From Paludibacteraceae bacterium (GTDB taxonomy: Bacteria > Bacteroidota > Bacteroidia > Bacteroidales > Paludibacteraceae), in contig JAFPXH010000006.1 in assembly GCA_017394705.1 (NCBI GenBank), positions 271,732 through 335,731 on the forward strand: a stretch of 64,000 bases of DNA, read 5' to 3'. Each line of letters opens with the position of its first letter. The first letter of the stretch is position 1. The position numbers and the translations under genes are program-made. Positions 1-64,000 of the stretch are shown in pieces. Under the pieces are notes generated by a model, which saw only the letters and a program-made list of their open reading frames with translations, did no database searches and was not told the origin of the DNA.

Positions 1-1
1 T

Positions 2-460
2 GAGCAAGTACGTACGCGCAATGAAGAACTGACGCAGGCAAATACGGTGCTTACGGAAACTGTATCGCGTGCGGCAATGCTGGAGATGACCAGTTGCGCG
101 CTTACCACGCTGAACAAGAACGATCGAAAGACACGTATGACCAGCCAGATAAAGAAACTGCAGTTCGATTACACCATTGGTAAGAACATCACTTGCACTC
201 CCGGATTGAAGAATCTATATGCACGCATCATTACGCCGAATGGCGACTTGCTGGGCGAAGATGCCAATAAAATCTTCCCCTTTGAGAGCGGAGAGATTCC
301 TTTTACATTGGTGCAGGAGATTGAGTATAGCGGCGATGTATTCTCTGGCACTTGCTACTGGCCGGTAAACGAAGAAAGCATCTTCCATGGCTTCTATACC
401 ATTGATTTCTTCTGCGAAGGCAACCTTATCGGTTCCTTCCCCTTCCAACTGAAGAAATAA
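2..460 (+). CDS. Coiled-coil hypothetical protein, 5' end outside window
   Basis: The frame is open from base 2, so this is the C-terminal 152 residues of a longer protein whose start lies upstream. The first visible part is rich in Glu, Gln, Arg, Asn and Thr with heptad-like spacing, suggesting the end of a coiled coil. A compact predicted beta-rich domain of about 110 residues follows and ends in a Lys-Lys C terminus. No catalytic motif is visible. It resembles Bacteroidota proteins with a long coiled coil and a small C-terminal domain. Function is unknown. It converges with radA, with only 3 nt between the two stops. Confidence 0.6.
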   Translation, partial: EQVRTRNEELTQANTVLTETVSRAAMLEMTSCALTTLNKNDRKTRMTSQIKKLQFDYTIGKNITCTPGLKNLYARIITPNGDLLGEDANKIFPFESGEIPFTLVQEIEYSGDVFSGTCYWPVNEESIFHGFYTIDFFCEGNLIGSFPFQLKK

Positions 461-463
461 GAA

Positions 464-1819
464 CTACGCTTTGATAAGCAGACGGAATGCGTCTGTCACC
501 TTGCGAACAGGCACCACTTGAATAGAAGAACGAGTGGTGTCTATTTTTTGATCTGCAGGAATAATAATCCTCTTGAATCCCAGTTTCTGAGCTTCAGCTA
601 TTCGTTGCTCAATACGATTTACCGGTCGTATTTCTCCCGCCAGTCCCACTTCACCGCAGAGACATGTGGATGCGTCCAAAGGTATATCCATATTGCTGCT
701 TAACACTGCTGCCAGCACCGCCAAGTCAATTGCCGGATCTTGCACGCGCAGGCCGCCGGCTATATTGAGGAACACATCTTTCTGCAGCAGTTTGAATCCT
801 ACGCGTTTCTCCAATACGGCCAAAAGCATATTCAGTCGCCTGCCGTCGAAGCCGGTAGAGGAACGTTGCGGTGTACCGTATGCAGCGGTAGAAACAAGAG
901 CCTGCACTTCAATCAGAAATGGTCGAACTCCTTCTACGGCAGCGGCTATCGCTATGCCTGACAATCCTTCGCGCGCAGTCGACAAAAGCAATTCGGACGG
1001 GTTCGTTACTTCGCGCAACCCATTCTGACGCATCTCATAGATACCTATTTCGGAAGTTGAGCCAAATCGGTTCTTTTGCGCCCGCAGAATACGGTACATA
1101 TACTGCTGATCACCTTCAAACTGCAACACGGTATCAACGATGTGCTCCAGCACTTTCGGACCGGCAAGAGAACCTTCTTTATTAATATGCCCGATGATAA
1201 TAAACGGTATATTCCTGGTTTTGGCAAATTCCAATATACGCGCTGCGCACTCTCGCACTTGTGTCAGGCTGCCGATAGAAGCATCAACAGCCTCTGTTCC
1301 GATTGTCTGAATAGAATCGATAACAACAATCTCCGGCTCCAACTCCTTCACTTGGTCCAGTATGTGCTCCAAAGATGTCTCAGAAGAGATATACAAATTC
1401 TCTGCATTGCCGGCTAAACGCTCTGCACGCAGTTTCAGTTGCCGCGCAGATTCCTCACCGGAGGCATAAAACGTCTTCCGCTCTCCTTGCTGCATGAGAA
1501 CCTGAAGAACCAATGTCGATTTGCCTATTCCCGGTTCTCCACCCAAAAGCACCAAACTGCCCGGCACCAGACCTCCGCCTAACACGCGGTTGAACTCTCC
1601 GTTCCGCATGTCGAGGCGCATCTCCTCGGTGGCCTCCACATCCTGTAATCGCTGTGCGGAGGAACCTGTTTTCCGAATGCTCACAGATGAATGCGGACGG
1701 CTTTCTAAGACTTCCTCCTCATACGTTCCCCACTCTCCACAGACGGGACAGCGGCCGAGCATCTGCGGTGCTTTGGCACCACAGGAGGAACAGACATATT
1801 GGATAGTAGCTTTTGCCAT
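464..1819 (-). CDS. radA: DNA repair protein RadA/Sms
   Basis: A 451-residue RecA-like branch-migration ATPase acting in recombinational repair. The N terminus has a four-Cys zinc finger (C10, C13, C24, C27). A Walker A motif GGEPGIGKST lies at about 93-102, a Walker B EIVVIDS at about 163-169, and the RadA-specific KNRFG motif at about 249-253. The C-terminal third is the Lon-protease-like domain. Length is normal for the family. The start ATG overlaps the rnz stop by one base (TAATG), so the two are translationally coupled in the minus-strand cluster that starts at dnaN. Confidence 0.97.
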   Translation of the reverse strand: MAKATIQYVCSSCGAKAPQMLGRCPVCGEWGTYEEEVLESRPHSSVSIRKTGSSAQRLQDVEATEEMRLDMRNGEFNRVLGGGLVPGSLVLLGGEPGIGKSTLVLQVLMQQGERKTFYASGEESARQLKLRAERLAGNAENLYISSETSLEHILDQVKELEPEIVVIDSIQTIGTEAVDASIGSLTQVRECAARILEFAKTRNIPFIIIGHINKEGSLAGPKVLEHIVDTVLQFEGDQQYMYRILRAQKNRFGSTSEIGIYEMRQNGLREVTNPSELLLSTAREGLSGIAIAAAVEGVRPFLIEVQALVSTAAYGTPQRSSTGFDGRRLNMLLAVLEKRVGFKLLQKDVFLNIAGGLRVQDPAIDLAVLAAVLSSNMDIPLDASTCLCGEVGLAGEIRPVNRIEQRIAEAQKLGFKRIIIPADQKIDTTRSSIQVVPVRKVTDAFRLLIKA

Positions 1820-2628
1820 TAGAGTTCAAATATCAGGTTTTCCTCTGCGAGGCAGGTATTCTCAAAGATGGGTTTTGCCTCTTCAAGGAAGAGATGATGA
1901 TTCTCTTCTCTCGCCGTATAATGTCCGAGGATCAGTTTTCCCACTTTCGCCAATTGCGCTATTTTTGCAGCCTCTGCAGCTGTAGAATGCTTTACCTCTT
2001 TGCTCCGTTCAGCCATTGATTGCAGGAATGTGGACTCATGATAAAGAGTTTCTACACCTTCGATAATCGGCACTATTTTCTCCGAGTACATCGTATCCGA
2101 ACAATACGCATAGCGCTTGCGGGTCAGACGTTCGAATGAGCCATCATCGTTTTTATGACGTCGCGTCTCATTGAAAAGGAATCCGCAAGTAGGCACACCA
2201 TGTTTGAGCGGGATAGTCTCTACGCTGACCGTGCGGTCCTCATAAATCACCTCATGCTTACGCGGGTTAATTGGATGGAAGATGATATCGAACAAACGGT
2301 CACTACAATGATAATTCAGCAGAGGACTAAGAAGTTTTTCTAAGTCCGGATGCGCATAAATATGCATTGGCTGCGTTCGTTTAAGCATTGTCAACGTAGT
2401 CAAAAGGCCGATTAATCCGAAACAATGGTCGCCATGTAAATGTGAGATAAAGATATTATAGAGCCGAGATGTATGAATCCCCAACTTCTGCATCGTCAAC
2501 TGTACACCCTCTCCGCAGTCCACCAGAAACGATTTATCCCCCAACTCCACTAACTGCCCGGAAGGGGACGTAGTGCGGGTCGGTTTAGCACTTCCACAAC
2601 CTAATATCGTAAGCTTAGCGTTTGACAT
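1819..2628 (-). CDS. rnz: Ribonuclease Z (tRNA 3' endonuclease)
   Basis: A 269-residue metallo-beta-lactamase-fold nuclease that trims tRNA 3' trailers. The zinc-binding motif HLHGDH is at 63-68, with further His and Asp ligands in a YCSDT stretch and in LILGHYTAR near the C terminus. It suits this genome, where most tRNAs do not encode CCA. The start codon lies inside a heptamer repeat array, so the first codons are repeat-derived. The stop overlaps the radA start. DUF4954 ends 10 nt upstream, consistent with one operon. Confidence 0.95.
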   Translation of the reverse strand: MSNAKLTILGCGSAKPTRTTSPSGQLVELGDKSFLVDCGEGVQLTMQKLGIHTSRLYNIFISHLHGDHCFGLIGLLTTLTMLKRTQPMHIYAHPDLEKLLSPLLNYHCSDRLFDIIFHPINPRKHEVIYEDRTVSVETIPLKHGVPTCGFLFNETRRHKNDDGSFERLTRKRYAYCSDTMYSEKIVPIIEGVETLYHESTFLQSMAERSKEVKHSTAAEAAKIAQLAKVGKLILGHYTAREENHHLFLEEAKPIFENTCLAEENLIFEL

Positions 2629-2647
2629 TTGTCATTTGTTATTTGAC
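2620..2647. repeat. Heptanucleotide tandem array overlapping rnz start
   Basis: Four degenerate 7-nt units (GTTTGAC, ATTTGTC, ATTTGTT, ATTTGAC) fill the DUF4954-rnz junction. On the minus strand the rnz ATG sits inside the array. It belongs to the dispersed heptamer family described in the findings. Confidence 0.8.
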
Positions 2648-4621
2648 CTGTGCCAATTTAGTTAGCATTTTCTCACCTAGAGCAGACTTGCGTTCAATAT
2701 GCTCAAGCACTGCTTTGACAAAAGAGTTGGACTCAAACGAACCACGCACTTCTTCAAAGTCTGCCTCTGCCTGCTCGCGGTCTCCATCCACGCCAAACCC
2801 GGTTTGGCTATTAAGATCGAATTCCTTGCGAGCATCATCGTACACCATCTTATCAAGCGAAACCACGGCCTCTTTCCATTGGCGGATCGTTTGGTATATT
2901 TGTTCCAGCGTCACTTGTTCTACACTGCAACCCCATACTTGCTCCAATTTATCCAACGCCCAAGTCCATTCGTAGGAGTAATAGTGTGCATGCATCTGCT
3001 CGAAACGTGTTTGGATATCCGCCAGACTCAACACTCCCTGCTCTACCGCGTCGAGCAGTTTGGTCACTTCGTCTTTAGGAGCTATCAACCCTGCCAAATC
3101 TACCCAATCTCCCAAACCTATTGCACTATCCGGACGCAAGGCAGCACGCACATCGGCCATCGTATGCAGTTCCTTTTCCTCCAAACGGCTGATGAGACTA
3201 TTACCCAAGAATTTCTGAATACCGATAGTATATAGTTCACGGCCATGACGAAGGGAAGAATTGCGGATCTTGCAGTTCTTATATCCATAGACCTCCGTGT
3301 TCTCTCCGCTCAGAGCCTGCAGTTCATTAAGTACTTCGCGTCCGCGCCACATCTTCTGCACCGTGTACGGACTAAGCAGGTTGAAGTTGATCAGGTCCAG
3401 TTTATGCGGGTCCTTGCGATTATCACGTTTGGGCCATTTCTGCGCGTCACGGATTGTACCCACCGTACGCAAGTTGGCGCCCGGAACAAGATAACTCTCC
3501 GAATTATTCTCTATCAAATAAGAGAAAGGCAGTTCAGATGTATCGGCATGATGGGTATGACGTCCCATAACGAGCGAGAAAGCTCCTATCTTCGATGGCC
3601 AGAGCAGATAACTATCGCTCGTCGTTTTAGCGCCACGCTCGGCTATACCCTGATGGATAGGACCGAGTTTATACATGTGATTCGACTGGTTAGATCCCGA
3701 CCCGGCATTAAGGAACGAGAACATACCTGCTATGAGCAATGTTGATTTATGATGGGTAACGGTATAAGGACCTGCAAAGATAGCACATGCCTCGCCGTGC
3801 ATTCCCTGACAGTTACTGAAGAAGAGACTCTCGCAAGCCGAATAATGCTTATCGAACTCACATCCTTGCCCCACGAAACACTTGTCCACCAAGGTTGAGT
3901 CGCCAATCTCTACACCCGAAGCGAGAATGAAGTCCACGCACTTGACACCACTTCCCAAACGCACAGGTGCTGCTTGATTGGAGTTGATAGTACCGTTTTT
4001 CAGGCGACTCACGCCATTCAGTTCGGCATAATCACCGATGCGCACATTCTTTATAGAACCGCAGTTGAGAATACGCACGTGGTCACCAATGTACCCCACC
4101 TCTGAAGCCTGCTCCTCAGCATACGCATCAATCTGTCGCTCCAACTCGTGAATCATCTTCGGCCGATGGCGATAGAGCGTCAGTATATACGCTAAACTGG
4201 CAGACAATTCATTAAAGATAGGGATTTCCCGTCCGCCACCCTCGTTCATCACCGGCACGCGCACACCGTTTCCAAAAGCAGTACGACCATCCACAAGGAT
4301 AGCGTTCACATTCTCGATGCATGTATTGGCGCCCACGTGATAATTGGCGATGTAGTTATGGATATTATAGAGATGCGCATCGTCGCCAATCTCGCAGTTA
4401 TGCAAGGTCACGTTGTATATTCCCGAATGAACCTGGAGTCCTCCGGGTAACTCAATCTCGCGCCGAAAAGCGCCCAGACGGTTGTGCCCTGAAAAGTGCG
4501 CCTCTCGTACATAGCGAGGTTCAAACGCGTCCGCTACTTCCACATCGGCCCAGTTTTTGGCTGTGCAGCCCTGTGCCTCAAGGGCGGCAATCTCTGCCGC
4601 CGTCAGTTTTCGATAAGCCAT
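2639..4621 (-). CDS. DUF4954 family protein (left-handed beta-helix)
   Basis: A 660-residue protein matching the Bacteroidota/spirochaete DUF4954 family. The central part (about 60-300) carries irregular hexapeptide-like repeats, such as IGDDAHLYNI and VRIGDYAEL, typical of the left-handed beta-helix found in acyl- and nucleotidyltransferases. The C-terminal about 200 residues look alpha-helical and charged. No nucleotidyltransferase signature is visible, so a sugar-nucleotide role would be a guess. It lies between dnaN (12 nt away) and rnz (10 nt) in one transcription unit, which implies co-expression but not a shared pathway. Confidence 0.85.
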   Translation of the reverse strand: MAYRKLTAAEIAALEAQGCTAKNWADVEVADAFEPRYVREAHFSGHNRLGAFRREIELPGGLQVHSGIYNVTLHNCEIGDDAHLYNIHNYIANYHVGANTCIENVNAILVDGRTAFGNGVRVPVMNEGGGREIPIFNELSASLAYILTLYRHRPKMIHELERQIDAYAEEQASEVGYIGDHVRILNCGSIKNVRIGDYAELNGVSRLKNGTINSNQAAPVRLGSGVKCVDFILASGVEIGDSTLVDKCFVGQGCEFDKHYSACESLFFSNCQGMHGEACAIFAGPYTVTHHKSTLLIAGMFSFLNAGSGSNQSNHMYKLGPIHQGIAERGAKTTSDSYLLWPSKIGAFSLVMGRHTHHADTSELPFSYLIENNSESYLVPGANLRTVGTIRDAQKWPKRDNRKDPHKLDLINFNLLSPYTVQKMWRGREVLNELQALSGENTEVYGYKNCKIRNSSLRHGRELYTIGIQKFLGNSLISRLEEKELHTMADVRAALRPDSAIGLGDWVDLAGLIAPKDEVTKLLDAVEQGVLSLADIQTRFEQMHAHYYSYEWTWALDKLEQVWGCSVEQVTLEQIYQTIRQWKEAVVSLDKMVYDDARKEFDLNSQTGFGVDGDREQAEADFEEVRGSFESNSFVKAVLEHIERKSALGEKMLTKLAQVK

Positions 4622-4633
4622 ACTACTCGGCTA

Positions 4634-5758
4634 TTAGTCATTCAAAAGCATCGGCATGAGGAGCATCAGAACATCCTCATTCTCTTCGTTCTCTGCCGGC
4701 AAGATCAAACCTGCGCGAGCCGGGTCAGCCAACTTCAACTGTACGTCAGCCGAAACGATGGAAGAGAGCAAGTCAATCAGGAACGGAGCCTTGAAACCGA
4801 TTGCCATCGGCGAGCCCTGATAATCGCAAGCGATTACCTCTTCTGCGCTTGTAGAGAAATCGATGTCTTGAGCCGAGATCTTGATGTTGTTTTCACTGAG
4901 AGCAAGTCGGAGTAATGCTGTTCCGTTGTTAGCGAAAACCGCCACGCGCTTGCAGGCATTGATGAAGGTTTGACGGTCCACCGTTACGATATTCTGGTTG
5001 CCCTGCGGGATAACTGCGTTGTAATTCGGGAAACGGCCCTCTATCTGCCGGCAAACGATAATCGTACTGCCGAACTCAAAGCGCGCATTCTTGGCACCGA
5101 AAATAACCTTTACTTCGCTCTCTTCTTTCGCCAATAGATTCTTCAGGAGACCGGCCGGTTTCTTCGGCAGAATGAAACTAGCCACCACACCGGGTTTAAC
5201 GCCATCGTTGGTATAACGAACCAAACGATGAGCATCGGTAGCTACCATCGTCACTTTGTCTTCAGCAATATCGAAGAAAATACCATTCATCACCGGACGA
5301 AGGTCATCGTCTGCAGTACAGAAGATTGTTTTCTCAATTGCGCTCTGGAGTACGTTGGCAGGAAGAGTCAATGCTTTGGCATCCGCCTCAGATGCCGGCA
5401 TTTCGGGATACTCGTTACCGTTAACGCCTACGAACGAATACGTACCATTCTGGCTCACCATACTAACTGCGAAATTATTCTCGTCAATGGTAAAAGCCAG
5501 CGGTTGCTCGCTGAACTCTTTAAGTGTCTCCAGCAATAACTTGGCAGCGGAAGCTACTTTTCCGCTACCCTCGACGCCATCAACCTCCACAGAGGTGCGA
5601 ATAGTTGTCTCACCATCCGAAGCCGTCAACTTCAGTTCGTTGCCCGAGAGGTCAAACAGCACGTCATCCAAGATAGGAAGGGCGTTCTTGTTGTTAATCA
5701 CGCGGCTTACAGCCTGTAATTGGGAAAAGAGTTTAGAACTCGAAACATTGAATTTCAT
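4634..5758 (-). CDS. dnaN: DNA polymerase III beta sliding clamp
   Basis: A 374-residue sliding clamp that tethers the replicative polymerase. The N terminus (MKFNVSSSKLFSQLQAVSRV) and three repeated clamp folds are typical, as is the C-terminal MLMPM segment near the partner-binding pocket. It is the first gene of the dnaN-DUF4954-rnz-radA cluster and is transcribed from a divergent promoter shared with murI. dnaA and recF are not adjacent, so this is not an obvious origin region. Confidence 0.97.
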   Translation of the reverse strand: MKFNVSSSKLFSQLQAVSRVINNKNALPILDDVLFDLSGNELKLTASDGETTIRTSVEVDGVEGSGKVASAAKLLLETLKEFSEQPLAFTIDENNFAVSMVSQNGTYSFVGVNGNEYPEMPASEADAKALTLPANVLQSAIEKTIFCTADDDLRPVMNGIFFDIAEDKVTMVATDAHRLVRYTNDGVKPGVVASFILPKKPAGLLKNLLAKEESEVKVIFGAKNARFEFGSTIIVCRQIEGRFPNYNAVIPQGNQNIVTVDRQTFINACKRVAVFANNGTALLRLALSENNIKISAQDIDFSTSAEEVIACDYQGSPMAIGFKAPFLIDLLSSIVSADVQLKLADPARAGLILPAENEENEDVLMLLMPMLLND

Positions 5759-5815
5759 ATACGTATATTTTAAATGATTTTTTTACAATTCTATTGTAAT
5801 CATACAATTTAGCGT

Positions 5816-5865
5816 GCAAAGATACACTTTTTTTTGCATACATGCAAATTTTTTTGTAATTTTGC
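5816..5865. promoter_or_regulatory. Overlapping divergent promoters for dnaN and murI
   Basis: The minus promoter has -7 TATCTTTGC (complement of 5816-5824) and the plus promoter has -7 TAATTTTGC (5857-5865). Both -33 TTTG boxes are supplied by one palindrome, TTTGCATACATGCAAA (5833-5848), each arm exactly 20 nt from its -7 TA. The layout implies that RNA polymerase at one promoter competes with the other. Confidence 0.8.
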
Positions 5866-5910
5866 GGCGTAAATCATAAATTTGCAGTTACAAATCTATC
5901 ATGTCATGCC

Positions 5911-6789
5911 ATGCGCATAGGTGTTTTTGACAGTGGATACGGCGGATTGACGATTCTCAATGCGATCCGCAAAGAGTTGCCTCAGTACGATTATCTGTAC
6001 TTAGGGGACAATGCGCGCGCACCCTATGGCACGCACTCTTTTGATGTCATTTATCGCTACACTTTGCAAGCGGTCAAATACCTCATCGAGCAGGATTGCA
6101 CACTCGTCATTTTGGCCTGTAATACCGCATCGGCGAAAGCCCTGCGGACCATCCAACAGAATGATATTCCTCCCTTAAGGGAGGGCTTGGGTAGGACGGT
6201 GAATGTCTTAGGCGTCATTCGTCCGACCGTGGAAGCCGTTCCCGGCATTACCAAAACCGGACATGTCGGTATTCTGGCTACACCTGCTACCGTTTCTTCC
6301 GAATCCTATGTCCTCGAATTGGAGAAAATAGCCCCCGAACTAACGATTGTGCAGCACGCTTGTCCGCTATGGGTGCCGCTTATTGAAGCCGGCGAACATA
6401 ATGAACCAGGCGCCAAATATTTCATCGGCAAATACCTGCGTGAGATTCTTGCCAAAGACCCGCAGATTGACACCCTCGTTCTGGGTTGCACCCACTATCC
6501 GCTGATGAAAGAGCGAATCGATAACTGGCTCGAATTCCGCCATGAATTGGATGAATCGGAATTCCCGCAACCGACGGACTCACCAAAGGTGACTACTATT
6601 GCGCAGGGCGAATTGGAGGCGAAGAGTTTGGCGGATTATCTGTCTCGTCATCCCGAGTATCGCGAGCAACTCTCCACCGGTGGTAGCTGCACCTATCTGA
6701 CCACAGAAAATGCGGAGCGCTTCTCGCAGTCCGCATCGATATTCTTGGATTCGCCCATACATGCAAAGCATGTAGGGCTTTCGGATTAG
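5911..6789 (+). CDS. murI: Glutamate racemase
   Basis: A 292-residue cytoplasmic enzyme making D-glutamate for peptidoglycan. The N-terminal FDSGYGGLT contains the conserved Asp-Ser. The two catalytic cysteines are C70 in LACNTAS and C193 in LGCTHYP. Between residues about 87 and 97 a Pro-Pro-Leu-Arg-Glu-Gly-Leu-Gly stretch is encoded by a palindrome inserted in frame, in the loop after the first active-site segment. Racemases usually have a shorter link there. The 3' end runs into an octamer/heptamer array shared with the sufB stop. Confidence 0.96.
   Translation: MRIGVFDSGYGGLTILNAIRKELPQYDYLYLGDNARAPYGTHSFDVIYRYTLQAVKYLIEQDCTLVILACNTASAKALRTIQQNDIPPLREGLGRTVNVLGVIRPTVEAVPGITKTGHVGILATPATVSSESYVLELEKIAPELTIVQHACPLWVPLIEAGEHNEPGAKYFIGKYLREILAKDPQIDTLVLGCTHYPLMKERIDNWLEFRHELDESEFPQPTDSPKVTTIAQGELEAKSLADYLSRHPEYREQLSTGGSCTYLTTENAERFSQSASIFLDSPIHAKHVGLSD
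6169..6184. repeat. Short palindrome inside murI
   Basis: A perfect 16-nt palindrome, CCTCCCTTAAGGGAGG, followed by a G-rich tail, is translated within murI as IPPLREGLG. Similar purine/pyrimidine-skewed palindromes occur in the RluD-like gene, the SGNH esterase signal peptide, the MBL hydrolase and before the last lipoprotein. Confidence 0.75.
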
Positions 6790-6829
6790 TGGGTTAGAGG
6801 ATTAGAGGGTTAGAGGTTAGCTATTAGCC
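6784..6829. repeat. Tandem array (8/7-nt units) between murI and sufB
   Basis: Units GGGTTAGA, GGATTAGA, GGGTTAGA, GGTTAGCT and ATTAGCC fill the convergent murI/sufB junction and supply both stop codons (TAG for murI, TAA for sufB). No hairpin terminator is visible here. Confidence 0.75.
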
Positions 6830-8263
6830 TATAGAACCCTCCAAGGACACCTGTAACAGTTTTTGTGCTTCGACGGCAAACTCCATCGGCAGTTTGTCCA
6901 TCACCTCTTTGGCATAGCCGTTAACGATAAGACCAACGGCATCTTCGGCGCCTATCCCTCGTTGGCGACAGTAGAAGAGTTGGTCTTCGTTAATTTTGGA
7001 GGTTGTGGCTTCGTGTTCAACGGTTGCCGTAGGATTAGAGATAATCATATCCGGGAAAGTATGCGCGCCACACTGATCGCCCAATAACAGACTATCGCAT
7101 TGGCTGTAGTTGCGTGCATTCTCGGCATGAATACCCATTTTGACCAGTCCGCGGTAGGCATTCTGACTATGGCCGGCAGATATACCTTTGGAAATAATGC
7201 GTGAGCGCGTGTTGCGTCCGATATGAATCATCTTCGTTCCGGTATCCGCCTGCTGGTAGTTGTTCGTTACGGCTACGGAGTAGAACTCCGCGGAAGAGTT
7301 GTCCCCTTTCAAGATACAAGACGGATATTTCCATGTGATAGCCGAACCGGTCTCTACTTGCGTCCAAGAGAGTCGTGCGTTCTCATGCGTGATACCTCGT
7401 TTGGTAACGAAATTATAGATACCGCCCTTGCCATTCTTATCGCCCGGATACCAGTTTTGGACGGTGGAGTACTTGACTTCCGCATCCTTGTGCACGATAA
7501 TCTCCACTATGGCTGCGTGCAGTTGATTCTCATCGCGCATCGGTGCGGTGCATCCTTCCAAATAAGACAGATATGCCCCTTCATCGGCGATGAGAAGCGT
7601 TCGCTCAAACTGACCCGTTTTACCGGCATTAATGCGGAAATAGGTACTCAATTCCATCGGGCAACGTACTCCTTTGGGCACATAGACAAACGAGCCATCA
7701 GAGAAAACAGCAGAGTTAAGCGCCGCATAGAAATTATCGGTAGGCGGAACGACTGAACCGAGGTATTTTTTCACCAATTCCGGATGTTCACGCACCGCTT
7801 CAGAGATGGAACAGAAGATGATACCTTTCTCGGCGAGCGTTTCACGGAACGTGGTTTTGACAGAAACGGAATCCATGACTGCATCGACTGCCATGTTTCC
7901 CGCCAAGGCTGCGCGCTCTTCCAAAGGAATACCGAGCTTGTCGAAAGTCTTCATGATCTCTTCGTCAATCTCGTTTTTCTGTCCTTGCTCTTTGCTCTTT
8001 GTCTTCGGAGCTGCAAAATACGAAATGGCTTGGAAGTCGATTTCGGGAATATCAAGATGCGCCCATGTCGGAACAGGCATCGACTGCCATTTTCGGAATG
8101 CTTTGAGACGAAACTCCAAGAGCCACTCCGGTTCTCCTTTTTTCGCAGAGATAAGGCGAACGATGTCTTCGTTCAGTCCAGCCGGTACAATATCGGTCTC
8201 CACATCGGTGGTAAAACCGTATTTGTACTCTTGCGAAGTAATATCTTGGATGATGTTATCCAA
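6824..8263 (-). CDS. sufB: Fe-S cluster assembly scaffold SufB
   Basis: A SufB scaffold of about 479 residues from a TTG start at 8263. The family N-terminal hallmark YKYGF and the block [20 protein letters not shown] follow within 50 residues, and the C-terminal beta-helix core is complete. The open frame continues upstream to 8386, but that part translates a tRNA-Cys gene and its terminator, so it is not real. No ATG lies between the tRNA terminator and the conserved domain, so TTG is the best start and is inferred. sufC and sufD are not adjacent, which is unusual; they must lie elsewhere. Confidence 0.93.
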
Positions 8264-8290
8264 TGTATTATTTAATGTTTGGTGTTTTAT

Positions 8291-8320
8291 AAAAAACAAA
8301 GCCGCCAAAATGTTGGCGGC
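8291..8320 (-). terminator. Rho-independent terminator after tRNA-Cys
   Basis: An 8-bp stem (GCCGCCAA/TTGGCGGC) with a 4-nt loop is followed by a T-rich tract on the minus strand. It lies between tRNA-Cys and the sufB start, only about 28 nt before the sufB TTG. Confidence 0.85.
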
Positions 8321-8324
8321 TTGG

Positions 8325-8396
8325 AGGCCGGTAGCGGAGTCAAACCGCTCTAAACGGTTTTGCAGACCGCTGACTAAGTCGCTCATCCAACCGGCC
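8325..8396 (-). tRNA. tRNA-Cys (GCA)
   Basis: The minus strand folds as a tRNA: acceptor GGCCGGT/ACCGGCC, anticodon loop CTGCAAA giving GCA, T arm AGCGG/CCGCT, and discriminator U73, the main tRNA-Cys identity base. CCA is encoded next (8322-8324), unlike the other tRNAs here. It is hidden under the false 5' extension of the sufB frame. Confidence 0.95.
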
Positions 8397-8436
8397 GGAT
8401 CGCGTTAGCGCGATGCTTTCTTTTTCAAAAGCGGGT

Positions 8437-8469
8437 GCAAAAGTACTGCTTTTTTTTGAAATACACAAA
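8437..8469 (-). promoter_or_regulatory. Promoter of tRNA-Cys (and probably sufB)
   Basis: On the minus strand the -33 TTTGTG and -7 TACTTTTGC are 20 nt apart. The spacer ends in AAAAAAAAGCAG, the extended version shared with several stable RNA genes. No other good promoter lies between tRNA-Cys and sufB. Confidence 0.8.
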
Positions 8470-8484
8470 TTTTCAGTCATTTTT

Positions 8485-8517
8485 TTTGCAAATATGATAA
8501 AAAAAGAGTAACTTTGC
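8485..8517 (+). promoter_or_regulatory. Promoter of the MTAN-like/rlmI/exonuclease operon
   Basis: A -33 TTTGCA (8485-8490) and -7 TAACTTTGC (8509-8517), spaced 20 nt. It is back to back with the tRNA-Cys promoter and gives a leader of about 200 nt before the first gene. Confidence 0.8.
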
Positions 8518-8723
8518 ACACAAAATTAACTTCAAGCCCATCTATCGTATGTCATATAGCATAGGAGAGATAACGGTACGGATGGTGACAGAGGAAGCGT
8601 AAAATCTTAATAATCGTGTATATTTTGAGTGCCTTAAGAGTGCCTTAAAACCAGCTAATTACTCCGATAAGAGTCCGTTCAGTCTCGTAAAAAGCAAATC
8701 TTAAAAATAGTAAACTTTTTGGT
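8518..8723 (+). other. Long untranslated leader with 11-nt periodic repeat
   Basis: About 200 nt without a gene. It holds two direct GAGTGCCTTAA units (8627-8648) that run into degenerate 11-nt units to 8680. The last 28 nt (8653-8680) are the inverted copy of a sequence at 20676-20703. I did not recognise a known riboswitch fold. Confidence 0.6.
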
Positions 8724-9209
8724 ATGAAGAAATACATCTTAATTGCAGAAGAAGGCGAACGTCCTTTGATAGACAAAGTTAGTCAGGAATTTGGCGTTGA
8801 ATGGCCGGAAGCAGAAGTGGTTGTAACCGGTGTTGGCGCGATAAATATCATCCGCTCGCTGCAAGGCTTGGACCGCGAGGCTGAAGTGCTGAATATCGGC
8901 TATGCCGGAAGTGCGAATTTTGAACTTGGTAATTGGGTGGAAGTGACGGAAGTGCGCCTGAACCATCCAAACGTTACCTACGCGGAGCCGGAATTGAAAG
9001 TTGAAAGTTTAAAGTTGAAAGGAGTGAAGCGCGCGATTTGTTATTCGAATTGCGATTTTGTGTTAGCGTCGGACTACAAAGACTGCGTCTTTGATATGGA
9101 GTTGGCCTTTATCGCATCGCTGGGATTTGCCAAATTGTATAGTCTGAAATATGTGAGTGACAACCTAAGTTTGCATTCTTATCACGACCTAACACACGGA
9201 GTAGAATGA
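8724..9209 (+). CDS. Nucleoside phosphorylase / MTAN-like protein, short
   Basis: A 161-residue protein of the purine nucleoside phosphorylase superfamily. VTGVGAINI and IGYAGS match the substrate-binding strands, DMELAFIA the active-site Met-Glu helix, and LKYVSDN the catalytic Ser-Asp end. It is much shorter than true MTA/SAH nucleosidases (about 230 residues), so substrate and even activity are uncertain. Residues about 91-101 (ELKVESLKLKG) are encoded by an in-frame heptamer array, probably a tolerated insertion. The stop overlaps the rlmI start by 4 nt (ATGA). Confidence 0.75.
   Translation: MKKYILIAEEGERPLIDKVSQEFGVEWPEAEVVVTGVGAINIIRSLQGLDREAEVLNIGYAGSANFELGNWVEVTEVRLNHPNVTYAEPELKVESLKLKGVKRAICYSNCDFVLASDYKDCVFDMELAFIASLGFAKLYSLKYVSDNLSLHSYHDLTHGVE
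8991..9022. repeat. Heptamer array inside the MTAN-like gene
   Basis: Units AATTGAA, AGTTGAA, AGTTTAA and AGTTGAA sit within coding sequence and keep the frame open. Confidence 0.8.
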
Positions 9210-10429
9210 CCACCATTATTTTAAAGCCCCATAAAGAAGAATCGCTGAAGCGTTTTCACCCGTGGGTTTTCTCGGGTGCGATAGCTCGTGTCGTGTTAGA
9301 TGCGGCACACGAGGCGTCTGCTCCTCAAGAAGGTGAGTTGGTACGCGTCGAGAGCAGTAATGGGGATATTTTAGGTGTAGGGCATTGGCAAATAGGTTCG
9401 ATAGCCGTGCGGATATTAGAATTCGGCGTGGCAGACCTGCCTCAAGACTACTGGCATCAGCGTATCCGCGCGGCCTATCGCGTACGTCTGTCTCTCGGTC
9501 TGTTAAACTCCAACAATAACACTTTCCGACTCATTCACGGGGAAGGCGATTTTGTGCCGGGTCTGATAATTGACGTATATGCCGACACAGCGGTTATCCA
9601 AGCGCACTCCGTGGGTATTCATTACTGCCGCGAAGCAATAGCCGAAGCTGTGGTAGCTGAAGTTCCTCAAGTAAAAAATGTGTATTATAAAAGCGACGAC
9701 ACATTGCCATTCAAAGCGGATATATCCGGCATGAAAGTGGGGTATTTAGTGGAAAGCGGAAAGCCGAAAGTGGAAAGTGAAGAGTTCTGGTCAAAGGAAA
9801 ACGGGTTGGAGTTTCGGATTGATTGGTTGCGCGGGCAGAAAACCGGTTTCTTTATCGACCAGCGGGAGAATCGTGCGCTGGTAGAGCGTTATGCGTCGGG
9901 CAAAGAAGTGCTGAACATGTTCTGCTACACCGGCGGGTTCTCGTTGTACGCATTGCGTGGCGGAGCAAAACATGTCGATTCGGTAGATGTGAGTCAGAAA
10001 GCAATCGATTTGGTGAACGCCAACGTGGCACATAATTTTCCAAAGGCGACCAACCATACATCCGTATGCGCCGACGCGTTTGAGTATCTTAGTGCACAGA
10101 AAACGGCCGGTCGGACGTTTGACCTCATTATTCTCGACCCTCCGGCTTTCGCCAAACATCGCGATGCGGTAAAGAACGCATTGCGCGGGTATCAACGTAT
10201 TAACGCGAAGGCGATAGAAATGATTCGTCCGGGCGGTGTGCTCTTCACATTCTCTTGCTCGCAGGCCGTGGACAAAGAGGCATTCCGTCTGGCAGTCTTC
10301 AGTGCCGCCGCTTCTGTAGGAAGAAAAGTGCGGATCTTGCACCAACTGCATCAACCGCAAGACCATCCGATTAATATTTATCATCCCGAAGGAGAATACC
10401 TGAAGGGCTTAGTACTGTACATAGAATGA
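9206..10429 (+). CDS. rlmI: 23S rRNA (cytosine-C5) methyltransferase RlmI family
   Basis: A 407-residue protein with an N-terminal PUA-like domain (about 1-85) and a C-terminal Rossmann methyltransferase. The SAM-binding segment VLNMFCYTGGFSLYALRGGA lies at about 234-253, and the catalytic-site motif LILDPPAFAKHRDAV at about 309-323. It probably methylates a 23S rRNA cytosine; the exact position is inferred from the family. A heptamer array encodes an extra Lys/Glu/Ser-rich segment at about 182-193, between the linker and the MTase domain. It overlaps both neighbours by 4 nt (ATGA). Confidence 0.9.
   Translation: MTTIILKPHKEESLKRFHPWVFSGAIARVVLDAAHEASAPQEGELVRVESSNGDILGVGHWQIGSIAVRILEFGVADLPQDYWHQRIRAAYRVRLSLGLLNSNNNTFRLIHGEGDFVPGLIIDVYADTAVIQAHSVGIHYCREAIAEAVVAEVPQVKNVYYKSDDTLPFKADISGMKVGYLVESGKPKVESEEFWSKENGLEFRIDWLRGQKTGFFIDQRENRALVERYASGKEVLNMFCYTGGFSLYALRGGAKHVDSVDVSQKAIDLVNANVAHNFPKATNHTSVCADAFEYLSAQKTAGRTFDLIILDPPAFAKHRDAVKNALRGYQRINAKAIEMIRPGGVLFTFSCSQAVDKEAFRLAVFSAAASVGRKVRILHQLHQPQDHPINIYHPEGEYLKGLVLYIE
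9750..9783. repeat. Heptamer array inside rlmI
   Basis: Units GGAAAGC, GGAAAGC, CGAAAGT and GGAAAGT follow one another in frame within rlmI. Confidence 0.8.
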
Positions 10430-11307
10430 AAATCGTTTGTTTTGACACAGAGACTACGGGTCTCGAGGTACAAAAAGACCATATTATCCAACTTTCGTTG
10501 GTAAAAGTAGAGACCGATAACTGGCAAATCATTGACCAGCGAGATTGGTATATTTTGCCGGATTGCGCGTTCACTATTCCCGCTGAAGCCGAAGCCGTAC
10601 ACCATATAAGCAAGGATTTTTTACAAGCGAACGGGGTTTCGCTTCGAAGCATTTATGACGACTTGATCAGTTTCACGAACGGTTGCGATATATTGTCGTA
10701 TAACGGTAATGGGTTTGATGCGCCCATTCTTTATTACAATCTCAAGCGTTTGGGACTGTCTTTTGATTTCAACAACCGCACATGGTACGACGCCCTTGCA
10801 CTCGAACGCATTCATATGGAAGGTAAGGTTGATCCGGAGACAGGCGAGCGTTACCATTGTAACTTGACGGCCGCTTATACGCGCTATTACGGTCACCCGT
10901 TCGAAGGAGCGCATAACTCCTTGGATGACGTAATGGCGACGATTGAGGTTTTCAAAGCGCAAATAGCCGCGCATGGCTGGGAATGGGCACAAAGAGATGA
11001 ATTCGGCTTTATTTCATACGATCGCTGGCTCTATAAAAAAGGGGATTATTACTATCTCAACCAGGGCGGACACAAAGGTGAATCGATTGAATCCATGCTC
11101 CGCATTGACCGCAGTTATCTGGAGTGGATTGTAGATAAATGCAAATGGACCGACCGTCAGACGCAGGAAATCATCGAACCGTATCTGGGACGCTTTGTTT
11201 CGCCCACCATGCCCATCACCACTCCGCCTGCCGGTACTAAACCTTCTTCGCGAGGGAAAAAACGGCCTAAAGGTATCATTACTGACGCCGATTTGAGTCT
11301 CTTTTGA
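10426..11307 (+). CDS. DEDDh 3'-5' exonuclease (DnaQ/RNase T-like)
   Basis: A 293-residue protein opening with the ExoI motif FDTETTGL (Asp7, Glu9). ExoII lies around SYNGNGFDAPIL, and ExoIII is HNSLDDV with the His and Asp expected of the DEDDh class. After about residue 185 comes an extra region with YYYLNQGGHKGE and WIVDKC segments, as in Bacteroidota 3'-5' exonucleases, and a basic C terminus. It may act in repair or RNA turnover; it is not clearly the replicative epsilon subunit. It is the third gene of the operon starting at 8724. Confidence 0.88.
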   Translation: MKIVCFDTETTGLEVQKDHIIQLSLVKVETDNWQIIDQRDWYILPDCAFTIPAEAEAVHHISKDFLQANGVSLRSIYDDLISFTNGCDILSYNGNGFDAPILYYNLKRLGLSFDFNNRTWYDALALERIHMEGKVDPETGERYHCNLTAAYTRYYGHPFEGAHNSLDDVMATIEVFKAQIAAHGWEWAQRDEFGFISYDRWLYKKGDYYYLNQGGHKGESIESMLRIDRSYLEWIVDKCKWTDRQTQEIIEPYLGRFVSPTMPITTPPAGTKPSSRGKKRPKGIITDADLSLF

Positions 11308-11357
11308 TGACCTTTGACAGAAAAAACTACTGCTTTTGACACTTTTTCTCTGAAAAA

Positions 11358-11390
11358 TTTGGTCATTTCAAAAAAAAGCAGTACCTTTGC
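11358..11390 (+). promoter_or_regulatory. Promoter of tRNA-fMet
   Basis: TTTG at 11358-11361 and TACCTTTGC at 11382-11390, spaced 20 nt, with AAAAAAAGCAG before the -7 box. Confidence 0.85.
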
Positions 11391-11415
11391 ACCCGCTTTC
11401 GAAAGAAAGATGTAT

Positions 11416-11487
<72 letters not shown>

Positions 11488-11492
11488 CTTAG

Positions 11493-11516
11493 GGCAAACG
11501 GGAGTTTGCCTTTTTT
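11493..11516 (+). terminator. Terminator after tRNA-fMet
   Basis: Stem GGCAAAC/GTTTGCC with a 4-nt loop, followed by six T. Confidence 0.9.
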
Positions 11517-11530
11517 AGTAAACGACCATT

Positions 11531-12823
11531 ATGCGAAAACACATTCTCTTTGCTTTAGCCTGCTTTTACGCCATGACGCTTTCCGCGGTGGAACGCGTTT
11601 CGCTGGAACAACTCCAAGCTGATTGGAATCGTTACAAAGGACAGTTTGTGCAAATAACCTCACCTCTTGTGGTGTGCGGTAGTTTTTACGATTCTCTGAT
11701 TCTTGCGCCCGAACGTTTTTATTGCCCTGAGGAGCGCGCCGTGGGTTTGGCAGAAGGTGACAGTACGGTTTACCGGCAGATAGAGGAGGCAAATCGGGCG
11801 GCCAGTATAGTCGTTCATTGCAGGAATAATTATTATAATGTTCGGACGGGCGACCGTGTGCGCAGTGTTAGCGCGCGCGTGACGAGCGAGCGGCATTTGG
11901 TATCCGGACAAGGCGTCAAGACTCGTCACACATCGCAGCCGCGTTTGCCACACAAGACAAAAGAGGAAATGCGGGTGGTAGGTGCGAATATAGAGAATTA
12001 TTTTGCCGATTTGGGTGGATATGCCACCAAACGCACCACACCGGAACAGCAGGCACTGAAGACCCGTAAGTTAGTCAAAGCCATCCGTGGAATGCACGCC
12101 GACCTGATAGCTTGCTGTGAGATGCAAGTAGGACATAAGGCCCCGGAGATGTTACTCGCCACCTTGAATAAAGGCAGGAAGCATTATGCATATGTCTCGA
12201 TGCCTATGCCTGATATTGACCGCATAGGCGGTTGTTTCCTTTATCGCACCGACCGCGTACGTCCGATAGAGACACCTTTGTCCGCATACGCAGACACCAC
12301 ATCTCATTACTATGCTCGTATGTTTGCACAGGGTTTCGAGCAATTGGACAAAAAAGGCCGTTCTACCGGTAAAAAGTTCATCGTCAGCCTGAATCATTTC
12401 AAGTCCAAACGTCCCGGACGCGGCAATTATGACACCAACCTCAAGCGTCTGGATAACGCGGATTCGTTGTTAGCTATGCTGCCTAAAGCCGTGGAACTCT
12501 TCGGTGATTCGGACCTGCTGCTATTGGGTGATTATAATTGCTACACCCGGGAGTCGCCTATTCAGGCCATTGTCCACGCGGGCTACGACGATCAGTTAAT
12601 GCGTTTCTGTCCGAACGACTATTCCTATGTTTTCAAGGGGGAGATGGGTTTTCTGGACCGCTGTTTTACCAATCCTTCTATGGGCACACAAATCATCCGT
12701 GTTGTGCCGTGGCACGTCAATGCCGATTGGTATTATCAGCATGGCGCGTATAAGATGAAAGATAAAAGTCTCCACCGCTATGCCGACCATGAGCCGATTA
12801 TAGTGGATATCAAATTAAAATAA
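11531..12823 (+). CDS. Secreted endonuclease/exonuclease/phosphatase family protein
   Basis: A 430-residue protein with a signal peptide (about 1-19, hydrophobic ALACFYAMTLS). An OB-like beta domain (about 20-135) is followed by an EEP nuclease-like domain (about 148-430). Catalytic landmarks are NIENYF, CCEMQ (Glu), SLNHFKSK, LLLGDYNCY (Asp, Asn) and the terminal ADHEPI (Asp-His). The arrangement resembles secreted nucleases of the ExeM/NucH kind, suggesting extracellular nucleic acid use; a phosphodiesterase with another substrate is possible. It stands alone, with a terminator on each side. Confidence 0.85.
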   Translation: MRKHILFALACFYAMTLSAVERVSLEQLQADWNRYKGQFVQITSPLVVCGSFYDSLILAPERFYCPEERAVGLAEGDSTVYRQIEEANRAASIVVHCRNNYYNVRTGDRVRSVSARVTSERHLVSGQGVKTRHTSQPRLPHKTKEEMRVVGANIENYFADLGGYATKRTTPEQQALKTRKLVKAIRGMHADLIACCEMQVGHKAPEMLLATLNKGRKHYAYVSMPMPDIDRIGGCFLYRTDRVRPIETPLSAYADTTSHYYARMFAQGFEQLDKKGRSTGKKFIVSLNHFKSKRPGRGNYDTNLKRLDNADSLLAMLPKAVELFGDSDLLLLGDYNCYTRESPIQAIVHAGYDDQLMRFCPNDYSYVFKGEMGFLDRCFTNPSMGTQIIRVVPWHVNADWYYQHGAYKMKDKSLHRYADHEPIIVDIKLK

Positions 12824-12824
12824 C

Positions 12825-12851
12825 AAAAGGCAGCCAAAGTGGCTGCCTTTT
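12825..12851 (+). terminator. Terminator after the EEP-family gene
   Basis: A 12-bp stem AAAAGGCAGCCA/TGGCTGCCTTTT with a 3-nt loop. The T run is within the stem arm, and the hairpin could work on both strands. Confidence 0.85.
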
Positions 12852-12908
12852 GTGACCCCGCTGGACAAATTTACTAATTTGCACCTGCGGTGCGAGCTTC
12901 TCGCTCTG

Positions 12909-12982
12909 TGACCCCGCTGGGGCTCAAACCCAGAACCTTCAGAACCGGAATCTGACACTCTATTCAATTGAGCTACGGGGCC
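12909..12982 (-). tRNA. tRNA-Arg (CCG)
   Basis: On the minus strand: acceptor GGCCCCG/CGGGGTC, anticodon loop TTCCGGT giving CCG, T arm CTGGG/CCCAG, discriminator A73, no CCA encoded. Its last 12 nt plus flank (14 nt in all) are repeated 56 nt downstream at 12851-12864. It probably shares a transcript with the GNAT-Fur-peptidase operon upstream. Confidence 0.95.
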
Positions 12983-12998
12983 TTGCATCAGCGACGCT

Positions 12999-13685
12999 TT
13001 ATCTTCTGGATCCTCCGAGAAGGATGAGAATGTAATATATCAGTGTAGCGAGGGAACTTAGTGCCGCCACTACATAAGTATAGGCCGCGCTGTGGAGAGC
13101 ATCACTCGCCATCTCTGTGGTATGGTTATCGGTTATGCCCGCTTCACGCAGCCATTGTACAGCGCGCTGGCTGGCATTCACCTCCACCGGTAAAGTGACA
13201 AAGGAAAACAAGGTAGTCAGTGCAAACAGTGCGATGCCTATCATCATCAACTGCGGGAAAGTGTTGATGGTCAACATACCCGCCAGCAGTATCCATGTCA
13301 TCCAATTGCTGGCAAACGACACAACGGGAACCAGAGCCGAACGCATTCTCAACGGCGCGTACGCCGTGGCATGCTGAACGGCATGCCCGCACTCATGCGC
13401 CGCCACCGCTGCCGCTGCCACATTAGCACCATTATACACCTCCTCCGACAGGTTAACGGTCTGCGTTGCAGGGTTATAGTGGTCGGTCAACTGACCTTTG
13501 ATACAAGTTATCTTCACATCATTGATGCCATGGTCGCGCAGCATCTTTTCCGCCACGTCCCGTCCCGTCAACGGCAACCTTTCTTTACTATAACGCTCGA
13601 ACTTACGCTTGAGCGAAGCGGATACAACCCAACTCGCCAAAGCGACTCCGAGGAATAAAATCCAATATAATGTGGTTGTTGTCAT
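12999..13685 (-). CDS. Membrane zinc metallopeptidase (YugP/DUF2268-like class)
   Basis: A 228-residue integral membrane protein with the zinc site HECGHAVQH (HExxH) at about 97-105. Hydrophobic segments lie at the N terminus (about 5-20), in the middle (about 117-165, two helices) and at the C terminus (about 205-224). Overall architecture matches the YugP-type neutral zinc peptidases (Peptidase_Zn2). The substrate is unknown. Its start overlaps the Fur-family stop by 4 nt, so peptidase and regulator are coupled. Confidence 0.85.
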   Translation of the reverse strand: MTTTTLYWILFLGVALASWVVSASLKRKFERYSKERLPLTGRDVAEKMLRDHGINDVKITCIKGQLTDHYNPATQTVNLSEEVYNGANVAAAAVAAHECGHAVQHATAYAPLRMRSALVPVVSFASNWMTWILLAGMLTINTFPQLMMIGIALFALTTLFSFVTLPVEVNASQRAVQWLREAGITDNHTTEMASDALHSAAYTYVVAALSSLATLIYYILILLGGSRR

Positions 13686-14149
13686 AAGTTATTCTTTGTC
13701 TTTTTCAATTGCTTGCATTTCTTGCACTCTCCGTACACGAACAATGTGAATTGCTGCAAGTTAAAATTCGAATATTTGCGTGCGCGGATAATGCGTTCAA
13801 TAGCTTTGTCATGAAAATATGAAACTCGTCCGCATTTCTCGCATATCATTTGCATCTTCACTTGGTTATCCGCCTCAACCTCGTATAATGTTTTGGTGCG
13901 CTGACCGCGCTGACGCTCAATTGCGTGCACAATGTGCGCACTGACGAACAAGCGCAACACATTATATATTGTTCCTATAGATATACGATCCTCCTCACAA
14001 GCCTGCGCCAATTCTTCCGTTGTGAAAGGTTGCGGTAAGAGGCATAATTTCTCCAATACCGTCTGACGGACATCCGAATGACGAAGCCCGGCCTGAGCCG
14101 AATAAGCTTTTAGACGCTCCGAGGTGATATCTAACAGCGATTTTTTCAC
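13682..14149 (-). CDS. Fur family transcriptional regulator
   Basis: A 155-residue Fur/PerR/Zur-type repressor. The winged helix spans about 20-85 (GTIYNVLRLF is the recognition helix), and the dimerisation domain has the two zinc-knuckle pairs CEKC and CKKC. The regulatory metal cannot be read from sequence; the two CxxC pairs only show the structural zinc site. It lies between a GNAT gene (1-nt stop/start overlap) and a zinc peptidase (4-nt overlap), which may be its targets. Confidence 0.9.
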   Translation of the reverse strand: MKKSLLDITSERLKAYSAQAGLRHSDVRQTVLEKLCLLPQPFTTEELAQACEEDRISIGTIYNVLRLFVSAHIVHAIERQRGQRTKTLYEVEADNQVKMQMICEKCGRVSYFHDKAIERIIRARKYSNFNLQQFTLFVYGECKKCKQLKKTKNNL

Positions 14150-15282
14150 TACCCTATAGATTTGATATACGCCCGGCGACGCTTGTGCTGCTTATGGTCG
14201 AACTGCGTAAAATTGGAGATGTTCTTGGTATTGGTTTCCAAGATGGAGGTTGTCTCCAGAATCTTAATTCCATACCTGTTCATACGCGGGATTTGATCCT
14301 GGAAGAACAAAGCATTCACGCCGGTATTCTGATAGTCCGGACGCACAGCTATAAGCAGCAGATTGAAGACCTCCATATGTTTCGCTTTCAGCGCCTTAAG
14401 GATATGATACCAACCGAAGGGGAATAAGTGACCGCGGCATTTACGCAGCGCGTTGGATATATCCGGCATTCCCAAGCCCACTCCCACAATCTCGTCTTTC
14501 TCGTTAACTACCAGCGTAACGAAATCGAAGTTGAGAATCGGGAAATACATGTTCTTATAGTAGTTCTTCTGCTTGTCCGTCATAGGCTGGAAGTTATACA
14601 ACTTCTGGTATGCTTCGTCTATCACGTCCATATATTGGATGCCATACTTACGCACAAGTTCGCGGGAGTTTTTCACTTTGTCCACCCGTACATGAGAACG
14701 CTGCTTCACGATCTCCGCTATACGGTCCAAGCGCTCCGGACAGCCCTGTGGCGGATACACCTGAAGTTCGATCCAGTCTGCCTCTTTGACCAAACCGTAA
14801 GCTTCTATGTGCTTTACGTAATACGGATAGTTATACAACGAAGCCATCGGAGCGAGGTATTCGTATCCCTCCAGCAACAACCCCTCATGGTCAAAGTCCG
14901 TGAATCCGACCGGTCCGTTAAGCGCATCCATTCCGCGAGCTTTACCCCATGCTACCACTACATCCAGCAATGCTTTGCTAACCTCCTGGTCATCGATAAA
15001 ATCGAACCAACCGAAACGAACATGTTTGTAATTCCATTTCTCGTTAGCACGCCGATTGATAAGGCCGGCTATACGCCCGACAGCCTTGCCGTCGCGATAA
15101 GCCATCCATAACTGATATTCGCACACCTCCAACGCGGGGTTATGCTTCGGGTCGAAGCAATTCATCTCGTCAAAGAACAAAGGCGGACAGTAGTATGGGC
15201 AATCGCTATAGAGTTCATTCGCGAACTCAATAAATTGCTTCAATTCCCTGCGGGAGTTTATTTCACGGATTTCCAAAGCCAT
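14149..15282 (-). CDS. GNAT-fold N-acetyltransferase-like protein
   Basis: About 377 residues from the ATG at 15282. A longer frame starts at a TTG in the promoter -7 box and is rejected. It matches the Bacteroidota GNAT-like family of about 380 residues: an N-terminal half with NELYSDCPYYCPPL and RIAGLINRRANE, and a C-terminal GNAT-type fold ending in KILETTSILETNTKN. The substrate is unknown. It is the first gene of an operon with Fur-family and zinc-peptidase genes. Confidence 0.75.
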   Translation of the reverse strand: MALEIREINSRRELKQFIEFANELYSDCPYYCPPLFFDEMNCFDPKHNPALEVCEYQLWMAYRDGKAVGRIAGLINRRANEKWNYKHVRFGWFDFIDDQEVSKALLDVVVAWGKARGMDALNGPVGFTDFDHEGLLLEGYEYLAPMASLYNYPYYVKHIEAYGLVKEADWIELQVYPPQGCPERLDRIAEIVKQRSHVRVDKVKNSRELVRKYGIQYMDVIDEAYQKLYNFQPMTDKQKNYYKNMYFPILNFDFVTLVVNEKDEIVGVGLGMPDISNALRKCRGHLFPFGWYHILKALKAKHMEVFNLLLIAVRPDYQNTGVNALFFQDQIPRMNRYGIKILETTSILETNTKNISNFTQFDHKQHKRRRAYIKSIG

Positions 15283-15302
15283 AAGCAATGCACATTTCGC
15301 AT

Positions 15303-15335
15303 GCAAAAGTACTGCTTTTCGCTGATATATGCAAA
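15303..15335 (-). promoter_or_regulatory. Promoter of the GNAT-Fur-peptidase operon
   Basis: Minus-strand -7 TACTTTTGC (15303-15311) with AAAAGCAG before it and a TTTGC -33 box at 15331-15335. Confidence 0.75.
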
Positions 15336-15392
15336 TATTTCAACAAAAAAAATAGATTTTACTCTATTTTACCGCCTCTTTTCATTTTCTTC

Positions 15393-15424
15393 TTTCCGCT
15401 TCCAATTATTATATGTATCTTTGC
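15393..15424 (+). promoter_or_regulatory. Promoter of the signalling operon (15.4-23.6 kb)
   Basis: A clear -7 TATCTTTGC at 15416-15424; the -33 region is weak (TTTCCG). Transcription should start about 5-8 nt later, leaving almost no leader before the lipoprotein gene. Confidence 0.65.
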
Positions 15425-15433
15425 ATGCGAATT

Positions 15434-16384
15434 ATGCGTATGATGAAACGAATTGTTTTTTTTCTTTTTACTGCCTTGGCTTTAGCAGGTTGTACTGACA
15501 CGGAACAGGAGTTGCGTGAACGCGCAGCCGAGTTATGTATGTATATCCCGGACCATGAGTTATTGGCAGAGTCGAAGGATTATCTGACGGAAGATTTCTA
15601 TGCGTTGCTGGACACGATGTTCTATCGTCTGCCTGAGCACGAAGCGATGGATCATGAGTGGCTCTATTATTTCGTGACGGGAAACGGTGGCACGATGGCT
15701 GATTTTGAAGTGACGCAGGTTGAGCGAACGGACAAGCGCCATGCGGTGGCCACTATCCTTGTGCGACAAGTATGGGAAGATGGCTCGTATGCCGAAGAGA
15801 CGGATCTGGAGGAGCACAAATTATACATGGAGAAAGTGAACGGAAAGTGGCTGATGGCGGATTTTGACGGGCATAAAGAAGACTGCAGCCGCTATATTGC
15901 CAATAACCGGCGCGAGCAAGCGCTTAGACGAGCCCTCAGCGATTATCTCATCCGTGAGATTGGTCCGCATTATTTGCTAGGCGAATTATGTATCCCCACC
16001 TTAATGATTGTAGCGGAAGAGGAAGAGCAGGTGTGGGGTGATTTCTGGATTTTCTGGTACAACACTTCCGGCGACACCCTCAAGACTGTCTCCGGCGGCA
16101 GCCATCCGGGGGTTATGACTATTCGTTATGACAACGGCTCTCCCATAGTTGCATCATTTGAGCAAGTGGAAGATGGAGCACAGTTCCTGCCTAGTGCCGA
16201 ACGCATTTTCAAAGGACACTATGATATTTTCCACAACATGCACGCAAACCAAACTGTGCGTGAGGCTGTGCGACACGAGCAATTGGTAGAATACATCCGC
16301 GACAACCGTCTGAATATCCATTATTATCAAGACTACGGATGGCCGGCGGTAAAATTGGAGTCAAACACAGGCAACTATGACTAA
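15434..16384 (+). CDS. Hypothetical lipoprotein at head of signalling operon
   Basis: About 316 residues. A lipoprotein signal ends in the lipobox ALAG-C (C about 20). Alternative ATGs at 15440 and 15443 are equally possible, since the promoter leaves a very short leader. The mature part is acidic, with Glu/Asp clusters and two similar-looking segments ending in Trp/Tyr-rich strands (LYMEKVNGKWLMADFDG and a later GDFWIFWYN). No known domain was recognised. The gene overlaps the sensor phosphatase start by 8 nt, which suggests that it works with that membrane protein, perhaps as a periplasmic ligand or stress sensor; this is inference. Confidence 0.6.
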   Translation: MRMMKRIVFFLFTALALAGCTDTEQELRERAAELCMYIPDHELLAESKDYLTEDFYALLDTMFYRLPEHEAMDHEWLYYFVTGNGGTMADFEVTQVERTDKRHAVATILVRQVWEDGSYAEETDLEEHKLYMEKVNGKWLMADFDGHKEDCSRYIANNRREQALRRALSDYLIREIGPHYLLGELCIPTLMIVAEEEEQVWGDFWIFWYNTSGDTLKTVSGGSHPGVMTIRYDNGSPIVASFEQVEDGAQFLPSAERIFKGHYDIFHNMHANQTVREAVRHEQLVEYIRDNRLNIHYYQDYGWPAVKLESNTGNYD

Positions 16385-18419
16385 CAAGAATTCAACACAC
16401 TCCGGCATATGGATAATGGTGATAGCCGCTGTAGTTCTGGAGGCTATTTCCTGCGTGCAGTATTTTACCAGCCGTGCTGCCATCAGACATGAGGCGGTTC
16501 AGCGAGCGGAGAGCGAGTTACGCAAAGCGGAACTGGAGATTGAGAAACACACGGTGGAGATGGAAGCGGCCGCTAGAACATTAGCTATGCTGGCAGAAAA
16601 ATATGTGGACACCCCTGATTCTATCTTTTCTGCGACTCGTTCGGTGGTCAGTGCCATCGACAACACCTCCAGTATAGCCGTTGCATATGTTCCGAACTTC
16701 TTCCCGAAGCGAGGACGTTTCTTTGAGGTCTGCAGCAGTCGTATCTCGGAAGACAGCATCTACACCCGACAGATAGGCAGTGCGGAACATGACTACACGC
16801 AAATGGAGTGGTTCCAAAACGGATTAAAGATAGACAGTTGCTGGTGGTGCGAACCCTACCTGGACGACTCCGGCTCGCAGACTTGGGTGGTCAGTTGTTC
16901 ATACCCCGTACGGAGCCGAAACGGAGAAGTGGTGGCTGTAGTATGCGTGGATTTATCGCTTGAGTATCTGAAAGATTTATCAGAGGACCTGAAAGTGTAC
17001 CCGAATAGCTATTCTTCCATCCGGTCAAGCAAGGGATTTGACATCGTTCCATCACCCGATACCATCCCCGGACGCAAGTATAATATTTTCAACGAAGAGA
17101 TTGATGCTACAGGCTGGCACATTGAGATTATTATCCCCGAAGACGAACTATTCAAAGACCTCAACCGAATAGGATTATTTGTTGGCATTTTGATGATTCT
17201 CGGTTTGATAATTCTGGCTCTGATGCTATTTTTCTCTGCAAGAACAAATAGCAAACTGATAGAATCCCTGGAGAAGAACAGACGTATTGAGGGTGAACTG
17301 GAAGTGGCACAAACGATTCAAATGGCTATGCTACCAAAAGTATTCCCGCCTTTCCTTGACCGATTAGATCTGAATGTGTACGGAATAGTTGACCCAGCGA
17401 AAGAGATTGGCGGAGATTTATACGACTTCTATGTTCGTCATGACAAATTGTTCTTCTGCGTGGGTGATGTGAGCGGTAAAGGAGTACCTGCAGCGCTGGT
17501 GATGGCTACCGCACGCAGTTTGTTCAGAAGTGTCACTTCGCGTGAAGAAGATGCTGCCATTATTATTTCGAATATCAATAAAGCGCTATATGACCAGAAC
17601 GAGCAAAATATGTTCCTCACGATGTTCCTCGGGGTATTGGATTTGCAAACCGGCGAACTCGACTACTGCAACGCAGGGCATAATGCTCCGATACTCGTTA
17701 AGAGTATTAATAACGAAGTGACGAGTTTGTCTGTTCTCCCGAACTTGCCCTTAGGTGTGGTGGGAGATTATGACTATACTGCGCAACAAGCACAGCTGCA
17801 TTACAACGATATGATTTTCCTCTATACCGACGGACTGACAGAGGCAGAGAATAGCCGTCATGAGCTATTCGGAGAAGAACGCATGATGCAGGCGTTGACA
17901 GGAATGGCCGGTAATCGTCCGCGTGAAGTGATTGAGGCCATGCAGCAGAGTGTAGCGATGTTTGTGGACGGTGCACAGCAAAGCGACGACTTGACTATGC
18001 TGGCAATCCGCTATCAGACCGCAGCGCTCGTTATGAGAAACGACATCCAGCAAATACCTACTCTATCCGAATGGATTGAAGGTCTGCATATCCCGCCTGA
18101 ACTGAACATGCCGATTAATCTCGCTCTGGAAGAGGCCGTCAGCAACGTCATGCTCTACGCGTATCCGAACAAGAGCGGACAAGTTTTCGTTGAGTTTATT
18201 CAGTGTCAGGATGGAGAGGACAAGAAAATCATCTTCACTATTTCGGATAGCGGCATACCCTTTGACCCCACCAAACAAGTCGAAGCGGACATCTCTCTTC
18301 CTGCGGAAGAGCGTCCTATTGGTGGATTAGGAATATTCCTTGTTAACCAACTGATGGACAAAGTGGAATATTGCCGGGAAGACAATAAGAATATATTAAA
18401 ACTTACCAAAAAGATATGA
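16377..18419 (+). CDS. Membrane SpoIIE/RsbU phosphatase fused to RsbW-like kinase
   Basis: A 680-residue protein. TM1 is about 11-30, followed by an extracytoplasmic Cache-like sensor (about 31-262; WWCEPYLDDSGSQTWVVSCSYPV is the core), TM2 about 265-287, a linker with the ELEVAQTIQ signal helix, and a PP2C/SpoIIE phosphatase (about 315-548; metal-binding Asps in GGDLYD, GDVSGKG and SDDLT). A C-terminal HATPase_c anti-sigma-type kinase follows (about 555-680; N box EEAVSN, G1 DSGIPFDP, G2 PIGGLGIFLV). One protein thus carries both opposing activities of a partner switch. The next gene, overlapping by 4 nt, encodes the STAS partner. Confidence 0.92.
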   Translation: MTNKNSTHSGIWIMVIAAVVLEAISCVQYFTSRAAIRHEAVQRAESELRKAELEIEKHTVEMEAAARTLAMLAEKYVDTPDSIFSATRSVVSAIDNTSSIAVAYVPNFFPKRGRFFEVCSSRISEDSIYTRQIGSAEHDYTQMEWFQNGLKIDSCWWCEPYLDDSGSQTWVVSCSYPVRSRNGEVVAVVCVDLSLEYLKDLSEDLKVYPNSYSSIRSSKGFDIVPSPDTIPGRKYNIFNEEIDATGWHIEIIIPEDELFKDLNRIGLFVGILMILGLIILALMLFFSARTNSKLIESLEKNRRIEGELEVAQTIQMAMLPKVFPPFLDRLDLNVYGIVDPAKEIGGDLYDFYVRHDKLFFCVGDVSGKGVPAALVMATARSLFRSVTSREEDAAIIISNINKALYDQNEQNMFLTMFLGVLDLQTGELDYCNAGHNAPILVKSINNEVTSLSVLPNLPLGVVGDYDYTAQQAQLHYNDMIFLYTDGLTEAENSRHELFGEERMMQALTGMAGNRPREVIEAMQQSVAMFVDGAQQSDDLTMLAIRYQTAALVMRNDIQQIPTLSEWIEGLHIPPELNMPINLALEEAVSNVMLYAYPNKSGQVFVEFIQCQDGEDKKIIFTISDSGIPFDPTKQVEADISLPAEERPIGGLGIFLVNQLMDKVEYCREDNKNILKLTKKI

Positions 18420-18718
18420 AAACAACTATTACCTACAACGGCAACCAGATTATTGCCGCTTTTGCCGGACGGCTCGACACAGCAGCGGCCGTACAAACAG
18501 CCGAAGATGTAAAGCCGTTACAGGAGGCGGAGAACAAAGAGATTATTCTCGACTGCGAGCAATTGGAGTACATCTCCTCTTCCGGCTTACGGATTTTCTT
18601 GGGTATTCGGAAAGATGCCGCCACGCATGGCAGTAAGGTTATTGTGCGTAACATCAATGCCGATATCCGTCAGGTCTTTGTTATGACAGGTTTCATCAGC
18701 TTGTTTGAGATCCAATAA
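18416..18718 (+). CDS. STAS-domain anti-anti-sigma factor-like protein
   Basis: A 100-residue single STAS domain. LEYISSSGLRIFLG contains the conserved phosphorylatable Ser (S56, before Gly-Leu). By family knowledge a HATPase kinase phosphorylates it and a PP2C phosphatase dephosphorylates it; both domains are in the preceding gene. The final target is unknown; no sigma factor gene is nearby. Confidence 0.92.
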   Translation: MKTTITYNGNQIIAAFAGRLDTAAAVQTAEDVKPLQEAENKEIILDCEQLEYISSSGLRIFLGIRKDAATHGSKVIVRNINADIRQVFVMTGFISLFEIQ

Positions 18719-18724
18719 ACGCGT

Positions 18725-19804
18725 ATGGATTTACATAGTCAGATGATACTGAGCGAATACGATGCCCAACTGCCCTTGATACAACGCCTGGAGCAGGTGG
18801 TGCTGCGTGTGCTGAATGAAGCCCTGGAACGTAACGGACTTCTGGTTACAGCCGTCAGTTCGCGTATCAAAACGAAAGAAAGTCTGGAAGGAAAACTGGC
18901 TCTCAAAGGAGACAAATACCACTCGCTGAGTGATATCACAGACATTCTCGGCGCCCGTATCATCACATTCTACACCGATGATGTCGACCGCATCGCAGCT
19001 ATGGCGGAGCAGTTATTTGATATCGATTGGCAGAATTCCGTGGACAAACGTCGTCTGCATGATCTGGATAGTTTTGGCTATAATTCACTCCATTATATCT
19101 GCCGGTTACCTAAGTCTCTGGTTGACGAGCCCGATTGTCCGCAAATGAATGAGATGCGTTTTGAGTTGCAGTTGCGTACCACGCTGCAGCATGCTTGGGC
19201 GTCTATCAACCATGATATAGGATACAAAACCGGTGTGGAGATACCACCCGTCTATCTGCGGCAGATTAACCGTCTCGCCGGTATTCTCGAGATGGCGGAT
19301 GATGAGTTCAGCCGTATTCGTACGGAGATTAACGACTACCGTCGCCGTGTGCAGCAGTTGGTTCAGAACGGCAAACTGGACGATGTACAACTGGATGGAG
19401 ATACCTTCCGCAGTTATCTCAATGCTCGGCCATTCGAAACTCTCACACGCCGTATTGCAGCCATCAATCAGGCGGAGATACAAGAGGTGAGTCTGATGCC
19501 GTATCTGCCCATTCTCAAGGTCTTGGGATGCCATACCCTTGGAGATGTGAGCCGGTTGCGCAATAAATATGAGGAAGACGCATACACGTTGGCGCGACAT
19601 CAATTAGGAAACACCGATTTGGATATCATCTCTTCTTCTGTCGGGATACAAAACATATGCATCGTCTGCATCCTTGCGCAGGGAGGAGGAAAAATAGGTC
19701 TCACACGCCTCTTCAACTCACTCAATGGTGAGAACGAATATAACGAAATGCTCGCGGACATAACATTCAAACAAGCGCAGACCTTACCTTTCATGAACCA
19801 CTAA
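18725..19804 (+). CDS. RelA/SpoT-type (p)ppGpp synthetase domain protein
   Basis: A 359-residue protein without the HD, TGS and ACT domains of full RelA/SpoT. The synthetase domain (about 40-190) has the basic SRIKTKESLEGK segment, the magnesium-site DILGARI, YNSLHYI, and the ELQLRTTLQHAWASINHDI block with catalytic Glu, Gln and His. The C-terminal half (about 195-359) is predicted mostly helical and is not a known regulatory domain to me. It starts 6 nt after the STAS gene. A standalone HD hydrolase-like gene lies downstream. Some family members make other pyrophosphorylated nucleotides, so the product is inferred. Confidence 0.85.
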   Translation: MDLHSQMILSEYDAQLPLIQRLEQVVLRVLNEALERNGLLVTAVSSRIKTKESLEGKLALKGDKYHSLSDITDILGARIITFYTDDVDRIAAMAEQLFDIDWQNSVDKRRLHDLDSFGYNSLHYICRLPKSLVDEPDCPQMNEMRFELQLRTTLQHAWASINHDIGYKTGVEIPPVYLRQINRLAGILEMADDEFSRIRTEINDYRRRVQQLVQNGKLDDVQLDGDTFRSYLNARPFETLTRRIAAINQAEIQEVSLMPYLPILKVLGCHTLGDVSRLRNKYEEDAYTLARHQLGNTDLDIISSSVGIQNICIVCILAQGGGKIGLTRLFNSLNGENEYNEMLADITFKQAQTLPFMNH

Positions 19805-19819
19805 TTTACCTTTCAAAAC

Positions 19820-20659
19820 ATGAAACCTGTTAAAATTGATCTCAACGACTACGTACGTACCGGTGAAGGCGCCAATGGTGCCAGTTACAATCATAAGACG
19901 GACCCTTCAATCATGATGAAATTGTATTTCCGCAATTTTGAGGCCGCCAAATTAGAACTGGAACTTGCGCAGAAAGTGTACGATATGGGTATTCCGAGTC
20001 CCGAACCGGGAGACCTCGTTACGGATGGAGAGAAAATGGGTATCCGTTTTCGACGTATTGATGGCAAGAAATCGTATTCACGTGCCTGTGGCGATAATCC
20101 GGAGAAAACAGAAGAGTATGCACGCGAGTTCGCACAAATGTGTAAGAAACTGCATGCTACGCATGTGGATACCACGCAATTTGAGAACGTCAAAGACCGG
20201 CTCTATAAAATGCTGGCAGACAACCCTTTCTTCACGCCTGAGCAGAAACAGAAAATACACAATTTTATCGCTGCAGCGCCGGATACAGACACAGCCATCC
20301 ACGGTGACCTGCAATTCTCCAATGGTATTTTCGTAGAAAAAGACGGAGTGCGCAAGCAGTATTTCATTGACCTCGGGGATTTCTGTTACGGCTATCCGAT
20401 GTTCGACATTGGCATGGTGTATCTGTGCTGCTGTCTCAATGACGAGAGTTGGACTTTGGAGCAGTATCACATGTCCAATGCAACCGCCGCACGCTTTTGG
20501 GATGCTTTTGCGAGCGAGTATTTTGGACCCGACGCTGACATGGCAAAGATAATGAAAGAGGTGAAGATTTATGCCGGTTTGAAAACGCTCATTATCGAAC
20601 GGGATACCCATCGCCCCATGCCTGAATTCCGGGCCATGCTGGAGGGCACAATTTACTAA
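19820..20659 (+). CDS. APH-like phosphotransferase family protein
   Basis: A 279-residue kinase-like-fold protein. The catalytic loop AIHGDLQFSNGIF (HGDxxxxN) is at about 156-168, and the metal-binding IDLGDFCYG (in place of IDFGD) at about 178-186. It fits the aminoglycoside/choline phosphotransferase superfamily, a group I associate with TIGR02172 proteins. Substrate unknown; nothing indicates drug resistance. It is 15 nt downstream of the RelA/SpoT gene and followed by an inverted repeat. Confidence 0.78.
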   Translation: MKPVKIDLNDYVRTGEGANGASYNHKTDPSIMMKLYFRNFEAAKLELELAQKVYDMGIPSPEPGDLVTDGEKMGIRFRRIDGKKSYSRACGDNPEKTEEYAREFAQMCKKLHATHVDTTQFENVKDRLYKMLADNPFFTPEQKQKIHNFIAAAPDTDTAIHGDLQFSNGIFVEKDGVRKQYFIDLGDFCYGYPMFDIGMVYLCCCLNDESWTLEQYHMSNATAARFWDAFASEYFGPDADMAKIMKEVKIYAGLKTLIIERDTHRPMPEFRAMLEGTIY

Positions 20660-20665
20660 TTTGAA

Positions 20666-20723
20666 ATTGTTCCACGAACGGACTATTATCGGAGTAATTA
20701 GCTGTTAATCTCCGTGGAACAAT
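20666..20723. repeat. Inverted repeat enclosing a copy of the 28-nt dispersed repeat
   Basis: Perfect 11-bp arms ATTGTTCCACG (20666-20676) and CGTGGAACAAT (20713-20723) enclose 36 nt. Positions 20676-20703 are the inverted copy of 8653-8680 with one mismatch in 28. It lies in the operon just before the HD gene, so the transcript can form a large stem-loop. Confidence 0.75.
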
Positions 20724-20740
20724 GTACCGTGTTTTGTACT

Positions 20741-21316
20741 ATGGCAAACAAATATATTGATACCGATTTATTGGACCGCGCCATCATCTTCGCCGTCAAC
20801 GCCCATCATAACACGGAGCGCCGTGGTAAGGGATTTCCGTACATCGTTCATCCGATGGAAGCGGTGGAGATTGTTGCTACTATAACAACCGATCAGGAAC
20901 TGCTGGCTGCCGCAGCACTGCATGACACGATTGAAGACACCGATGTCACGGTGGAGCAACTGAGAGCGGAGTTCGGAGACCGCATCGCCAACCTCGTACA
21001 CGCGGAGAGCGACCAGTTTACAGAAGGAGTCAGTGAGGAGGATAGTTGGCATGATCGTAAACAGGCGGCAATTGACAGACTCGCTGCGGCTCCGCACGAC
21101 GCGAAGATTGTGGCGATGGGAGACAAACTGAGTAACATGCGGGCTATTTGGAGAGACTATCAAACGAAGGGAGATGAGTTATGGAAAATCTTCCACGTCA
21201 CCGACAAAGCTTCGCACGAATGGCACTACAGAGGTTTGGCCAAATCCTTGAGCGAACTGAGTGACACGTTTGCCTATCAGGAATTTGTACGGCTTTTAGA
21301 TGAGGTTTTTGAATAA
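20741..21316 (+). CDS. HD-domain (p)ppGpp hydrolase-like protein (MESH1/SpoT type)
   Basis: About 191 residues from the ATG at 20741. The frame could open at a GTG at 20714, but that part lies in the inverted repeat and lacks conservation. The hydrolase signature is complete: AHHNTERRGKGFPYIVHP (His, Arg), ALHDTIEDT (His-Asp and Glu-Asp at about 61-66), and GDKLSNMRAI (Asp). This is the metal-dependent fold of SpoT and MESH1. Pairing with the synthetase three genes upstream suggests a matched synthesis/breakdown module. The stop overlaps the next start (TAATG). Confidence 0.85.
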   Translation: MANKYIDTDLLDRAIIFAVNAHHNTERRGKGFPYIVHPMEAVEIVATITTDQELLAAAALHDTIEDTDVTVEQLRAEFGDRIANLVHAESDQFTEGVSEEDSWHDRKQAAIDRLAAAPHDAKIVAMGDKLSNMRAIWRDYQTKGDELWKIFHVTDKASHEWHYRGLAKSLSELSDTFAYQEFVRLLDEVFE

Positions 21317-22119
21317 TGCAAGTTATTTTTGATAATATAGACAACGCCCGGGATCTGGGAGGCATCATCGGAGCAGGAGGGCGGGCCATCCGTCCCCATC
21401 GACTACTGCGAACCGCTCATTTACACGATGCGTCGGACTCCGATGTCGCAAGACTCAAAGAGGAATATAACCTCTGCCGCATCTTCGATTTCCGTTCTCT
21501 GGGAGAGTTCGATGCCGTTCCGGATAGAGAGATAGAAGGCGTACAGCACCATTTGTTACCTACGATTGATATGCGGGCAGAGCAGGCTACAGGAAAACCC
21601 ATTCCCGATGAGGCTTTCCTGGAGTTGGATAGGCATATAGTCAATTATTCGTTTTATCCCGAGGTGCAAGTCATGGCGGCGAACATGTATCCGTCACTCA
21701 TCCGCTCGGAGTTCTCACAGCTGCAGTATGCCGCCTTCCTCAGACTTATCATCGAGGCACCGGAAGATGGAGGTATCCTTTGGCATTGTGCGCAAGGCAA
21801 AGACCGAACCGGCTGGGGAGCAGCGTTTCTTATGTTCGCGCTCGGCGTGGAGAGAGAAACCGTTATTGAGGATTTTGAATTGAGCAATATTGCCTATCGC
21901 CCAATTGTCAACAAACTGAATGCAGACGTCATCGCACGCGGTGGAGGAGAGGCGGAAATGAGGGTTATACAGGCCTTCATGGGCGTCTCCACACCTAATT
22001 TCATCTCCACTCTCGAACTCATCGACCGGGAGTTTGGAGGCATGACCGCTTATCTGCATGAGATACTGTGTCTCTCGCACGATGATATACAACTCCTCAG
22101 GAAACGTTTCCTGCAGTAA
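21316..22119 (+). CDS. Tyrosine phosphatase family protein (Y_phosphatase3)
   Basis: A 267-residue protein with the Cys-based phosphatase P-loop HCAQGKDRTG at about 157-166 (nucleophile C158, Arg164). The N-terminal NARDLGGI segment is typical of the family that includes bacterial dual-specificity and phosphoinositide phosphatases. No signal peptide. Substrate unknown. It is coupled to the HD gene by a 1-nt overlap. Confidence 0.85.
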   Translation: MQVIFDNIDNARDLGGIIGAGGRAIRPHRLLRTAHLHDASDSDVARLKEEYNLCRIFDFRSLGEFDAVPDREIEGVQHHLLPTIDMRAEQATGKPIPDEAFLELDRHIVNYSFYPEVQVMAANMYPSLIRSEFSQLQYAAFLRLIIEAPEDGGILWHCAQGKDRTGWGAAFLMFALGVERETVIEDFELSNIAYRPIVNKLNADVIARGGGEAEMRVIQAFMGVSTPNFISTLELIDREFGGMTAYLHEILCLSHDDIQLLRKRFLQ

Positions 22120-22145
22120 TACAATCACAAATAATAAATACCCCT

Positions 22146-23603
22146 ATGATTCACATTAACGAAGAAGTGGCACGGTGTTTGCTCTGCGCTGATGCGCCTT
22201 GCGGTGCCAAAGTGTCACGTGCGCTCCGCGCGTTGCGATTTGAAAACCTATGGACAGCTGCAGAGTTGTTCGACCAAATCAATGAGCAAGAGATAGAGGC
22301 CGCTCAGCAAGCATGTATTCACTACGACAGACCGATTCGGATTAGCGAACTGAAGAAAGCGCTTAACGAGCAACAGCCCAAACCGGCGGACACACCGCTG
22401 CCTTCGCTGGAACTCAATTTCTGCGACATGGTGTGCGAGAATCCTTTCTTCCTCGCATCCTCTGCTATATGCACCAACTATGAAATGGTCGCTCGGGCTC
22501 TGGAAGCCGGATGGGCCGGAGTGTTCTATAAAACCATATGCAAGCAGGATATACGCGAAGTGAGCCCCCGCTTTGATGCTGTTGGTAAAGAAGGAACGCC
22601 TTTTGTCGGATTCCGCAATATGGAGCAACTTTCCGAAAATCCGTATGAGGTAGACTTCGACATCCTGCATCGCCTCAAAGTGAACTACCCCACAAAACGC
22701 ATCATCGCTTCTATCATGGGGCAGACCGAAGAAGAATGGATTGAGTTGGCCAAGATGGCTGAGGACGCCGGATGCGACGCGGTGGAACTCAATTTCTCCT
22801 GCCCGCAGATGAAGCTCACGGGGCTTGGAAGCGATATCGGCCAGAATAACGAACTTATTCTATGCTACACGGCGTGTATCAAAGAGGCTGTGAAGATTCC
22901 GGTTATCCCGAAGATGACACCGAACGTCATGTCGATGACCTCGCCTGCCTTGGCGTGTTTCTATGGCGGTGCGCACGGTATCAGCGCCATCAATACCATC
23001 AAATCCATCACCATGAGTCATAACGCAGAGGTGAACGAGAAAAAAACGGTCAGCGGTTATTCGGGCAAGGCGGTGAAGCCTATCGCACTACGTATGATTT
23101 ACGAGATTACTGGTCACCCTCTCATCCGTAGAGCCGGTATTGAGAAACACATGGATATCAGCGGTATCGGAGGTATTGAGACTTGGCGCGACGCACTGGA
23201 GTTTATCCAACTCGGCTGCCGGAACGTGCAGGTTTGTACGGCTGTCATGCAGTATGGATACCGCATTATCGATGACCTCAAATTAGGTTTGCAGCACTAT
23301 ATGGCAGAACGCGGCATCGTAGAGTTGAAAAAACTCGTTGGTGAAGAGCTGAAGAATATCGTGATGCCGAGTGATCTGGACCGCGAGACAATGGTCTTCC
23401 CGAAGATTGACCGGGATAAATGCATTGGTTGCGGACGCTGTTTCATATCATGCGCCGATGGCGGGCATCAGGCTATCGCGTTCGGCGAGGACCGCAAACC
23501 GCGCATCATCGGTACCAAGTGCGTAGGATGCCATCTTTGCCGGCTGGTCTGCCCCACCAAAGCCATCGGCATGGCCAAACGAATGCCCAAACCGCAGAAG
23601 TAA
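22146..23603 (+). CDS. Dihydropyrimidine dehydrogenase catalytic subunit, PreA-like
   Basis: A 485-residue protein. An N-terminal helical Cys-containing domain (about 1-80, LLCADAPC) precedes an FMN-binding TIM barrel of the dihydroorotate/dihydropyrimidine dehydrogenase family (about 90-410; ELNFSCPQMK, IPKMTPNV). Two ferredoxin-type 4Fe-4S motifs follow, CIGCGRCFISC and CVGCHLCRLVC. PreA reduces uracil or thymine with electrons from PreT. The usual PreT partner is not adjacent; the N-terminal Cys-rich piece resembles a fragment of the PreT glutamate-synthase-like domain, so electron supply may differ. It is the last gene of the signalling operon, 26 nt after the phosphatase. Confidence 0.82.
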   Translation: MIHINEEVARCLLCADAPCGAKVSRALRALRFENLWTAAELFDQINEQEIEAAQQACIHYDRPIRISELKKALNEQQPKPADTPLPSLELNFCDMVCENPFFLASSAICTNYEMVARALEAGWAGVFYKTICKQDIREVSPRFDAVGKEGTPFVGFRNMEQLSENPYEVDFDILHRLKVNYPTKRIIASIMGQTEEEWIELAKMAEDAGCDAVELNFSCPQMKLTGLGSDIGQNNELILCYTACIKEAVKIPVIPKMTPNVMSMTSPALACFYGGAHGISAINTIKSITMSHNAEVNEKKTVSGYSGKAVKPIALRMIYEITGHPLIRRAGIEKHMDISGIGGIETWRDALEFIQLGCRNVQVCTAVMQYGYRIIDDLKLGLQHYMAERGIVELKKLVGEELKNIVMPSDLDRETMVFPKIDRDKCIGCGRCFISCADGGHQAIAFGEDRKPRIIGTKCVGCHLCRLVCPTKAIGMAKRMPKPQK

Positions 23604-23635
23604 AGGCGGAAAACAAAAAAAAAAGTGTGCAAAAG

Positions 23636-23668
23636 TTTGCGTATATCAAAAAAAAGCAGTACTTTTGC
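23636..23668 (+). promoter_or_regulatory. Promoter of ssrA and tRNA-Ala
   Basis: TTTG at 23636-23639, TACTTTTGC at 23660-23668, 20-nt spacing, with AAAAAAAAGCAG before the -7 box and GCTTTTTCGC after it. Confidence 0.85.
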
Positions 23669-23686
23669 ACGCTTTTTCGCAAACGA

Positions 23687-24075
23687 GGGGCTATTTGGTT
23701 TTGACAGCAGGTAGAATGTTTGGGTAAGCACGCCGAGCAATGAGGCAACGCTCGTTAATATCGTCTCAAAGCATAACTGGCAACACTTCTTATGCTCTCG
23801 CTGCTTAATCGAAGTATAGTAGATTAGCCTATTTGGGCGCCAGGCGCCCGAACGAGACGTCACTCCAAGCCGAGTCTGTGGGCTGAATGGATATAGTGGC
23901 GCAGAAATTCACAGAATAGATGGCGCAGGCTGCGATGCGCAATCGAAACTTTAGCAGATAAGACGGTAGTTGGTGGCTTGGGTCTTGCTATCGGACGAAA
24001 ATGAAGGCCAAGATAAGCGTGTAGAAAGCACAAGGATTCCTTGTTTGGACACGGGTTCGACTCCCGTTAGCTCCA
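23687..24075 (+). ncRNA. ssrA: Transfer-messenger RNA (tmRNA)
   Basis: A 389-nt tmRNA that rescues stalled ribosomes. The ends form the tRNA-like acceptor GGGGCTA/TAGCTCC with the G3-U pair that directs alanylation, and a T arm CGGGTTCGACTCCCG at the 3' end. The tag frame (23779-23808) reads Gly-Asn-Thr-Ser-Tyr-Ala-Leu-Ala-Ala-stop, with the conserved degradation end YALAA. CCA is not encoded. tRNA-Ala follows 7 nt later on the same transcript. Confidence 0.95.
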
Positions 24076-24082
24076 CTCGCGC

Positions 24083-24155
24083 GGGGTATTAGCTCAGTTG
24101 GTAGAGCGCAACGTTCGCAATGTTGAGGTCAGGGGTTCGACTCCCCTATGCTCCA
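24083..24155 (+). tRNA. tRNA-Ala (CGC)
   Basis: Acceptor GGGGTAT/ATGCTCC with the G3-U70 pair that defines alanine identity, anticodon loop TTCGCAA giving CGC, T arm AGGGG/CCCCT, discriminator A, no CCA encoded. Cotranscribed with tmRNA. Confidence 0.93.
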
Positions 24156-24164
24156 CTCCATTAA

Positions 24165-24187
24165 AGGCCGGTTAACGGCCTTTTTTT
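24165..24187 (+). terminator. Terminator after tmRNA/tRNA-Ala
   Basis: Stem AGGCCG/CGGCCT with loop GTTAA and seven T. Confidence 0.92.
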
Positions 24188-24217
24188 GTACTTTTTTATA
24201 AAAAAGTGCAGAAAAAT

Positions 24218-24249
24218 TTTGCCATTTCAAAAAAAAGCAGTACCTTTGC
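24218..24249 (+). promoter_or_regulatory. Promoter of the rpsF operon
   Basis: TTTG at 24218-24221 and TACCTTTGC at 24241-24249, with AAAAAAAAGCAG before and GCTTTTTCG after the -7 box. The leader is about 100 nt. It contains a CTTAGG-ACTA-CCTAGG hairpin (24290-24305) and a heptamer array (24315-24349: ATTATTA, ACTATTC, ATTATTA, ACTATTA). Confidence 0.85.
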
Positions 24250-24353
24250 ACGCTTTTTCGCCGCATACGCGCGAAGAACAATGGGAATACTTAGGACTAC
24301 CTAGGGGCTACCTAATTATTATTAACTATTCATTATTAACTATTAATTGATTT

Positions 24354-24698
24354 ATGGTAAATCATTATGAAACTGCCTTCGTTTTAACTCCCGTTTTGTC
24401 TGAGCCGCAGACAAAGGAGGCAGTAGAGAAATTCGAGAATCTTCTCACGCAGAATGGCGGTACCATCCTGAATCGTGAGGAGTGGGGTCTCAAGCAACTC
24501 GCTTACCCTATCCAAGGTAAAAATTCGGGCTTCTATTTCATCCTTCAGTTTGATGCTGAGCCCGCTGTTATCGCTACCCTCGAGACCGAGTTCCGTCGTG
24601 ATGAGCGTGTTATCCGCTTCCTGACAACGCGTCTTGACAAGTACGCATTTGAGTACGCTGAGAAGCGTCGTAACAATTTTAAAAAGGAGGAGGCTTAA
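24354..24698 (+). CDS. rpsF: 30S ribosomal protein S6
   Basis: 114 residues. The N-terminal [17 protein letters not shown] and central [10 protein letters not shown] are S6 signatures. S6 pairs with S18 on the 30S platform, and its gene is followed 2 nt later by rpsR. A purine-rich AAGGAGG at the rpsF 3' end is an unusually strong Shine-Dalgarno for rpsR in this genome. Confidence 0.97.
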
Positions 24699-24700
24699 TC

Positions 24701-24967
24701 ATGGCACAGAATGACGAAATCCGCTATCTGACTCCGCAAGGTTCGGATCAGAAGAAGAAAAAGTACTGCCGCTTCAAGAAATCCGGCATTAAGTACATCG
24801 ATTACAAAGATCCTGAGTTCCTCAAGAAGTTCCTCAACGAGCAAGGCAAGATTCTGCCCCGTCGTATCACCGGTACTTCGCTGAAGTTCCAACGCAAAGT
24901 TGCTCAGGCCGTTAAGAAAGCACGCCACTTGGCTTTGCTGCCTTACGTAACCGATATGATGAAATAA
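24701..24967 (+). CDS. rpsR: 30S ribosomal protein S18
   Basis: 88 residues. [16 protein letters not shown] and the C-terminal [11 protein letters not shown] are typical. Part of rpsF-rpsR-rplI. Confidence 0.97.
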
Positions 24968-25000
24968 TTGTTTAACCGACTTAATTGAAAGGAGAAAATT

Positions 25001-25444
25001 ATGGAAGTAATTCTGATTCAAGACCTTGCAAACCTCGGTTTCAAGAACGACATCGTAAAAGTACGTGACGGCTACGGACGCAACTATCTCCTGCCGCAAA
25101 AGATTGCTATCATCGCTAACGAAGCGAACAAAAAGCAACTGGCAGAGAACCTGAAACAGCAGGCTCACAAAGCTGCTAAACTGTTGGCTGACGCAGAGGC
25201 ACTCGCCGCTAAACTGGCAGAGACCGTAATCGAAGTAAAGGTAAAAGCAAACGAAGACGGCAAAATCTTCGGTACTGTTACCACCGCTAACATCGCTGAC
25301 GCACTCGCTGCGCAAGAGATTGTTATCGACAAGAAAGTCATCACGCTCGTTGAGCCGATCAAGCAAGTGGGTGAGTTCACCGCACAGGCTCGTCTGCACC
25401 GAGAGGTGAAAGCTGACATCAAGTTGAACGTAGTAGCTGAGTAA
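25001..25444 (+). CDS. rplI: 50S ribosomal protein L9
   Basis: 147 residues: the N-terminal rRNA-binding domain (MEVILIQDLANLG, RDGYGRNYLLP), a long connecting helix rich in Ala/Lys, and the C-terminal domain. A GAAAGGAG Shine-Dalgarno-like site precedes the start. Third gene of the rpsF operon. Confidence 0.97.
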   Translation: MEVILIQDLANLGFKNDIVKVRDGYGRNYLLPQKIAIIANEANKKQLAENLKQQAHKAAKLLADAEALAAKLAETVIEVKVKANEDGKIFGTVTTANIADALAAQEIVIDKKVITLVEPIKQVGEFTAQARLHREVKADIKLNVVAE

Positions 25445-25451
25445 CGTAAAT

Positions 25452-25482
25452 GTCAAATTTCAAATTTAAAATTTAAAATTAT
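25452..25482. repeat. Heptamer array between rplI and rpmE
   Basis: Units GTCAAAT, TTCAAAT, TTAAAAT and TTAAAAT fill the spacer and run into the rpmE start codon. Confidence 0.8.
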
Positions 25483-25735
25483 GAAAGCTGGAATTCATCC
25501 TGATAACTACCGCGTAGTAGTTTTCAAAGATATGTCTGACGGTACTCAGTTCTTCAGCCGTTCTACGGCAGCTACGAAGGACACGATTGAAATCGATGGC
25601 GTTAAGTATCCGCTTATCAAGCTTGAGATTTCGAACACGAGTCACCCGTTCTATACCGGCAAATCGAAGCTGGTGGACACCGCCGGTCGCGTCGACAAAT
25701 TTATGTCTCGCTACGGCAATCGCAACCGCAAGTAA
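25481..25735 (+). CDS. rpmE2: 50S ribosomal protein L31, type B
   Basis: 84 residues. It lacks the Cys ligands of zinc-binding L31 and has the longer type B form with [10 protein letters not shown] and a basic C terminus. Type B is usual in Bacteroidota. A terminator follows. Confidence 0.95.
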
Positions 25736-25746
25736 TGCGGATCACA

Positions 25747-25781
25747 ACGCGGGCGGGCAATATGCTCGCCCGTGTTCGTTT
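25747..25781 (+). terminator. Terminator after rpmE
   Basis: A GC-rich hairpin built on CGGGCG/CGCCCG, extended by ACG/TGT, followed by TTCGTTTTAT. Closing U run is short. Confidence 0.7.
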
Positions 25782-25831
25782 TATAAACTGTTTAACGTCG
25801 CTTTAGCGACCATTTTAACCCTTTAACTATC

Positions 25832-26596
25832 ATGCAAAGCATCTTATGGCGTGCCCTCGGCCGCAACACCCTCCTATCGGTTATCATGTTCGGCGTTTTG
25901 TTCGGACTCCTTTGGTTGGCGGAGTTTATCTTCCCATCCCTCTCGTTATTGAAATGGAATGACGCCGCATGGTGTGTCGGTATACCCGCATCTATTATCG
26001 GCGTAGCATATATCCTCACTATCCGCGATCCGCAGAACTTCACGGGTTTCTTCGCCGGTATCGTGATGTCCGCCCTGCTGGGCGTACAATTCACGCTCCA
26101 AGGCAGTTATGACAGCACCTTCCTCTATTTCTTCGTCTTCATCCCCTTCCAGATGATGTCGATCTATAAATGGAGTCGCAAGAAAGACGATGGTGGAGCA
26201 AGCTTTGAGCCTAAGTTCCTGGATATACCGCGTTTCTGGCTGTCCATCTTCATCGGCTTGGCAGTCACCGCAGGAGATTATTTTGTGCAGACCTATATCT
26301 TCCAGCACAACGGCTTGGCGGATAACATCGCTGTCAAGTTGTGCAACGGATTAATGATATCATCCTCTTTCCTGGCCAACTACTGGCTTATCTATCGCAA
26401 GAACGACTCATGGCTCTATTGGTTCATCTATAGCGTAGCAGGTATCGTGCTATTCATCTTCCTCGGGAATATGTTCTCGCTCGTTCTCTTCTGCTTCTTC
26501 CTGGTCATCAACTCGATGGCAGGTATTGCATGGATCAAGAACACGAAACCGGAGTACTATTTCTGGGCCGCTCCATTCCTGGGTAAAAAGAAATGA
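25832..26596 (+). CDS. pnuC: PnuC-family nicotinamide riboside transporter
   Basis: 254 residues with seven or eight hydrophobic segments. The conserved substrate motifs are visible near the C-terminal half: NDSWLYWFIYSVAGIVLFI (the NxWxxWxxY signature) and a final AGIAWIK. PnuC facilitates uptake of nicotinamide riboside or related vitamins. The 96-nt upstream spacer holds a small GTCGC-TTTA-GCGAC hairpin (25798-25811); I saw no NAD or thiamine riboswitch. The stop overlaps the next gene by 4 nt. Confidence 0.85.
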   Translation: MQSILWRALGRNTLLSVIMFGVLFGLLWLAEFIFPSLSLLKWNDAAWCVGIPASIIGVAYILTIRDPQNFTGFFAGIVMSALLGVQFTLQGSYDSTFLYFFVFIPFQMMSIYKWSRKKDDGGASFEPKFLDIPRFWLSIFIGLAVTAGDYFVQTYIFQHNGLADNIAVKLCNGLMISSSFLANYWLIYRKNDSWLYWFIYSVAGIVLFIFLGNMFSLVLFCFFLVINSMAGIAWIKNTKPEYYFWAAPFLGKKK

Positions 26597-27540
26597 TTAA
26601 ACGCAAAGCAGATACAGTTCTTAAAGTGAGCGAACCCGCTCCACTCATGGAATTCCTCATCGCTAAGATGGGAGGTATGGCGCGTTCGTCGGTGAAGCAA
26701 CTGCTTGGCCAACGACGCGTCAAAGTGGGCAACGCTATCCAGACGCGGCATGACTTTGCCCTCAAAGCGGGTGATGTCGTTACCGTCTCTTCTGGGCGCG
26801 GCAACAGCCAGCTGACCCATCCTAAGTTACGCATCGTCTATGAGGATGATGATCTCATTGTGGTCAATAAGCAACCGGGCCTGCTCACCGTAGCCGCCAC
26901 ACCGGGTTCGTCCGAGACAACCGCCTACTCCATCCTACGCGCGTATGTGAAAAAACAGAACGCGCGCGCGGGGATATATGTCGTCCATCGGCTTGACCGT
27001 GAGACATCGGGACTGCTCGTCTTCGCTCGTTCGGAGGAGCTACAGCATTATATGCGCCAGTACTGGCGGGAGTTAGTCACCGAGCGCACGTATATAGCTG
27101 TCGCCGAAGGCGTTCTCGAACCGCGAGAAGGCAAGATCACTACTTGGCTGACCGAAGACAAACGCAATGCGGTGGTTTATTCCTCTCCCGTGGACGATGG
27201 AGGTGACATCGCCATCACTAATTACAAAGTATTAAAAATCACAAATCATAAATCACAAATCACAAATACCCCTCCCCTTTTAGGGGGAGGCAGGGAAGGG
27301 GCTTATTCCCTCGTCGAATTGCATCTCGAGACCGGTCGTACGAACCAGATTCGTGTGCACTTGGCTTCCAAGGGCTGTCCGGTGGTAGGCGACCGTAAGT
27401 ATGGCCATGGTAATGAGACCTCGCCCATAGACAGGCTTTGCCTACATGCCAAAGTGCTGGCATTCATCCATCCTGTGACGGAAAAGACCGTGCGTTTCGA
27501 GAGTCCGGTTCCCAAAGAATTCAATAGACTTTTTCTGTAA
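26593..27540 (+). CDS. RluA/RluD-family pseudouridine synthase
   Basis: 315 residues: an N-terminal S4-like RNA-binding domain (about 15-75), then the catalytic domain with the HRLDRETSGLL motif (catalytic Asp) at about 137-147 and the C-terminal LETGRTNQIRVHL block. Modifies an rRNA or tRNA uridine; target not readable. About 25 residues at 215-238 (KITNHKSQITNTPPLLGGGREG) are encoded by a heptamer array plus palindrome inserted in frame just before the conserved LVELHLETGRT strand. Relatives lack this. It overlaps pnuC by 4 nt. Confidence 0.9.
   Translation: MIKRKADTVLKVSEPAPLMEFLIAKMGGMARSSVKQLLGQRRVKVGNAIQTRHDFALKAGDVVTVSSGRGNSQLTHPKLRIVYEDDDLIVVNKQPGLLTVAATPGSSETTAYSILRAYVKKQNARAGIYVVHRLDRETSGLLVFARSEELQHYMRQYWRELVTERTYIAVAEGVLEPREGKITTWLTEDKRNAVVYSSPVDDGGDIAITNYKVLKITNHKSQITNTPPLLGGGREGAYSLVELHLETGRTNQIRVHLASKGCPVVGDRKYGHGNETSPIDRLCLHAKVLAFIHPVTEKTVRFESPVPKEFNRLFL
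27234..27290. repeat. Heptamer array plus palindrome inside the RluD-like gene
   Basis: Units close to ACAAATC (five, 27234-27268) are followed directly by the palindrome CCTCCCCTTTTAGGGGGAGG (27271-27290). The whole insert stays in frame. Confidence 0.85.
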
Positions 27541-27640
27541 ACGATGGTAGGTTGATCATCCTCGTCAACAGCCAGATCTTCATCCTCCTCGGGGAGAAAA
27601 CCGCAAGTATGCATCCGTGACGTCCGCGATGGTCGCGGCT

Positions 27641-27728
27641 TTGATAGCCAAATAGGGCCTGAATAGATGCTAAATAGGCGTTAAGACGGTAGAATAATCT
27701 GACCATCACGGGACCATCTTACAATGAC
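27641..27728. repeat. Degenerate 11-nt periodic array
   Basis: Units such as ATAGGGCCTGA, ATAGATGCTAA, ATAGGCGTTAA and the pair GACCATCACGG/GACCATCTTAC follow with 11-nt spacing. It lies in the 770-nt stretch after the RluD-like gene that has no intact gene. Confidence 0.55.
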
Positions 27729-27756
27729 AGTTTAAGCAAAATTCAATAATCTCTGT

Positions 27757-27862
27757 CCGACCGACCGCCACCGTTTAGGCGGCTTCCCTCTCACATACGC
27801 GCGTATGCGCATTATGTACCACCACCACCATTTCTTGGTGGTAAGGTCGGGCTTTCTTTTTT
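27757..27862 (+). other. Candidate structured RNA ending in a T-rich tract
   Basis: A possible closing stem CCGACC (27757-27762)/GGTCGG (27845-27850) encloses three hairpins: CCGCC/GGCGG (27765-27782), CATAC/GTATG (27794-27807) and TACCACC/GGTGGTA (27817-27843). TTTCTTTTTTA follows. It may be the 3' end of the upstream transcript or a small RNA. No clear own promoter was found. The remaining spacer (27863-27950) is T- and purine-rich without recognisable features. Confidence 0.4.
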
Positions 27863-27954
27863 ACTTTTTCTTTTGGTTCTTTTCTTTTCCTTTTTTTCTT
27901 TCTCCAGGGAAAGAGCAATAAAGGGAATGAGAGGTTTGAAATGAAAAAGTCATT

Positions 27955-27991
27955 TTTGCTTGCACATCTCAAAAAAAAGATGTACCTTTGC
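27955..27991 (+). promoter_or_regulatory. Promoter before the accessory remnants
   Basis: -7 TACCTTTGC at 27983-27991 with AAAAAAAAGATG before it and a TTTG/TTG box at 27955-27962. Confidence 0.75.
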
Positions 27992-28032
27992 ATCGTCATT
28001 TAATTTATGTTCTCAATAAAATCTATCACACC

Positions 28033-28305
28033 ATGAAACACAAACTTTTACCCTTTTGTTTGCTTGTCTTTTCTGTTTCTGCTTCATTTTTCAAAACGCT
28101 CATGCGCAACTTGAGGTGGAGTATAACAATAATGTAAAAGTAGCAAGAAATATTCCCGAATTTAGTTTACGAGAGTGGTGAGGGTTATCAGTCTATAAAC
28201 TATGTAGAACTCATCCCAATACTGATTAAATCCGTGCAGGAACTCTCGTCCGAAGTTGTAGAGCTAACAGCACAACTCAACGAATTACAAACGCAAAAGA
28301 AATAA
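28033..28305 (+). pseudogene. Remnant of a secreted protein with a chaperone-like C terminus
   Basis: The ATG at 28033 begins a clear signal peptide (KHKLLPFCLLVFSVSA). The frame breaks in the T run near 28090; reading on in the next frame gives FQNAHAQLEVEYNNN, a signal-peptidase site and mature start. A further change of frame near 28170 leads to a helical C terminus, YVELIPILIKSVQELSSEV, ending in TAA at 28303. That C terminus resembles the self-cleaving intramolecular chaperone tails of Bacteroidota secreted fibre-like proteins. The central part is missing. Two frame changes plus a large deletion make this a decayed gene, though its promoter looks intact. Confidence 0.7.
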
Positions 28306-28307
28306 TT

Positions 28308-28988
28308 ATGAAAACCAAACTATCCATCATACTAATGCTAAGCATTATTCTGGGCGCTCTCTGTTCCTGTGAAAATGATGCTATTGGGAATAGTACACCT
28401 CCCTATATGGGAATACAACTCATTAAGTTTACAGATGATCAATATAGTGAGTATATCTTGGCGTGGTCTAATAATGGTGTAATGAAGATGCGAGTCGGGC
28501 GTGCTCCGGTAGTAGAGGAATTGGTCATAGGGAAAAATCCTTATTCCGTCAAGTTACCTAATGGTTATTGGGTTATTGATTGGAAATGGGGAAATAATCT
28601 TGTGTGGCCGGAGTCTGCACTATTGCCTTATAAATGGGAGACGCTTACCCATTGGGGGCAAACGTGGGATGTGTCGGATAATATTCTATCTCCAAATGTG
28701 TATAGAATAGATTATGCGCAAGTCTATAGACGCACCATTGATAACCAACTGTCTATCAATCAAGATATCGACAGGACGACATTCGAAGGTGCTATGCTTT
28801 ATGATTTGCCTGCGTCATGGGGCCAGAAATATAAAAGAGAGGCGGATATCCCTGATGGTGCAAAAGAATGGTATTTCGAAGACATTCGCAGGCAAGACAG
28901 TTTACATGCAATCTATGTACAACGTTTAATAAGAATCGTCGAAAATGGAGATTTTGACAAAGTATATAATGTATATCCCAAAAAATAA
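28308..28988 (+). CDS. Hypothetical lipoprotein
   Basis: 226 residues. Lipoprotein signal with lipobox ALCSC (C about 20). The mature part is rich in Trp and Tyr (GYWVIDWKWGNNLVWP) and predicted beta-rich, with a charged helical C terminus. I do not recognise a family. It begins 2 nt after the remnant stop and is more AT-rich than its neighbours, consistent with accessory DNA. It probably relies on the promoter at 27955. Confidence 0.65.
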   Translation: MKTKLSIILMLSIILGALCSCENDAIGNSTPPYMGIQLIKFTDDQYSEYILAWSNNGVMKMRVGRAPVVEELVIGKNPYSVKLPNGYWVIDWKWGNNLVWPESALLPYKWETLTHWGQTWDVSDNILSPNVYRIDYAQVYRRTIDNQLSINQDIDRTTFEGAMLYDLPASWGQKYKREADIPDGAKEWYFEDIRRQDSLHAIYVQRLIRIVENGDFDKVYNVYPKK

Positions 28989-29199
28989 AAAATATCTCCT
29001 CTATGTCCTTTCCATTGTTATGTGTTCCATCGTAAATGCGAGGACAATAACAGAAGGAGAGGCGATACAAAAAGCATTGGAGTTTCTCCATGTGGAAGAT
29101 AGGAGTGCGGAGATAGAGCGATTTTTCATTTCAGGTAAAGCAGAAATGTATAAAGTTACAACTACTAATGGATGGATACTCTTATCTTCAGAAACTTAA
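28969..29199 (+). pseudogene. Truncated propeptide of a C10 (streptopain-like) peptidase
   Basis: About 76 residues from the ATG at 28969, overlapping the previous gene by 20 nt. A signal peptide ends near SIVNA-RT. ITEGEAIQKALEFL and TTTNGWILLSSET match the start of the C10 peptidase prodomain (Spi_C10). The frame stops in the middle of that domain, and no protease domain follows. It could be a decayed SpeB/PrtT-like gene or a minimal inhibitor-like leftover; decay is more likely given its neighbours. Confidence 0.6.
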
Positions 29200-29261
29200 A
29201 TACACATTTGGGTTCCCCAATGCAGCGAGTTATCAGAGAATTTAGAAAAATGTCAGAAATA

Positions 29262-29294
29262 TTTTCATAATTCATTTATTTTTAGTACCTTTGC
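29262..29294 (+). promoter_or_regulatory. Promoter of the SGNH esterase gene
   Basis: -7 TACCTTTGC at 29286-29294; -33 is weak (TTTTC). The initial sequence GCATCGTCAT is identical to that after the 27983 promoter. Confidence 0.7.
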
Positions 29295-29316
29295 ATCGTC
29301 ATAACACAAACACGCT

Positions 29317-30714
29317 ATGAAAAGAATCTTCTTTGTTCTTATAAGTCTTCTGTTTCTCCCTTCCTTCCAGGGAGGGGACGAGGGGATGCTCCTCTTTGCC
29401 AAGCCCCGTGTACACACGATAGGAGACAGCACGATGTCCGAGTATAAACCTGCTGCAACGCCCAAACGCGGATGGGGAATGTACTTACAGGCTTTCTTCA
29501 ATGCCGATTCAGTAACGGTCAATAACCGCGGCAAGTCCGGCGCCAGCACTCGTACGTTCTACGAGACGGAGAATTTATGGCCGTCCGTCAAGAAACAGTT
29601 CCGGTCGGGCGACTACCTCATTATTCAGTTCGCCCACAATGACGAGAAATGCAAAGGAGAGGATGTGTACGCGGAGAACGCACGGCTCAAAGCAGAAGGC
29701 AAAGACACGTTAACCGACATGCGCGGCACGGAGCCGAATACAACATACAAGCAATATCTGTACCGGTTCATCAACGAAGCCCGTGAATACGGCGTGACAC
29801 CGATCCTGATGTCGCCTATTTGCCGCGCATATTTCAAAGACGGCAAGATTAACGACGAAGGAAGGCACAAACTCCCGGGTACCAAAGAGCTCAGTAGTCA
29901 AGAAAGCGCCAAAGTATTCTCTGACAAAGGAACTTACGACAAGGACTACGTCCGTTGTATGCGTGAGGTGGCAGCCAATATGTGGGTTCCTTTCCTCGAT
30001 ATGACCACTGCCAGCCAGGATTTGCTGGAACGGCAAGGGAAAGACTTCTGCATGGCGCATTATTTCAATTGCGGCGACAAGACGCACACGGGCGCCGAAG
30101 GAGGTATGGCTATCGCCACACTGGCCTATAACCTCATTGCGCAGGAACCGATGCTGCAGGAACTGCAGTCATGGCAGGCTGCACCGGACAAAGAGACCTT
30201 AGCCGCATATGCGCAAGCAGTCGAAGAGAAAGGAAAACAGGCCGCTTTTGAAGCCAAAGGCGAGCCGTTTGAAGTACAAAATCTAAAATGCAAACTTCAA
30301 AATTTAGAGCAAGTCAAAGACGGTTTTGTCCCTATCGGAGGTCTCTGGCCGGCAGGCGAGATAGACGAGGTAGCGAACCGCTATATCGAATACACCATCG
30401 CTGCGGAGAAGAAAAAAGGCTTGGTCATCGAGTCCATCACGTTGCCCGTTCGGGCGAAAGGCGGCGCAGGAATGAACATACACATCAACTACGGTTTCGG
30501 CGATGCTTTCAAAGACGTGACCACTATATACGAAAATACCGCCTTGCCCAAATGTAAGACGGTATCTATTCGGCTGACTCAACCTATTCTTGTTCCTGCG
30601 GGCGAGACGTTTCATCTGCGCATACTACCGTGGTATGACTCCAACGGACGTCCGCAGAAAGGCAAACGGCTCATCCTCGGTGAGTTGAAGGTCAGCGGAA
30701 AGCGATTGCAGTAA
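29317..30714 (+). CDS. Secreted SGNH hydrolase, rhamnogalacturonan acetylesterase-like (CE12)
   Basis: 465 residues. A signal peptide (hydrophobic FFVLISLLFL) contains or is followed by a palindrome-encoded FQGGDEGM insert. The SGNH domain (about 30-280) has block I GDSTMSEY (catalytic Ser), the block II Gly in GKSGAST, block III FAHND (Asn) and block V DKTHTGAEGG (Asp-His in the usual DxxH spacing, here DKTH). This matches pectin-deacetylating CE12 esterases. A C-terminal beta domain (about 335-465) may bind carbohydrate. The linker at about 320-332 is encoded by a heptamer array. Substrate is inferred. Confidence 0.85.
   Translation: MKRIFFVLISLLFLPSFQGGDEGMLLFAKPRVHTIGDSTMSEYKPAATPKRGWGMYLQAFFNADSVTVNNRGKSGASTRTFYETENLWPSVKKQFRSGDYLIIQFAHNDEKCKGEDVYAENARLKAEGKDTLTDMRGTEPNTTYKQYLYRFINEAREYGVTPILMSPICRAYFKDGKINDEGRHKLPGTKELSSQESAKVFSDKGTYDKDYVRCMREVAANMWVPFLDMTTASQDLLERQGKDFCMAHYFNCGDKTHTGAEGGMAIATLAYNLIAQEPMLQELQSWQAAPDKETLAAYAQAVEEKGKQAAFEAKGEPFEVQNLKCKLQNLEQVKDGFVPIGGLWPAGEIDEVANRYIEYTIAAEKKKGLVIESITLPVRAKGGAGMNIHINYGFGDAFKDVTTIYENTALPKCKTVSIRLTQPILVPAGETFHLRILPWYDSNGRPQKGKRLILGELKVSGKRLQ
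30274..30308. repeat. Heptamer array inside the esterase gene
   Basis: Units GTACAAA, ATCTAAA, ATGCAAA, CTTCAAA and ATTTAGA lie in the interdomain linker, in frame. Confidence 0.8.
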
Positions 30715-30716
30715 GT

Positions 30717-31115
30717 TTACTTGCCGCCGTCCAGTCTCCATTTGCCGTCCACACGTACCAGTTTCATGTCATCCTTGCTCTCCGAGCCGTCACCGAAATG
30801 GAGGGTGTACTTCACTACGGCTTTCTCGCCGCTCTCATCTACGGTAGCTTCTGTGATCTCGTAGGACTTGATGCCGCCCTTTTTCTCAATTTCCGGAGCC
30901 GTTTTCTCTTGGATAAACTGAACGAGTTGTGCTCTGTCGTCTTTGCTCAGATCTTTGGAGAAATACATCTGATCTACCATCGCCTCATAGTTGCCTTTCT
31001 GGTAGTCTTTGAGGAAGCCTTCCGCAGCTCCTTCAGGGGTTGAAGACTTGGAACCACAGGCTGCAAAAGCCATAGCCACGATGGCCAGCGCCATCAAACG
31101 AATTACGTTTTTCAT
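30717..31115 (-). CDS. DUF4878 lipoprotein
   Basis: 132 residues. Lipobox AFAAC at about 16-20, then a small NTF2/cystatin-like fold typical of DUF4878 (TPEGAAEGFLKDYQKGNYEAM, then alternating strands ending in KWRLDGGK). Function unknown; usually exported. It ends 2 nt from the convergent esterase stop and starts 6 nt after the YiiX-like gene. Confidence 0.88.
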   Translation of the reverse strand: MKNVIRLMALAIVAMAFAACGSKSSTPEGAAEGFLKDYQKGNYEAMVDQMYFSKDLSKDDRAQLVQFIQEKTAPEIEKKGGIKSYEITEATVDESGEKAVVKYTLHFGDGSESKDDMKLVRVDGKWRLDGGK

Positions 31116-31121
31116 AATGAG

Positions 31122-31763
31122 TTAGTTTGAATTAAAGTGTTTAACAAAGAGCGTCGTCTCACTCTGCTCTATATCGATCGGGAAGATACCTTCCCCTTCT
31201 TTGCAAAAGAACGTCGGCGCGGGATGCCTTCGTCCGCCGGATATGTCTATTCCTTGCGCACCGTAGGCTCGCCAGACTAACTCGGTGCAGTATATCTGCG
31301 TGGAGTCGTCCATGCTGTAGTCGTTGTCAAAAAGCACTTGCTGCTTCACTTTCTCCAGCGCATAGTCCGCGGCTTTCTTCGCGACCTCATCGCTGCAATT
31401 CACTCGCAACCATGCACCGCGTTGCGCGCGTGCGGGACTGAAGAAAAGCGTTATGGGTTCAGCCTTGACATACTCCGGTTCATCCTCCGCTGGTACCGCA
31501 TGCACCACTTGCCATTCGTCCTGCAGACTGTCGTAATGAAGCAGTCCTATATGCGAATACAACGACCTACTCTGCGTGCTCACCGCCTTACTCTCCAGCC
31601 CATAGCCGCAACGGAGCACCAAATCTCCTTCGCGCCATTCGTCCGCCGTAAAACAGACTTGTTGCTGCCTACTGCAACCGAGCAGACATAGGGATACAAA
31701 AAGAGCCGCAGCGAAGCGGCTCTTAATGGATAAGTTAATAACTTGTACGCTGTGTCGCAGCAT
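31122..31763 (-). CDS. YiiX/YebB-like NlpC/P60-type cysteine hydrolase, lipoprotein
   Basis: 213 residues. REGDLVLRCGYG, SHIGLLHYD (His) and IYCTELVWRAY (catalytic Cys-Thr-Glu) match the YiiX group of permuted NlpC/P60 hydrolases, likely acting on peptidoglycan or lipid amides. The signal peptide KSRFAAALFVSLCLLGC is partly encoded by the terminator hairpin of the ExbB/ExbD cluster, and the only ATG upstream overlaps exbD by 29 nt. The start codon is therefore uncertain. Confidence 0.82.
   Translation of the reverse strand: MLRHSVQVINLSIKSRFAAALFVSLCLLGCSRQQQVCFTADEWREGDLVLRCGYGLESKAVSTQSRSLYSHIGLLHYDSLQDEWQVVHAVPAEDEPEYVKAEPITLFFSPARAQRGAWLRVNCSDEVAKKAADYALEKVKQQVLFDNDYSMDDSTQIYCTELVWRAYGAQGIDISGGRRHPAPTFFCKEGEGIFPIDIEQSETTLFVKHFNSN
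31700..31723 (-). terminator. Terminator of the ExbB/ExbD cluster, inside the next gene
   Basis: On the minus strand, stem AAGAGCCGC/GCGGCTCTT with loop TTCGC is followed by a T run that completes TTTTTG. It begins 12 nt after the exbD stop and lies within the signal-peptide codons of the YiiX-like gene. Confidence 0.8.
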
Positions 31764-32205
31764 AACTGATTTTCAGTGCGTACGCGCGTCTTAGTTCCTG
31801 CTTGATATCCGCGATGATACCCATTCGGGTTTCTTTATCCGCTTTGATAGAAACAGTCATCAGACCCTGGTCGGACTCTTTCATGGACGAACGCTCATTG
31901 ACGATATACTCGCCGATTTCTTTCGTCTCTGCGAAAGCGTCATCGAGTTGGATACGCGTCTCTGCACCATACTGCTTACGGAATTCTGCGGTCGGTGTAC
32001 CGACGTAGATATAGCGCACAAGGGATTTTTTCTCCAGCTTGGTAAGCTCAGTAGCCTGCGGGTTCTTGAATTGCACCTTATAGGTTACCTCCTTCATAGA
32101 CGTAACAGACATGAAGAAGAAGAGCAGCATGAAGATAATGTCAGGGAGAGACGACGTATTCAACGCCGGCATCTCACGTTTCTCATTTCTACGAATCTTT
32201 GCCAT
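31735..32205 (-). CDS. exbD: Biopolymer transport protein ExbD (second copy)
   Basis: About 156 residues from the ATG at 32205 (MAKIRRNEKREMP). A longer frame to 32334 only re-reads the upstream exbD in another frame. One TM helix (LPDIIFMLLFFFMSVTS) carries the key Asp of ExbD proteins; the rest is a periplasmic domain. With ExbB it converts proton motive force for TonB-dependent uptake. It starts 1 nt after the other exbD stop. Confidence 0.92.
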   Translation of the reverse strand: MAKIRRNEKREMPALNTSSLPDIIFMLLFFFMSVTSMKEVTYKVQFKNPQATELTKLEKKSLVRYIYVGTPTAEFRKQYGAETRIQLDDAFAETKEIGEYIVNERSSMKESDQGLMTVSIKADKETRMGIIADIKQELRRAYALKISYAATQRTSY

Positions 32206-32206
32206 G

Positions 32207-32785
32207 TTAGTTACCGTAATTTTTAGGCTCAGCTTCTGAGATCTTCTGAGGATAGATTTTTTGAATCTGTTTCTGCTGATCCTCTTCCAATTCGTTGTAA
32301 GCCTTGTGGAAATACTTCTGCGCGCATTCTTCACGCAATTCGTTATACGCAGCTACGAGTTCATTCTGTACATCCAGATAGGCTTGATACTGGGTATCAA
32401 CGTCGTTCTGGACAGAGATGACGTGATCTTTGGTATATTTAACCACGCCGAACGGAGCACCGAAATCCTCTTCGAAAACCTTGGGATAATAATCGGCATT
32501 GCTTTCGTTTTTGATGAACTCTTTAGCCCTCTCTCGAAGTTGCTTCACATCCATCAACTGACCTTGTACCATTAATTGGTTTGCCGAGTTGATTTTTACA
32601 ACCAACAAGTTGCGCTTGTTAATATCCTTATCCTCTATCTTCTGATCAGGAGGAATAGGCGCAGGCAGACGGCGAGCCAGTCCTTGGTTCACATCCATAG
32701 AGGTGGTGACCAAGAAGAAAATCAGCAACAGGAACGAGATGTCGGCCATAGAGCTGGCGTTGATCTGTGGGATTTTCTTTGCCAT
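32207..32785 (-). CDS. exbD: Biopolymer transport protein ExbD (first copy)
   Basis: 192 residues. The TM helix MADISFLLLIFFLVTTSMD has the conserved Asp. The periplasmic part is longer than usual and ends in a charged Gln/Glu/Lys-rich tail. Two unlike ExbD proteins in series are common in Bacteroidota. Confidence 0.92.
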   Translation of the reverse strand: MAKKIPQINASSMADISFLLLIFFLVTTSMDVNQGLARRLPAPIPPDQKIEDKDINKRNLLVVKINSANQLMVQGQLMDVKQLRERAKEFIKNESNADYYPKVFEEDFGAPFGVVKYTKDHVISVQNDVDTQYQAYLDVQNELVAAYNELREECAQKYFHKAYNELEEDQQKQIQKIYPQKISEAEPKNYGN

Positions 32786-32797
32786 GATAAATGTGAT

Positions 32798-33286
32798 TTA
32801 TTTCGACAGTCTTTTGGTATAAATAACACCCCAAATCATCGTACAAATAGTAGCGGTGATGAGGAAATAGCACGCGTATATTACCGCGTCAGCGAGCTGC
32901 GCCCACGCGCCTTCGTTATCCGTACCTTCGTATCCGATAATATTGATTTTCTCCGGGCTACCGAGGAACCAGCAAACGAGCGCCAGCACAATGAATCCGC
33001 AAACCACACCGAGCATAGTATAAGCTTTGCGGCGGTTGGTTTTCCAGTTCTTGGCAAACTCAACACAAACGACAGCGAGAGTGATGAGCACAACCAAAGC
33101 GAGGAGGATGTAAACCCAGATGAGGAAAGCATCGGTGAATCGCGGTATATCCAGGAAATCACCGGCTACCTCGAGACTACCGTTGGACCCGCCGAGGAAG
33201 AACAACGCGGTGAACACGATGCCCAGCGCCAGCAGCGACCATAAGGTAATCTTTGGTAACATTTTATAGTTTTTCATATTGCTCAA
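32798..33286 (-). CDS. Membrane protein of the ExbB/ExbD cluster
   Basis: 162 residues with four hydrophobic helices (about 13-31, 55-76, 90-108, 133-155) and short loops. No catalytic motif. A protein like this commonly sits between exbB and exbD in Bacteroidota; its role in the TonB energising complex is inferred from position. A start a few codons in (MKNYKML) is also possible. Confidence 0.75.
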   Translation of the reverse strand: MSNMKNYKMLPKITLWSLLALGIVFTALFFLGGSNGSLEVAGDFLDIPRFTDAFLIWVYILLALVVLITLAVVCVEFAKNWKTNRRKAYTMLGVVCGFIVLALVCWFLGSPEKINIIGYEGTDNEGAWAQLADAVIYACYFLITATICTMIWGVIYTKRLSK

Positions 33287-33310
33287 AAAAGTTTAAAATT
33301 AAACAATTAG

Positions 33311-33357
33311 CATTCAGCTTTCAGCCTGCAGCTTATTTCTTAGCCACTAGGGCACGA
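33311..33357. repeat. Heptamer array joined to a 25-nt dispersed repeat
   Basis: Units AGCATTC, AGCTTTC, AGCCTGC and AGCTTAT run directly into TTATTTCTTAGCCACTAGGG (33333-33357 in full), a 25-nt sequence that recurs three times at 63737-63804 next to another heptamer array. Confidence 0.85.
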
Positions 33358-33360
33358 CAG

Positions 33361-34179
33361 TTACTTTTTTTGAGCAGCGTCGAATTCTACTACGAGGTCA
33401 AGCAAGCTAATCGAGCTATCCTCCATTTCGTTAACCAGACCCTCGATAAGGCTGAGGATATAGTTGTAGAATAACTGAAGAACGATAGCAATAATCAAAC
33501 CGAGGAGGGTAGTCAACAGAGCCACCTTGATACCACCGGCAACAACGGTAGCCGAGATATCACCCACCTGCTGGATCTTATCGAAGGCTTCGATCATACC
33601 GATAATCGTACCCAAGAATCCGAGAGACGGAGCAATAGAGATGAAGAGCGAAATCCAAGAGAGATTCTTCTCCAGCAAACCGAGTTGAACGCCGCCATAG
33701 GAAGCAACGGTTTTCTCCACTACGTCGATACCCTCGTCGTAGCGGCTCAGACCTTGATAGAAGATAGAAGCGACAGGTCCACGCGTGTTGCGGCAAACCT
33801 CCAGTGCTTTCTCGATTCCACCTTCCTTGAGAGCAGCCTCAATATTAGCGAGCAGCTCCTTGGTGTTGGTTTTGCTAAGCGACAGATAGATGATACGCTC
33901 GATACAAAGCGCTAAACCAAATACCAACGTAACGAGGGTCAGCGCCATGAAGCCGGCACCACCTTCGATAAACTTCGTCTTAAGTGTTTTGTGAAGAGCT
34001 ACCAAGCCACCAGCCTCCTCAACGGGAGCCTCAGCTACTTCTTCAGCTGCAGGAGCAGCCTCGTCAACTTGTTCTACAGCGGCTTCCTCTGCAGGAGCAG
34101 CTGCCTCTTGTGCCATAATAGCTGCGCTGCCAAAAGTCAGCATAGCCAGCACCGTAAGGGTTGCAAATACTTTTTTCAT
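33361..34179 (-). CDS. exbB: MotA/TolQ/ExbB proton channel protein
   Basis: 272 residues. A cleavable signal peptide (to about AIMAQ) is followed by an Ala/Glu/Pro-rich segment (about 24-58) not present in enterobacterial ExbB but usual in Bacteroidota. Three TM helices follow (about 75-95, 180-200, 215-240), with the channel motif GFLGTIIGMIEAF. First gene of the TonB energising cluster. The upstream 120 nt contain a GAGTGAG-repeat hairpin-like stretch and then tRNA-Ser, with which it may share the promoter. Confidence 0.93.
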   Translation of the reverse strand: MKKVFATLTVLAMLTFGSAAIMAQEAAAPAEEAAVEQVDEAAPAAEEVAEAPVEEAGGLVALHKTLKTKFIEGGAGFMALTLVTLVFGLALCIERIIYLSLSKTNTKELLANIEAALKEGGIEKALEVCRNTRGPVASIFYQGLSRYDEGIDVVEKTVASYGGVQLGLLEKNLSWISLFISIAPSLGFLGTIIGMIEAFDKIQQVGDISATVVAGGIKVALLTTLLGLIIAIVLQLFYNYILSLIEGLVNEMEDSSISLLDLVVEFDAAQKK

Positions 34180-34300
34180 GAGATAAAAAATTTGTTAATT
34201 AAGTTATTTGTGTTAATTATTGTTGTCCGGTTACGGGGATTACTTCGCCGCTTTGCTCACTCAAGCAAGCTTGGACTCACTCCCGTTGTGAAATCCTTTG

Positions 34301-34388
34301 CGGAGAGACGGGGATTCGAACCCCGGAAACCCTTTTGGAGTTTACACGCTTTCCAGGCGTGCCTCTTCAACCACTCGAGCATCTCTCC
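34301..34388 (-). tRNA. tRNA-Ser (GGA)
   Basis: Minus strand: acceptor GGAGAGA/TCTCTCC, anticodon loop CTGGAAA giving GGA, long variable arm of class II tRNAs, T arm CGGGG/CCCCG, discriminator G as required for serine, no CCA encoded. Confidence 0.95.
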
Positions 34389-34424
34389 TTCGCGCGTTCA
34401 CGCGCTACATATCAAAATCGGCTA

Positions 34425-34456
34425 CAAAATTACTACAAAAAAATTAAATATGCAAA
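34425..34456 (-). promoter_or_regulatory. Promoter of tRNA-Ser (GGA)
   Basis: Minus-strand -33 TTTGCA and -7 TAATTTTG; it lacks the AAAAGCAG spacer seen at other tRNA promoters. No separate promoter is evident between the tRNA and exbB. Confidence 0.7.
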
Positions 34457-34474
34457 TGTTTATGCATTTTTTCT

Positions 34475-35281
34475 TTATTTTAGAGCAAAAAGAGTGCGTG
34501 CATTGGCACTTGTGGCGTTTATTATGTCTTCTGCCGTGCAATCTGCCACTTGCGCTAAGCGTTCCGCCACATGCACCATCCATCGGCTCTCATTCCGTTC
34601 ACCGCGGTGCGGAACAGGGGACATATACGGGGCGTCTGTCTCCAAGAGGAGACGGCTGGTGAGTTGCCATTGGTCATTGGTAATTGGTAATTTTGACAAT
34701 ACCTCTGCCAACTTGCAGTTTTTGAAAGTTATCACGCCGCCTATGCCCAAGTAAAACCCCATGTCAAGAATCTGTTGTGCGGTTTCGCGGCTACCGTTGA
34801 AGCAATGGAACACCCCGCGCAAAGGATGCGAGTCAACACCCGTTGCCACTTCTTTCACAAGCCGCATAATATCTTCCGTCGCTTCACGATTATGCAGAAT
34901 AACCGGCAAGTTCAGTTCGCGTGCCAAAAGCAATTGTCTGCGCAGAACCTCCCGCTGCGCCTCTTTATAGGTGGTATCCCAATAATAATCCAAGCCTATC
35001 TCCCCAATAGCAACTAATTCATTCCGATGTGCACGGATAGTTTGTTCTATTTTCTCCAGATCTTGCTGCCAGTCGGCGTTGACATCCTCCGGGTGCAGTC
35101 CCAATGCCGGGAAACAATATCCTGGATGGCGGCGACACACCTCCAAGACCGTCTCAACTGACGCCACATTCACGCCCGGCACAATCATCGCCTCCACGCC
35201 TTCCGCTTTCTGCCGTGCGATTACTTCTTCGCGGTCGTCCGCAAACGCCGCCTCATCAATATGACAATGAGTATCAATCAT
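34475..35281 (-). CDS. tatD: TatD family metal-dependent DNase/hydrolase
   Basis: 268 residues. MIDTHCHID supplies the first metal ligands. Glu in GEIGLDYYWD, His in LPVILHNREA and FHCFNGS, and the late Asp in LLLETDAPYMSP complete the TatD site. Probably a 3'-5' exonuclease. A heptamer array encodes KLPITNDQWQLTSRL just before the conserved LLETDAP strand. The start abuts a heptamer array that ends in the queA stop. Confidence 0.93.
   Translation of the reverse strand: MIDTHCHIDEAAFADDREEVIARQKAEGVEAMIVPGVNVASVETVLEVCRRHPGYCFPALGLHPEDVNADWQQDLEKIEQTIRAHRNELVAIGEIGLDYYWDTTYKEAQREVLRRQLLLARELNLPVILHNREATEDIMRLVKEVATGVDSHPLRGVFHCFNGSRETAQQILDMGFYLGIGGVITFKNCKLAEVLSKLPITNDQWQLTSRLLLETDAPYMSPVPHRGERNESRWMVHVAERLAQVADCTAEDIINATSANARTLFALK
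34665..34694. repeat. Heptamer array inside tatD
   Basis: Units GCCATTG, GTCATTG, GTAATTG and GTAATTT, in frame. Confidence 0.8.
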
Positions 35282-35283
35282 GA

Positions 35284-35323
35284 GATTGGTGATTGGTGAT
35301 TGGTTATTGGTTATTGGTTATTT
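35284..35323. repeat. Heptamer array between queA and tatD
   Basis: Three GATTGGT, two TATTGGT and a partial unit: the cleanest array of the family. It contains the last codons and stop of queA. Confidence 0.9.
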
Positions 35324-36528
35324 CTCGTGAGGATGGAACTGTCGCCGTAAGAAAGGAAACGGAAGTCATGGCTCAAAGCGTAGTCATAGATGGTACGCCA
35401 GTTCCCTCCGACAAAAGCACTCACAAGCAATAACAACGTGGACTGCGGCTGATGAAAATTCGTAATCAATTGGTCCACCACGTGAAACTCGTATCCGGGT
35501 TTTATCATAATCTGCGTCTCCGCATGGAGCGTCTCCTGCCCCGTTTCATTCAAATAATCCACTATTGCCTGCAATGCGTCCTTTGTACTCAGCCCTTTTG
35601 TACAGTGCTCATTATCCCCTTGGACATCCTCATAGGGTTCAAACTGCCGGACTGTCGGGTTGGCGGGATGATAGCCGAGATAATAGAGGCTCTCGAGCGT
35701 CCGCATACTTGTCGTGCCCACAGCAACAATCTTCCCCAGGTTTGCGATGATATGCTCTATGGTTTCTTTCGGCACGGCTATAATCTCCGTGTGCATCGTG
35801 TGCTCATTGGCGTCTGCCGTCTTTACGGGCAAGAAAGTTCCGGCTCCAACATGCAGCGTCACCTCGTCGGTTTCAATTCCGCGTGCATGCAAGTTCTCCA
35901 ACACCCTTTCCGTAAAATGCAGACCTGCCGTCGGAGCTGCCACAGAGCCTTTGATACGGGAATAAACGGTCTGATAGGTCTTCAAATCCGACTCCTCTGT
36001 CTTGCGATTCAAGTAAGGCGGGATAGGCAACTCTCCTGCCGCATCCAATATTTCCGCGAAGGTCACATTCTCATCGTCCCACTCGAACCGCACCGAGTAC
36101 GTATTACCCAATTGTGCTTCTTTATAGGCACGCCAGTTTAGATTCTTCCCGTCCAAGGAAGGGCCGCAGAGAGGTTCCTCCCCTTTCCATTTCTTGGCAT
36201 TTCCCACCATACATTTCCATACGCATCCTTTTGTGCTACCCAAGGACAACTGATAATCTCTCGGCTCCAAGGGTTCCAAGCAGAATACTTCAATCCGTGC
36301 ACCTGTAGGTTTATGAAATTCCATGCGTGCACGTATGACGCGCGTGTTATTGTAGATAAGGAGAGAATGCGGGGCAATATAATCGCCGACATTGTAGAAA
36401 CGATCTTCGGATACTTGGCCGTCGCGATAGACCAGCAGTTTGCTGTGATCGCGCTGCGCCAACGGATATTTGGCGATACGCTCATCCGGTAACGGGTAAT
36501 TATATTCGGTGATATAGAGCGGAGACAT
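35311..36528 (-). CDS. queA: S-adenosylmethionine:tRNA ribosyltransferase-isomerase
   Basis: 405 residues. YNYPLPDERIAKYPLAQRDHSKLLV at the N terminus and the conserved GSVAAPTAGLHFT block and LHVGAGTFLPV (about 215-235) identify QueA, which adds the epoxycyclopentane ring of queuosine. The last residues (RNNQ-stop) are encoded by heptamer repeat DNA. It lies 10 nt after rlmL and before tatD. No preQ1 riboswitch is visible here. Confidence 0.95.
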   Translation of the reverse strand: MSPLYITEYNYPLPDERIAKYPLAQRDHSKLLVYRDGQVSEDRFYNVGDYIAPHSLLIYNNTRVIRARMEFHKPTGARIEVFCLEPLEPRDYQLSLGSTKGCVWKCMVGNAKKWKGEEPLCGPSLDGKNLNWRAYKEAQLGNTYSVRFEWDDENVTFAEILDAAGELPIPPYLNRKTEESDLKTYQTVYSRIKGSVAAPTAGLHFTERVLENLHARGIETDEVTLHVGAGTFLPVKTADANEHTMHTEIIAVPKETIEHIIANLGKIVAVGTTSMRTLESLYYLGYHPANPTVRQFEPYEDVQGDNEHCTKGLSTKDALQAIVDYLNETGQETLHAETQIMIKPGYEFHVVDQLITNFHQPQSTLLLLVSAFVGGNWRTIYDYALSHDFRFLSYGDSSILTRNNQ

Positions 36529-36538
36529 GATAAATGGG

Positions 36539-37738
36539 TTATTGGTCTTTTCGTTTACCTTGAAACAGGTCGTATCTGTTGAATTGGCAGTCGAGTTCTC
36601 CGTTCAAGAGGCGGTATTTCTTGGAAGGCTTCAGTCCTATACACTTCATCGCGGCCTCATTGGAGGAGATAATCCAAGCGGTTGCGCCGGCGAACTGATG
36701 TTTGAGAGCCGTGCCAATGCTGCTATACAAATCCTCCATCTCCTTATTGCTCTTCAACCGCTCTCCGTAGGGAGGGTTGAGCATCACTAAAGGTGATGCA
36801 TTGGAAATTTGTGATTGGAGATTGGAAGTCTTGATTTCCTCCATCCTTATTTGCTTCAACTCCACGTCGTGTTGCACCCCTGCAGCTTTGATATTCTTCT
36901 CTGCTTGCCGGATGGCATAGAAAGAGGCGTCAGAACCGTATATACGATGTTCAAACGGTCGCTCGCGGGAATCGTCATTATAGATATCACTCCATAGATC
37001 CGCGTCAAAATCCTTCCATTTCTCAAAAGCAAAAGATTGGCGGAAGAGCCCGGGCGCTATGTTGCGGGCAATGAGTGCCGCCTCGATAAGCAGTGTGCCG
37101 GACCCACACATAGGGTCATAGAAATCCGCCTGCCCCTTCCAACCGGCCATCAGTAACATCCCTGCCGCCAGCGCTTCGTTGATAGGCGCCTCGGTCGTAG
37201 CGACGCGGTAACCGCGCTTATGCAGACTCTCACCGGAAGAGTCCAGACTGACCGTCAATTGCTCATTGGCAATATGTACATTGATGTATAAATCCGGTTC
37301 GCTTATTTTGACATTCGGCCGTCTGCCTGCTTTCTCTTGCCAGTAATCGGCAATCGCATCTTTGACGCGATAGGTAACAAAACGGCTGTTCCGGAAGGTC
37401 TCGCTGTAAACTGTAGTGTCAATAGCGAAAGTGGTGTCCGCCGACATATATCGACTCCACTCAATAGCCTTAACGGCTTCATAGAGTTCGTCTTCAGGTT
37501 TGACAATTTTTCTTTTTGGGGAACGAAGAGAAACGGTTTTAATAGGCACTAACACCCGCAATGCCGTACGCAGACACAGGTTCGCACGATACAAAAGTGC
37601 CTGATCTCCCATAAAAGACACCGCTCGACGCTCAATCTGAACATCATTGGCACCGAGTTCAATCAACTCTTGCGCCAACACTTCTTCCAGGCCCTTGAAG
37701 GTCTTCGCTAACATCTTATAGGTTGCTCTCTGTATCAT
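36539..37738 (-). CDS. rlmL: THUMP-domain RNA methyltransferase (RlmL N-terminal type)
   Basis: 399 residues. The N-terminal THUMP domain (about 50-160) is followed by a UPF0020-type Rossmann methyltransferase with [16 protein letters not shown] (SAM site) and LNPPYGERL (catalytic NPPY). It lacks the second RlmK domain of the fused enterobacterial protein. Likely makes m2G in 23S rRNA. A heptamer array plus palindrome encodes [12 protein letters not shown] immediately before the NPPY strand. First gene of the rlmL-queA-tatD operon. Confidence 0.9.
36781..36833. repeat. Heptamer array plus palindrome inside rlmL
   Basis: On the minus strand four to five heptamers (around TCTCCAA, TCACAAA) are followed by a perfect GCATCAC/GTGATGC palindrome with loop CTTTA. 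Composition parallels the insert in the RluD-like gene. Confidence 0.8.
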
Positions 37739-37760
37739 TTTTTTCTTCGCCCTATTTTTT

Positions 37761-37800
37761 AATGAATAGGGGCTTCCCGTATAGGAGGCCCCTATTCATT
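37761..37800. repeat. Long hairpin between tRNA-Ser and rlmL
   Basis: Perfect 13-bp arms AATGAATAGGGGC and GCCCCTATTCATT with a 14-nt loop. No T run follows on the minus strand, so it is not a textbook terminator for the tRNA, although position fits; it may act as a processing or roadblock hairpin. Confidence 0.8.
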
Positions 37801-37804
37801 CGAG

Positions 37805-37889
37805 CGGAAAGAGAGGGATTCGAACCCCCGGTACCTTTCAGTACTTCGGTTTTCAAGACCGACGCAATAGACCACTCTGCCATCTTTCC
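37805..37889 (-). tRNA. tRNA-Ser (TGA)
   Basis: Minus strand: acceptor GGAAAGA/TCTTTCC, anticodon loop CTTGAAA giving TGA, long variable arm, T arm GGGGG/CCCTC-like, discriminator G, no CCA encoded. Confidence 0.95.
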
Positions 37890-37926
37890 AATGTTTCATC
37901 GGCCCCTTCACGGGGCGAAAAAGCGT

Positions 37927-37959
37927 GCAAAGGTACTGCTTTTTTACGACATACGCAAA
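37927..37959 (-). promoter_or_regulatory. Promoter of tRNA-Ser (TGA)
   Basis: Minus-strand -33 TTTGC (37955-37959) and -7 TACCTTTGC (37927-37935), with AAAAAGCAG before and GCTTTTTCG after the -7 box. It could also serve the rlmL operon. Confidence 0.85.
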
Positions 37960-37983
37960 CTTTTGTGCTATTTTTTTGTAAAT

Positions 37984-38625
37984 TTATCTTCTCTCAGCGC
38001 CAATGGTGGTCGTTTCTCCGTGCCCCGGATAGACACGTACGGCGGTTGGCAAGGCGAATAGTTTCTCCAGCGAGCGGATTAGTTGAGCGGTACTTCCACC
38101 CGGTAAATCCGTTCGTCCATACCCCATACAGAAAAGTGTATCTCCGGAGATAAGCGTTTGCTCTTCCGGCCAATAGAAGCACACACTTCCCTGCGTATGT
38201 CCCGGTGTCTCAAGCATTGAAAAGTCCATCCCCACCCCTTCCCCGAAAGGACGGAAATTCGCTTCCAGTGCAGCAATCGGAAAACTCTCCGTGGTAGCAC
38301 GGATACCAAAGAGATTATACTGTTCTTGCATGGCTTGCGCCATAGGAATATCCGCGGGATGGAGCAATACCGGCAACTGCCATTTGTCTGTAGCCCATCG
38401 TGCACCCCACAGATGGTCCAGATGACCATGCGTAGCTACGATGGCGGAGAGGCCTGCCTTGCTCCCCTCTTTAGAGGGAAGGGCATTGATATAGTTCTCC
38501 AGTTGCTGCTGTTCGTATTGGTTTGAGCACGCGGGGTCGATGAGCAGCGCATTGCCTTGTTCATTGGAAACGACATAGGTGTTCGTTGCAAATGGACCAA
38601 AAGTAAAAGACTTTATTTCCAGCAT
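37984..38625 (-). CDS. MBL-fold metallohydrolase, glyoxalase II-like
   Basis: About 213 residues from the ATG at 38625 (MLEIKSF). The zinc motif THGHLDH is at about 67-73, with later ligands in [14 protein letters not shown] and YPGHGE. This is the small glyoxalase-II-like or persulfide-dioxygenase-like group; substrate not readable. A palindrome-like CCCTCTTTAGAGGG stretch encodes [11 protein letters not shown] in the loop before the metal site. The start overlaps the radical SAM stop. Confidence 0.85.
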
Positions 38626-39587
38626 TCCTGACATATATTAGGTCTCCCGTTTAGCGCAGCCCGGCGGAAAGCGAGGGCTTGAGGATTTGAGAACAACTCC
38701 TTTATCGGCGTCTTCATAATGTTCCCGTATGCGTAGTCACGCCCCTTGTCATAGCAACACGGTAGCACTTCACCCGAGGTAGTGATGACGCATCCACTCC
38801 ATACACGCAGACAACCGCGCCGGAGATGTTTGCGGTGAAAATGCCCGTCTGGGCCCTTAGTATAACGTCTATAACACTCCTGCGTCGGCATCAAAGGATG
38901 GCCGTCTCTATAGTTATACAACTGAGCTGTTTTGAAGACCAACTTATCCGCACCCAACGATTTATACTGCTCTTTGAAAGCGCTCCATTCATCTTCATTG
39001 GTCTTCAGCCGCAGGCATTGCAATTCGATAGTAGTGCGCCCGTGCAAACGCTCTTTCGCCGCACGGAGATAGGTCAACGCCTTTTTCGTCGTTTCCAAAC
39101 TCCCCCCAACTCTATAGGCGCCGTATGTTTCCTGCGTCAGACCGTCCATCGAAACAATGATCCTGTTCAACCCCGCCCGGATGAGGTCTTCCGCCATGAG
39201 CGGAGTCATCGCTTGACCGTTGGTGCTAACGATGGTGTAGAGTCCCGCCTCGTGCGCCTCGCGAATCATCTGCGGCAAGTCTTGATGCAGAAGCGGTTCG
39301 CCTTGGAAATAGAACTGGATGGTGTGACCAAAGGGTGCTATCTGCGTCAGCACGCGTTGCCATATTTCACGCGGCATCAACCTTGACGTTGCGTCTTTAG
39401 TCCCTCTTACTTTTTCTTGCCCGACCGGACACTCAGGACACCGAAGCTGGCAGACCGCTGCGGGTTCGACCGAGACGAAGGTGGGTTTATGCGCAATACG
39501 CACCAAGCCGAAAAGGCTCAGTGCGTAACTTATGTAACAACGCAGAGCGTTGCCTACACGCAGAAATATATGCTTAGTGTATCGCAA
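38613..39587 (-). CDS. Radical SAM/SPASM domain protein
   Basis: 324 residues. The radical SAM cluster motif CQLRCPEC is at about 47-54, followed by FQGEPLLH and VSTNGQ barrel strands. The C-terminal SPASM region has Cys in RRGCLRVWSGCVITTSGEVLPCCYD and the final ICQECWK. SPASM proteins modify peptides or carry out similar radical chemistry, but no substrate peptide gene is nearby. It overlaps rpiB by 14 nt and the MBL gene by 13 nt. Confidence 0.9.
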   Translation of the reverse strand: MRYTKHIFLRVGNALRCYISYALSLFGLVRIAHKPTFVSVEPAAVCQLRCPECPVGQEKVRGTKDATSRLMPREIWQRVLTQIAPFGHTIQFYFQGEPLLHQDLPQMIREAHEAGLYTIVSTNGQAMTPLMAEDLIRAGLNRIIVSMDGLTQETYGAYRVGGSLETTKKALTYLRAAKERLHGRTTIELQCLRLKTNEDEWSAFKEQYKSLGADKLVFKTAQLYNYRDGHPLMPTQECYRRYTKGPDGHFHRKHLRRGCLRVWSGCVITTSGEVLPCCYDKGRDYAYGNIMKTPIKELFSNPQALAFRRAALNGRPNICQECWK

Positions 39588-40023
39588 TCTTATTCACACG
39601 ACGCTCATGGCGGCCACCTTCAAAATCCGTCTGGAAGAATGTACGAACTATATCCAGCGCTTTGACTGCAGAGATGAAATTAGCCGGCAGACCGAGTACG
39701 TTTGCATTATTATGCTGGCGCGCCAACTCTGCTAACTTGGTATCCCAGCAAAGCGCAGCACGCACTCCCTGATGCTTGTTCGCTGTCATGCATATACCAT
39801 TTCCCGTAGAGCAGATGATGATACCGAATTCATACTCCCCTTTCTCAATTGCATCAGCTAACGGATGGGCATAATCCGGATAATCACAACTCTCGGTACT
39901 AAAGCACCCGAAGTCTTTTACTCTGGCGCCATTATCCTCCAGGAACAACTGCACCTGTTGCTTAAGCGCAAAACCCGCATGGTCGCTGGCCAGCGCAATG
40001 GTCATTTCGTTAAAACTTTTCAT
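39574..40023 (-). CDS. rpiB: Ribose-5-phosphate isomerase B
   Basis: 149 residues. MTIALASDHAGFALK, DYPDYA, CSTGNGICMTANKHQGVRAALC (catalytic Cys region) and the HNNANVL segment are RpiB hallmarks. Interconverts ribose 5-phosphate and ribulose 5-phosphate. Either M1 or M7 may be the start. Octamer repeats lie upstream. Confidence 0.95.
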   Translation of the reverse strand: MKSFNEMTIALASDHAGFALKQQVQLFLEDNGARVKDFGCFSTESCDYPDYAHPLADAIEKGEYEFGIIICSTGNGICMTANKHQGVRAALCWDTKLAELARQHNNANVLGLPANFISAVKALDIVRTFFQTDFEGGRHERRVNKIAIH

Positions 40024-40031
40024 ATCTAATA

Positions 40032-40079
40032 CTTTAACAATTTAACAGTTTAACAGTTTAACAGTTTAACGGCTTAATG
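40032..40079. repeat. Octamer tandem array between marC and rpiB
   Basis: Units CTTTAACA, ATTTAACA, three GTTTAACA-like and GCTTAATG: the clearest 8-nt-period member of the repeat family. Confidence 0.85.
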
Positions 40080-40082
40080 CCA

Positions 40083-40694
40083 TCAAAAGACGGCCGCAAG
40101 ATTGCCGAACATCAATTTACAAGAGATAGCCAGCACAATGATACCGAAGAACTTACGGATAATATACAGCGAGGTCTGCCCCAGATACTTGGTGAGCCAA
40201 TGCGTGCCGATAAGTACCAGATAGAGCACAATCATGCAGAGCAATAACGAGATACAGAGGTTGCCGATACTATATTCCGCCGTGATGGCCAGAAGCGCAG
40301 TAAAAGCGCCGGGGCCGGCATACATCGGAAAAGCCAGCGGCACTAAAGAACTGGCGTTGCTCAAGTCACCATCCAATTTGTCGTTCTGGAAGATTGTAAT
40401 ATCGAGTATCATCTCCAGAGCCATCAGGAAGATGACAAAACCTCCGGCGATAGCGAAATACTCTATCTGCACGCCGAAGAGGCGGAGAATCCATTCACCA
40501 AGGAAGAGGAAGACCAACAAGATTATCAAACTCGCCACACATACATTGAGCGCGTGAATCTTGATGCCTTTTTTCTCAATAGCTATTGTTACCGGAATAT
40601 TGCCAAACGGGTCTATTATGGCTATCAGAAACACGAATGATGACAACACTTGCCATATATCGAATTCCCCGAAAAATGCACGTAATGCTTCCAT
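40083..40694 (-). CDS. MarC family integral membrane protein
   Basis: About 203 residues from the ATG at 40694; a longer frame would start inside the promoter. Six hydrophobic helices, with the conserved FLIAIIDPFGNIPV near the N terminus and FPMYAGPGAFTALL in the middle. Transported substrate unknown; despite the name, the family is not a proven drug exporter. Divergent from efp. Confidence 0.88.
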   Translation of the reverse strand: MEALRAFFGEFDIWQVLSSFVFLIAIIDPFGNIPVTIAIEKKGIKIHALNVCVASLIILLVFLFLGEWILRLFGVQIEYFAIAGGFVIFLMALEMILDITIFQNDKLDGDLSNASSLVPLAFPMYAGPGAFTALLAITAEYSIGNLCISLLLCMIVLYLVLIGTHWLTKYLGQTSLYIIRKFFGIIVLAISCKLMFGNLAAVF

Positions 40695-40711
40695 ATTTTT
40701 TATTTTAGCAC

Positions 40712-40761
40712 GCAAAATTACAAAAATTCTTGCATATATGCAAATTTTTTACTACTTTTGC
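40712..40761. promoter_or_regulatory. Overlapping divergent promoters for marC and efp
   Basis: Minus -7 TAATTTTGC (40712-40720), plus -7 TACTTTTGC (40753-40761). The two -33 boxes are the arms of the palindrome TTGCATATATGCAA (40730-40743), each 20 nt from its -7 TA. Same design as dnaN/murI. Confidence 0.8.
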
Positions 40762-40808
40762 ACGATTTTTCAAAGATTATCATCTTAAAATTATACAAAT
40801 AACGCGTT

Positions 40809-41372
40809 ATGATCAACAGTCAAGACATTAAAAACGGTGTATGTATCCGTATGGACGGCCGTTTGTATTTCGTAATTGAATTCCTCCACGTTAAGCCGGG
40901 TAAAGGCAACACTATTATGCGTGTCAAATTCAAAGACGTAGTGGATGGACGAGTTTTGGAGCGTCGCTTCAATATTGGTGAGAAATTGGAGGATGTACGC
41001 GTAGAGCGTCGCCCGTACCAATTCCTTTACAAAGAGGGTGATGACTATATCTTTATGAACAATGAGACCTTTGAGCAGGTACCTATCGCGCACGATTTGA
41101 TTACGGGCGTTGATTTCTTGAAAGAGGGATTCACCGTAGATGTGGTTTCCGATGCTTCAAGCGACACTATCCTCTTTGCTGAATTGCCGACCAAAGTGGA
41201 ATTAACCGTCACTTACACGGAGCCGGGTTTGAAAGGAGACACCGCTACCAACACATTGAAACCTGCAACGGTAGAAACAGGCGCTGAAGTGCGCGTTCCT
41301 CTGTTTATCAACGAAGGTGAAGTAATCCGTGTTGATACTCGCGACGGCAGTTACTGCGAGCGCGTTCGCTGA
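40809..41372 (+). CDS. efp: Elongation factor P
   Basis: 187 residues, three beta domains. The tip loop of domain I reads [13 protein letters not shown], with the Lys that is modified in many bacteria. RQPFQFLY-like [12 protein letters not shown] and the C-terminal [15 protein letters not shown] are typical. Relieves stalling at proline runs. Single gene with its own promoter and terminator. Confidence 0.97.
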
Positions 41373-41395
41373 TGAACCTGCACGGCTTAAATGAC

Positions 41396-41422
41396 AAAAA
41401 GCGTCCTCCCGGACGCTTTTTT
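41396..41422 (+). terminator. Bidirectional terminator after efp
   Basis: Stem GCGTCC/GGACGC, loop TCCC, flanked by AAAAA and TTTTTT, so it can end transcripts on both strands. Confidence 0.92.
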
Positions 41423-41490
41423 GCGTACCTATAGACTAGTGAGTAAGATATCTATAGGAAAAAATCTTTTCTTTTTGCGCTGCAAAGGTA
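41396..41490 (-). other. Candidate small RNA between efp and the AraC gene
   Basis: A minus-strand TACCTTTGC (41482-41490) points towards efp and would give a transcript of about 75 nt ending at the bidirectional terminator. It contains the inverted repeat CCTATAG/CTATAGG. The -33 box is poor, so expression is uncertain. Confidence 0.35.
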
Positions 41491-41553
41491 CGGCATTTTT
41501 TTTATATAGCCGTTAATAATTTTCGTTTTTTTATTAACAAAAAGTCGCTTTTA

Positions 41554-41586
41554 CTTGTATCTTTCAAGAAAAAGTAGTATTTTTGC
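41554..41586 (+). promoter_or_regulatory. Promoter of the AraC-family gene
   Basis: -7 TATTTTTGC (41578-41586) with AAAAAGTAG before it and CTTG at 41554-41557. Confidence 0.7.
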
Positions 41587-41614
41587 AGACAAAATAGGTA
41601 AAAGTCGTTTTTTT

Positions 41615-42490
41615 ATGGGACACTCTACTTTCGATTATCGGCAGCAGATAGCGGCTATTGACAAGAGTGAAATTCTGATTTTGAAGGATATCAATCGTTT
41701 TTCAGCTTACGACACAGATATACTCTGCCCGTTTCTTGTTTTGGTCTTATGTCATCAAGGTAATGCCCGCGCCTTATACGATATGTGCGAAATGACGCAA
41801 TCCAGAAATGACCTCGGTTGTATCTTGCCGGGGCATATTCTACACCCCATTGAGAGTTCGGAGGACTACAAAGTGACCATCGTCATCGTTTCGCAAAAAA
41901 TGTACAAAGGACTTAAATATTACTCTTTCAGTCACGACTATAATAAGTTTAATGCCGCACCCATTTGTTCTTTGACGGATATCCAGTCTGAACGATTAGC
42001 GAATATCGTTTATCAGTTGGAGATGATTAACGATCATACGGAAGAAGAATTTCCGCACAAACATCATATGTTGCTTTCTTTGTTAGCGGTAGGTTATGAG
42101 GTTCTCAATTTCTACCGTCGCGAGCAAGACAAGGAATGGAGGGCAGATCGACGCACAGAACTATTACGTCGATTTAGCGACTTGGTTGTGGAGCATTATC
42201 TCGAAACACGAGAGGTAAAAGACTATGCCAAGATGCTACATATGACGCCTAAATATTTCTCCAGGATTATCCGTACCATGACAAATGGTGTAGGTCCTCA
42301 CGAATGGATAGAGCAATACGTTGCCACACAAGCTAAGCGTGCTATCGAGACCGACCATACCCTCACGACACAAGAACTGACCTATCGACTCGGGTTCGAT
42401 GAGCCGGCTTCTTTCTGTCGTTTCTTCAAACGCGCCACTGGATACACCACGAAAGAGTATCGCGCTCTGGTATCCGGTAATATGAAATAA
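41615..42490 (+). CDS. AraC family transcriptional regulator
   Basis: About 291 residues from the ATG at 41615; a longer frame starts upstream of the -7 box and is rejected. The N-terminal about 180 residues form an uncharacterised sensing domain (cupin-like, with a Cys-Pro-Phe segment). The C-terminal AraC HTH pair spans about 185-290: DYAKMLHMTPKYFSRIIRTM, then ELTYRLGFDEPASFCRFFKRATGYTTKEYR. Targets unknown; no operon partner. Confidence 0.9.
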   Translation: MGHSTFDYRQQIAAIDKSEILILKDINRFSAYDTDILCPFLVLVLCHQGNARALYDMCEMTQSRNDLGCILPGHILHPIESSEDYKVTIVIVSQKMYKGLKYYSFSHDYNKFNAAPICSLTDIQSERLANIVYQLEMINDHTEEEFPHKHHMLLSLLAVGYEVLNFYRREQDKEWRADRRTELLRRFSDLVVEHYLETREVKDYAKMLHMTPKYFSRIIRTMTNGVGPHEWIEQYVATQAKRAIETDHTLTTQELTYRLGFDEPASFCRFFKRATGYTTKEYRALVSGNMK

Positions 42491-42524
42491 AAAACAATCG
42501 GCAGCGATGCCGATTGTTTTTTTT
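42491..42524. terminator. Bidirectional terminator between araC-type gene and aspS
   Basis: Stem AAACAATCGGCA/TGCCGATTGTTT with loop GCGA, flanked by A and T runs. It serves both convergent genes and would end the whole ribosomal superoperon if that reads through aspS. Confidence 0.92.
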
Positions 42525-43899
42525 ATGGAGCCACGCGGTTGATGTCGCGGGGGAACATGGAGCATTCCTTGACGTTGGCGATGCCCAAGAAGCATGCTGT
42601 AATACGCTCGAGACCGATAGCGAAACCGCCGTGAGGCGGCATGCCGTTCTTGAAGGTATCGAGATAGAAATGGAACGCATCGGGGTTCATCCCGCGGCGC
42701 AGCATCTTCTCGCGATAGTCCGCCTCTTTATGCATACGCTGACCGCCGGAAGTGATCTCCAGTCCGCGCATGAGGAGGTCGAAGCTCAATGTCAGACTCG
42801 GATCCTCGGGATCGTCCATCGCATAGAAAGCTCTGTGCTCACTCGGGAAATGGGTCACAAAGACAAAATCCGAGTTGTATTTCTCCTTGGCGTACTTGCA
42901 TATAGCGCGCTCCTCTTCCGGCGCGAGGTCATCCTCGCCGCGGTGGTCCGCTTCGCAGAGGTGGTTCTCAAAGAGGATCTCGTGCACCTCGCTCAGCTTC
43001 CATGCCGGTACCTGCTCGGGCAGCACGGGATTAACCGCATTGAGGAGGTTGAGTTCATGCGCGCAATCGCGTTCTACGACGGCGATGATATGCCGCAGCA
43101 GCGCCGCCTCAAGCGTCATCACATCCTCCTGACCCTTGATAAAGCCCATCTCCACATCGAGGGAGATGTACTCGTTGAGGTGCCGGGAGGTAGCATGTTT
43201 CTCAGCACGGTAAGCGGGCGCAATCTCGAAGACGCGCTCATAGACGCCAACGCCGATCTGTTTGTAGAACTGCGGGGACTGCGCGAGATAAACCTGCTTG
43301 CCGAAATAATCCATCTTGAATACGTTCGCACCGCCTTCTGCACCCTCGGATACAATCTTCGGGGTGAAGATCTGGGTGAAGCCGTTAGCGCTCAGGAACT
43401 CACCGAAAGCGCGGGCAATAGTGCTTTGCACCTTGAGGATTGCCATGTCACGCGGGTTACGGAGGGTAACCTGACGGTTGTCAAACTTATAACGGAGAAG
43501 GGTTTCTTCGTCGCCGAACTTAAGCGCATTCATATCTACCACTTCGGCAGTCGTCGGACGCGAAAGGACGCGAACCTCCGAGACAGCAATCTCAATGGTG
43601 TTATAGAACGCTGCGGGGTCTTTGATCTTCGCCTCGTTGACGGTACCGGTAAGGGTAATCGCCATTTCGCGGCAGAGGTCGTTCATCGCAATCTCGTTGC
43701 CGGATTCGTCGAAGAACTTCGAGGTCTCATTGGAGACAACAGCCTGCAACAAACCGCGGGACTTACGGAGAACGATGAAGCCACCCCACTTCGTCACGCG
43801 GACGTTATGGATCATTCCACTTACAGTAACAGACTCGCCAACTTTGGCGTTGGCGAGATCTGTCACGTTTTCATTATGTTTTGTTGCATCCAAAAACAT
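42523..43899 (-). CDS. aspS: Aspartyl-tRNA synthetase, archaeal/non-discriminating type
   Basis: 458 residues. An N-terminal OB anticodon-binding domain (about 25-125) is followed by a class II catalytic core: motif 2 YRAEKHATSRHLNEY, and motif 3 GMPPHGGFAIGLERI with C-terminal FPRDINR. It lacks the GAD insertion of bacterial AspRS (about 590 residues). This compact form is the archaeal/eukaryotic type, which in bacteria often charges both tRNA-Asp and tRNA-Asn. Whether it is the only AspRS is unknown. It lies 36 nt after rplQ, separated by a heptamer array, as the last gene of the ribosomal run. Confidence 0.85.
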   Translation of the reverse strand: MFLDATKHNENVTDLANAKVGESVTVSGMIHNVRVTKWGGFIVLRKSRGLLQAVVSNETSKFFDESGNEIAMNDLCREMAITLTGTVNEAKIKDPAAFYNTIEIAVSEVRVLSRPTTAEVVDMNALKFGDEETLLRYKFDNRQVTLRNPRDMAILKVQSTIARAFGEFLSANGFTQIFTPKIVSEGAEGGANVFKMDYFGKQVYLAQSPQFYKQIGVGVYERVFEIAPAYRAEKHATSRHLNEYISLDVEMGFIKGQEDVMTLEAALLRHIIAVVERDCAHELNLLNAVNPVLPEQVPAWKLSEVHEILFENHLCEADHRGEDDLAPEEERAICKYAKEKYNSDFVFVTHFPSEHRAFYAMDDPEDPSLTLSFDLLMRGLEITSGGQRMHKEADYREKMLRRGMNPDAFHFYLDTFKNGMPPHGGFAIGLERITACFLGIANVKECSMFPRDINRVAP

Positions 43900-43904
43900 A
43901 ATTC

Positions 43905-43938
43905 AATTTGTCATTTGAAATTTGACATTTGAGATTTA
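43905..43938. repeat. Heptamer array between rplQ and aspS
   Basis: Units AATTTGT, CATTTGA, AATTTGA, CATTTGA and GATTTAC; the last contains the rplQ stop codon. Confidence 0.85.
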
Positions 43939-44424
43939 CTCTGCGGCTTTCTCTTCAGCAGCGGGAGCCTCTTCTACGACCTCAGCTACTTCTTCCTTAA
44001 CGGCCTTTTTACCAGCACGGCGGGTAGCTTTTTTCGCAGCTTTCTTCGTCTCCTTGAGCATATTCTCATTGTAATCAACAAGCTCGATAATCGCCATCTC
44101 AGCAGCATCACCGAGACGGAAACCGGTGCGAAGGATACGTGTGTATCCACCCGGACGGTTAGCTATCTTCTCACCTACATTCTGGAAGAGTTCAGTAACG
44201 ACCTCTTTCTGTTTGAGGAGGCTGAATGCCAAACGACGGTTATTCATATTGTCCTCTTTCGCACGGGTGAGGATGGGCTCTACGTAGATACGGAGCGCTT
44301 TAGCCTTAGCGAGCGTTGTCGTGATACGCTTGTGCTGAATCAGCGAGCATGCCATGTTGCTGAGCATAGCGGCACGATGGTTGGCTTTGCGGCTAAGGTG
44401 GTTGAATTTCTTATTATGACGCAT
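43936..44424 (-). CDS. rplQ: 50S ribosomal protein L17
   Basis: 162 residues: the normal L17 core ([21 protein letters not shown] to about 118) plus a Lys/Ala then Glu/Ala-rich C-terminal extension of about 45 residues typical of Bacteroidota. Last r-protein gene of the superoperon. Confidence 0.97.
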
Positions 44425-44436
44425 AATAATTCAATT

Positions 44437-44464
44437 ATTTTAAATTTTAAATTTTACATTTTAC
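44437..44464. repeat. Heptamer array between rpoA and rplQ
   Basis: Units ATTTTAA, ATTTTAA, ATTTTAC and ATTTTAC; it includes the rpoA stop codon. Confidence 0.85.
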
Positions 44465-45453
44465 TCTTGCGCACGGTAGCGCGAGATGTCCATACCGAAA
44501 GCTAAACCGTTACGCTCAAGGAGTTCATCCAGTTCGGTGAGAGATTTCTTACCGAAGTTACGGAACTTGAGCAAGTCAGCGCGATGGTACTTAACGAGTT
44601 CGCCCAGAGTCTCAACCTCTGCAGCTTTCAAGCAGTTGAGTGCACGTACACTAAGGTCCATATCCTGCAACTTCTGGTTGAGCAACTGACGCATGCGAAG
44701 GATTTCCTCATCGAGTGCGTTGCTGTTCTTCTTGGTCTCCTCTTCGAGAACGATACGTTCGTCTGAGAAGAGCATGAAGTGGTAGATAAGGATTTTAGCA
44801 GCCTCAGTCAGTGCCTGCTGCGGAGCAATCGAGCCATCGGTGGTGATTTCGATAGTCAGTTTCTCGTAGTCGGTACGTTGCTCAACACGGAACTGGTCAA
44901 CAGAAATCATGACGTTGCGAATCGGGGTGTATATTGAATCAATAGCGAGCGTCCCAATAGGATCCTCTTTATGACGATTCTCATCACCGGGCACATAGCC
45001 ACGTCCTTTGTTGATGGTTATTTCAATCTCAAAATCCGCGCTCTCATCCAGCTCTGCCAATTGGAGTTCCGGATTGAGCACCTCAAAATTCTGAAGGGCC
45101 GTATTCAGTTCGCCGGCCAGGAAAGTCTTGGCTTTGCGAATATGCAAACGGATAGTCTCCCCATCTGCCTCGGCACCCTCTTTATGCAGGAAACGAACCT
45201 GCTTGAGGTTAAGGATGAGATTGGTAACATCAGTGATAACTCCGGGGATCGTAGCAAATTCATGATCAATACCACTGATCTTGATAGAGCAAATGGCATA
45301 TCCTTCAAGGCTGCCGAGCAGCACACGACGGATAGCATTGCCTATCGTAATTCCGTACCCCGGTTCGAGCGGGCGAAATTCAAATACGCCTTTGTTTGCA
45401 CTCGAATCCAACATTATCACCTTGTCAGGTTTGATAAAATCTAATATTGCCAT
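44461..45453 (-). CDS. rpoA: RNA polymerase alpha subunit
   Basis: 330 residues. The N-terminal assembly domain (about 1-235) has [22 protein letters not shown] flexible linker and the C-terminal DNA-binding domain (about 260-325; [21 protein letters not shown]) follow. Between rpsD and rplQ as usual for the alpha operon. Confidence 0.97.
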
Positions 45454-45464
45454 GAATTTAATTA

Positions 45465-46070
45465 TTATTTAGAGTACAACTCAACGATTAATTGCTCCTT
45501 AATATTCTCCGGAACTTCTGCGCGTGCAGGAACATTGAGCAATTTGCCGGCTTTCTCAGCTTCGTTCCACTCGAGCCAACCATATTTAGCGTGGTTGAAG
45601 CCCTGGAGCGATTCGGCGATTACCTCCAGCGATTTAGCTTTCTCGCGAACCGCTACAACCTGTCCGGGCTTAACGGAGAAGGAAGGAATGTTCACTACCT
45701 TGCCGTCCACCGTAATATGGCGGTGGCTAACCAACTGACGTGCTGCAGCACGGGTCGGAGCTATACCGAGACGATAAACGATGTTGTCCAGACGGCACTC
45801 AAGAAGCTGAATCAGGATTTCACCGGTAATACCTTTGGTACGTGCAGCTTTCGCGAAGAGAAGACGGAACTGGCGCTCAAGCACGCCATAGGTGTATTTA
45901 GCTTTCTGCTTCTCTGCGAGCTGTGTACCATACTCAGAATTTTTCTTACGACGATTAACGCCGTGTTGTCCGGGTGCATACGGACGTTTTGCAAGCACCT
46001 TGTCCTCGCCAAAGATAGCCTCACCGAAACGGCGTGCAATGCGAGATTTTGGGCCAATATATCTTGCCAT
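45465..46070 (-). CDS. rpsD: 30S ribosomal protein S4
   Basis: 201 residues. [17 protein letters not shown], the S4 RNA-binding domain ([23 protein letters not shown]) and a C-terminal ELYSK are typical. It lacks the zinc Cys cluster of some S4 proteins. Confidence 0.97.
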
Positions 46071-46097
46071 AATTAATTTACGTTAAAGAGTTAAACA

Positions 46098-46487
46098 TTA
46101 TACACGACGACGTTTCGGAGGACGGCAACCGTTATGCGGCATAGGTGTAACGTCAATAATTTCCGTTACATCAATACCTGCTGCAACGCAGGCACGGATA
46201 GCCGACTCACGTCCTTGTCCGGGACCCTTAACGTATGCTTTTACTTTTCGCAGACCGAGGTCATAAGCGACCTTGCAGCAGTCTGCTGCAGCCATTTGTG
46301 CTGCATAAGGAGTATTCTTTTTGCTGCCACGGAAACCCTGTTTACCAGCAGAAGACCAGCTGATTACTTGTCCGTCTCCGTTAGCAACCGTAACGATTAC
46401 ATTGTTGAAAGAAGACATCACGTGAAGTTGGCCAACGCCATCAATCTTCACGACGCGCTTCTTAGCTGCAACTGTTTTCTTTGCCAT
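46098..46487 (-). CDS. rpsK: 30S ribosomal protein S11
   Basis: 129 residues. The conserved [29 protein letters not shown] and C-terminal [18 protein letters not shown] identify S11. Confidence 0.97.
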
Positions 46488-46523
46488 AATACTTGATGAT
46501 TTATTTTGTTGATCGGTTTAACA

Positions 46524-46904
46524 TTACTTCGTTGCCTTTTTCTTGTTTGCAACAGTTTTCTTACGTCCCTTGCGCGTACGGGCGTTATTTTTCGTGCTTT
46601 GTCCGCGAACCGGAAGACCGATACGATGACGAACACCACGGTAACAACCGATATCCATCAAGCGTTTGATGTTCAATTGTGTTTCCGAACGAAGATCACC
46701 TTCCACTTTGAATTTAGCACCGATGATCTCACGGATTTTAGCTGCTTGGTCATCCGTCCAATTCTCTACCTTGATGCTTGGGTCTACGCCTGCCTCTGCG
46801 AGAATTTTCTTTGCGCTTGAACGACCTATTCCGTAGATATAAGTCAAGCTGACTTCGCCACATTTGTTTTGCGGTATATCTACACCGACAATTCTTATAG
46901 CCAT
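46524..46904 (-). CDS. rpsM: 30S ribosomal protein S13
   Basis: 126 residues. [14 protein letters not shown], the helix-two-turn-helix [11 protein letters not shown], and the basic tail [14 protein letters not shown] are typical. Confidence 0.97.
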
Positions 46905-46979
46905 AATTTAAAACTAAGGATAAATTTGTTAAAAAATAAATTGATTAAAGAAGTAATTGATTCTAATTAAAGATTACGC

Positions 46980-47096
46980 TTATCCTTGACGCATCTTCAT
47001 TTTAGGATCCTTCTTGTTGATTACATACAAGTGCCCTTTGCGACGTACAATTTTGCAGTCTGCATTGCGCTTCTTGATTGATGCTCTTACTTTCAT
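46980..47096 (-). CDS. rpmJ: 50S ribosomal protein L36, zinc-free form
   Basis: 38 residues, [20 protein letters not shown] onward, ending KMKMRQG. Only one of the four zinc ligands remains (C14), so it is the C-minus form found in Bacteroidota. Located between rpsM and infA. Confidence 0.95.
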
Positions 47097-47124
47097 AGTA
47101 AAAACTGAGTTTTTAAATAAATAA

Positions 47125-47343
47125 TTACTTGTAGCGGAAGGAGATTCTTCCTTTGGTCAAATCATACGGGCTCATCTCTACCTTGACACGATCTCCGGCA
47201 AGGATTTTGATGTAATGCATCCTCATCTTTCCTGAGATGTGGGCAATAATAAGCGGTCCGTTTTCAAGTTGTACGCGGAACATAGCGTTGGACAAAGCCT
47301 CCACAACAGTTCCGTCCACTTCAATGCTGTCTTGTTTTGCCAT
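47125..47343 (-). CDS. infA: Translation initiation factor IF-1
   Basis: 72 residues, one OB fold: [48 protein letters not shown]. Sits between map and rpmJ as in many spc operons. Confidence 0.97.
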
Positions 47344-47365
47344 ACTGTTTGTTATTTAGATGATT

Positions 47366-48151
47366 TTAGATAAATCTGTCTCCCAATACTTCTTGGATGT
47401 AGTCAAACGTGGATAAGATATCCGCCTTCCCATTGCGTACGCACACGCTTAACTCGTAGTGCGCAGCGGGCTTGCGATCGATAGTTCTGGCAGTCCAGCC
47501 GTCCTCCTCTATCAGCACATTGCGTCGCCCGAGCGTAATCATCGGCTCAATAGCGAGCGTCATTCCTGATTTGAGGACGAGCCCGTTGCCGCGACGACCG
47601 TAATTGCATACTTCGGGTTCCTCGTGCATTTCTCTGCCGATACCATGTCCGACAAACTCACGAACCACTCCGTATCCTGCACGTTCGCAATGGTTTTGAA
47701 TAGCAAACGATATATCTCCGAGCCGATGCCCCGTAACGGCTTGCTCTATACCTAAGTACAGCGACTCCTTTGTTGTACGAAGCAATTGCATAACCTCAGG
47801 GCTCACCTCTCCTACGGGAAAGGTATAAGCACTATCGGAATGCCATCCATTTAGTTCGATAGACGAGTCCACAGAGATGACATCTCCCTCTTTAAGCACC
47901 ACCTTGTCTGAAGGTATTCCATGTACCACCACTTCGTTTACAGATGTACAAAGGGTTGCAGGATAACCTTCGTAACCGAGGCATGCTGGACGACCACCGT
48001 TGTCCATGATGAACTCGTAGGCTATCTTATCCAGTTGGGCGGTAGTAACACCCGGCTTGATAGCCTTTGCCACTTCGGCATAGGTCTTACCAAGCAGGAT
48101 GTTGCTTGCCCGCATTAGCTCTACTTCTTCGTCAGTCTTGAGAAAAATCAT
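47366..48151 (-). CDS. map: Methionine aminopeptidase, type I
   Basis: 261 residues with the pita-bread metal ligands: Asp in VDSSIELNGWHSDSAYTF, His in GHGIGREMHEEP, Glu in LAIEPMI and the final Glu before SVCV. Removes N-terminal Met from nascent proteins. Follows secY by 11 nt. Confidence 0.96.
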   Translation of the reverse strand: MIFLKTDEEVELMRASNILLGKTYAEVAKAIKPGVTTAQLDKIAYEFIMDNGGRPACLGYEGYPATLCTSVNEVVVHGIPSDKVVLKEGDVISVDSSIELNGWHSDSAYTFPVGEVSPEVMQLLRTTKESLYLGIEQAVTGHRLGDISFAIQNHCERAGYGVVREFVGHGIGREMHEEPEVCNYGRRGNGLVLKSGMTLAIEPMITLGRRNVLIEEDGWTARTIDRKPAAHYELSVCVRNGKADILSTFDYIQEVLGDRFI

Positions 48152-48162
48152 CTTCTAACGAA

Positions 48163-49506
48163 TTAGTAGGCCATAGCACCGGAGCGACCCTTAATGCGCA
48201 TGCCGGACTCAAAGAATCCGTCGTAATGACGCATAAGCAGGTGACTCTCGATCTGCTGCAAAGTATCCAATATAACGCCTACCATAATGAGCAGCGAGGT
48301 TCCGCCGAAGAACTGCGCGAAGCCCATCGTTACGCCGAACAAGCGAGCAAAAGCAGGCAGGATGGCGATGAGAGCGAGCAGAATCGAACCCGGCAGGGTG
48401 ATGCGACTCATGATAGTATCGATATACTCAGCCGTCTTCTTACCCGGTTTAACACCTGGGATAAATCCGTTGTTCAGTTTCAGATTCTCTGCCATCTGAA
48501 CCGGATTGATGATAATCGCGGTGTAGAAATAGGTGAAGGCGATGATAAGCAGTGCGAATACGAAATTGTACCAGAAGCCATTGTTATCCATAAACGCTTG
48601 AACGAAGGCATTGCTCTCCGATGCACGGAAACCTACGATAGCGATAGGGATGAACATGATAGCTTGCGCGAAAATGATCGGCATCACGTTAGCAGCATTA
48701 ACCTTCAAAGGAATATACTGACGAACGCCGCCATATTGCTTATTGCCCTGGATACGCTTTGCATACTGCACCGGAATACGGCGTGTTCCCTGCACCAACA
48801 TGATTGCGAAAGCAAACACGAGGAGCAGAATGACAATCTCAAGGATGAACACCATCAGACCACCACCGCCATTCTCATTGAGACGACTGGAGAACTCTTG
48901 AACGAACGCTCCCGGGAGACGCGCGATGATACCGATAAGGATGATAAAGGAAATACCATTTCCTACACCACGGTCGGTAATACGCTCACCCAACCACATT
49001 ACGAACATAGAGCCTGCGGTCAGCAGGATGGTCGAAGAGATAGTGAACCAGTTGAAACCGATAGCTAACGGCTGACCCGCTTGGCCCATCTGAACAGCCA
49101 GGTTAACGAGATAACTCGGCCCCTGGAAGAGCAGAATAGCAACAGTCAAGTAGCGCGTGATCTGATTCATCTTCTGACGTCCGGACTCTCCCTCTTTCTG
49201 CATCTTCTGGAAATACGGAACTGCGATAGACAGCAACTGTATAACGATGGATGCAGAGATGTAAGGCATGATACCCAACGCGAAGATAGACGCATTGGAG
49301 AAGGCTCCACCGGAGAACATATCCAACAACGCCATCAGACCTCCGGCCGTTTGACCTTTGAGGGCAGTCAAAGCTGTAGGGTCAATACCCGGAAGTACAA
49401 TGAACGAACCGAAACGATAAATGAGCACGAACAATGCCGTGGTCAACAACCGGTTACGGAGGTCCTCAATCTTCCAGATATTTTTACATGTTTCAATAAA
49501 TTTCAT
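48163..49506 (-). CDS. secY: Protein translocase subunit SecY
   Basis: 447 residues with ten predicted membrane helices. IYRFGSFIVLPGIDPTAL (TM1), PYISASIVIQLL and GIGVGNGISFII-like DRGVGNGISFIILIG are SecY marks, and the cytoplasmic loop with RRIPVQYAKR is conserved. Forms the Sec channel. An 88-nt spacer with a long stem-loop separates it from rplO. Confidence 0.96.
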   Translation of the reverse strand: MKFIETCKNIWKIEDLRNRLLTTALFVLIYRFGSFIVLPGIDPTALTALKGQTAGGLMALLDMFSGGAFSNASIFALGIMPYISASIVIQLLSIAVPYFQKMQKEGESGRQKMNQITRYLTVAILLFQGPSYLVNLAVQMGQAGQPLAIGFNWFTISSTILLTAGSMFVMWLGERITDRGVGNGISFIILIGIIARLPGAFVQEFSSRLNENGGGGLMVFILEIVILLLVFAFAIMLVQGTRRIPVQYAKRIQGNKQYGGVRQYIPLKVNAANVMPIIFAQAIMFIPIAIVGFRASESNAFVQAFMDNNGFWYNFVFALLIIAFTYFYTAIIINPVQMAENLKLNNGFIPGVKPGKKTAEYIDTIMSRITLPGSILLALIAILPAFARLFGVTMGFAQFFGGTSLLIMVGVILDTLQQIESHLLMRHYDGFFESGMRIKGRSGAMAY

Positions 49507-49530
49507 AAAAAACTAGCGTTTTTTTTCTGG

Positions 49531-49584
49531 AGTCTTGGCGTCGTCGAATGGTGAAAGTAACTTTCATTCGACTAGCACAAGACT
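49531..49584 (-). promoter_or_regulatory. Long stem-loop between rplO and secY
   Basis: In the mRNA, AGTCTTG (49584-49578) pairs with CAAGACT (49537-49531), and inside it TCGAATG pairs with CATTCGA (49571-49565 with 49550-49544), separated by a 6-nt by 6-nt internal loop. No T run follows, so it is not a terminator. It is a candidate control or processing site before secY. Confidence 0.65.
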
Positions 49585-49594
49585 TCATATAAAT

Positions 49595-50041
49595 TTAAAT
49601 CTTTTCGATGGTGCCACCGGCAGCGAGGATAGCCTCTTCTGCTTTCTTGGAGAAAGCGTTTGCCTGAACGGTCAGTTTGGCTTTCAGCTCACCGTTACCC
49701 AAGATCTTAACGAGTTGGGTTTTGGAGATGAAACCAGCTTCGTGGAGCTCAATCAGACCAATTTTCTCCAGTTTCTTAGCCTCAGCAAGAGCCTGGAGAG
49801 TAGAGAGGTTGATAGCTTTGTACTCCACACGGTTGATATTCTTGAAACCAAATTTCGGCAGACGACGCTGCATAGGCATCTGACCACCTTCGAAACCGAT
49901 TTTCTTGCTGTAACCGGAACGGGACTTAGCACCCTTGTGACCACGAGTGGAAGTGCCACCCAAGCCAGAACCTGCGCCACGGCCGACACGCTTAGCGGTC
50001 TTTACCGAACCGGCTGCAGGGGTAAGATTATTCAATTCCAT
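49595..50041 (-). CDS. rplO: 50S ribosomal protein L15
   Basis: 148 residues: MELNNLTPAAGSVKTAKRVG, the glycine-rich GRGAGSGLGGTSTRGHKG, and LPKFGFKN. Last gene before secY. Confidence 0.97.
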   Translation of the reverse strand: MELNNLTPAAGSVKTAKRVGRGAGSGLGGTSTRGHKGAKSRSGYSKKIGFEGGQMPMQRRLPKFGFKNINRVEYKAINLSTLQALAEAKKLEKIGLIELHEAGFISKTQLVKILGNGELKAKLTVQANAFSKKAEEAILAAGGTIEKI

Positions 50042-50062
50042 AATGATAATACGATTTTTGAA

Positions 50063-50239
50063 TTAGTCAATAACTTTAACAAGGTGCTTAACCTTCTCTA
50101 CCATACCCAGGATTGCCGGGGTTGCTTCGTGCTCTACGACTGCGTTCATTTTGCGCAGACCAAGAGCAGCCATGGTCTCCTTCTGCACCTTCGGACACTT
50201 AATAGTACTACGTACTTGTTGAATTTTAATCTTTGCCAT
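50063..50239 (-). CDS. rpmD: 50S ribosomal protein L30
   Basis: 58 residues: MAKIKIQQVRSTIKCPKVQK, then the helix ETMAALGLRK and a final VKVID. Short gene between rpsE and rplO, reading without stops. Confidence 0.95.
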   Translation of the reverse strand: MAKIKIQQVRSTIKCPKVQKETMAALGLRKMNAVVEHEATPAILGMVEKVKHLVKVID

Positions 50240-50256
50240 AGTTGTAGAAGAATTTA

Positions 50257-50763
50257 TTAACCATTAAACACTGTAGAAAGGCTTACGCCACGGTTAGCGG
50301 CTACGGTGCGAGCGTCACGCAGTTCAGCGAGCGCTTGGATAGTAGCTTTAACGAGGTTGTGGGGGTTGGATGACCCTTTGGACTTAGCTAAGACGTCATG
50401 TACGCCTGCGGACTCCAGAACGGCACGCATAGCACCACCGGCTTTTACTCCGGTACCGTGCGTAGCAGGCTGGATATAAACGCGGCTTCCACCGAACTTA
50501 GCATACTGCTCGTGAGGAATAGTGCCCTTCAGAACAGGTACCTGGATCAGGTTCTTCTTGGCAGCCTCGGTAGCTTTCTGCATTGCAGCAGCAACCTCAC
50601 CGGCCTTACCCAAACCATAACCTACAATTCCGTCTTCATTTCCAACAACTACGATAGCTGCGAAAGTGAAGGTACGTCCACCTTTGGTAACTTTCGTTAC
50701 GCGGTTGACTGCGACCAGACGCTCCTTGAGCTCGAGGTCTTGTGTTGTTTTAACTCTTTGCAT
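50257..50763 (-). CDS. rpsE: 30S ribosomal protein S5
   Basis: 168 residues: [31 protein letters not shown] and [16 protein letters not shown] are S5 signatures. It lies at the decoding and mRNA-entry side of the 30S. Confidence 0.97.
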
Positions 50764-50777
50764 AATATCGTCAGTTA

Positions 50778-51122
50778 TTAGAATTTGAGACCAGCCTCGC
50801 GAGCTGCGTCAGCGAGGGCTTTAACGCGACCGTGGTACAAGTAACCGTTACGGTCAAATACTACTTCATTGACTCCGGCTTTGATAGCTGCAGCGGCGAT
50901 GAGTTTACCTACCTCTGTAGCTTTCTCGGTTTTAGTCATTTTGTCCTTGATAGCAAGCGATGAAGCACTGGCGAGAGTTTTACCTGCGAGGTCATCGATT
51001 ACCTGAGCGTAAATCTGGCTGTTAGAACGGAAAACAGTCAGACGAGGACGCTCTGCTGTACCCGACACCTTGGTGCGGATAGATGCCTTAATCTTAAGGC
51101 GACGTGCGATTTTCTTAATCAT
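50778..51122 (-). CDS. rplR: 50S ribosomal protein L18
   Basis: 114 residues, 5S rRNA-binding: [20 protein letters not shown] and [24 protein letters not shown]. Confidence 0.97.
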
Positions 51123-51141
51123 AATTGTGTTTCCTTTCTAA

Positions 51142-51699
51142 TTATTTACCAGCCGACTTACCAGCTTTACGACGAATGATTTCACCTTGGAACTTAATAC
51201 CTTTACCTTTGTAAGGCTCCGGTTTGCGGAACGAGCGGATCTTAGCGCATATTTGGCCAAGAAGCTGCTTGTCTGCACTCTCAAGCATTACGAGCGGGTT
51301 CTGGTTACGCTCCGATTTGGTCTCCACTTTCACCTCTTTCGGCAAGCCGAGATAGATGGGGTGCGTATAACCGAGGGAGAAGTTCAGCACTTGGGGCTGA
51401 GCCAACTCTACACGGTAACCAACGCCGACGAGTTCAAGTGTTTTCTTGTATCCTTCGCTGCAGCCCACAACCATGTTGTGGATCAACGCGCGGTACAGAC
51501 CGTGTTTTGCGCGAGCCTCTTTCTCGTCGTTCGGACGGGTTACATGGCATTCTGCGCCTTCTACGCTTACGGTAATCAGGGGATCAACAGCCTGGCTGAG
51601 CTCTCCTTTCGGACCCTTTACGGTCACTACATTCTCCGGGCTAACGGTTACCGTTACGCCGGCGGGAATTGCAATAGGAAGTTTTCCAATTCTTGACAT
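51142..51699 (-). CDS. rplF: 50S ribosomal protein L6
   Basis: 185 residues, duplicated domain: MSRIGKLPIAIPAGV, VKGPKGELS, and the C-terminal EPYKGKGI motif with IRRKAGKSAGK. Confidence 0.97.
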   Translation of the reverse strand: MSRIGKLPIAIPAGVTVTVSPENVVTVKGPKGELSQAVDPLITVSVEGAECHVTRPNDEKEARAKHGLYRALIHNMVVGCSEGYKKTLELVGVGYRVELAQPQVLNFSLGYTHPIYLGLPKEVKVETKSERNQNPLVMLESADKQLLGQICAKIRSFRKPEPYKGKGIKFQGEIIRRKAGKSAGK

Positions 51700-51714
51700 A
51701 GCTGTTCCTCCTTA

Positions 51715-52110
51715 TTAATAAACATAGCACAATACTTCACCACCGAGTTGCTGGCCAAGAGCCTCTTTGTTGGTCATCACGCCTTTCGAAGTAGAAAGGA
51801 TAGCGATTCCGAGACCGTTCAATACGCGCGGCATATCACGGTAACCAACGTACTTACGCAAACCCGGAGTGGATACACGTTTCAAACACTTGATCGCGTT
51901 AACTTTGTTAACCGGATCATACTTGAGGGCAATCTTAATAGTGCCCTGAGGACCATCCTCAACGAACTTGTAGGAAAGGATGTAACCTTTCTCAAACAAG
52001 ATGCGAGTGATCTCTTTCTTCAGATTCGAAGCCGGAACTTCAACCACACGGTGGCCGGCTTTGATAGCATTCCTCAATCGAGTGAGGTAATCTGCAATAG
52101 GATCTGTCAT
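51715..52110 (-). CDS. rpsH: 30S ribosomal protein S8
   Basis: 131 residues: MTDPIADYLTRLRNA and the C-terminal STSKGVMTNKEA. The 58-nt spacer before it carries a small TCCCG/CGGGA hairpin (52133-52147). Confidence 0.97.
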   Translation of the reverse strand: MTDPIADYLTRLRNAIKAGHRVVEVPASNLKKEITRILFEKGYILSYKFVEDGPQGTIKIALKYDPVNKVNAIKCLKRVSTPGLRKYVGYRDMPRVLNGLGIAILSTSKGVMTNKEALGQQLGGEVLCYVY

Positions 52111-52168
52111 TTGTTTTTTGTTGTTAAATTAATCCCGCCTGTCGGGACAATATTTAATAATGTTAATT

Positions 52169-52438
52169 TTACCAGCTCGCTTTCTTTACACCTGGGATGA
52201 GGCCTTTGGACGCCATCTCGCGGAATTGAATACGGCTGAGACCGAATGCACGCATATATCCTTTCGGACGACCGGTTACTTTGCAACGGTTGTGCAGACG
52301 AACCGGAGATGCGTTTTTCGGGAGGGCCTGAAGCCCTACATAGTCACCATCCTTGAGGAGTTGTGCACGTTTCGCAGCGAATTTAGCAACGAGTTTGGCA
52401 CGCTTCACCTCGCGGGCTTTCATTGATTCTTTTGCCAT
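52169..52438 (-). CDS. rpsN: 30S ribosomal protein S14, zinc-free long form
   Basis: 89 residues. [27 protein letters not shown] is the S14 core, but the CxxC pairs of the short zinc form are missing; this is the long C-minus type. Confidence 0.97.
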
Positions 52439-52446
52439 AGTCTGAA

Positions 52447-52989
52447 TTACTTTTTAAACGGTAAACCAAACTCACGCAGGAGTGCAAAGCCCTCCTCATC
52501 GGTTTTAGCAGTGGTAACGAACGTGATGTTCATACCCAGCAGTTTGGTGATGTTATCAATGTTGATTTCAGGGAAGATAATCTGCTCTGTAATACCCAAA
52601 GTATAGTTACCGCGGCCGTCCATTTTGTTATCAATTCCTTTGAAGTCACGGATACGGGGCAGAGCCACGCGTACCAGACGCTCGAGGAACTCATACATCT
52701 GCTGACCGCGAAGAGTAACGCGCACGCCGATAGGCATTTGCTTACGTACCTTGAAGTTAGCGATATCTTTCTTCGAAACGGTTGCAACAGCTTTCTGACC
52801 GGCGATAGCCGTCATCTCCTGGAGAGCGACTTCGATGATCTTCTTGTCTGCTACAGCCTCGCCTAAACCTTGGTTGAGGACGATCTTCTGGAGTTTCGGG
52901 CACTGCATGACTGTAGTGTAGTTGAACTCCTTCATCAGGATAGGCACAATGCGCTCCTGATAGTCTTGTTTCAAACTTGCTGTATTCAT
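52447..52989 (-). CDS. rplE: 50S ribosomal protein L5
   Basis: 180 residues, binds 5S r[32 protein letters not shown] and FPEINIDN are characteristic. Confidence 0.97.
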
Positions 52990-52991
52990 AC

Positions 52992-53300
52992 TTAGATCTC
53001 CTTACCAGATTTTTTACTTACACGAACGAGCTTGCCATCCTTCTTCACACGGCCTACACGTACCGGTTTGCCGTCCTCAACGGGGTTGAGGTTGGAGATA
53101 TGGATGGGAGCTTCCTGTTTAACAATTCCGCCTTGCGGATTTTTTGCATTGGGTTTGGTACTCTTGGATACCATGTTAACACCTTCTACGATTGCGCGTT
53201 GCTTGTCAACGATCACTTCCAGCACACGGCCGGTCTGACCCTTCGAAGCACCTGCGTTTACATAAACGGTGTCACCCTTTTTGATATGAAGTTTTGCCAT
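52992..53300 (-). CDS. rplX: 50S ribosomal protein L24
   Basis: 102 residues: a KOW motif near the N terminus ([20 protein letters not shown]) and [17 protein letters not shown]. Confidence 0.97.
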
Positions 53301-53320
53301 TTTTGTAATTGTTTAGATGA

Positions 53321-53686
53321 TTAGAGCACTTCAGGTGCCAGAGAGATTATTTTCATGTTCGTTTGACGCAGCTCACGAGCCACAGGGCCGAAGATACGGC
53401 TACCGCGGAGTTCACCGGCGTTGGTGATCAACACGCATGCGTTGTCATCAAAGCGGATGTAACTACCATCGGGACGACGTACCTCTTTCTTCGTGCGTAC
53501 GACGATAGCGCGGCTAACCGTACCATCTTTGATGTCCGACGAAGGGATAACGCCCTTAACGGCTACTACGATTGTATCGCCAAGGCTGGCATAACGCTTC
53601 TTGGTGCCACCAAGAACACGGATACAGAGTGCTTGCTTAGCACCGCTGTTGTCACATACTGTGAGACGAGATTCTTGCTGTACCAT
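53321..53686 (-). CDS. rplN: 50S ribosomal protein L14
   Basis: 121 residues: [43 protein letters not shown], ending APEVL. Confidence 0.97.
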
Positions 53687-53688
53687 AA

Positions 53689-53943
53689 TTACTTAGCCCT
53701 TTCGATAATTTGAGTTAAACGCCAACGCACAGTTTTGCTCAGCGGACGGGTCTCCATGATGCGAACGGTATCGCCGATGCCGCATTCGTTTTTCTCGTCA
53801 TGAACATGGAACTTGCGAGTTTTATTGACAAACTTGCCATAGATGGGGTGTTTCTCTTTCCATTTAACGGCGACCACGATGGTCTTCTCCATCTTATTGG
53901 AAACAACTACGCCCACGCGCTCTTTTCTAAGATTTCTTTCCAT
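53689..53943 (-). CDS. rpsQ: 30S ribosomal protein S17
   Basis: 84 residues: [53 protein letters not shown]. Confidence 0.97.
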
Positions 53944-53958
53944 TTCAATTGTCGTTTT

Positions 53959-54153
53959 TTACTTGTTAATTTCTCTTGCACGCAATTCAGTTGCAAGGCG
54001 AGCGATATTACGACGCGCAGCCTTAATTTGCAACGGATTGTCAAGCGGAGAAATGCTGTGATTTAACTTGAGGCGAACGAGGGCCTCTTTCTCTGCTGCC
54101 AGACGCTCCTGGAGTTCAGCAGTTGTTAATTCTTTGATTTCAGCTGTTTTCAT
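53959..54153 (-). CDS. rpmC: 50S ribosomal protein L29
   Basis: 64 residues, two helices: MKTAEIKELTTAELQERLAA and PLQIKAARRNIARLATELR. Confidence 0.96.
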   Translation of the reverse strand: MKTAEIKELTTAELQERLAAEKEALVRLKLNHSISPLDNPLQIKAARRNIARLATELRAREINK

Positions 54154-54163
54154 AAATCCTTAA

Positions 54164-54595
54164 TTATGCATTTTGTGTTGCGTCGTAATCACGTCTTACG
54201 ACAAATTTAGTGGTTACAGGCAGCTTCTGGGCAGCGAGACGAAGTGCCTCTTTTGCTACATCGTAGCTTACGCCCTCTACCTCGAAGATGATACGACCGG
54301 GCTCCAATGGAACTACAAATCCTTCAGGAGCACCTTTTCCTTTACCCATACGTACATCCAACGGTTTCTTGGTGATTGGTTTATCCGGGAATACACGGAT
54401 CCACACTTGACCTTGACGTTGCATATAACGGGTAACAGCGATACGGGCAGCCTCGATTTGACGACCGGTCAACCACACGGTACCCATACTCTTGATACCG
54501 AACGAACCGAATGCCAGTTCCTGACCGCGATGAGCGAAGCCCTTGATGCGGCCTTTTTGGCAACGGCGGAATTTTGTTTTCTTTGGTTGTAACAT
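54164..54595 (-). CDS. rplP: 50S ribosomal protein L16
   Basis: 143 residues: [46 protein letters not shown]. The PEGFV loop reaches toward the peptidyl transferase centre. Confidence 0.97.
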
Positions 54596-54622
54596 AGTTC
54601 TAATCTACAAATCGGTTAAACA

Positions 54623-55360
54623 TTATTGTTTTTTGTTGCGGCGGAAACCTTTGCGCTCGTCACGGCCACCACGGCGATCCATGCCGGGACGACCTCCTTC
54701 TTGCTTCTGCGAGAAGTTAGGAGCCAAGTCCTTCTTGCCATAAACCTCTCCACGGCAAATCCATACCTTTACACCGATAACACCCACTTTGGTGATTGCA
54801 CCTACGTGGCAGTAATCGATGTCAGCGCGGAGTGTATGCAGCGGGGTACGACCCTCTTTGTACATCTCCTTACGTGCCATCTCGGCGCCGTTCAAACGGC
54901 CGGATACCTGAACCTTGATACCCTCAGCGCCCATACGCATGGTGCTTTGGATAGCCATTTTCACGGCACGGCGGTAAGCGATCTTGCCTTCCAGCTGACG
55001 TGCTATCTTGTTAGCTACGATGGTGGCGTCCAATTCAGGGCGTTTAACCTCGTAGATGTTGATTTGCACATCCTGCTTGGTGATTTTCTGGAGTTCCTTC
55101 TTCAATTTGTCAACCTCTTCTCCACCTTTTCCGATGATATAACCGGGGCGAGCGGTGCAGATAGTAACAGTCACAAGTTTCAGAGTTCTTTCGATAACGA
55201 TACGAGAAATACTAGCCTCAGCGAGACGTGCGTTGAGGTACTCGCGGATTTTGCTGTCCTCAAGCAGTGTATCTCCGTAATTCTTGCCTCCAAACCAGTT
55301 GGAGTCCCAACCTCGGACAATGCCCAGACGGTTAGCAATAGGATTAATTTTCTGTCCCAT
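54623..55360 (-). CDS. rpsC: 30S ribosomal protein S3
   Basis: 245 residues: [20 protein letters not shown], a KH domain with [16 protein letters not shown], and a Gly/Arg-rich C-terminal tail ([16 protein letters not shown]) longer than in E. coli. Confidence 0.97.
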
Positions 55361-55368
55361 AGTTCAAA

Positions 55369-55776
55369 TTACTTTTCAGCGTTAGTATTTTTAGTATCTA
55401 CAAATATTGTAACGTGGTTGGAACGTTTGCGGATACGATAAGCACGACCCTGAGGAGCGGGAAGCATACGCTTGATCGACATGCCGCCGTCAACCATGAT
55501 TTTCGTTACATAGAGAGTTTCGTCCTCTGCTTTCTTACCGGTTTTGGTTTCCCAGTTAGCGATTGCAGATTTCAGGAGCTTCTCGAGCGCGCGGCTGGCC
55601 TCACGTGTGGAGAAATGCAGCGCACCGAGTGCATGATTCACTTCCATGCCGCGTACCATGTCTGCTACGAGACGCATCTTACGCGGGCTGGTAGGAATTC
55701 CGTTTGCTTTGGCAAAATACTGCTCTTTGCGAGCGGCTTTCATTGCCTCTGCACTATTATGTTTTCTTGCACCCAT
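55369..55776 (-). CDS. rplV: 50S ribosomal protein L22
   Basis: 135 residues: [21 protein letters not shown] and the exit-tunnel hairpin [20 protein letters not shown]. Confidence 0.97.
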
Positions 55777-55817
55777 TTTAATCTTGAGTTTTAATAATGT
55801 TAATTGATTGCAATGGA

Positions 55818-56087
55818 TTACTTCTTGTTATTGCCCGAGTGGCCACGGAACGTGCGGGTCGGAGCAAACTCACCGAGTTTGTGACCTACCATGTTCTCCG
55901 TGATATACACAGGAATAAACTTGTTTCCATTGTGAACTGCGATTGTGTGACCTACAAAGTCAGGGGAGATCATAGATGCACGAGACCAAGTCTTAACGAC
56001 TTCTTTCTTGTTCGCCTCATTCATAGCGAGCACCTTGTTCTCCAACTTAACGTTGATAAACGGTCCTTTTTTCAATGAACGACTCAT
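55818..56087 (-). CDS. rpsS: 30S ribosomal protein S19
   Basis: 89 residues: [58 protein letters not shown]. Confidence 0.97.
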
Positions 56088-56110
56088 AATGTTAATTTGA
56101 CTTTAATAGG

Positions 56111-56935
56111 TTATTTTTTACGTCTTTCTATAATGTACTGGTTGCTCTGGTTCTTCGGGTGACGTGTCTTGTATCCCTTAGCGAGCAGACCCTTACGGCT
56201 ACGTGGATGACCACCGGACTGACGGCCTTCACCACCACCCATCGGGTGATCTACAGGGTTCATTACAACGCCACGGTTGCGCGGACGACGACCCAGCCAA
56301 CGGCTACGACCGGCTTTACCGCTCTTCTCCAAAGCGTGATCACTGTTACCTACTACACCAACCGTAGCCTTGCATGCAGCAAGCACCTTGCGGAGCTCGC
56401 CCGAAGGCAGTTTGATGATAGCATACTTGTCCTCACGGCTCGACAACTGTGCGAACGTACCGGCACTACGTACCATGCAGGCACCCTGACCCGGACGAAG
56501 CTCAATGTTGTGAATGAGCGTTCCCAGAGGAATTACAGACATAGGCAGTGCATTGCCTACTTCAGGAGCAGCGTTCTCTCCCGACATTACAGTTTGACCT
56601 ACTTGCAGTCCATTAGGTGCAAGAATATAGCGCTTCTCTCCGTCAGCGTAGAACAACAGTGCGATGCGGGCACTACGGTTCGGATCGTACTCAATCGTTT
56701 TTACTACTGCGGGAACACCATCTTTATTGCGCTTAAAGTCAATTACGCGATATTTCTGCTTGTGACCACCACCGATGTAGCGCATCGTCATTTTACCGAC
56801 ATTGTTGCGACCACCCGTTTTGGTTTTACCGAACACAAGCGATTTCTCAGGTGCGCTCGCGGTAATTGTCTCGAACGCGCCTATAACTTTGTGTCTCTGC
56901 CCCGGTGTTGTGGGCTTTAATTTACGTACAGCCAT
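56111..56935 (-). CDS. rplB: 50S ribosomal protein L2
   Basis: 274 residues: [36 protein letters not shown], and the peptidyl-transferase-facing [16 protein letters not shown]. Confidence 0.97.
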
Positions 56936-56937
56936 TT

Positions 56938-57228
56938 TTAGATATTGCTATAAAAATCAATTGTTTCACCTTCCTTCAGCGTTACGATGGCTTTCTTGTA
57001 CGCCTGTTGTGCACCCTTAAGCAGACCGGATTTCGTCCAGCGCTGTTTAACTTTCGGAGCACGGATAAGCGTGTTGACATCCGTAACCTGAACGTTGTAC
57101 ATTTCTTCTACCGCTTTTTTGATCTCAACTTTGTTGGCATTGCGAGCTACCACGAATCCGTAACGGTTCAGCTTCTCGCCGGCGGCGGTCATCTTCTCAG
57201 TGACGATGGGTTTGATAATAATTGCCAT
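56938..57228 (-). CDS. rplW: 50S ribosomal protein L23
   Basis: 96 residues: [20 protein letters not shown], the helix [20 protein letters not shown], then a basic segment. L23 sits at the tunnel exit. Confidence 0.96.
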
Positions 57229-57240
57229 AATTCTACCTCC

Positions 57241-57870
57241 TTATGCGTTTAAAGTTGCCTCGATTGCAGCGGCCGATGCTTCGGTCAGAACTACAACATT
57301 CGAGTTCATGATTGTGTAGGTGTTCAGCTCGTTGACGTTCACTACGTTCACACGCTGAATATTAGCGGCGGACTTGCGAGCGTTGAGATTGGCGTCTGCT
57401 ACTACGAACAGCACTTTCTTACCCTCTACTTTGAGGTTGTTGAGAACCTCTACCATAGCTTTGGTCTTCGGTGCGTCGAAGTTCAGAGCGTCCAATACGA
57501 GCAACTCATTCTGTTTTGCGCGAAGCGACAGAGCGGACTTGCGAGCAAGTTGTTTTACTTTCTTGTTCAGCTTGAAGTCATAGTCACGGGGTACGGGACC
57601 AAAGATGGTACCACCACCTACGCGAACCGGAGACTTCAGGTCACCCGGACGTGCACCACCGCCGCCTTTCTGACGACCGAGTTTGCGAGTCGAGTGAGCA
57701 TTCTCGCTACGTTGTTTTGCTTTCGCTGTGCCTTGGCGCTGTGCTGCCAAGAATTGCTTAACGTCCAAGTAGATAGCATGGTCGTTAGGCTCTATAGCGA
57801 AGATAGCATCGTTCAGAGCAATCTTCTTGCCGGTCTCTTTGCCGGCCTGATTCAAAATACTAAGTTCCAT
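57241..57870 (-). CDS. rplD: 50S ribosomal protein L4
   Basis: 209 residues: the exit-tunnel loop [20 protein letters not shown] (about 62-81), [16 protein letters not shown] and [12 protein letters not shown]. In other bacteria L4 also represses its operon. Confidence 0.97.
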
Positions 57871-57876
57871 AACTAA

Positions 57877-58494
57877 TTACTTGCTGATAATGACGATTGA
57901 ATTTTTTGCACCCGGTACACTACCCTTGACCATGATCAAGTTGTACTCAGGAATTACTTTCAGTACGACGAGGTTCTGAACCGTTACGCGGTCACCACCC
58001 ATCTGGCCCGCCATGCGGGTACCCGGGAAGATACGGCTCGGATATGCACATGCACCTACCGAACCCGGTGCGCGAAGACGGTCGTCCTGACCGTGAGTCG
58101 ACTGACCTACTCCGCCGAAACCATGACGTTTAACGACACCCTGGAAACCGTGGCCCTTGCTGGTTCCGATAACGTCTACGTACATGCCTTCCTCAAAGAG
58201 GTCTGCGGCTGTGATGGTTTGTCCCAGAGCCAGTTCTCCATCGAACTCAAACTCTGCTAAGTGGCGCATCGGCTCTACGCCTGCGGCCTTGAAATGGCCT
58301 GCTTCGGCCTTGTTCGTGTGCTTCTCGCTCTTGTGCATAAAGCCTACCTGAGCGGCTTTGTAACCGTCTTTCTCAACGGTCTTCAGCTGAGTCACTACGC
58401 AAGGACCTGCCTCGATTACGGTGCACGGGATGTTTTTGCCGTCGGCACCAAAGACGGATGTCATTCCGATCTTTTTTCCTAATAAACCTGGCAT
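57877..58494 (-). CDS. rplC: 50S ribosomal protein L3
   Basis: 205 residues: [36 protein letters not shown] (the extension toward the peptidyl transferase centre) and [11 protein letters not shown]. Preceded by a structured 127-nt spacer. Confidence 0.97.
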
Positions 58495-58535
58495 TGTTGC
58501 TTTAGTTTTTTTAAATAATTAATTTACTTTTGCCT

Positions 58536-58610
58536 GTGTTCTCGCCCACGGGTTAACGTTTTCGGGTTCCCGCCATGCGATTTTCCGGTATCACTCTCCG
58601 TGGGAAACAC
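58536..58610 (-). promoter_or_regulatory. Structured spacer between rpsJ and rplC
   Basis: In either strand GTGTT + CCCACGG (58536-58551, with a 4-nt CTCG bulge) pairs with CCGTGGG + AACAC (58598-58610, 1-nt bulge), 12 pairs in all, closing a 46-nt region with a CGGG/CCCG mini-hairpin. All other r-protein spacers nearby are short or unstructured. Candidate r-protein binding leader for rplC-rplD. Confidence 0.65.
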
Positions 58611-58621
58611 TTCGGCGTTCA

Positions 58622-58927
58622 TCAAACTTTAATCTCTACTTCCACACCGCTGGCCAGCTCGAGTTTCATGAGGGCCTCTACGGTCTTGTTGTTACTGTTG
58701 TAGATGTCAATCAGACGCTTGTAGCTCGCCAATTCGAACTGCTCACGTGCTTTCTTGTTTACGAAGGTCGAGCGGTTAACCGTAAAAATACGTTTGTGCG
58801 TCGGCAGTGGAATAGGACCACTTACTACGGCACCGGTTGCCTTTACGGTCTTCACGATCTTCTCTGCAGACTTGTCAACCAAGTTGTGGTCGAAAGACTT
58901 CAGTTTGATACGGATTTTTTGACTCAT
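58622..58927 (-). CDS. rpsJ: 30S ribosomal protein S10
   Basis: 101 residues: [37 protein letters not shown], ending SGVEVEIKV. Its 193-nt 5' spacer contains dinucleotide-rich palindromes (CACGTAC/GTACGTG at 59050-59069 and GTGTGCGCACAC near 59085) but no clear -7 box. Confidence 0.97.
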
Positions 58928-59120
58928 AATAATTGATACTGTTTTTATTTTGTTAGTACTTCGCAGAGCGCAGATAACCTAAAGAGTCATTTGCTTAGAT
59001 GACCCACGCCCCACAGGGTTAATTGTTGTTCTTTCGAACTATGTTCACGTACGTGTGTGTACGTGTTTTATATAGGAACGTGTGTGCGCACACTTGCGCA
59101 CATACGCGCCCATATGATTT

Positions 59121-61235
59121 TTATACAAGGTCAACGCGACCGCCTACTTCTGTAAGCACAGCTTTCGCAATGGTCGAGCTAACGGCCTCGTAGTGGCTGA
59201 ACTCCATCGAGCTGGTAGCACGACCGGAAGTGATAGTACGCAGAGCGGTTACATAACCGAACATCTCTGCCAATGGTACTTTCGCTTTCACGATGCGTGC
59301 ACCGGTACGGCTGGTGTCCATGCCCTCTACCTGACCACGACGTTTGTTGAGGTCACCGATGACATCACCCATGCTCTCTTCCGGAGTAACCACTTCAATC
59401 TTCATGATCGGCTCCATGAGGACAGGTTTAGCCTTCGCGCAAGCCTCTTTGAACGCCATCTGCGCAGCAATCTCGAAAGACAGCTGGTCGGAGTCAACCG
59501 GGTGGAAGCTACCGTCAAGCAGCGTTACCTTCAGGCTATCCAGCGGATAACCGGCAAGCACACCGTTCTTCATAGCGATCTCGAAACCTTTCTGTACCGA
59601 CGGGATATACTCCTTAGGCACGTTACCGCCCTTAACGACGTCTTCGAACTGCAGACCACCGGGGAAGTCAGCGTCGGCCGGCTCAACGCGAACGATGATG
59701 TCGGCGAACTTACCACGACCACCGGACTGCTTCTTGTAAACCTCACGCAGCTCAACCGGGGCACTGATAGCCTCGCGGTAAGCCACTTGCGGACGACCTT
59801 GGTTACACTCTACCTTGAACTCACGTTTCAGACGGTCGATGATAATCTCCAGGTGAAGCTCACCCATACCGGAGATAACGGTCTGACCGGTCTGCTCGTC
59901 AGTCTTAACGGTGAAGGTCGGGTCCTCCTCGGCAAGTTTAGCCAGACCTACGCCCAGCTTATCGAGGTCAGCCTGGCTCTTCGGCTCTACGGAGATACCG
60001 ATAACCGGTGCCGGGAACTCGATGGACTCGAGTACGATAGGTTTGTTCTCGTCGCACAGTGTATCACCCGTACGGATATCCTTGAAGCCCACGCCCGCAC
60101 CGATATCACCTGCGAGAATCGTCTCTACAGGGTTCTGGTGGTTCGAGTGCATCTGGAAGATACGGCTAATACGCTCTTTCTTACCCGAACGCGGGTTGTA
60201 GACATACGAACCTGCATCGAGGTGACCGGAGTACACACGGAAATAGCACAGACGACCTACATACGGGTCGGTTGCAATCTTGAAGGCGAGGGCGCAGAGC
60301 GGCTCCTCGTCATTCGGGTGACGTACTTCCTCTTTCTCGGTATTCGGGTTGGTACCGTTGATAACCTCGGTATCCAGCGGAGACGGCAGGTAAGCGCAGA
60401 CAGCGTCAAGCATCGTCTGCACACCTTTGTTCTTGAACGAAGAACCGCAGATAACCGGGAAAATCTTCATCGCCAGCGTACCCTTACGGATAGCTACGCG
60501 AATCTCATCCTCGGTGATTGTGGACGGGTCCTCGAAATATTTCTCCATCAGCGTGTCGTCGAACTCAGATACTGTCTCCAGCATCTTGTCGCGCCACTCT
60601 TCTGCCTCGGCTACGAGGTTTGCAGGAATCTCTTCCTCCACGTATTCAGCACCCATGGTCTCGTCGTGCCAAAGGATAGCCTTCATTTTCACGAGGTCAA
60701 CGACACCCTTGAAGCTCTCCTCTGCGCCGATAGGAATCTGTATCGGACACGGGGTGGCACCCAGCACCTCTTTGATCTGACGTACTACATCGAAGAAGTT
60801 AGCACCACTACGGTCCATCTTGTTCACGTAGCACAGACGCGGTACGTTGTACTTGTCTGCCTGACGCCAAACGGTCTCAGACTGCGGCTGTACACCACCT
60901 ACCGAACACAGCGCCATCACAGCACCGTCAAGGATACGAAGCGAACGCTCCACCTCTACGGTAAAGTCCACGTGTCCCGGAGTGTCAATAAGGTTGATCT
61001 TGTACTTGTTACCCGCGTAGTTCCAGTAGGTGGTGGTAGCAGCGGAAGTGATGGTTATACCACGCTCCTGCTCCTGAACCATCCAGTCCATCGTAGCGGC
61101 ACCGTCGTGTACCTCACCTATCTTGTGAGTCAGACCGGTGTAGAACAAAATACGCTCCGAAGTAGTGGTCTTACCGGCGTCGATGTGTGCCATGATGCCG
61201 ATGTTACGGTTTAATTTTAAATCATGTTTTGCCAT
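59121..61235 (-). CDS. fusA: Elongation factor G
   Basis: 704 residues. G1 AHIDAGKTT (about 16-24), switch I GITIT, G3 DTPGHVDF, G4 NKMD, then domains II-V; EF-G type rather than RF-3 or LepA. Drives translocation. Third gene of the str operon, followed by rpsJ with no EF-Tu gene between them. Confidence 0.97.
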
Positions 61236-61261
61236 TGTTGTCTTTTCAATCTTTTTTGCAT

Positions 61262-61321
61262 CTTACAGCAGCTTGCTGCGGTCTTTCAGTGTTAACGGTC
61301 TTACAGCAGTTTACTGCGGTC
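61262..61321. repeat. Tandem hairpin units between rpsG and fusA
   Basis: Two units CTTACAG...CTGCGGT (61262-61283 and 61300-61321, hairpin cores GCAGC-TTGCTGC and GCAG-TTTA-CTGC) flank a degenerate CTTTCAGTGTTAACGGT. The same kind of unit is amplified before rpsG. Confidence 0.75.
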
Positions 61322-61328
61322 AGATTCT

Positions 61329-61805
61329 TTAGAATCTAAAGTGTGCGAACGCACGGTTAGCCTCAGCCATGCGGTGCATATCTTCTTTACGCTTGAACGC
61401 ACCACCCTGGTTGTTATAAGCATCGATGATCTCCGCAGCCAGTTTCTCAGCCATCGAGTGGCCGCCACGTTTGCGTGCGAAGTTAATCATATTCTTCATA
61501 GCGATGGACTCTTTGCGGTCTGCACGGATCTCTGTCGGAACCTGGAAGGTCGCACCACCGATACGTTTTGACTTAACCTCTACCAGAGGAGTGATGTTGT
61601 CCAATGCTTGTTTCCAGATGTCAAGAGCCGGTTTCTCCTCGCTCTTCATTTTCTGGTCTACTACGCCAAGGGCGCCATAGAATACGCTGTACGCGGTATT
61701 CTTCTTACCATCGAGCATCAGGTGGTTCACAAATTTAGCCACCATTACCTCGCCGTACACTGGATCCGGCAGGATAACTCGTTTTTGCGGTTTTGCTTTT
61801 CTCAT
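61329..61805 (-). CDS. rpsG: 30S ribosomal protein S7
   Basis: 158 residues: [33 protein letters not shown], and a C-terminal [14 protein letters not shown]. In E. coli S7 represses the str operon. Confidence 0.97.
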
Positions 61806-61956
61806 TGTTTCAAATAATTTTTTTTTGGTTGTCGATTTCTTCAGCGGCTACCCGAGCCCCTTACTCAACCCTCAACCCATTGTTTCGTCCCAATTATGGA
61901 ACATTTAGTTAATAAAAGGAATTTGCTTTTACTGTTTTGTTGTTTGCCTCGCTTGT

Positions 61957-62035
61957 CTTACAGCAGCCTGCTGCGGTCTTACAATGTAATGGTCCTACAG
62001 CGCAGCGGTCTTACAGCGAAGCGGTCAAGCGCAGC
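61957..62035. repeat. Tandem hairpin units between rpsL and rpsG
   Basis: Four to five units of about 16-21 nt share the frame CTTACAG-stem-CGGT (cores GCAGC-CTGCTGC, GCGCAGC, GCGAAGC), ending at the rpsL stop. The rest of this 230-nt spacer (61806-61956) has no recognisable feature. Confidence 0.75.
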
Positions 62036-62416
62036 TTACTTCTTTGCTTTAGGTCTCTTGGCACCGTATTTCGAGCGGCGTTGGAGACGGTTTGCTACAC
62101 CGGCGGTATCAAGCGTACCACGTACGATGTGATAACGAACACCCGGCAGGTCTTTCACACGACCGCCACGTACCATTACGATACTGTGCTCTTGCAAGTT
62201 GTGTCCCTCTCCGGGAATGTAAGCGTTCACCTCTTTGGTGTTGGTCAGGCGCACACGTGCCACCTTACGCATTGCCGAGTTCGGCTTCTTCGGGGTCGTC
62301 GTGTAAACACGTACACAAACGCCACGACGCTGCGGACAACTGTCAAGAGCCGGGCTCTTACTCTTGTCCACCAGTTCTGCTCTTCCTTTTCTAACTAATT
62401 GTTGAATTGTAGGCAT
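62036..62416 (-). CDS. rpsL: 30S ribosomal protein S12
   Basis: 126 residues: [42 protein letters not shown] (wild-type Lys at the streptomycin-sensitive position) and [14 protein letters not shown]. First gene of the superoperon. Confidence 0.97.
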
Positions 62417-62533
62417 TTTGTTGTTTTTGTTAATTGATTGTTACTAAATGTTTCCTGCTTTCTCGCCCGCGTTTCAGTAGTATATTACACGTACTCGCAC
62501 ATATACCTACCCGTGCACGCGCCGAAAAAGCGT

Positions 62534-62566
62534 GCAAAGATACTGCTTTTTTTTGACATACACAAA
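62534..62566 (-). promoter_or_regulatory. Promoter of the ribosomal superoperon
   Basis: Minus-strand -33 TTTGTG (62561-62566) and -7 TATCTTTGC (62534-62542), with AAAAAAAAGCAG before and GCTTTTTCGGC after the -7 box. The leader to rpsL is about 110 nt with GTGCACGCGCC-rich sequence. Confidence 0.85.
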
Positions 62567-62655
62567 TATTTTCTAAAGAAAATTCAAAAAAAATGCATTT
62601 TGCATGATTGATCAGGCATTTTAACCAAAACTTTATTTGATTTTATTTACTGAAA

Positions 62656-62774
62656 TTTGCATAATTCAAAAAAAAGCAGTACCTTCGACCTCCTCCCCTT
62701 CCCCTTCGGGGCGGGACCCTTCGAAGTTACGTTCGCGTCCTGCGGTATATATGCAATTTTTGTAGTACCTTTGC
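62656..62774 (+). promoter_or_regulatory. Split promoter with an 86-bp insertion
   Basis: Upstream half: TTTG (62656-62659), AAAAAAAAGCAG, then TACCTTCGA (62680-62688), a damaged -7 box. Downstream: TACCTTTGC (62766-62774) with no good -33. AGTACCTT occurs at 62678-62685 and 62764-62771. The intervening DNA holds a CCCC-TTC-GGGG hairpin region. The downstream -7 box probably drives the lipoprotein gene. Confidence 0.65.
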
Positions 62775-62799
62775 CCCGCAAATCAAAATCGATGCAACT

Positions 62800-63687
62800 A
62801 TGCGTAAATTCTTTTCTTTCTTTGCCATCGCAGCGGTAGTGCTGGGCATGGCGAGCTGTAACGGTAACGACCCCGAGCAACCGACGCCTGTGGGTGCTAT
62901 CAATGGCAAGTTCTCCGTGGCGCCGGGCAAACAGGTCTATTTCTCCCGCGGAAACCTTCAGTATAACGCTTTCCACGATAAATGGCGTTTCGCGGAAAAC
63001 CAGTGGGATTATGTGGGTAATGCTACAGATGGAACGGTTAAAATAGGTAATACGAAATGCAATAATGCCAATGTCAGCCCAAGCTACAACGGCTGGATTG
63101 ATTACTTTGGATGGGGTACAGGCATGAATCCTACGAATACAAGCAAGAACGATGCAGACTATCAAACGTTTACAGATTGGGGAAATAATCCCATCTCTAA
63201 TGGCGGTAATCAGGCTTATCTATGGCGTACGCTCACTAATGACGAATGGAACTATCTGCTCTTCACCCGAGTAGAGGCAAGCGACAAAATTGGTGCAGTC
63301 GAAGTAAATAACATTCCGGGTTATGTTCTTTTGCCGGACAATTGGCAGTTGCCAAACGGTTGTGAATTTACTCCCGGGATACTCAAAGCAGGATCGTTTG
63401 AAGCATGGAGCAAGATACCCTCCACGAATTTGTACAGTGGTGAGGTGTGGGATGCAATGGAAAGAGCGGGGGCAGTCTTTCTTCCTGTTGGTGGTTATCG
63501 CTGGCAAGGGAGTATCGAAGATGTTGGTATCATTGGTCTGTATTGGTCGTGTACATCTTACGACAACGACAAAACCTGCGCGTACAGTATGGGCTTCGCT
63601 GCCTCCCTATTCACTCTTGATAGAGACAGATATTACGACGGTAAGAGTTCAGGTTTAACCGTCCGCCTCGTACAAGATGTGAAATGA
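62800..63687 (+). CDS. FISUMP-like secreted lipoprotein
   Basis: 295 residues. Lipobox LGMASC (C about 20), a short Pro/Glu linker, then one domain starting FSVAPGKQVYFSRGNLQYN, with aromatic GWIDYFGWGTGMN, ending YWSCTSYDNDKTCAYSMGF and GLTVRLVQD. These match the Fibrobacter major paralogous/FISUMP-type C-type-lectin-like domains that are abundant in gut Bacteroidales. Probably a surface-exposed binding protein; ligand unknown. Confidence 0.82.
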   Translation: MRKFFSFFAIAAVVLGMASCNGNDPEQPTPVGAINGKFSVAPGKQVYFSRGNLQYNAFHDKWRFAENQWDYVGNATDGTVKIGNTKCNNANVSPSYNGWIDYFGWGTGMNPTNTSKNDADYQTFTDWGNNPISNGGNQAYLWRTLTNDEWNYLLFTRVEASDKIGAVEVNNIPGYVLLPDNWQLPNGCEFTPGILKAGSFEAWSKIPSTNLYSGEVWDAMERAGAVFLPVGGYRWQGSIEDVGIIGLYWSCTSYDNDKTCAYSMGFAASLFTLDRDRYYDGKSSGLTVRLVQDVK

Positions 63688-63713
63688 TGCAGTGTGCAGC
63701 AAAGCTGCAAGTG

Positions 63714-63804
63714 GTCATTTGTCATTGCCCATTTGCCATTTCTTAGCCACAAGGGCACGATTATTTCTTAGCCACAAGGGCACGATTATTTCTTAGCCAC
63801 AACG
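63714..63804. repeat. Heptamer array followed by three 25-nt repeats
   Basis: Heptamers GTCATTT, GTCATTG, CCCATTT and GCCATTT (63714-63741) run into TTTCTTAGCCACAAGGGCAC. Copies are 63737-63760, 63761-63785 and a partial 63786-63804. The same 25-mer is joined to heptamers at 33333-33357. Confidence 0.9.
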
Positions 63805-63842
63805 TAGTTGTAGCCGCATCGAAGATGCAACACTTAGCACTA

Positions 63843-63873
63843 AAAAACGCACCCTTCGGGGTGCTTTTTTTTT
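63843..63873 (+). terminator. Terminator after the FISUMP-like gene
   Basis: Stem GCACCC/GGGTGC with loop TTCG, preceded by A6 and followed by T9. Confidence 0.92.
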
Positions 63874-63910
63874 GGAATTGCCTCTGCGTTGCAAAAAAAG
63901 GTACGTTTAA

Positions 63911-63943
63911 TTTGCGCAATTCAAAAAAAAAGTGTACCTTTGC
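63911..63943 (+). promoter_or_regulatory. Promoter of the last, cut gene
   Basis: TTTG (63911-63914) and TACCTTTGC (63935-63943), 20-nt spacing, with AAAAAAAAAGTG before the -7 box. Confidence 0.85.
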
Positions 63944-63988
63944 GGCGGATTTGGGTTCTTCCCAATTAACGATCTAATTTATACTACA

Positions 63989-64000
63989 ATGAAAGCGAAA
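63989..64000 (+). CDS. Start of a gene cut by the window end
   Basis: ATG AAA GCG AAA follows the promoter by 45 nt. The Lys-rich start would suit a signal peptide, but only four codons are visible. Confidence 0.45.

What the first reader, a model, noticed from the sequence alone, without database searches (positions are those of the whole stretch)
2620..63741. Family of 7-nt-period tandem arrays scattered through genes and spacers
At least fifteen short arrays have a degenerate 7-nt period (two are partly or wholly 8-nt): 2620, 6784, 8991, 9750, 24315, 25452, 27234, 30274, 33311, 34665, 35284, 36799, 40032, 43905, 44437 and 63714. Unit sequences differ (GATTGGT, GAAAGTT, ACAAATC, ATTTTAA and others), so this is conservation of period, not of sequence. 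Several lie inside genes in frame; others supply start or stop codons (rnz, rpoA, rplQ, queA). It recalls the heptanucleotide STRR repeats of heterocystous cyanobacteria, but I know of no described equivalent for this lineage. An active tandem-generating process, perhaps strand slippage with later divergence, is implied.
Basis: partly seen in the sequence, partly recalled or inferred. Interest (0 to 1): 0.72.

Follow-up and report, generated by a model that had tools for sequence, protein, structure and literature searches.

The report
Seven-letter DNA repeats that swap spelling
Short DNA stretches that repeat about every seven letters are scattered through this gut bacterium and its close cousins, where they often sit at the same spots in and between genes but are spelled differently from species to species, which suggests that small tracts of DNA are being created, copied around and overwritten.

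Summary
In detail: Tandem Repeats Finder reports 15 of the 16 sites, not 30274. In 364 kb of this genome there are 39 lag-7 segments against 0.2 in shuffles; lags 8, 11 and 12 are raised, lags 4-6, 9, 10 and 13 empty. The host is an uncultured gut Bacteroidales. Close congeners have 7-nt arrays at the same density, distant ones a third; 255 kb from other families has none at that threshold. At orthologous sites congeners have no array, a similar one, or a 7-/8-nt array of another unit. At cleanly measured in-gene sites length changes keep the reading frame. Units form a restricted repertoire with partial genome dialects, and unrelated loci of one genome share multi-unit strings with unrelated flanks. 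Best reading: arrays born by slippage or insertion, spread by short-tract exchange, tolerated in spacers and protein loops; mechanism inferred. MutS is present; RVT_1 is absent from most congeners examined. Heptamer arrays are a known kind; new are the lineage, the 7/8/11 spectrum and in-frame insertion with unit turnover.

The parts
2621..2645 (.). 7-nt array (TTTGTCA) over the start codon of RNase Z (1819-2628, -)
   Evidence: TRF; gene; congeners mostly without a scored array there, two with other units
6783..6820 (.). 8-nt array (GGATTAGA) over the murI stop and the convergent spacer murI (+) / sufB (-)
   Evidence: TRF; strict array; genes
8994..9021 (+). 7-nt array (TTGAAAG) inside unnamed 161-aa ORF 8724-9209 (no Pfam match at 1e-8)
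   Evidence: of 8 congeners five have a 7-nt and one an 8-nt array there, all of other units; length change a multiple of 3 in 8 of 8
9748..9779 (+). 7-nt array (GGAAAGY) inside RlmI-like methyltransferase gene 9206-10429
   Evidence: length change a multiple of 3 in 10 of 10
24318..24348 (.). 7/14-nt array (ATTATTAACTATTA) between tRNA-Ala and the S6 gene
   Evidence: weak by the lag score
25455..25480 (+). 7-nt array (AAATTTA) in the spacer after the L9 gene (25001-25444); five congeners share a TTAAAGT array
27236..27267 (+). 7-nt array (AAATCAC), part of a 48-nt in-frame insert with an adjacent CCCCTCCCC..GGGGGAGG palindrome, in RluA-family gene 26593-27540
30274..30310 (+). weak, perhaps decayed, A-rich stretch in a GDSL-like protein gene (29317-30714)
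   Evidence: not detected; G091 counterpart is a 7-nt array
33309..33334 (-). 7-nt array (AGCTTTC on +) downstream of an ExbB/TolQ-like gene (33361-34179, -)
34669..34692 (-). 7-nt array (ATTGGTN on +) in tatD (34475-35281, -), a 24-nt in-frame insertion relative to the five congeners aligned
   Evidence: G131 has an insert of similar length without clear period
35284..35322 (-). 7-nt array (GATTGGT on +) between queA and tatD; carries the queA stop codon
36800..36826 (-). weak 7-nt array (ATTGGAG on +) inside RlmKL-like gene 36539-37738; stronger orthologous arrays in G003, G004, G114
40033..40070 (-). 8-nt array (TTTAACAG on +) between MarC-like and RpiB-like genes
43905..43937 (-). 7-nt array (ATTTGNN on +) between the L17 gene and a class II tRNA synthetase gene; shares an 18-nt string with array 25448-25480
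44437..44463 (-). 7-nt array (ATTTTAA on +) in the rpoA-rplQ spacer; relatives carry 7-, 8- or 9-nt arrays of other units or none scored
63716..63741 (.). 7-nt array (CATTTGC) after gene 62800-63687, followed by a 25-nt tandem element
   Evidence: weak by the lag score

Best explanation
The arrays are short tandem repeats in constant turnover. New arrays with a step of about 7, 8 or 11 nt are born by strand slippage or insertion. They are then extended, copied and overwritten by exchange of short tracts between arrays at unrelated loci of the same genome (ectopic gene conversion, or capture of array DNA), so each genome drifts toward its own dialect of units. Survivors sit in spacers and in protein loops, where selection keeps the reading frame. 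Shown: the excess, the sharp periods, presence/absence and unit change at orthologous sites, frame conservation, the restricted repertoire, and ectopic sharing without flank homology. Inferred: slippage as origin, recombination as route, removal of most landings, no function as such. Not explained: why 7, 8 and 11.
For: Period spectrum far above shuffles. Of 144 site x genome regions (the window's own 14 included) 69 are periodic at a loose score, 49 with period 7. 7-nt arrays at the same site in different genomes have similar units in 30 of 80 pairs, i.e. differ in 50. One RluA loop in the 30 best of 121 genus genomes searched (own included): 13 empty (24 nt), 17 filled with several different inserts, all 30 lengths multiples of 3; the tree needs at least 13 label changes, and well-supported branches force at least 4 empty/filled changes. 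Length differences are multiples of 3 at in-gene sites 8994 (8 of 8), 9748 (10 of 10) and 36800 (8 of 8), against 28 of 68 at six spacer sites. 256 similar unit pairs among 69 thinned arrays vs 89.5 +- 8.7 for shuffled units; within-genome similarity 0.154 vs 0.109, P=0.0044; without the densest genome G015 and the duplicated stretch L040, 0.146 vs 0.096, P=0.0018. Strings >=16 nt with a unit variant shared between loci of one genome: 0.0114 vs 0.0035, 0 of 2000 permutations; without G015 and L040, 8 of 1345 pairs, 0.0059 vs 0.0026, P=0.008. Flanks of 29 such pairs, 15-40 nt out, are 25-30% identical. MutS_V in 30 of 31 genomes. RVT_1 absent from 14 of 19 genus genomes, own among them.
Against: Plain slippage would not be expected to leave periods 5, 6, 9 and 10 empty; no cause for 7/8/11 is shown. 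The emptiness is not absolute: congeners have single arrays of period 4, 6, 9 or 10 and G131 and RUG14447 a 9-nt array at rpoA-rplQ. Inheritance is substantial: same-site pairs are similar in 30 of 80, well above 89 of 968 for unrelated pairs, and W and G131 share the identical RluA array. At the orthologous sites the same-genome excess is only suggestive (19 of 128 vs 89 of 968, Fisher P=0.057). 19 of the 29 shared-string pairs come from one genome, G015. Long strings are also shared between genomes. G015, the densest, does have an RVT_1 gene, as does G002. No machinery was identified, no strain-level data were available, and the assembly is 71% complete.
Confidence: 0.55

Rival explanations
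1. In-situ slippage only: each array grows from its own local sequence, some sequences being favoured, and then decays.
For: Heptamers are reported as the most abundant long simple repeats in most genomes, with polymerase geometry proposed as the cause (Mrazek 2007 as described in PMC4679880 and PMC4692102, passages). Array lengths vary at orthologous sites. At the RlmKL-like site the array-less congener G002 has a single ATTGG that could serve as a seed.
Against: Multi-unit strings with a unit variant recur at unrelated loci of one genome more than expected. ATTGGTN units recur at separate sites (tatD, RlmKL-like gene, queA spacer); in tatD the aligned array-less congeners show no obvious seed by eye.
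Confidence: 0.2
2. Discrete insertion of pre-formed arrays: a tiny mobile element family, like the small dispersed repeats of cyanobacteria or the Rickettsia palindromic elements (both recalled).
For: In-frame insertions in tatD and the RluA loop, with palindromes in the same loops; a 25-nt element lies beside some arrays.
Against: No constant ends or target duplication seen by eye, no transposase or reverse transcriptase tied to them; unit sequences differ widely.
Confidence: 0.15
3. Selected function: binding arrays, RNA signals or terminators kept at fixed sites.
For: Arrays recur at the same sites (rpoA-rplQ spacer, ORF 8724-9209). 26 of 60 lie in codirectional spacers against 12% of random segments. 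In genes the sense strand is A-rich in 19 of 22, baseline 0.59, P=0.0085; in codirectional spacers the split is 17 to 8 with one tie.
Against: Units, period and presence change between congeners at the same site; 22 of 60 lie inside genes.
Confidence: 0.07
4. Phase variation (contingency loci): 7-nt arrays in genes switch reading frames.
For: Unit length is not a multiple of three, and arrays lie inside genes.
Against: No out-of-frame state at the cleanly measured in-gene sites (RluA loop 30 of 30; 8994 8 of 8; 9748 10 of 10; 36800 8 of 8). The named genes among these are RNA-modification enzymes, not surface genes.
Confidence: 0.03

Closest known systems
Heptanucleotide repeats of heterocystous cyanobacteria (STRR, recalled), incl. 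Nostoc trnL P6b repeats
   Same: Repeat arrays of one class replaced by another class at one site (PMC4476775, abstract and passages); that these are heptanucleotides is recalled
   Different: Here many sites and many units, also inside protein genes in frame; 8- and 11-nt sister arrays; Bacteroidales
Long simple sequence repeats with heptamer excess (Mrazek 2007, not held, known through PMC4692102 and PMC4679880)
   Same: Heptamer peak
   Different: Degenerate arrays, 7/8/11 spectrum, unit turnover at orthologous sites
GGGAATC / GGGGA(T/C)T repeats of Xanthomonas and Nostoc (PMC4692102, abstract and passages)
   Same: 7-nt arrays between the same genes in related species, with length and sequence variation
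   Different: Those are one G-rich, quadruplex-prone unit type; here many units, commonly T/A-rich
TAACTGA direct repeats of Beggiatoaceae, Cyanobacteria and five Bacteroidetes (PMC4679880, passages)
   Same: Heptamer direct repeats, also in Bacteroidetes
   Different: One fixed heptamer, mostly just upstream of start codons; not among the 108 consensus units listed
Small dispersed repeats in Nostoc heptamer arrays; Rickettsia palindromic elements (both recalled)
   Same: Small repeats beside heptamer arrays; in-frame insertions in genes
   Different: No constant element defines the arrays here

Membership tests
Heptanucleotide tandem repeats (general kind) | Tandem 7-nt period above chance | tested here: met
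   39 vs 0.2 segments in 364 kb
Heptanucleotide tandem repeats (general kind) | Preference for spacers | tested here: met
   22 of 60 in genes vs 82% of random segments
Cyanobacterial STRR | Host is a heterocystous cyanobacterium | tested here: not met
   Bacteroidales relatives
Cyanobacterial STRR | The specific STRR unit sequences | not tested
   No cyanobacterial genome was compared
Xanthomonas/Nostoc G-rich heptamers | G-rich quadruplex-prone unit | tested here: not met
   Common units are of TTTGNNA, TTGGNNA, TTTCNNC, TTAGCNG type; only a few are G-rich, e.g. TTACGGG (3 of 16 in G003)
TAACTGA repeats | Unit TAACTGA | tested here: not met
   Absent, by eye, from the 108 consensus units listed
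Phase-variable SSR | Out-of-frame states in genes | tested here: not met
   RluA loop 30 of 30 in frame; 8994, 9748, 36800 likewise
Small mobile insertion element | Constant ends or target duplication | tested here: inconclusive
   None seen by eye; congeners too diverged for exact junctions
RT-driven repeats | A reverse transcriptase gene (RVT_1) | tested here: not met
   In 5 of 19 genus genomes, none in own (71% complete); none found in G003 and G006, which carry many arrays

The most novel reading that the evidence does not exclude
A dedicated array-propagating process, with a built-in step of 7-8 or 11 nt, copies periodic DNA between unrelated loci with no need for flanking homology, and so acts as a generator of new in-frame peptide inserts in housekeeping proteins across a whole genus.
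Probability: 0.15. Interest if true: 0.8.

Novelty: new variant of a known kind. Interest (0 to 1): 0.55.

Why it matters
Heptamer arrays have been noted in scattered bacteria for decades (recalled) without an accepted mechanism. This genus offers over a hundred species-level genomes with labile arrays at orthologous sites, empty sites included, so birth, copying and loss of arrays can be measured and the question 'why seven?' becomes testable. It also shows how repeats that are not multiples of three can seed in-frame protein inserts.

Tried and rejected
Mismatch-repair loss as cause: MutS_V domain found in 30 of 31 genomes, the miss being a 54% complete one. Reverse transcriptase as cause: though the densest genome G015 does have one. 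Phase variation: disfavoured by frame conservation. A special ATTNGTN grammar for this genus: rejected, since the backward-read control pattern is at least as common in the phylum (45 genomes by my eye count of the table, against 35 of 395). Arrays as part of a longer element: flanks of 29 matching pairs unrelated on average, although one G015 pair runs on into a second array. A 25-nt element as constant companion of arrays: only 2 of 9 own copies and 3 of 9 congener copies had an array scored within 40 nt. GGGGAGG palindromes as a genus mark: 4 in 364 kb against 3 in 255 kb of order relatives by a strict pattern.

Rows left out or odd. Frame count: site 27236 by flank BLAST was not used (one of 11 values, +25, is no multiple of 3; the direct loop measure of that genome gives +27); site 34669 was not used (several regions ran outside the gene; one of 12 values, +86, is no multiple of 3); site 30274 (0, 0, +12, 0, 0) and spacers 2621, 6783 and 24318 were not used either. 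Shared strings: the L039/L040 pairs were dropped because contigs C1 and C2 look duplicated there, and L040 was dropped whole. In one search no shuffled control was run for the loose score. In the tree one row (L271) was labelled palindrome by a crude rule. Gene calls for the location test come from a simple codon-usage caller of my own, not a standard program. Samples for distant congeners, order relatives and named records lie in good part around rpoA.
Full report
What was checked. TRF at score 30 finds a 7- or 8-nt array at 15 of the 16 positions named; 30274 is not found. Exact lag-7 runs of at least 9 matches number 8 in the window against 0.4 in 20 shuffles. Over 364 kb of the genome (the window and 15 stretches; 30% of the assembly) there are 39 lag-7 segments against 0.2 in shuffles, 10 at lag 8, 12 at lag 11, 5 at lag 12, and none at 4, 5, 6, 9, 10 and 13. 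Longer periods, chiefly 14-16, are present too: 3, 6 and 7 arrays. The first base of contigs C2, C5 and C9, 3 of the 9 contig starts read, lies in a 7-nt array of the same unit type, AGTGAAA.

Host. The window lies in a 1.2 Mb, 71% complete assembly. The closest named loci by RpoA are uncultured Bacteroidales RUG372 and RUG14447, then Paludibacteraceae and Bacteroidales assemblies, several from goat, horse and cattle gut by their titles. Congeners are many: 121 genus genomes including its own were searched, drawn from a larger group.

Distribution. 7-nt arrays per 100 kb: own 10.4, close congeners 10.0, distant congeners 3.0, order relatives 0 in 255 kb, other named Bacteroidota loci around rpoA 1.7 in 1.24 Mb. 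Several congener stretches of 20 kb have none. By the looser count of exact lag-7 runs of 10 or more, the order relatives have 2 in 175 kb, no more than at several other lags. G015 reaches 30 per 100 kb. Samples around rpoA are rich in ribosomal-protein genes, which may lower their figure. 11-nt arrays number 12, 8 and 8 in own, close and distant congeners, and 0 in the order and named samples. Congeners show single arrays of periods that are empty in own: 4, 6 and 10 in G015, 9 in G003 and G002, 10 in G006. The exact pattern ATTNGTN x4 + ATT is in 35 of 395 genomes of the phylum, 26 of 171 genera, and its backward control is at least as common, so heptamer arrays as such are phylum-wide.

Sites compared across species. 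Aligning window 33-37.8 kb with five congeners shows a 24-nt in-frame insertion in tatD that these five lack, and an array in the RlmKL-like gene in three of the six genomes. G131 has an insert of similar length at the tatD place without clear period, and G003 and G114 carry ATTGGT arrays elsewhere in the region. Over 14 sites and up to 14 genomes, 144 regions (the window's own included) were cut out by flank matches; 69 are periodic at a loose score, 49 with period 7, 11 with 8, 4 with 9, 3 with 10 and one each with 11 and 12. In the rpoA-rplQ spacer the window has ATTTTAA, G001 AATGTTT, G004 an 8-nt unit, G002 AATTTAA, and G131 and RUG14447 a 9-nt unit. Same-site pairs of 7-nt arrays have similar units (at most one mismatch, any rotation or strand) in 30 of 80 cases; same genome, different site, 19 of 128; neither, 89 of 968 (Fisher against the last class: 1e-10 and 0.057). 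So inheritance is clear, turnover is common (50 of 80), and at these sites the dialect is only suggestive.

The RluA loop. In 30 loci (the best 30 of 121 genomes, own included) the loop between two conserved anchors is 24 nt in 13 and longer in 17. The inserts are AAATCAC, CTCAACT, GAAGGGC, TGACCAA or AATCAGC heptamers, G-rich palindromes, or other repeats; a further congener, G001, has an 11-nt array there. All 30 lengths are multiples of 3. The tree of the rest of the gene needs at least 13 label changes; well-supported branches force at least 4 changes between empty and filled, and the closely related pair G115 (filled) and G042 (empty) differs. Against a solved relative (11wx_A) the array-coded residues fall in an alignment gap, as do those of TatD against 2gzx_A; the RlmI-like array does not make a long gap.

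Frame. Length differences at 8994, 9748 and 36800 are multiples of three in 8 of 8, 10 of 10 and 8 of 8 comparisons; at six spacer sites 28 of 68 are (values; rows left out are told under Tried and rejected). Selection thus seems to filter arrays in genes; phase variation is not seen.

Repertoire and dialect. Among 108 arrays of period 7 in five genomes, similar unit pairs are 607 against 115 +- 12 for flank 7-mers. After thinning to 69 arrays at least 3 kb apart, 256 against 89.5 +- 8.7 for units shuffled within themselves; within-genome similarity 0.154 against 0.109 permuted, P=0.0044. Without G015 and the duplicated stretch L040, 117 pairs among 50 arrays against 49.8 +- 6.6, and 0.146 against 0.096, P=0.0018. 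Among 190 arrays of nine genomes, strings of 16 nt or more with at least one unit variant are shared between loci of one genome at 0.0114 against 0.0035 under permutation of locus labels, 0 of 2000. G015 supplies 19 of the 29 such pairs; without it and L040 the rate is 0.0059 (8 of 1345) against 0.0026, P=0.008. The bases 15-40 nt outside such strings are unrelated, 25-30% identical. Between genomes 14 strings of 16 nt or more with two variants are shared as well, some plainly at orthologous sites. This points to copying of array tracts themselves, within genomes above all.

Place. Of 60 7-nt arrays in own and close congeners, 22 lie in genes (random 82%), 26 in codirectional spacers (random 12%), 5 convergent (2%), 2 divergent (2%), 5 at stretch ends (3%). 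In genes the sense strand is A-rich in 19 of 22, baseline 0.59, P=0.0085; in codirectional spacers 17 to 8 with one tie.

Mechanism. Mismatch repair is present by its MutS domain; loops of 7 nt are beyond what it corrects in E. coli (recalled). RVT_1 is absent from 14 of 19 genus genomes, own included, but present in G015 and G002. I favour slippage or insertion for birth plus ectopic short-tract exchange for spread, at 0.55. Why the steps are 7, 8 and 11 is unexplained; 3 x 7 and 2 x 11 are both close to two helical turns, which is only a remark.

Literature. In the listings I saw (searches; one search listed 12 of 4,682) no paper described such arrays in Bacteroidales beyond TAACTGA in five Bacteroidetes (PMC4679880). 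The library holds open-licence papers only; Mrazek 2007 and the Nostoc small-repeat paper were not held. Of PMC4692102, PMC4679880 and PMC4476775 I saw passages with parts of the abstract, not the whole text.

Noticed in passing
63738-63802, 33340-33357; L043:14873, L036:5885 and others: A dispersed 25-nt element around TTAGCCACAAGGGCACGA, in 2.6 perfect tandem copies at 63738. 18 copies (up to 3 mismatches) in about 1.37 Mb of genus loci, some overlapping, and 0 in 255 kb of order relatives; by eye some copies can be read as NRALVAK near gene starts.
   Followed up: partly
61261-61321, 61991-62026; L041:9954-10041, L037:19012-19069: A 16-nt tandem family CGGTCTTACAGCGAAG; its 11-mer CGGTYYTACAG occurs 21 times in 364 kb of own genome and 0 times in 255 kb of order relatives.
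   Followed up: partly
L034:1321-1368, L040:19212-19257, L035:10496-10538 and others: 11-nt arrays (GGGGTGATTAC, GACCGAGAGAT and others): of 20, 14 in codirectional spacers, 1 in a gene, 1 divergent, 4 at stretch ends; seen only in this genus among the samples.
   Followed up: partly
8415-8520, 34413-34481, 24200-24260: Stretches near tRNA genes match many places in each congener; by eye the one at 34413 holds a Bacteroidota-type promoter (TTTG.. TAnnTTTG, recalled).
   Followed up: no
L241:4601-4723, L281 about 13930-14000: In G015 some heptamer arrays sit in facing (inverted) pairs, TTAGCYG followed by AAAGCCAATAGCC-like units, which could form long hairpins, perhaps terminators (by eye).
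   Followed up: no
27268-27300; RlmI-like gene of G015; RluA loop of G114, G115, G067: G-rich palindromes (CCCCTCCCC..GGGGAGG) are inserted in the same protein loops as the arrays.
   Followed up: partly
L039 about 4320-7956 and L040 about 131-3767: Contigs C1 and C2 of the assembly appear to share an inverted duplicated segment, possibly an assembly artefact (two array pairs with matching spacing).
   Followed up: no
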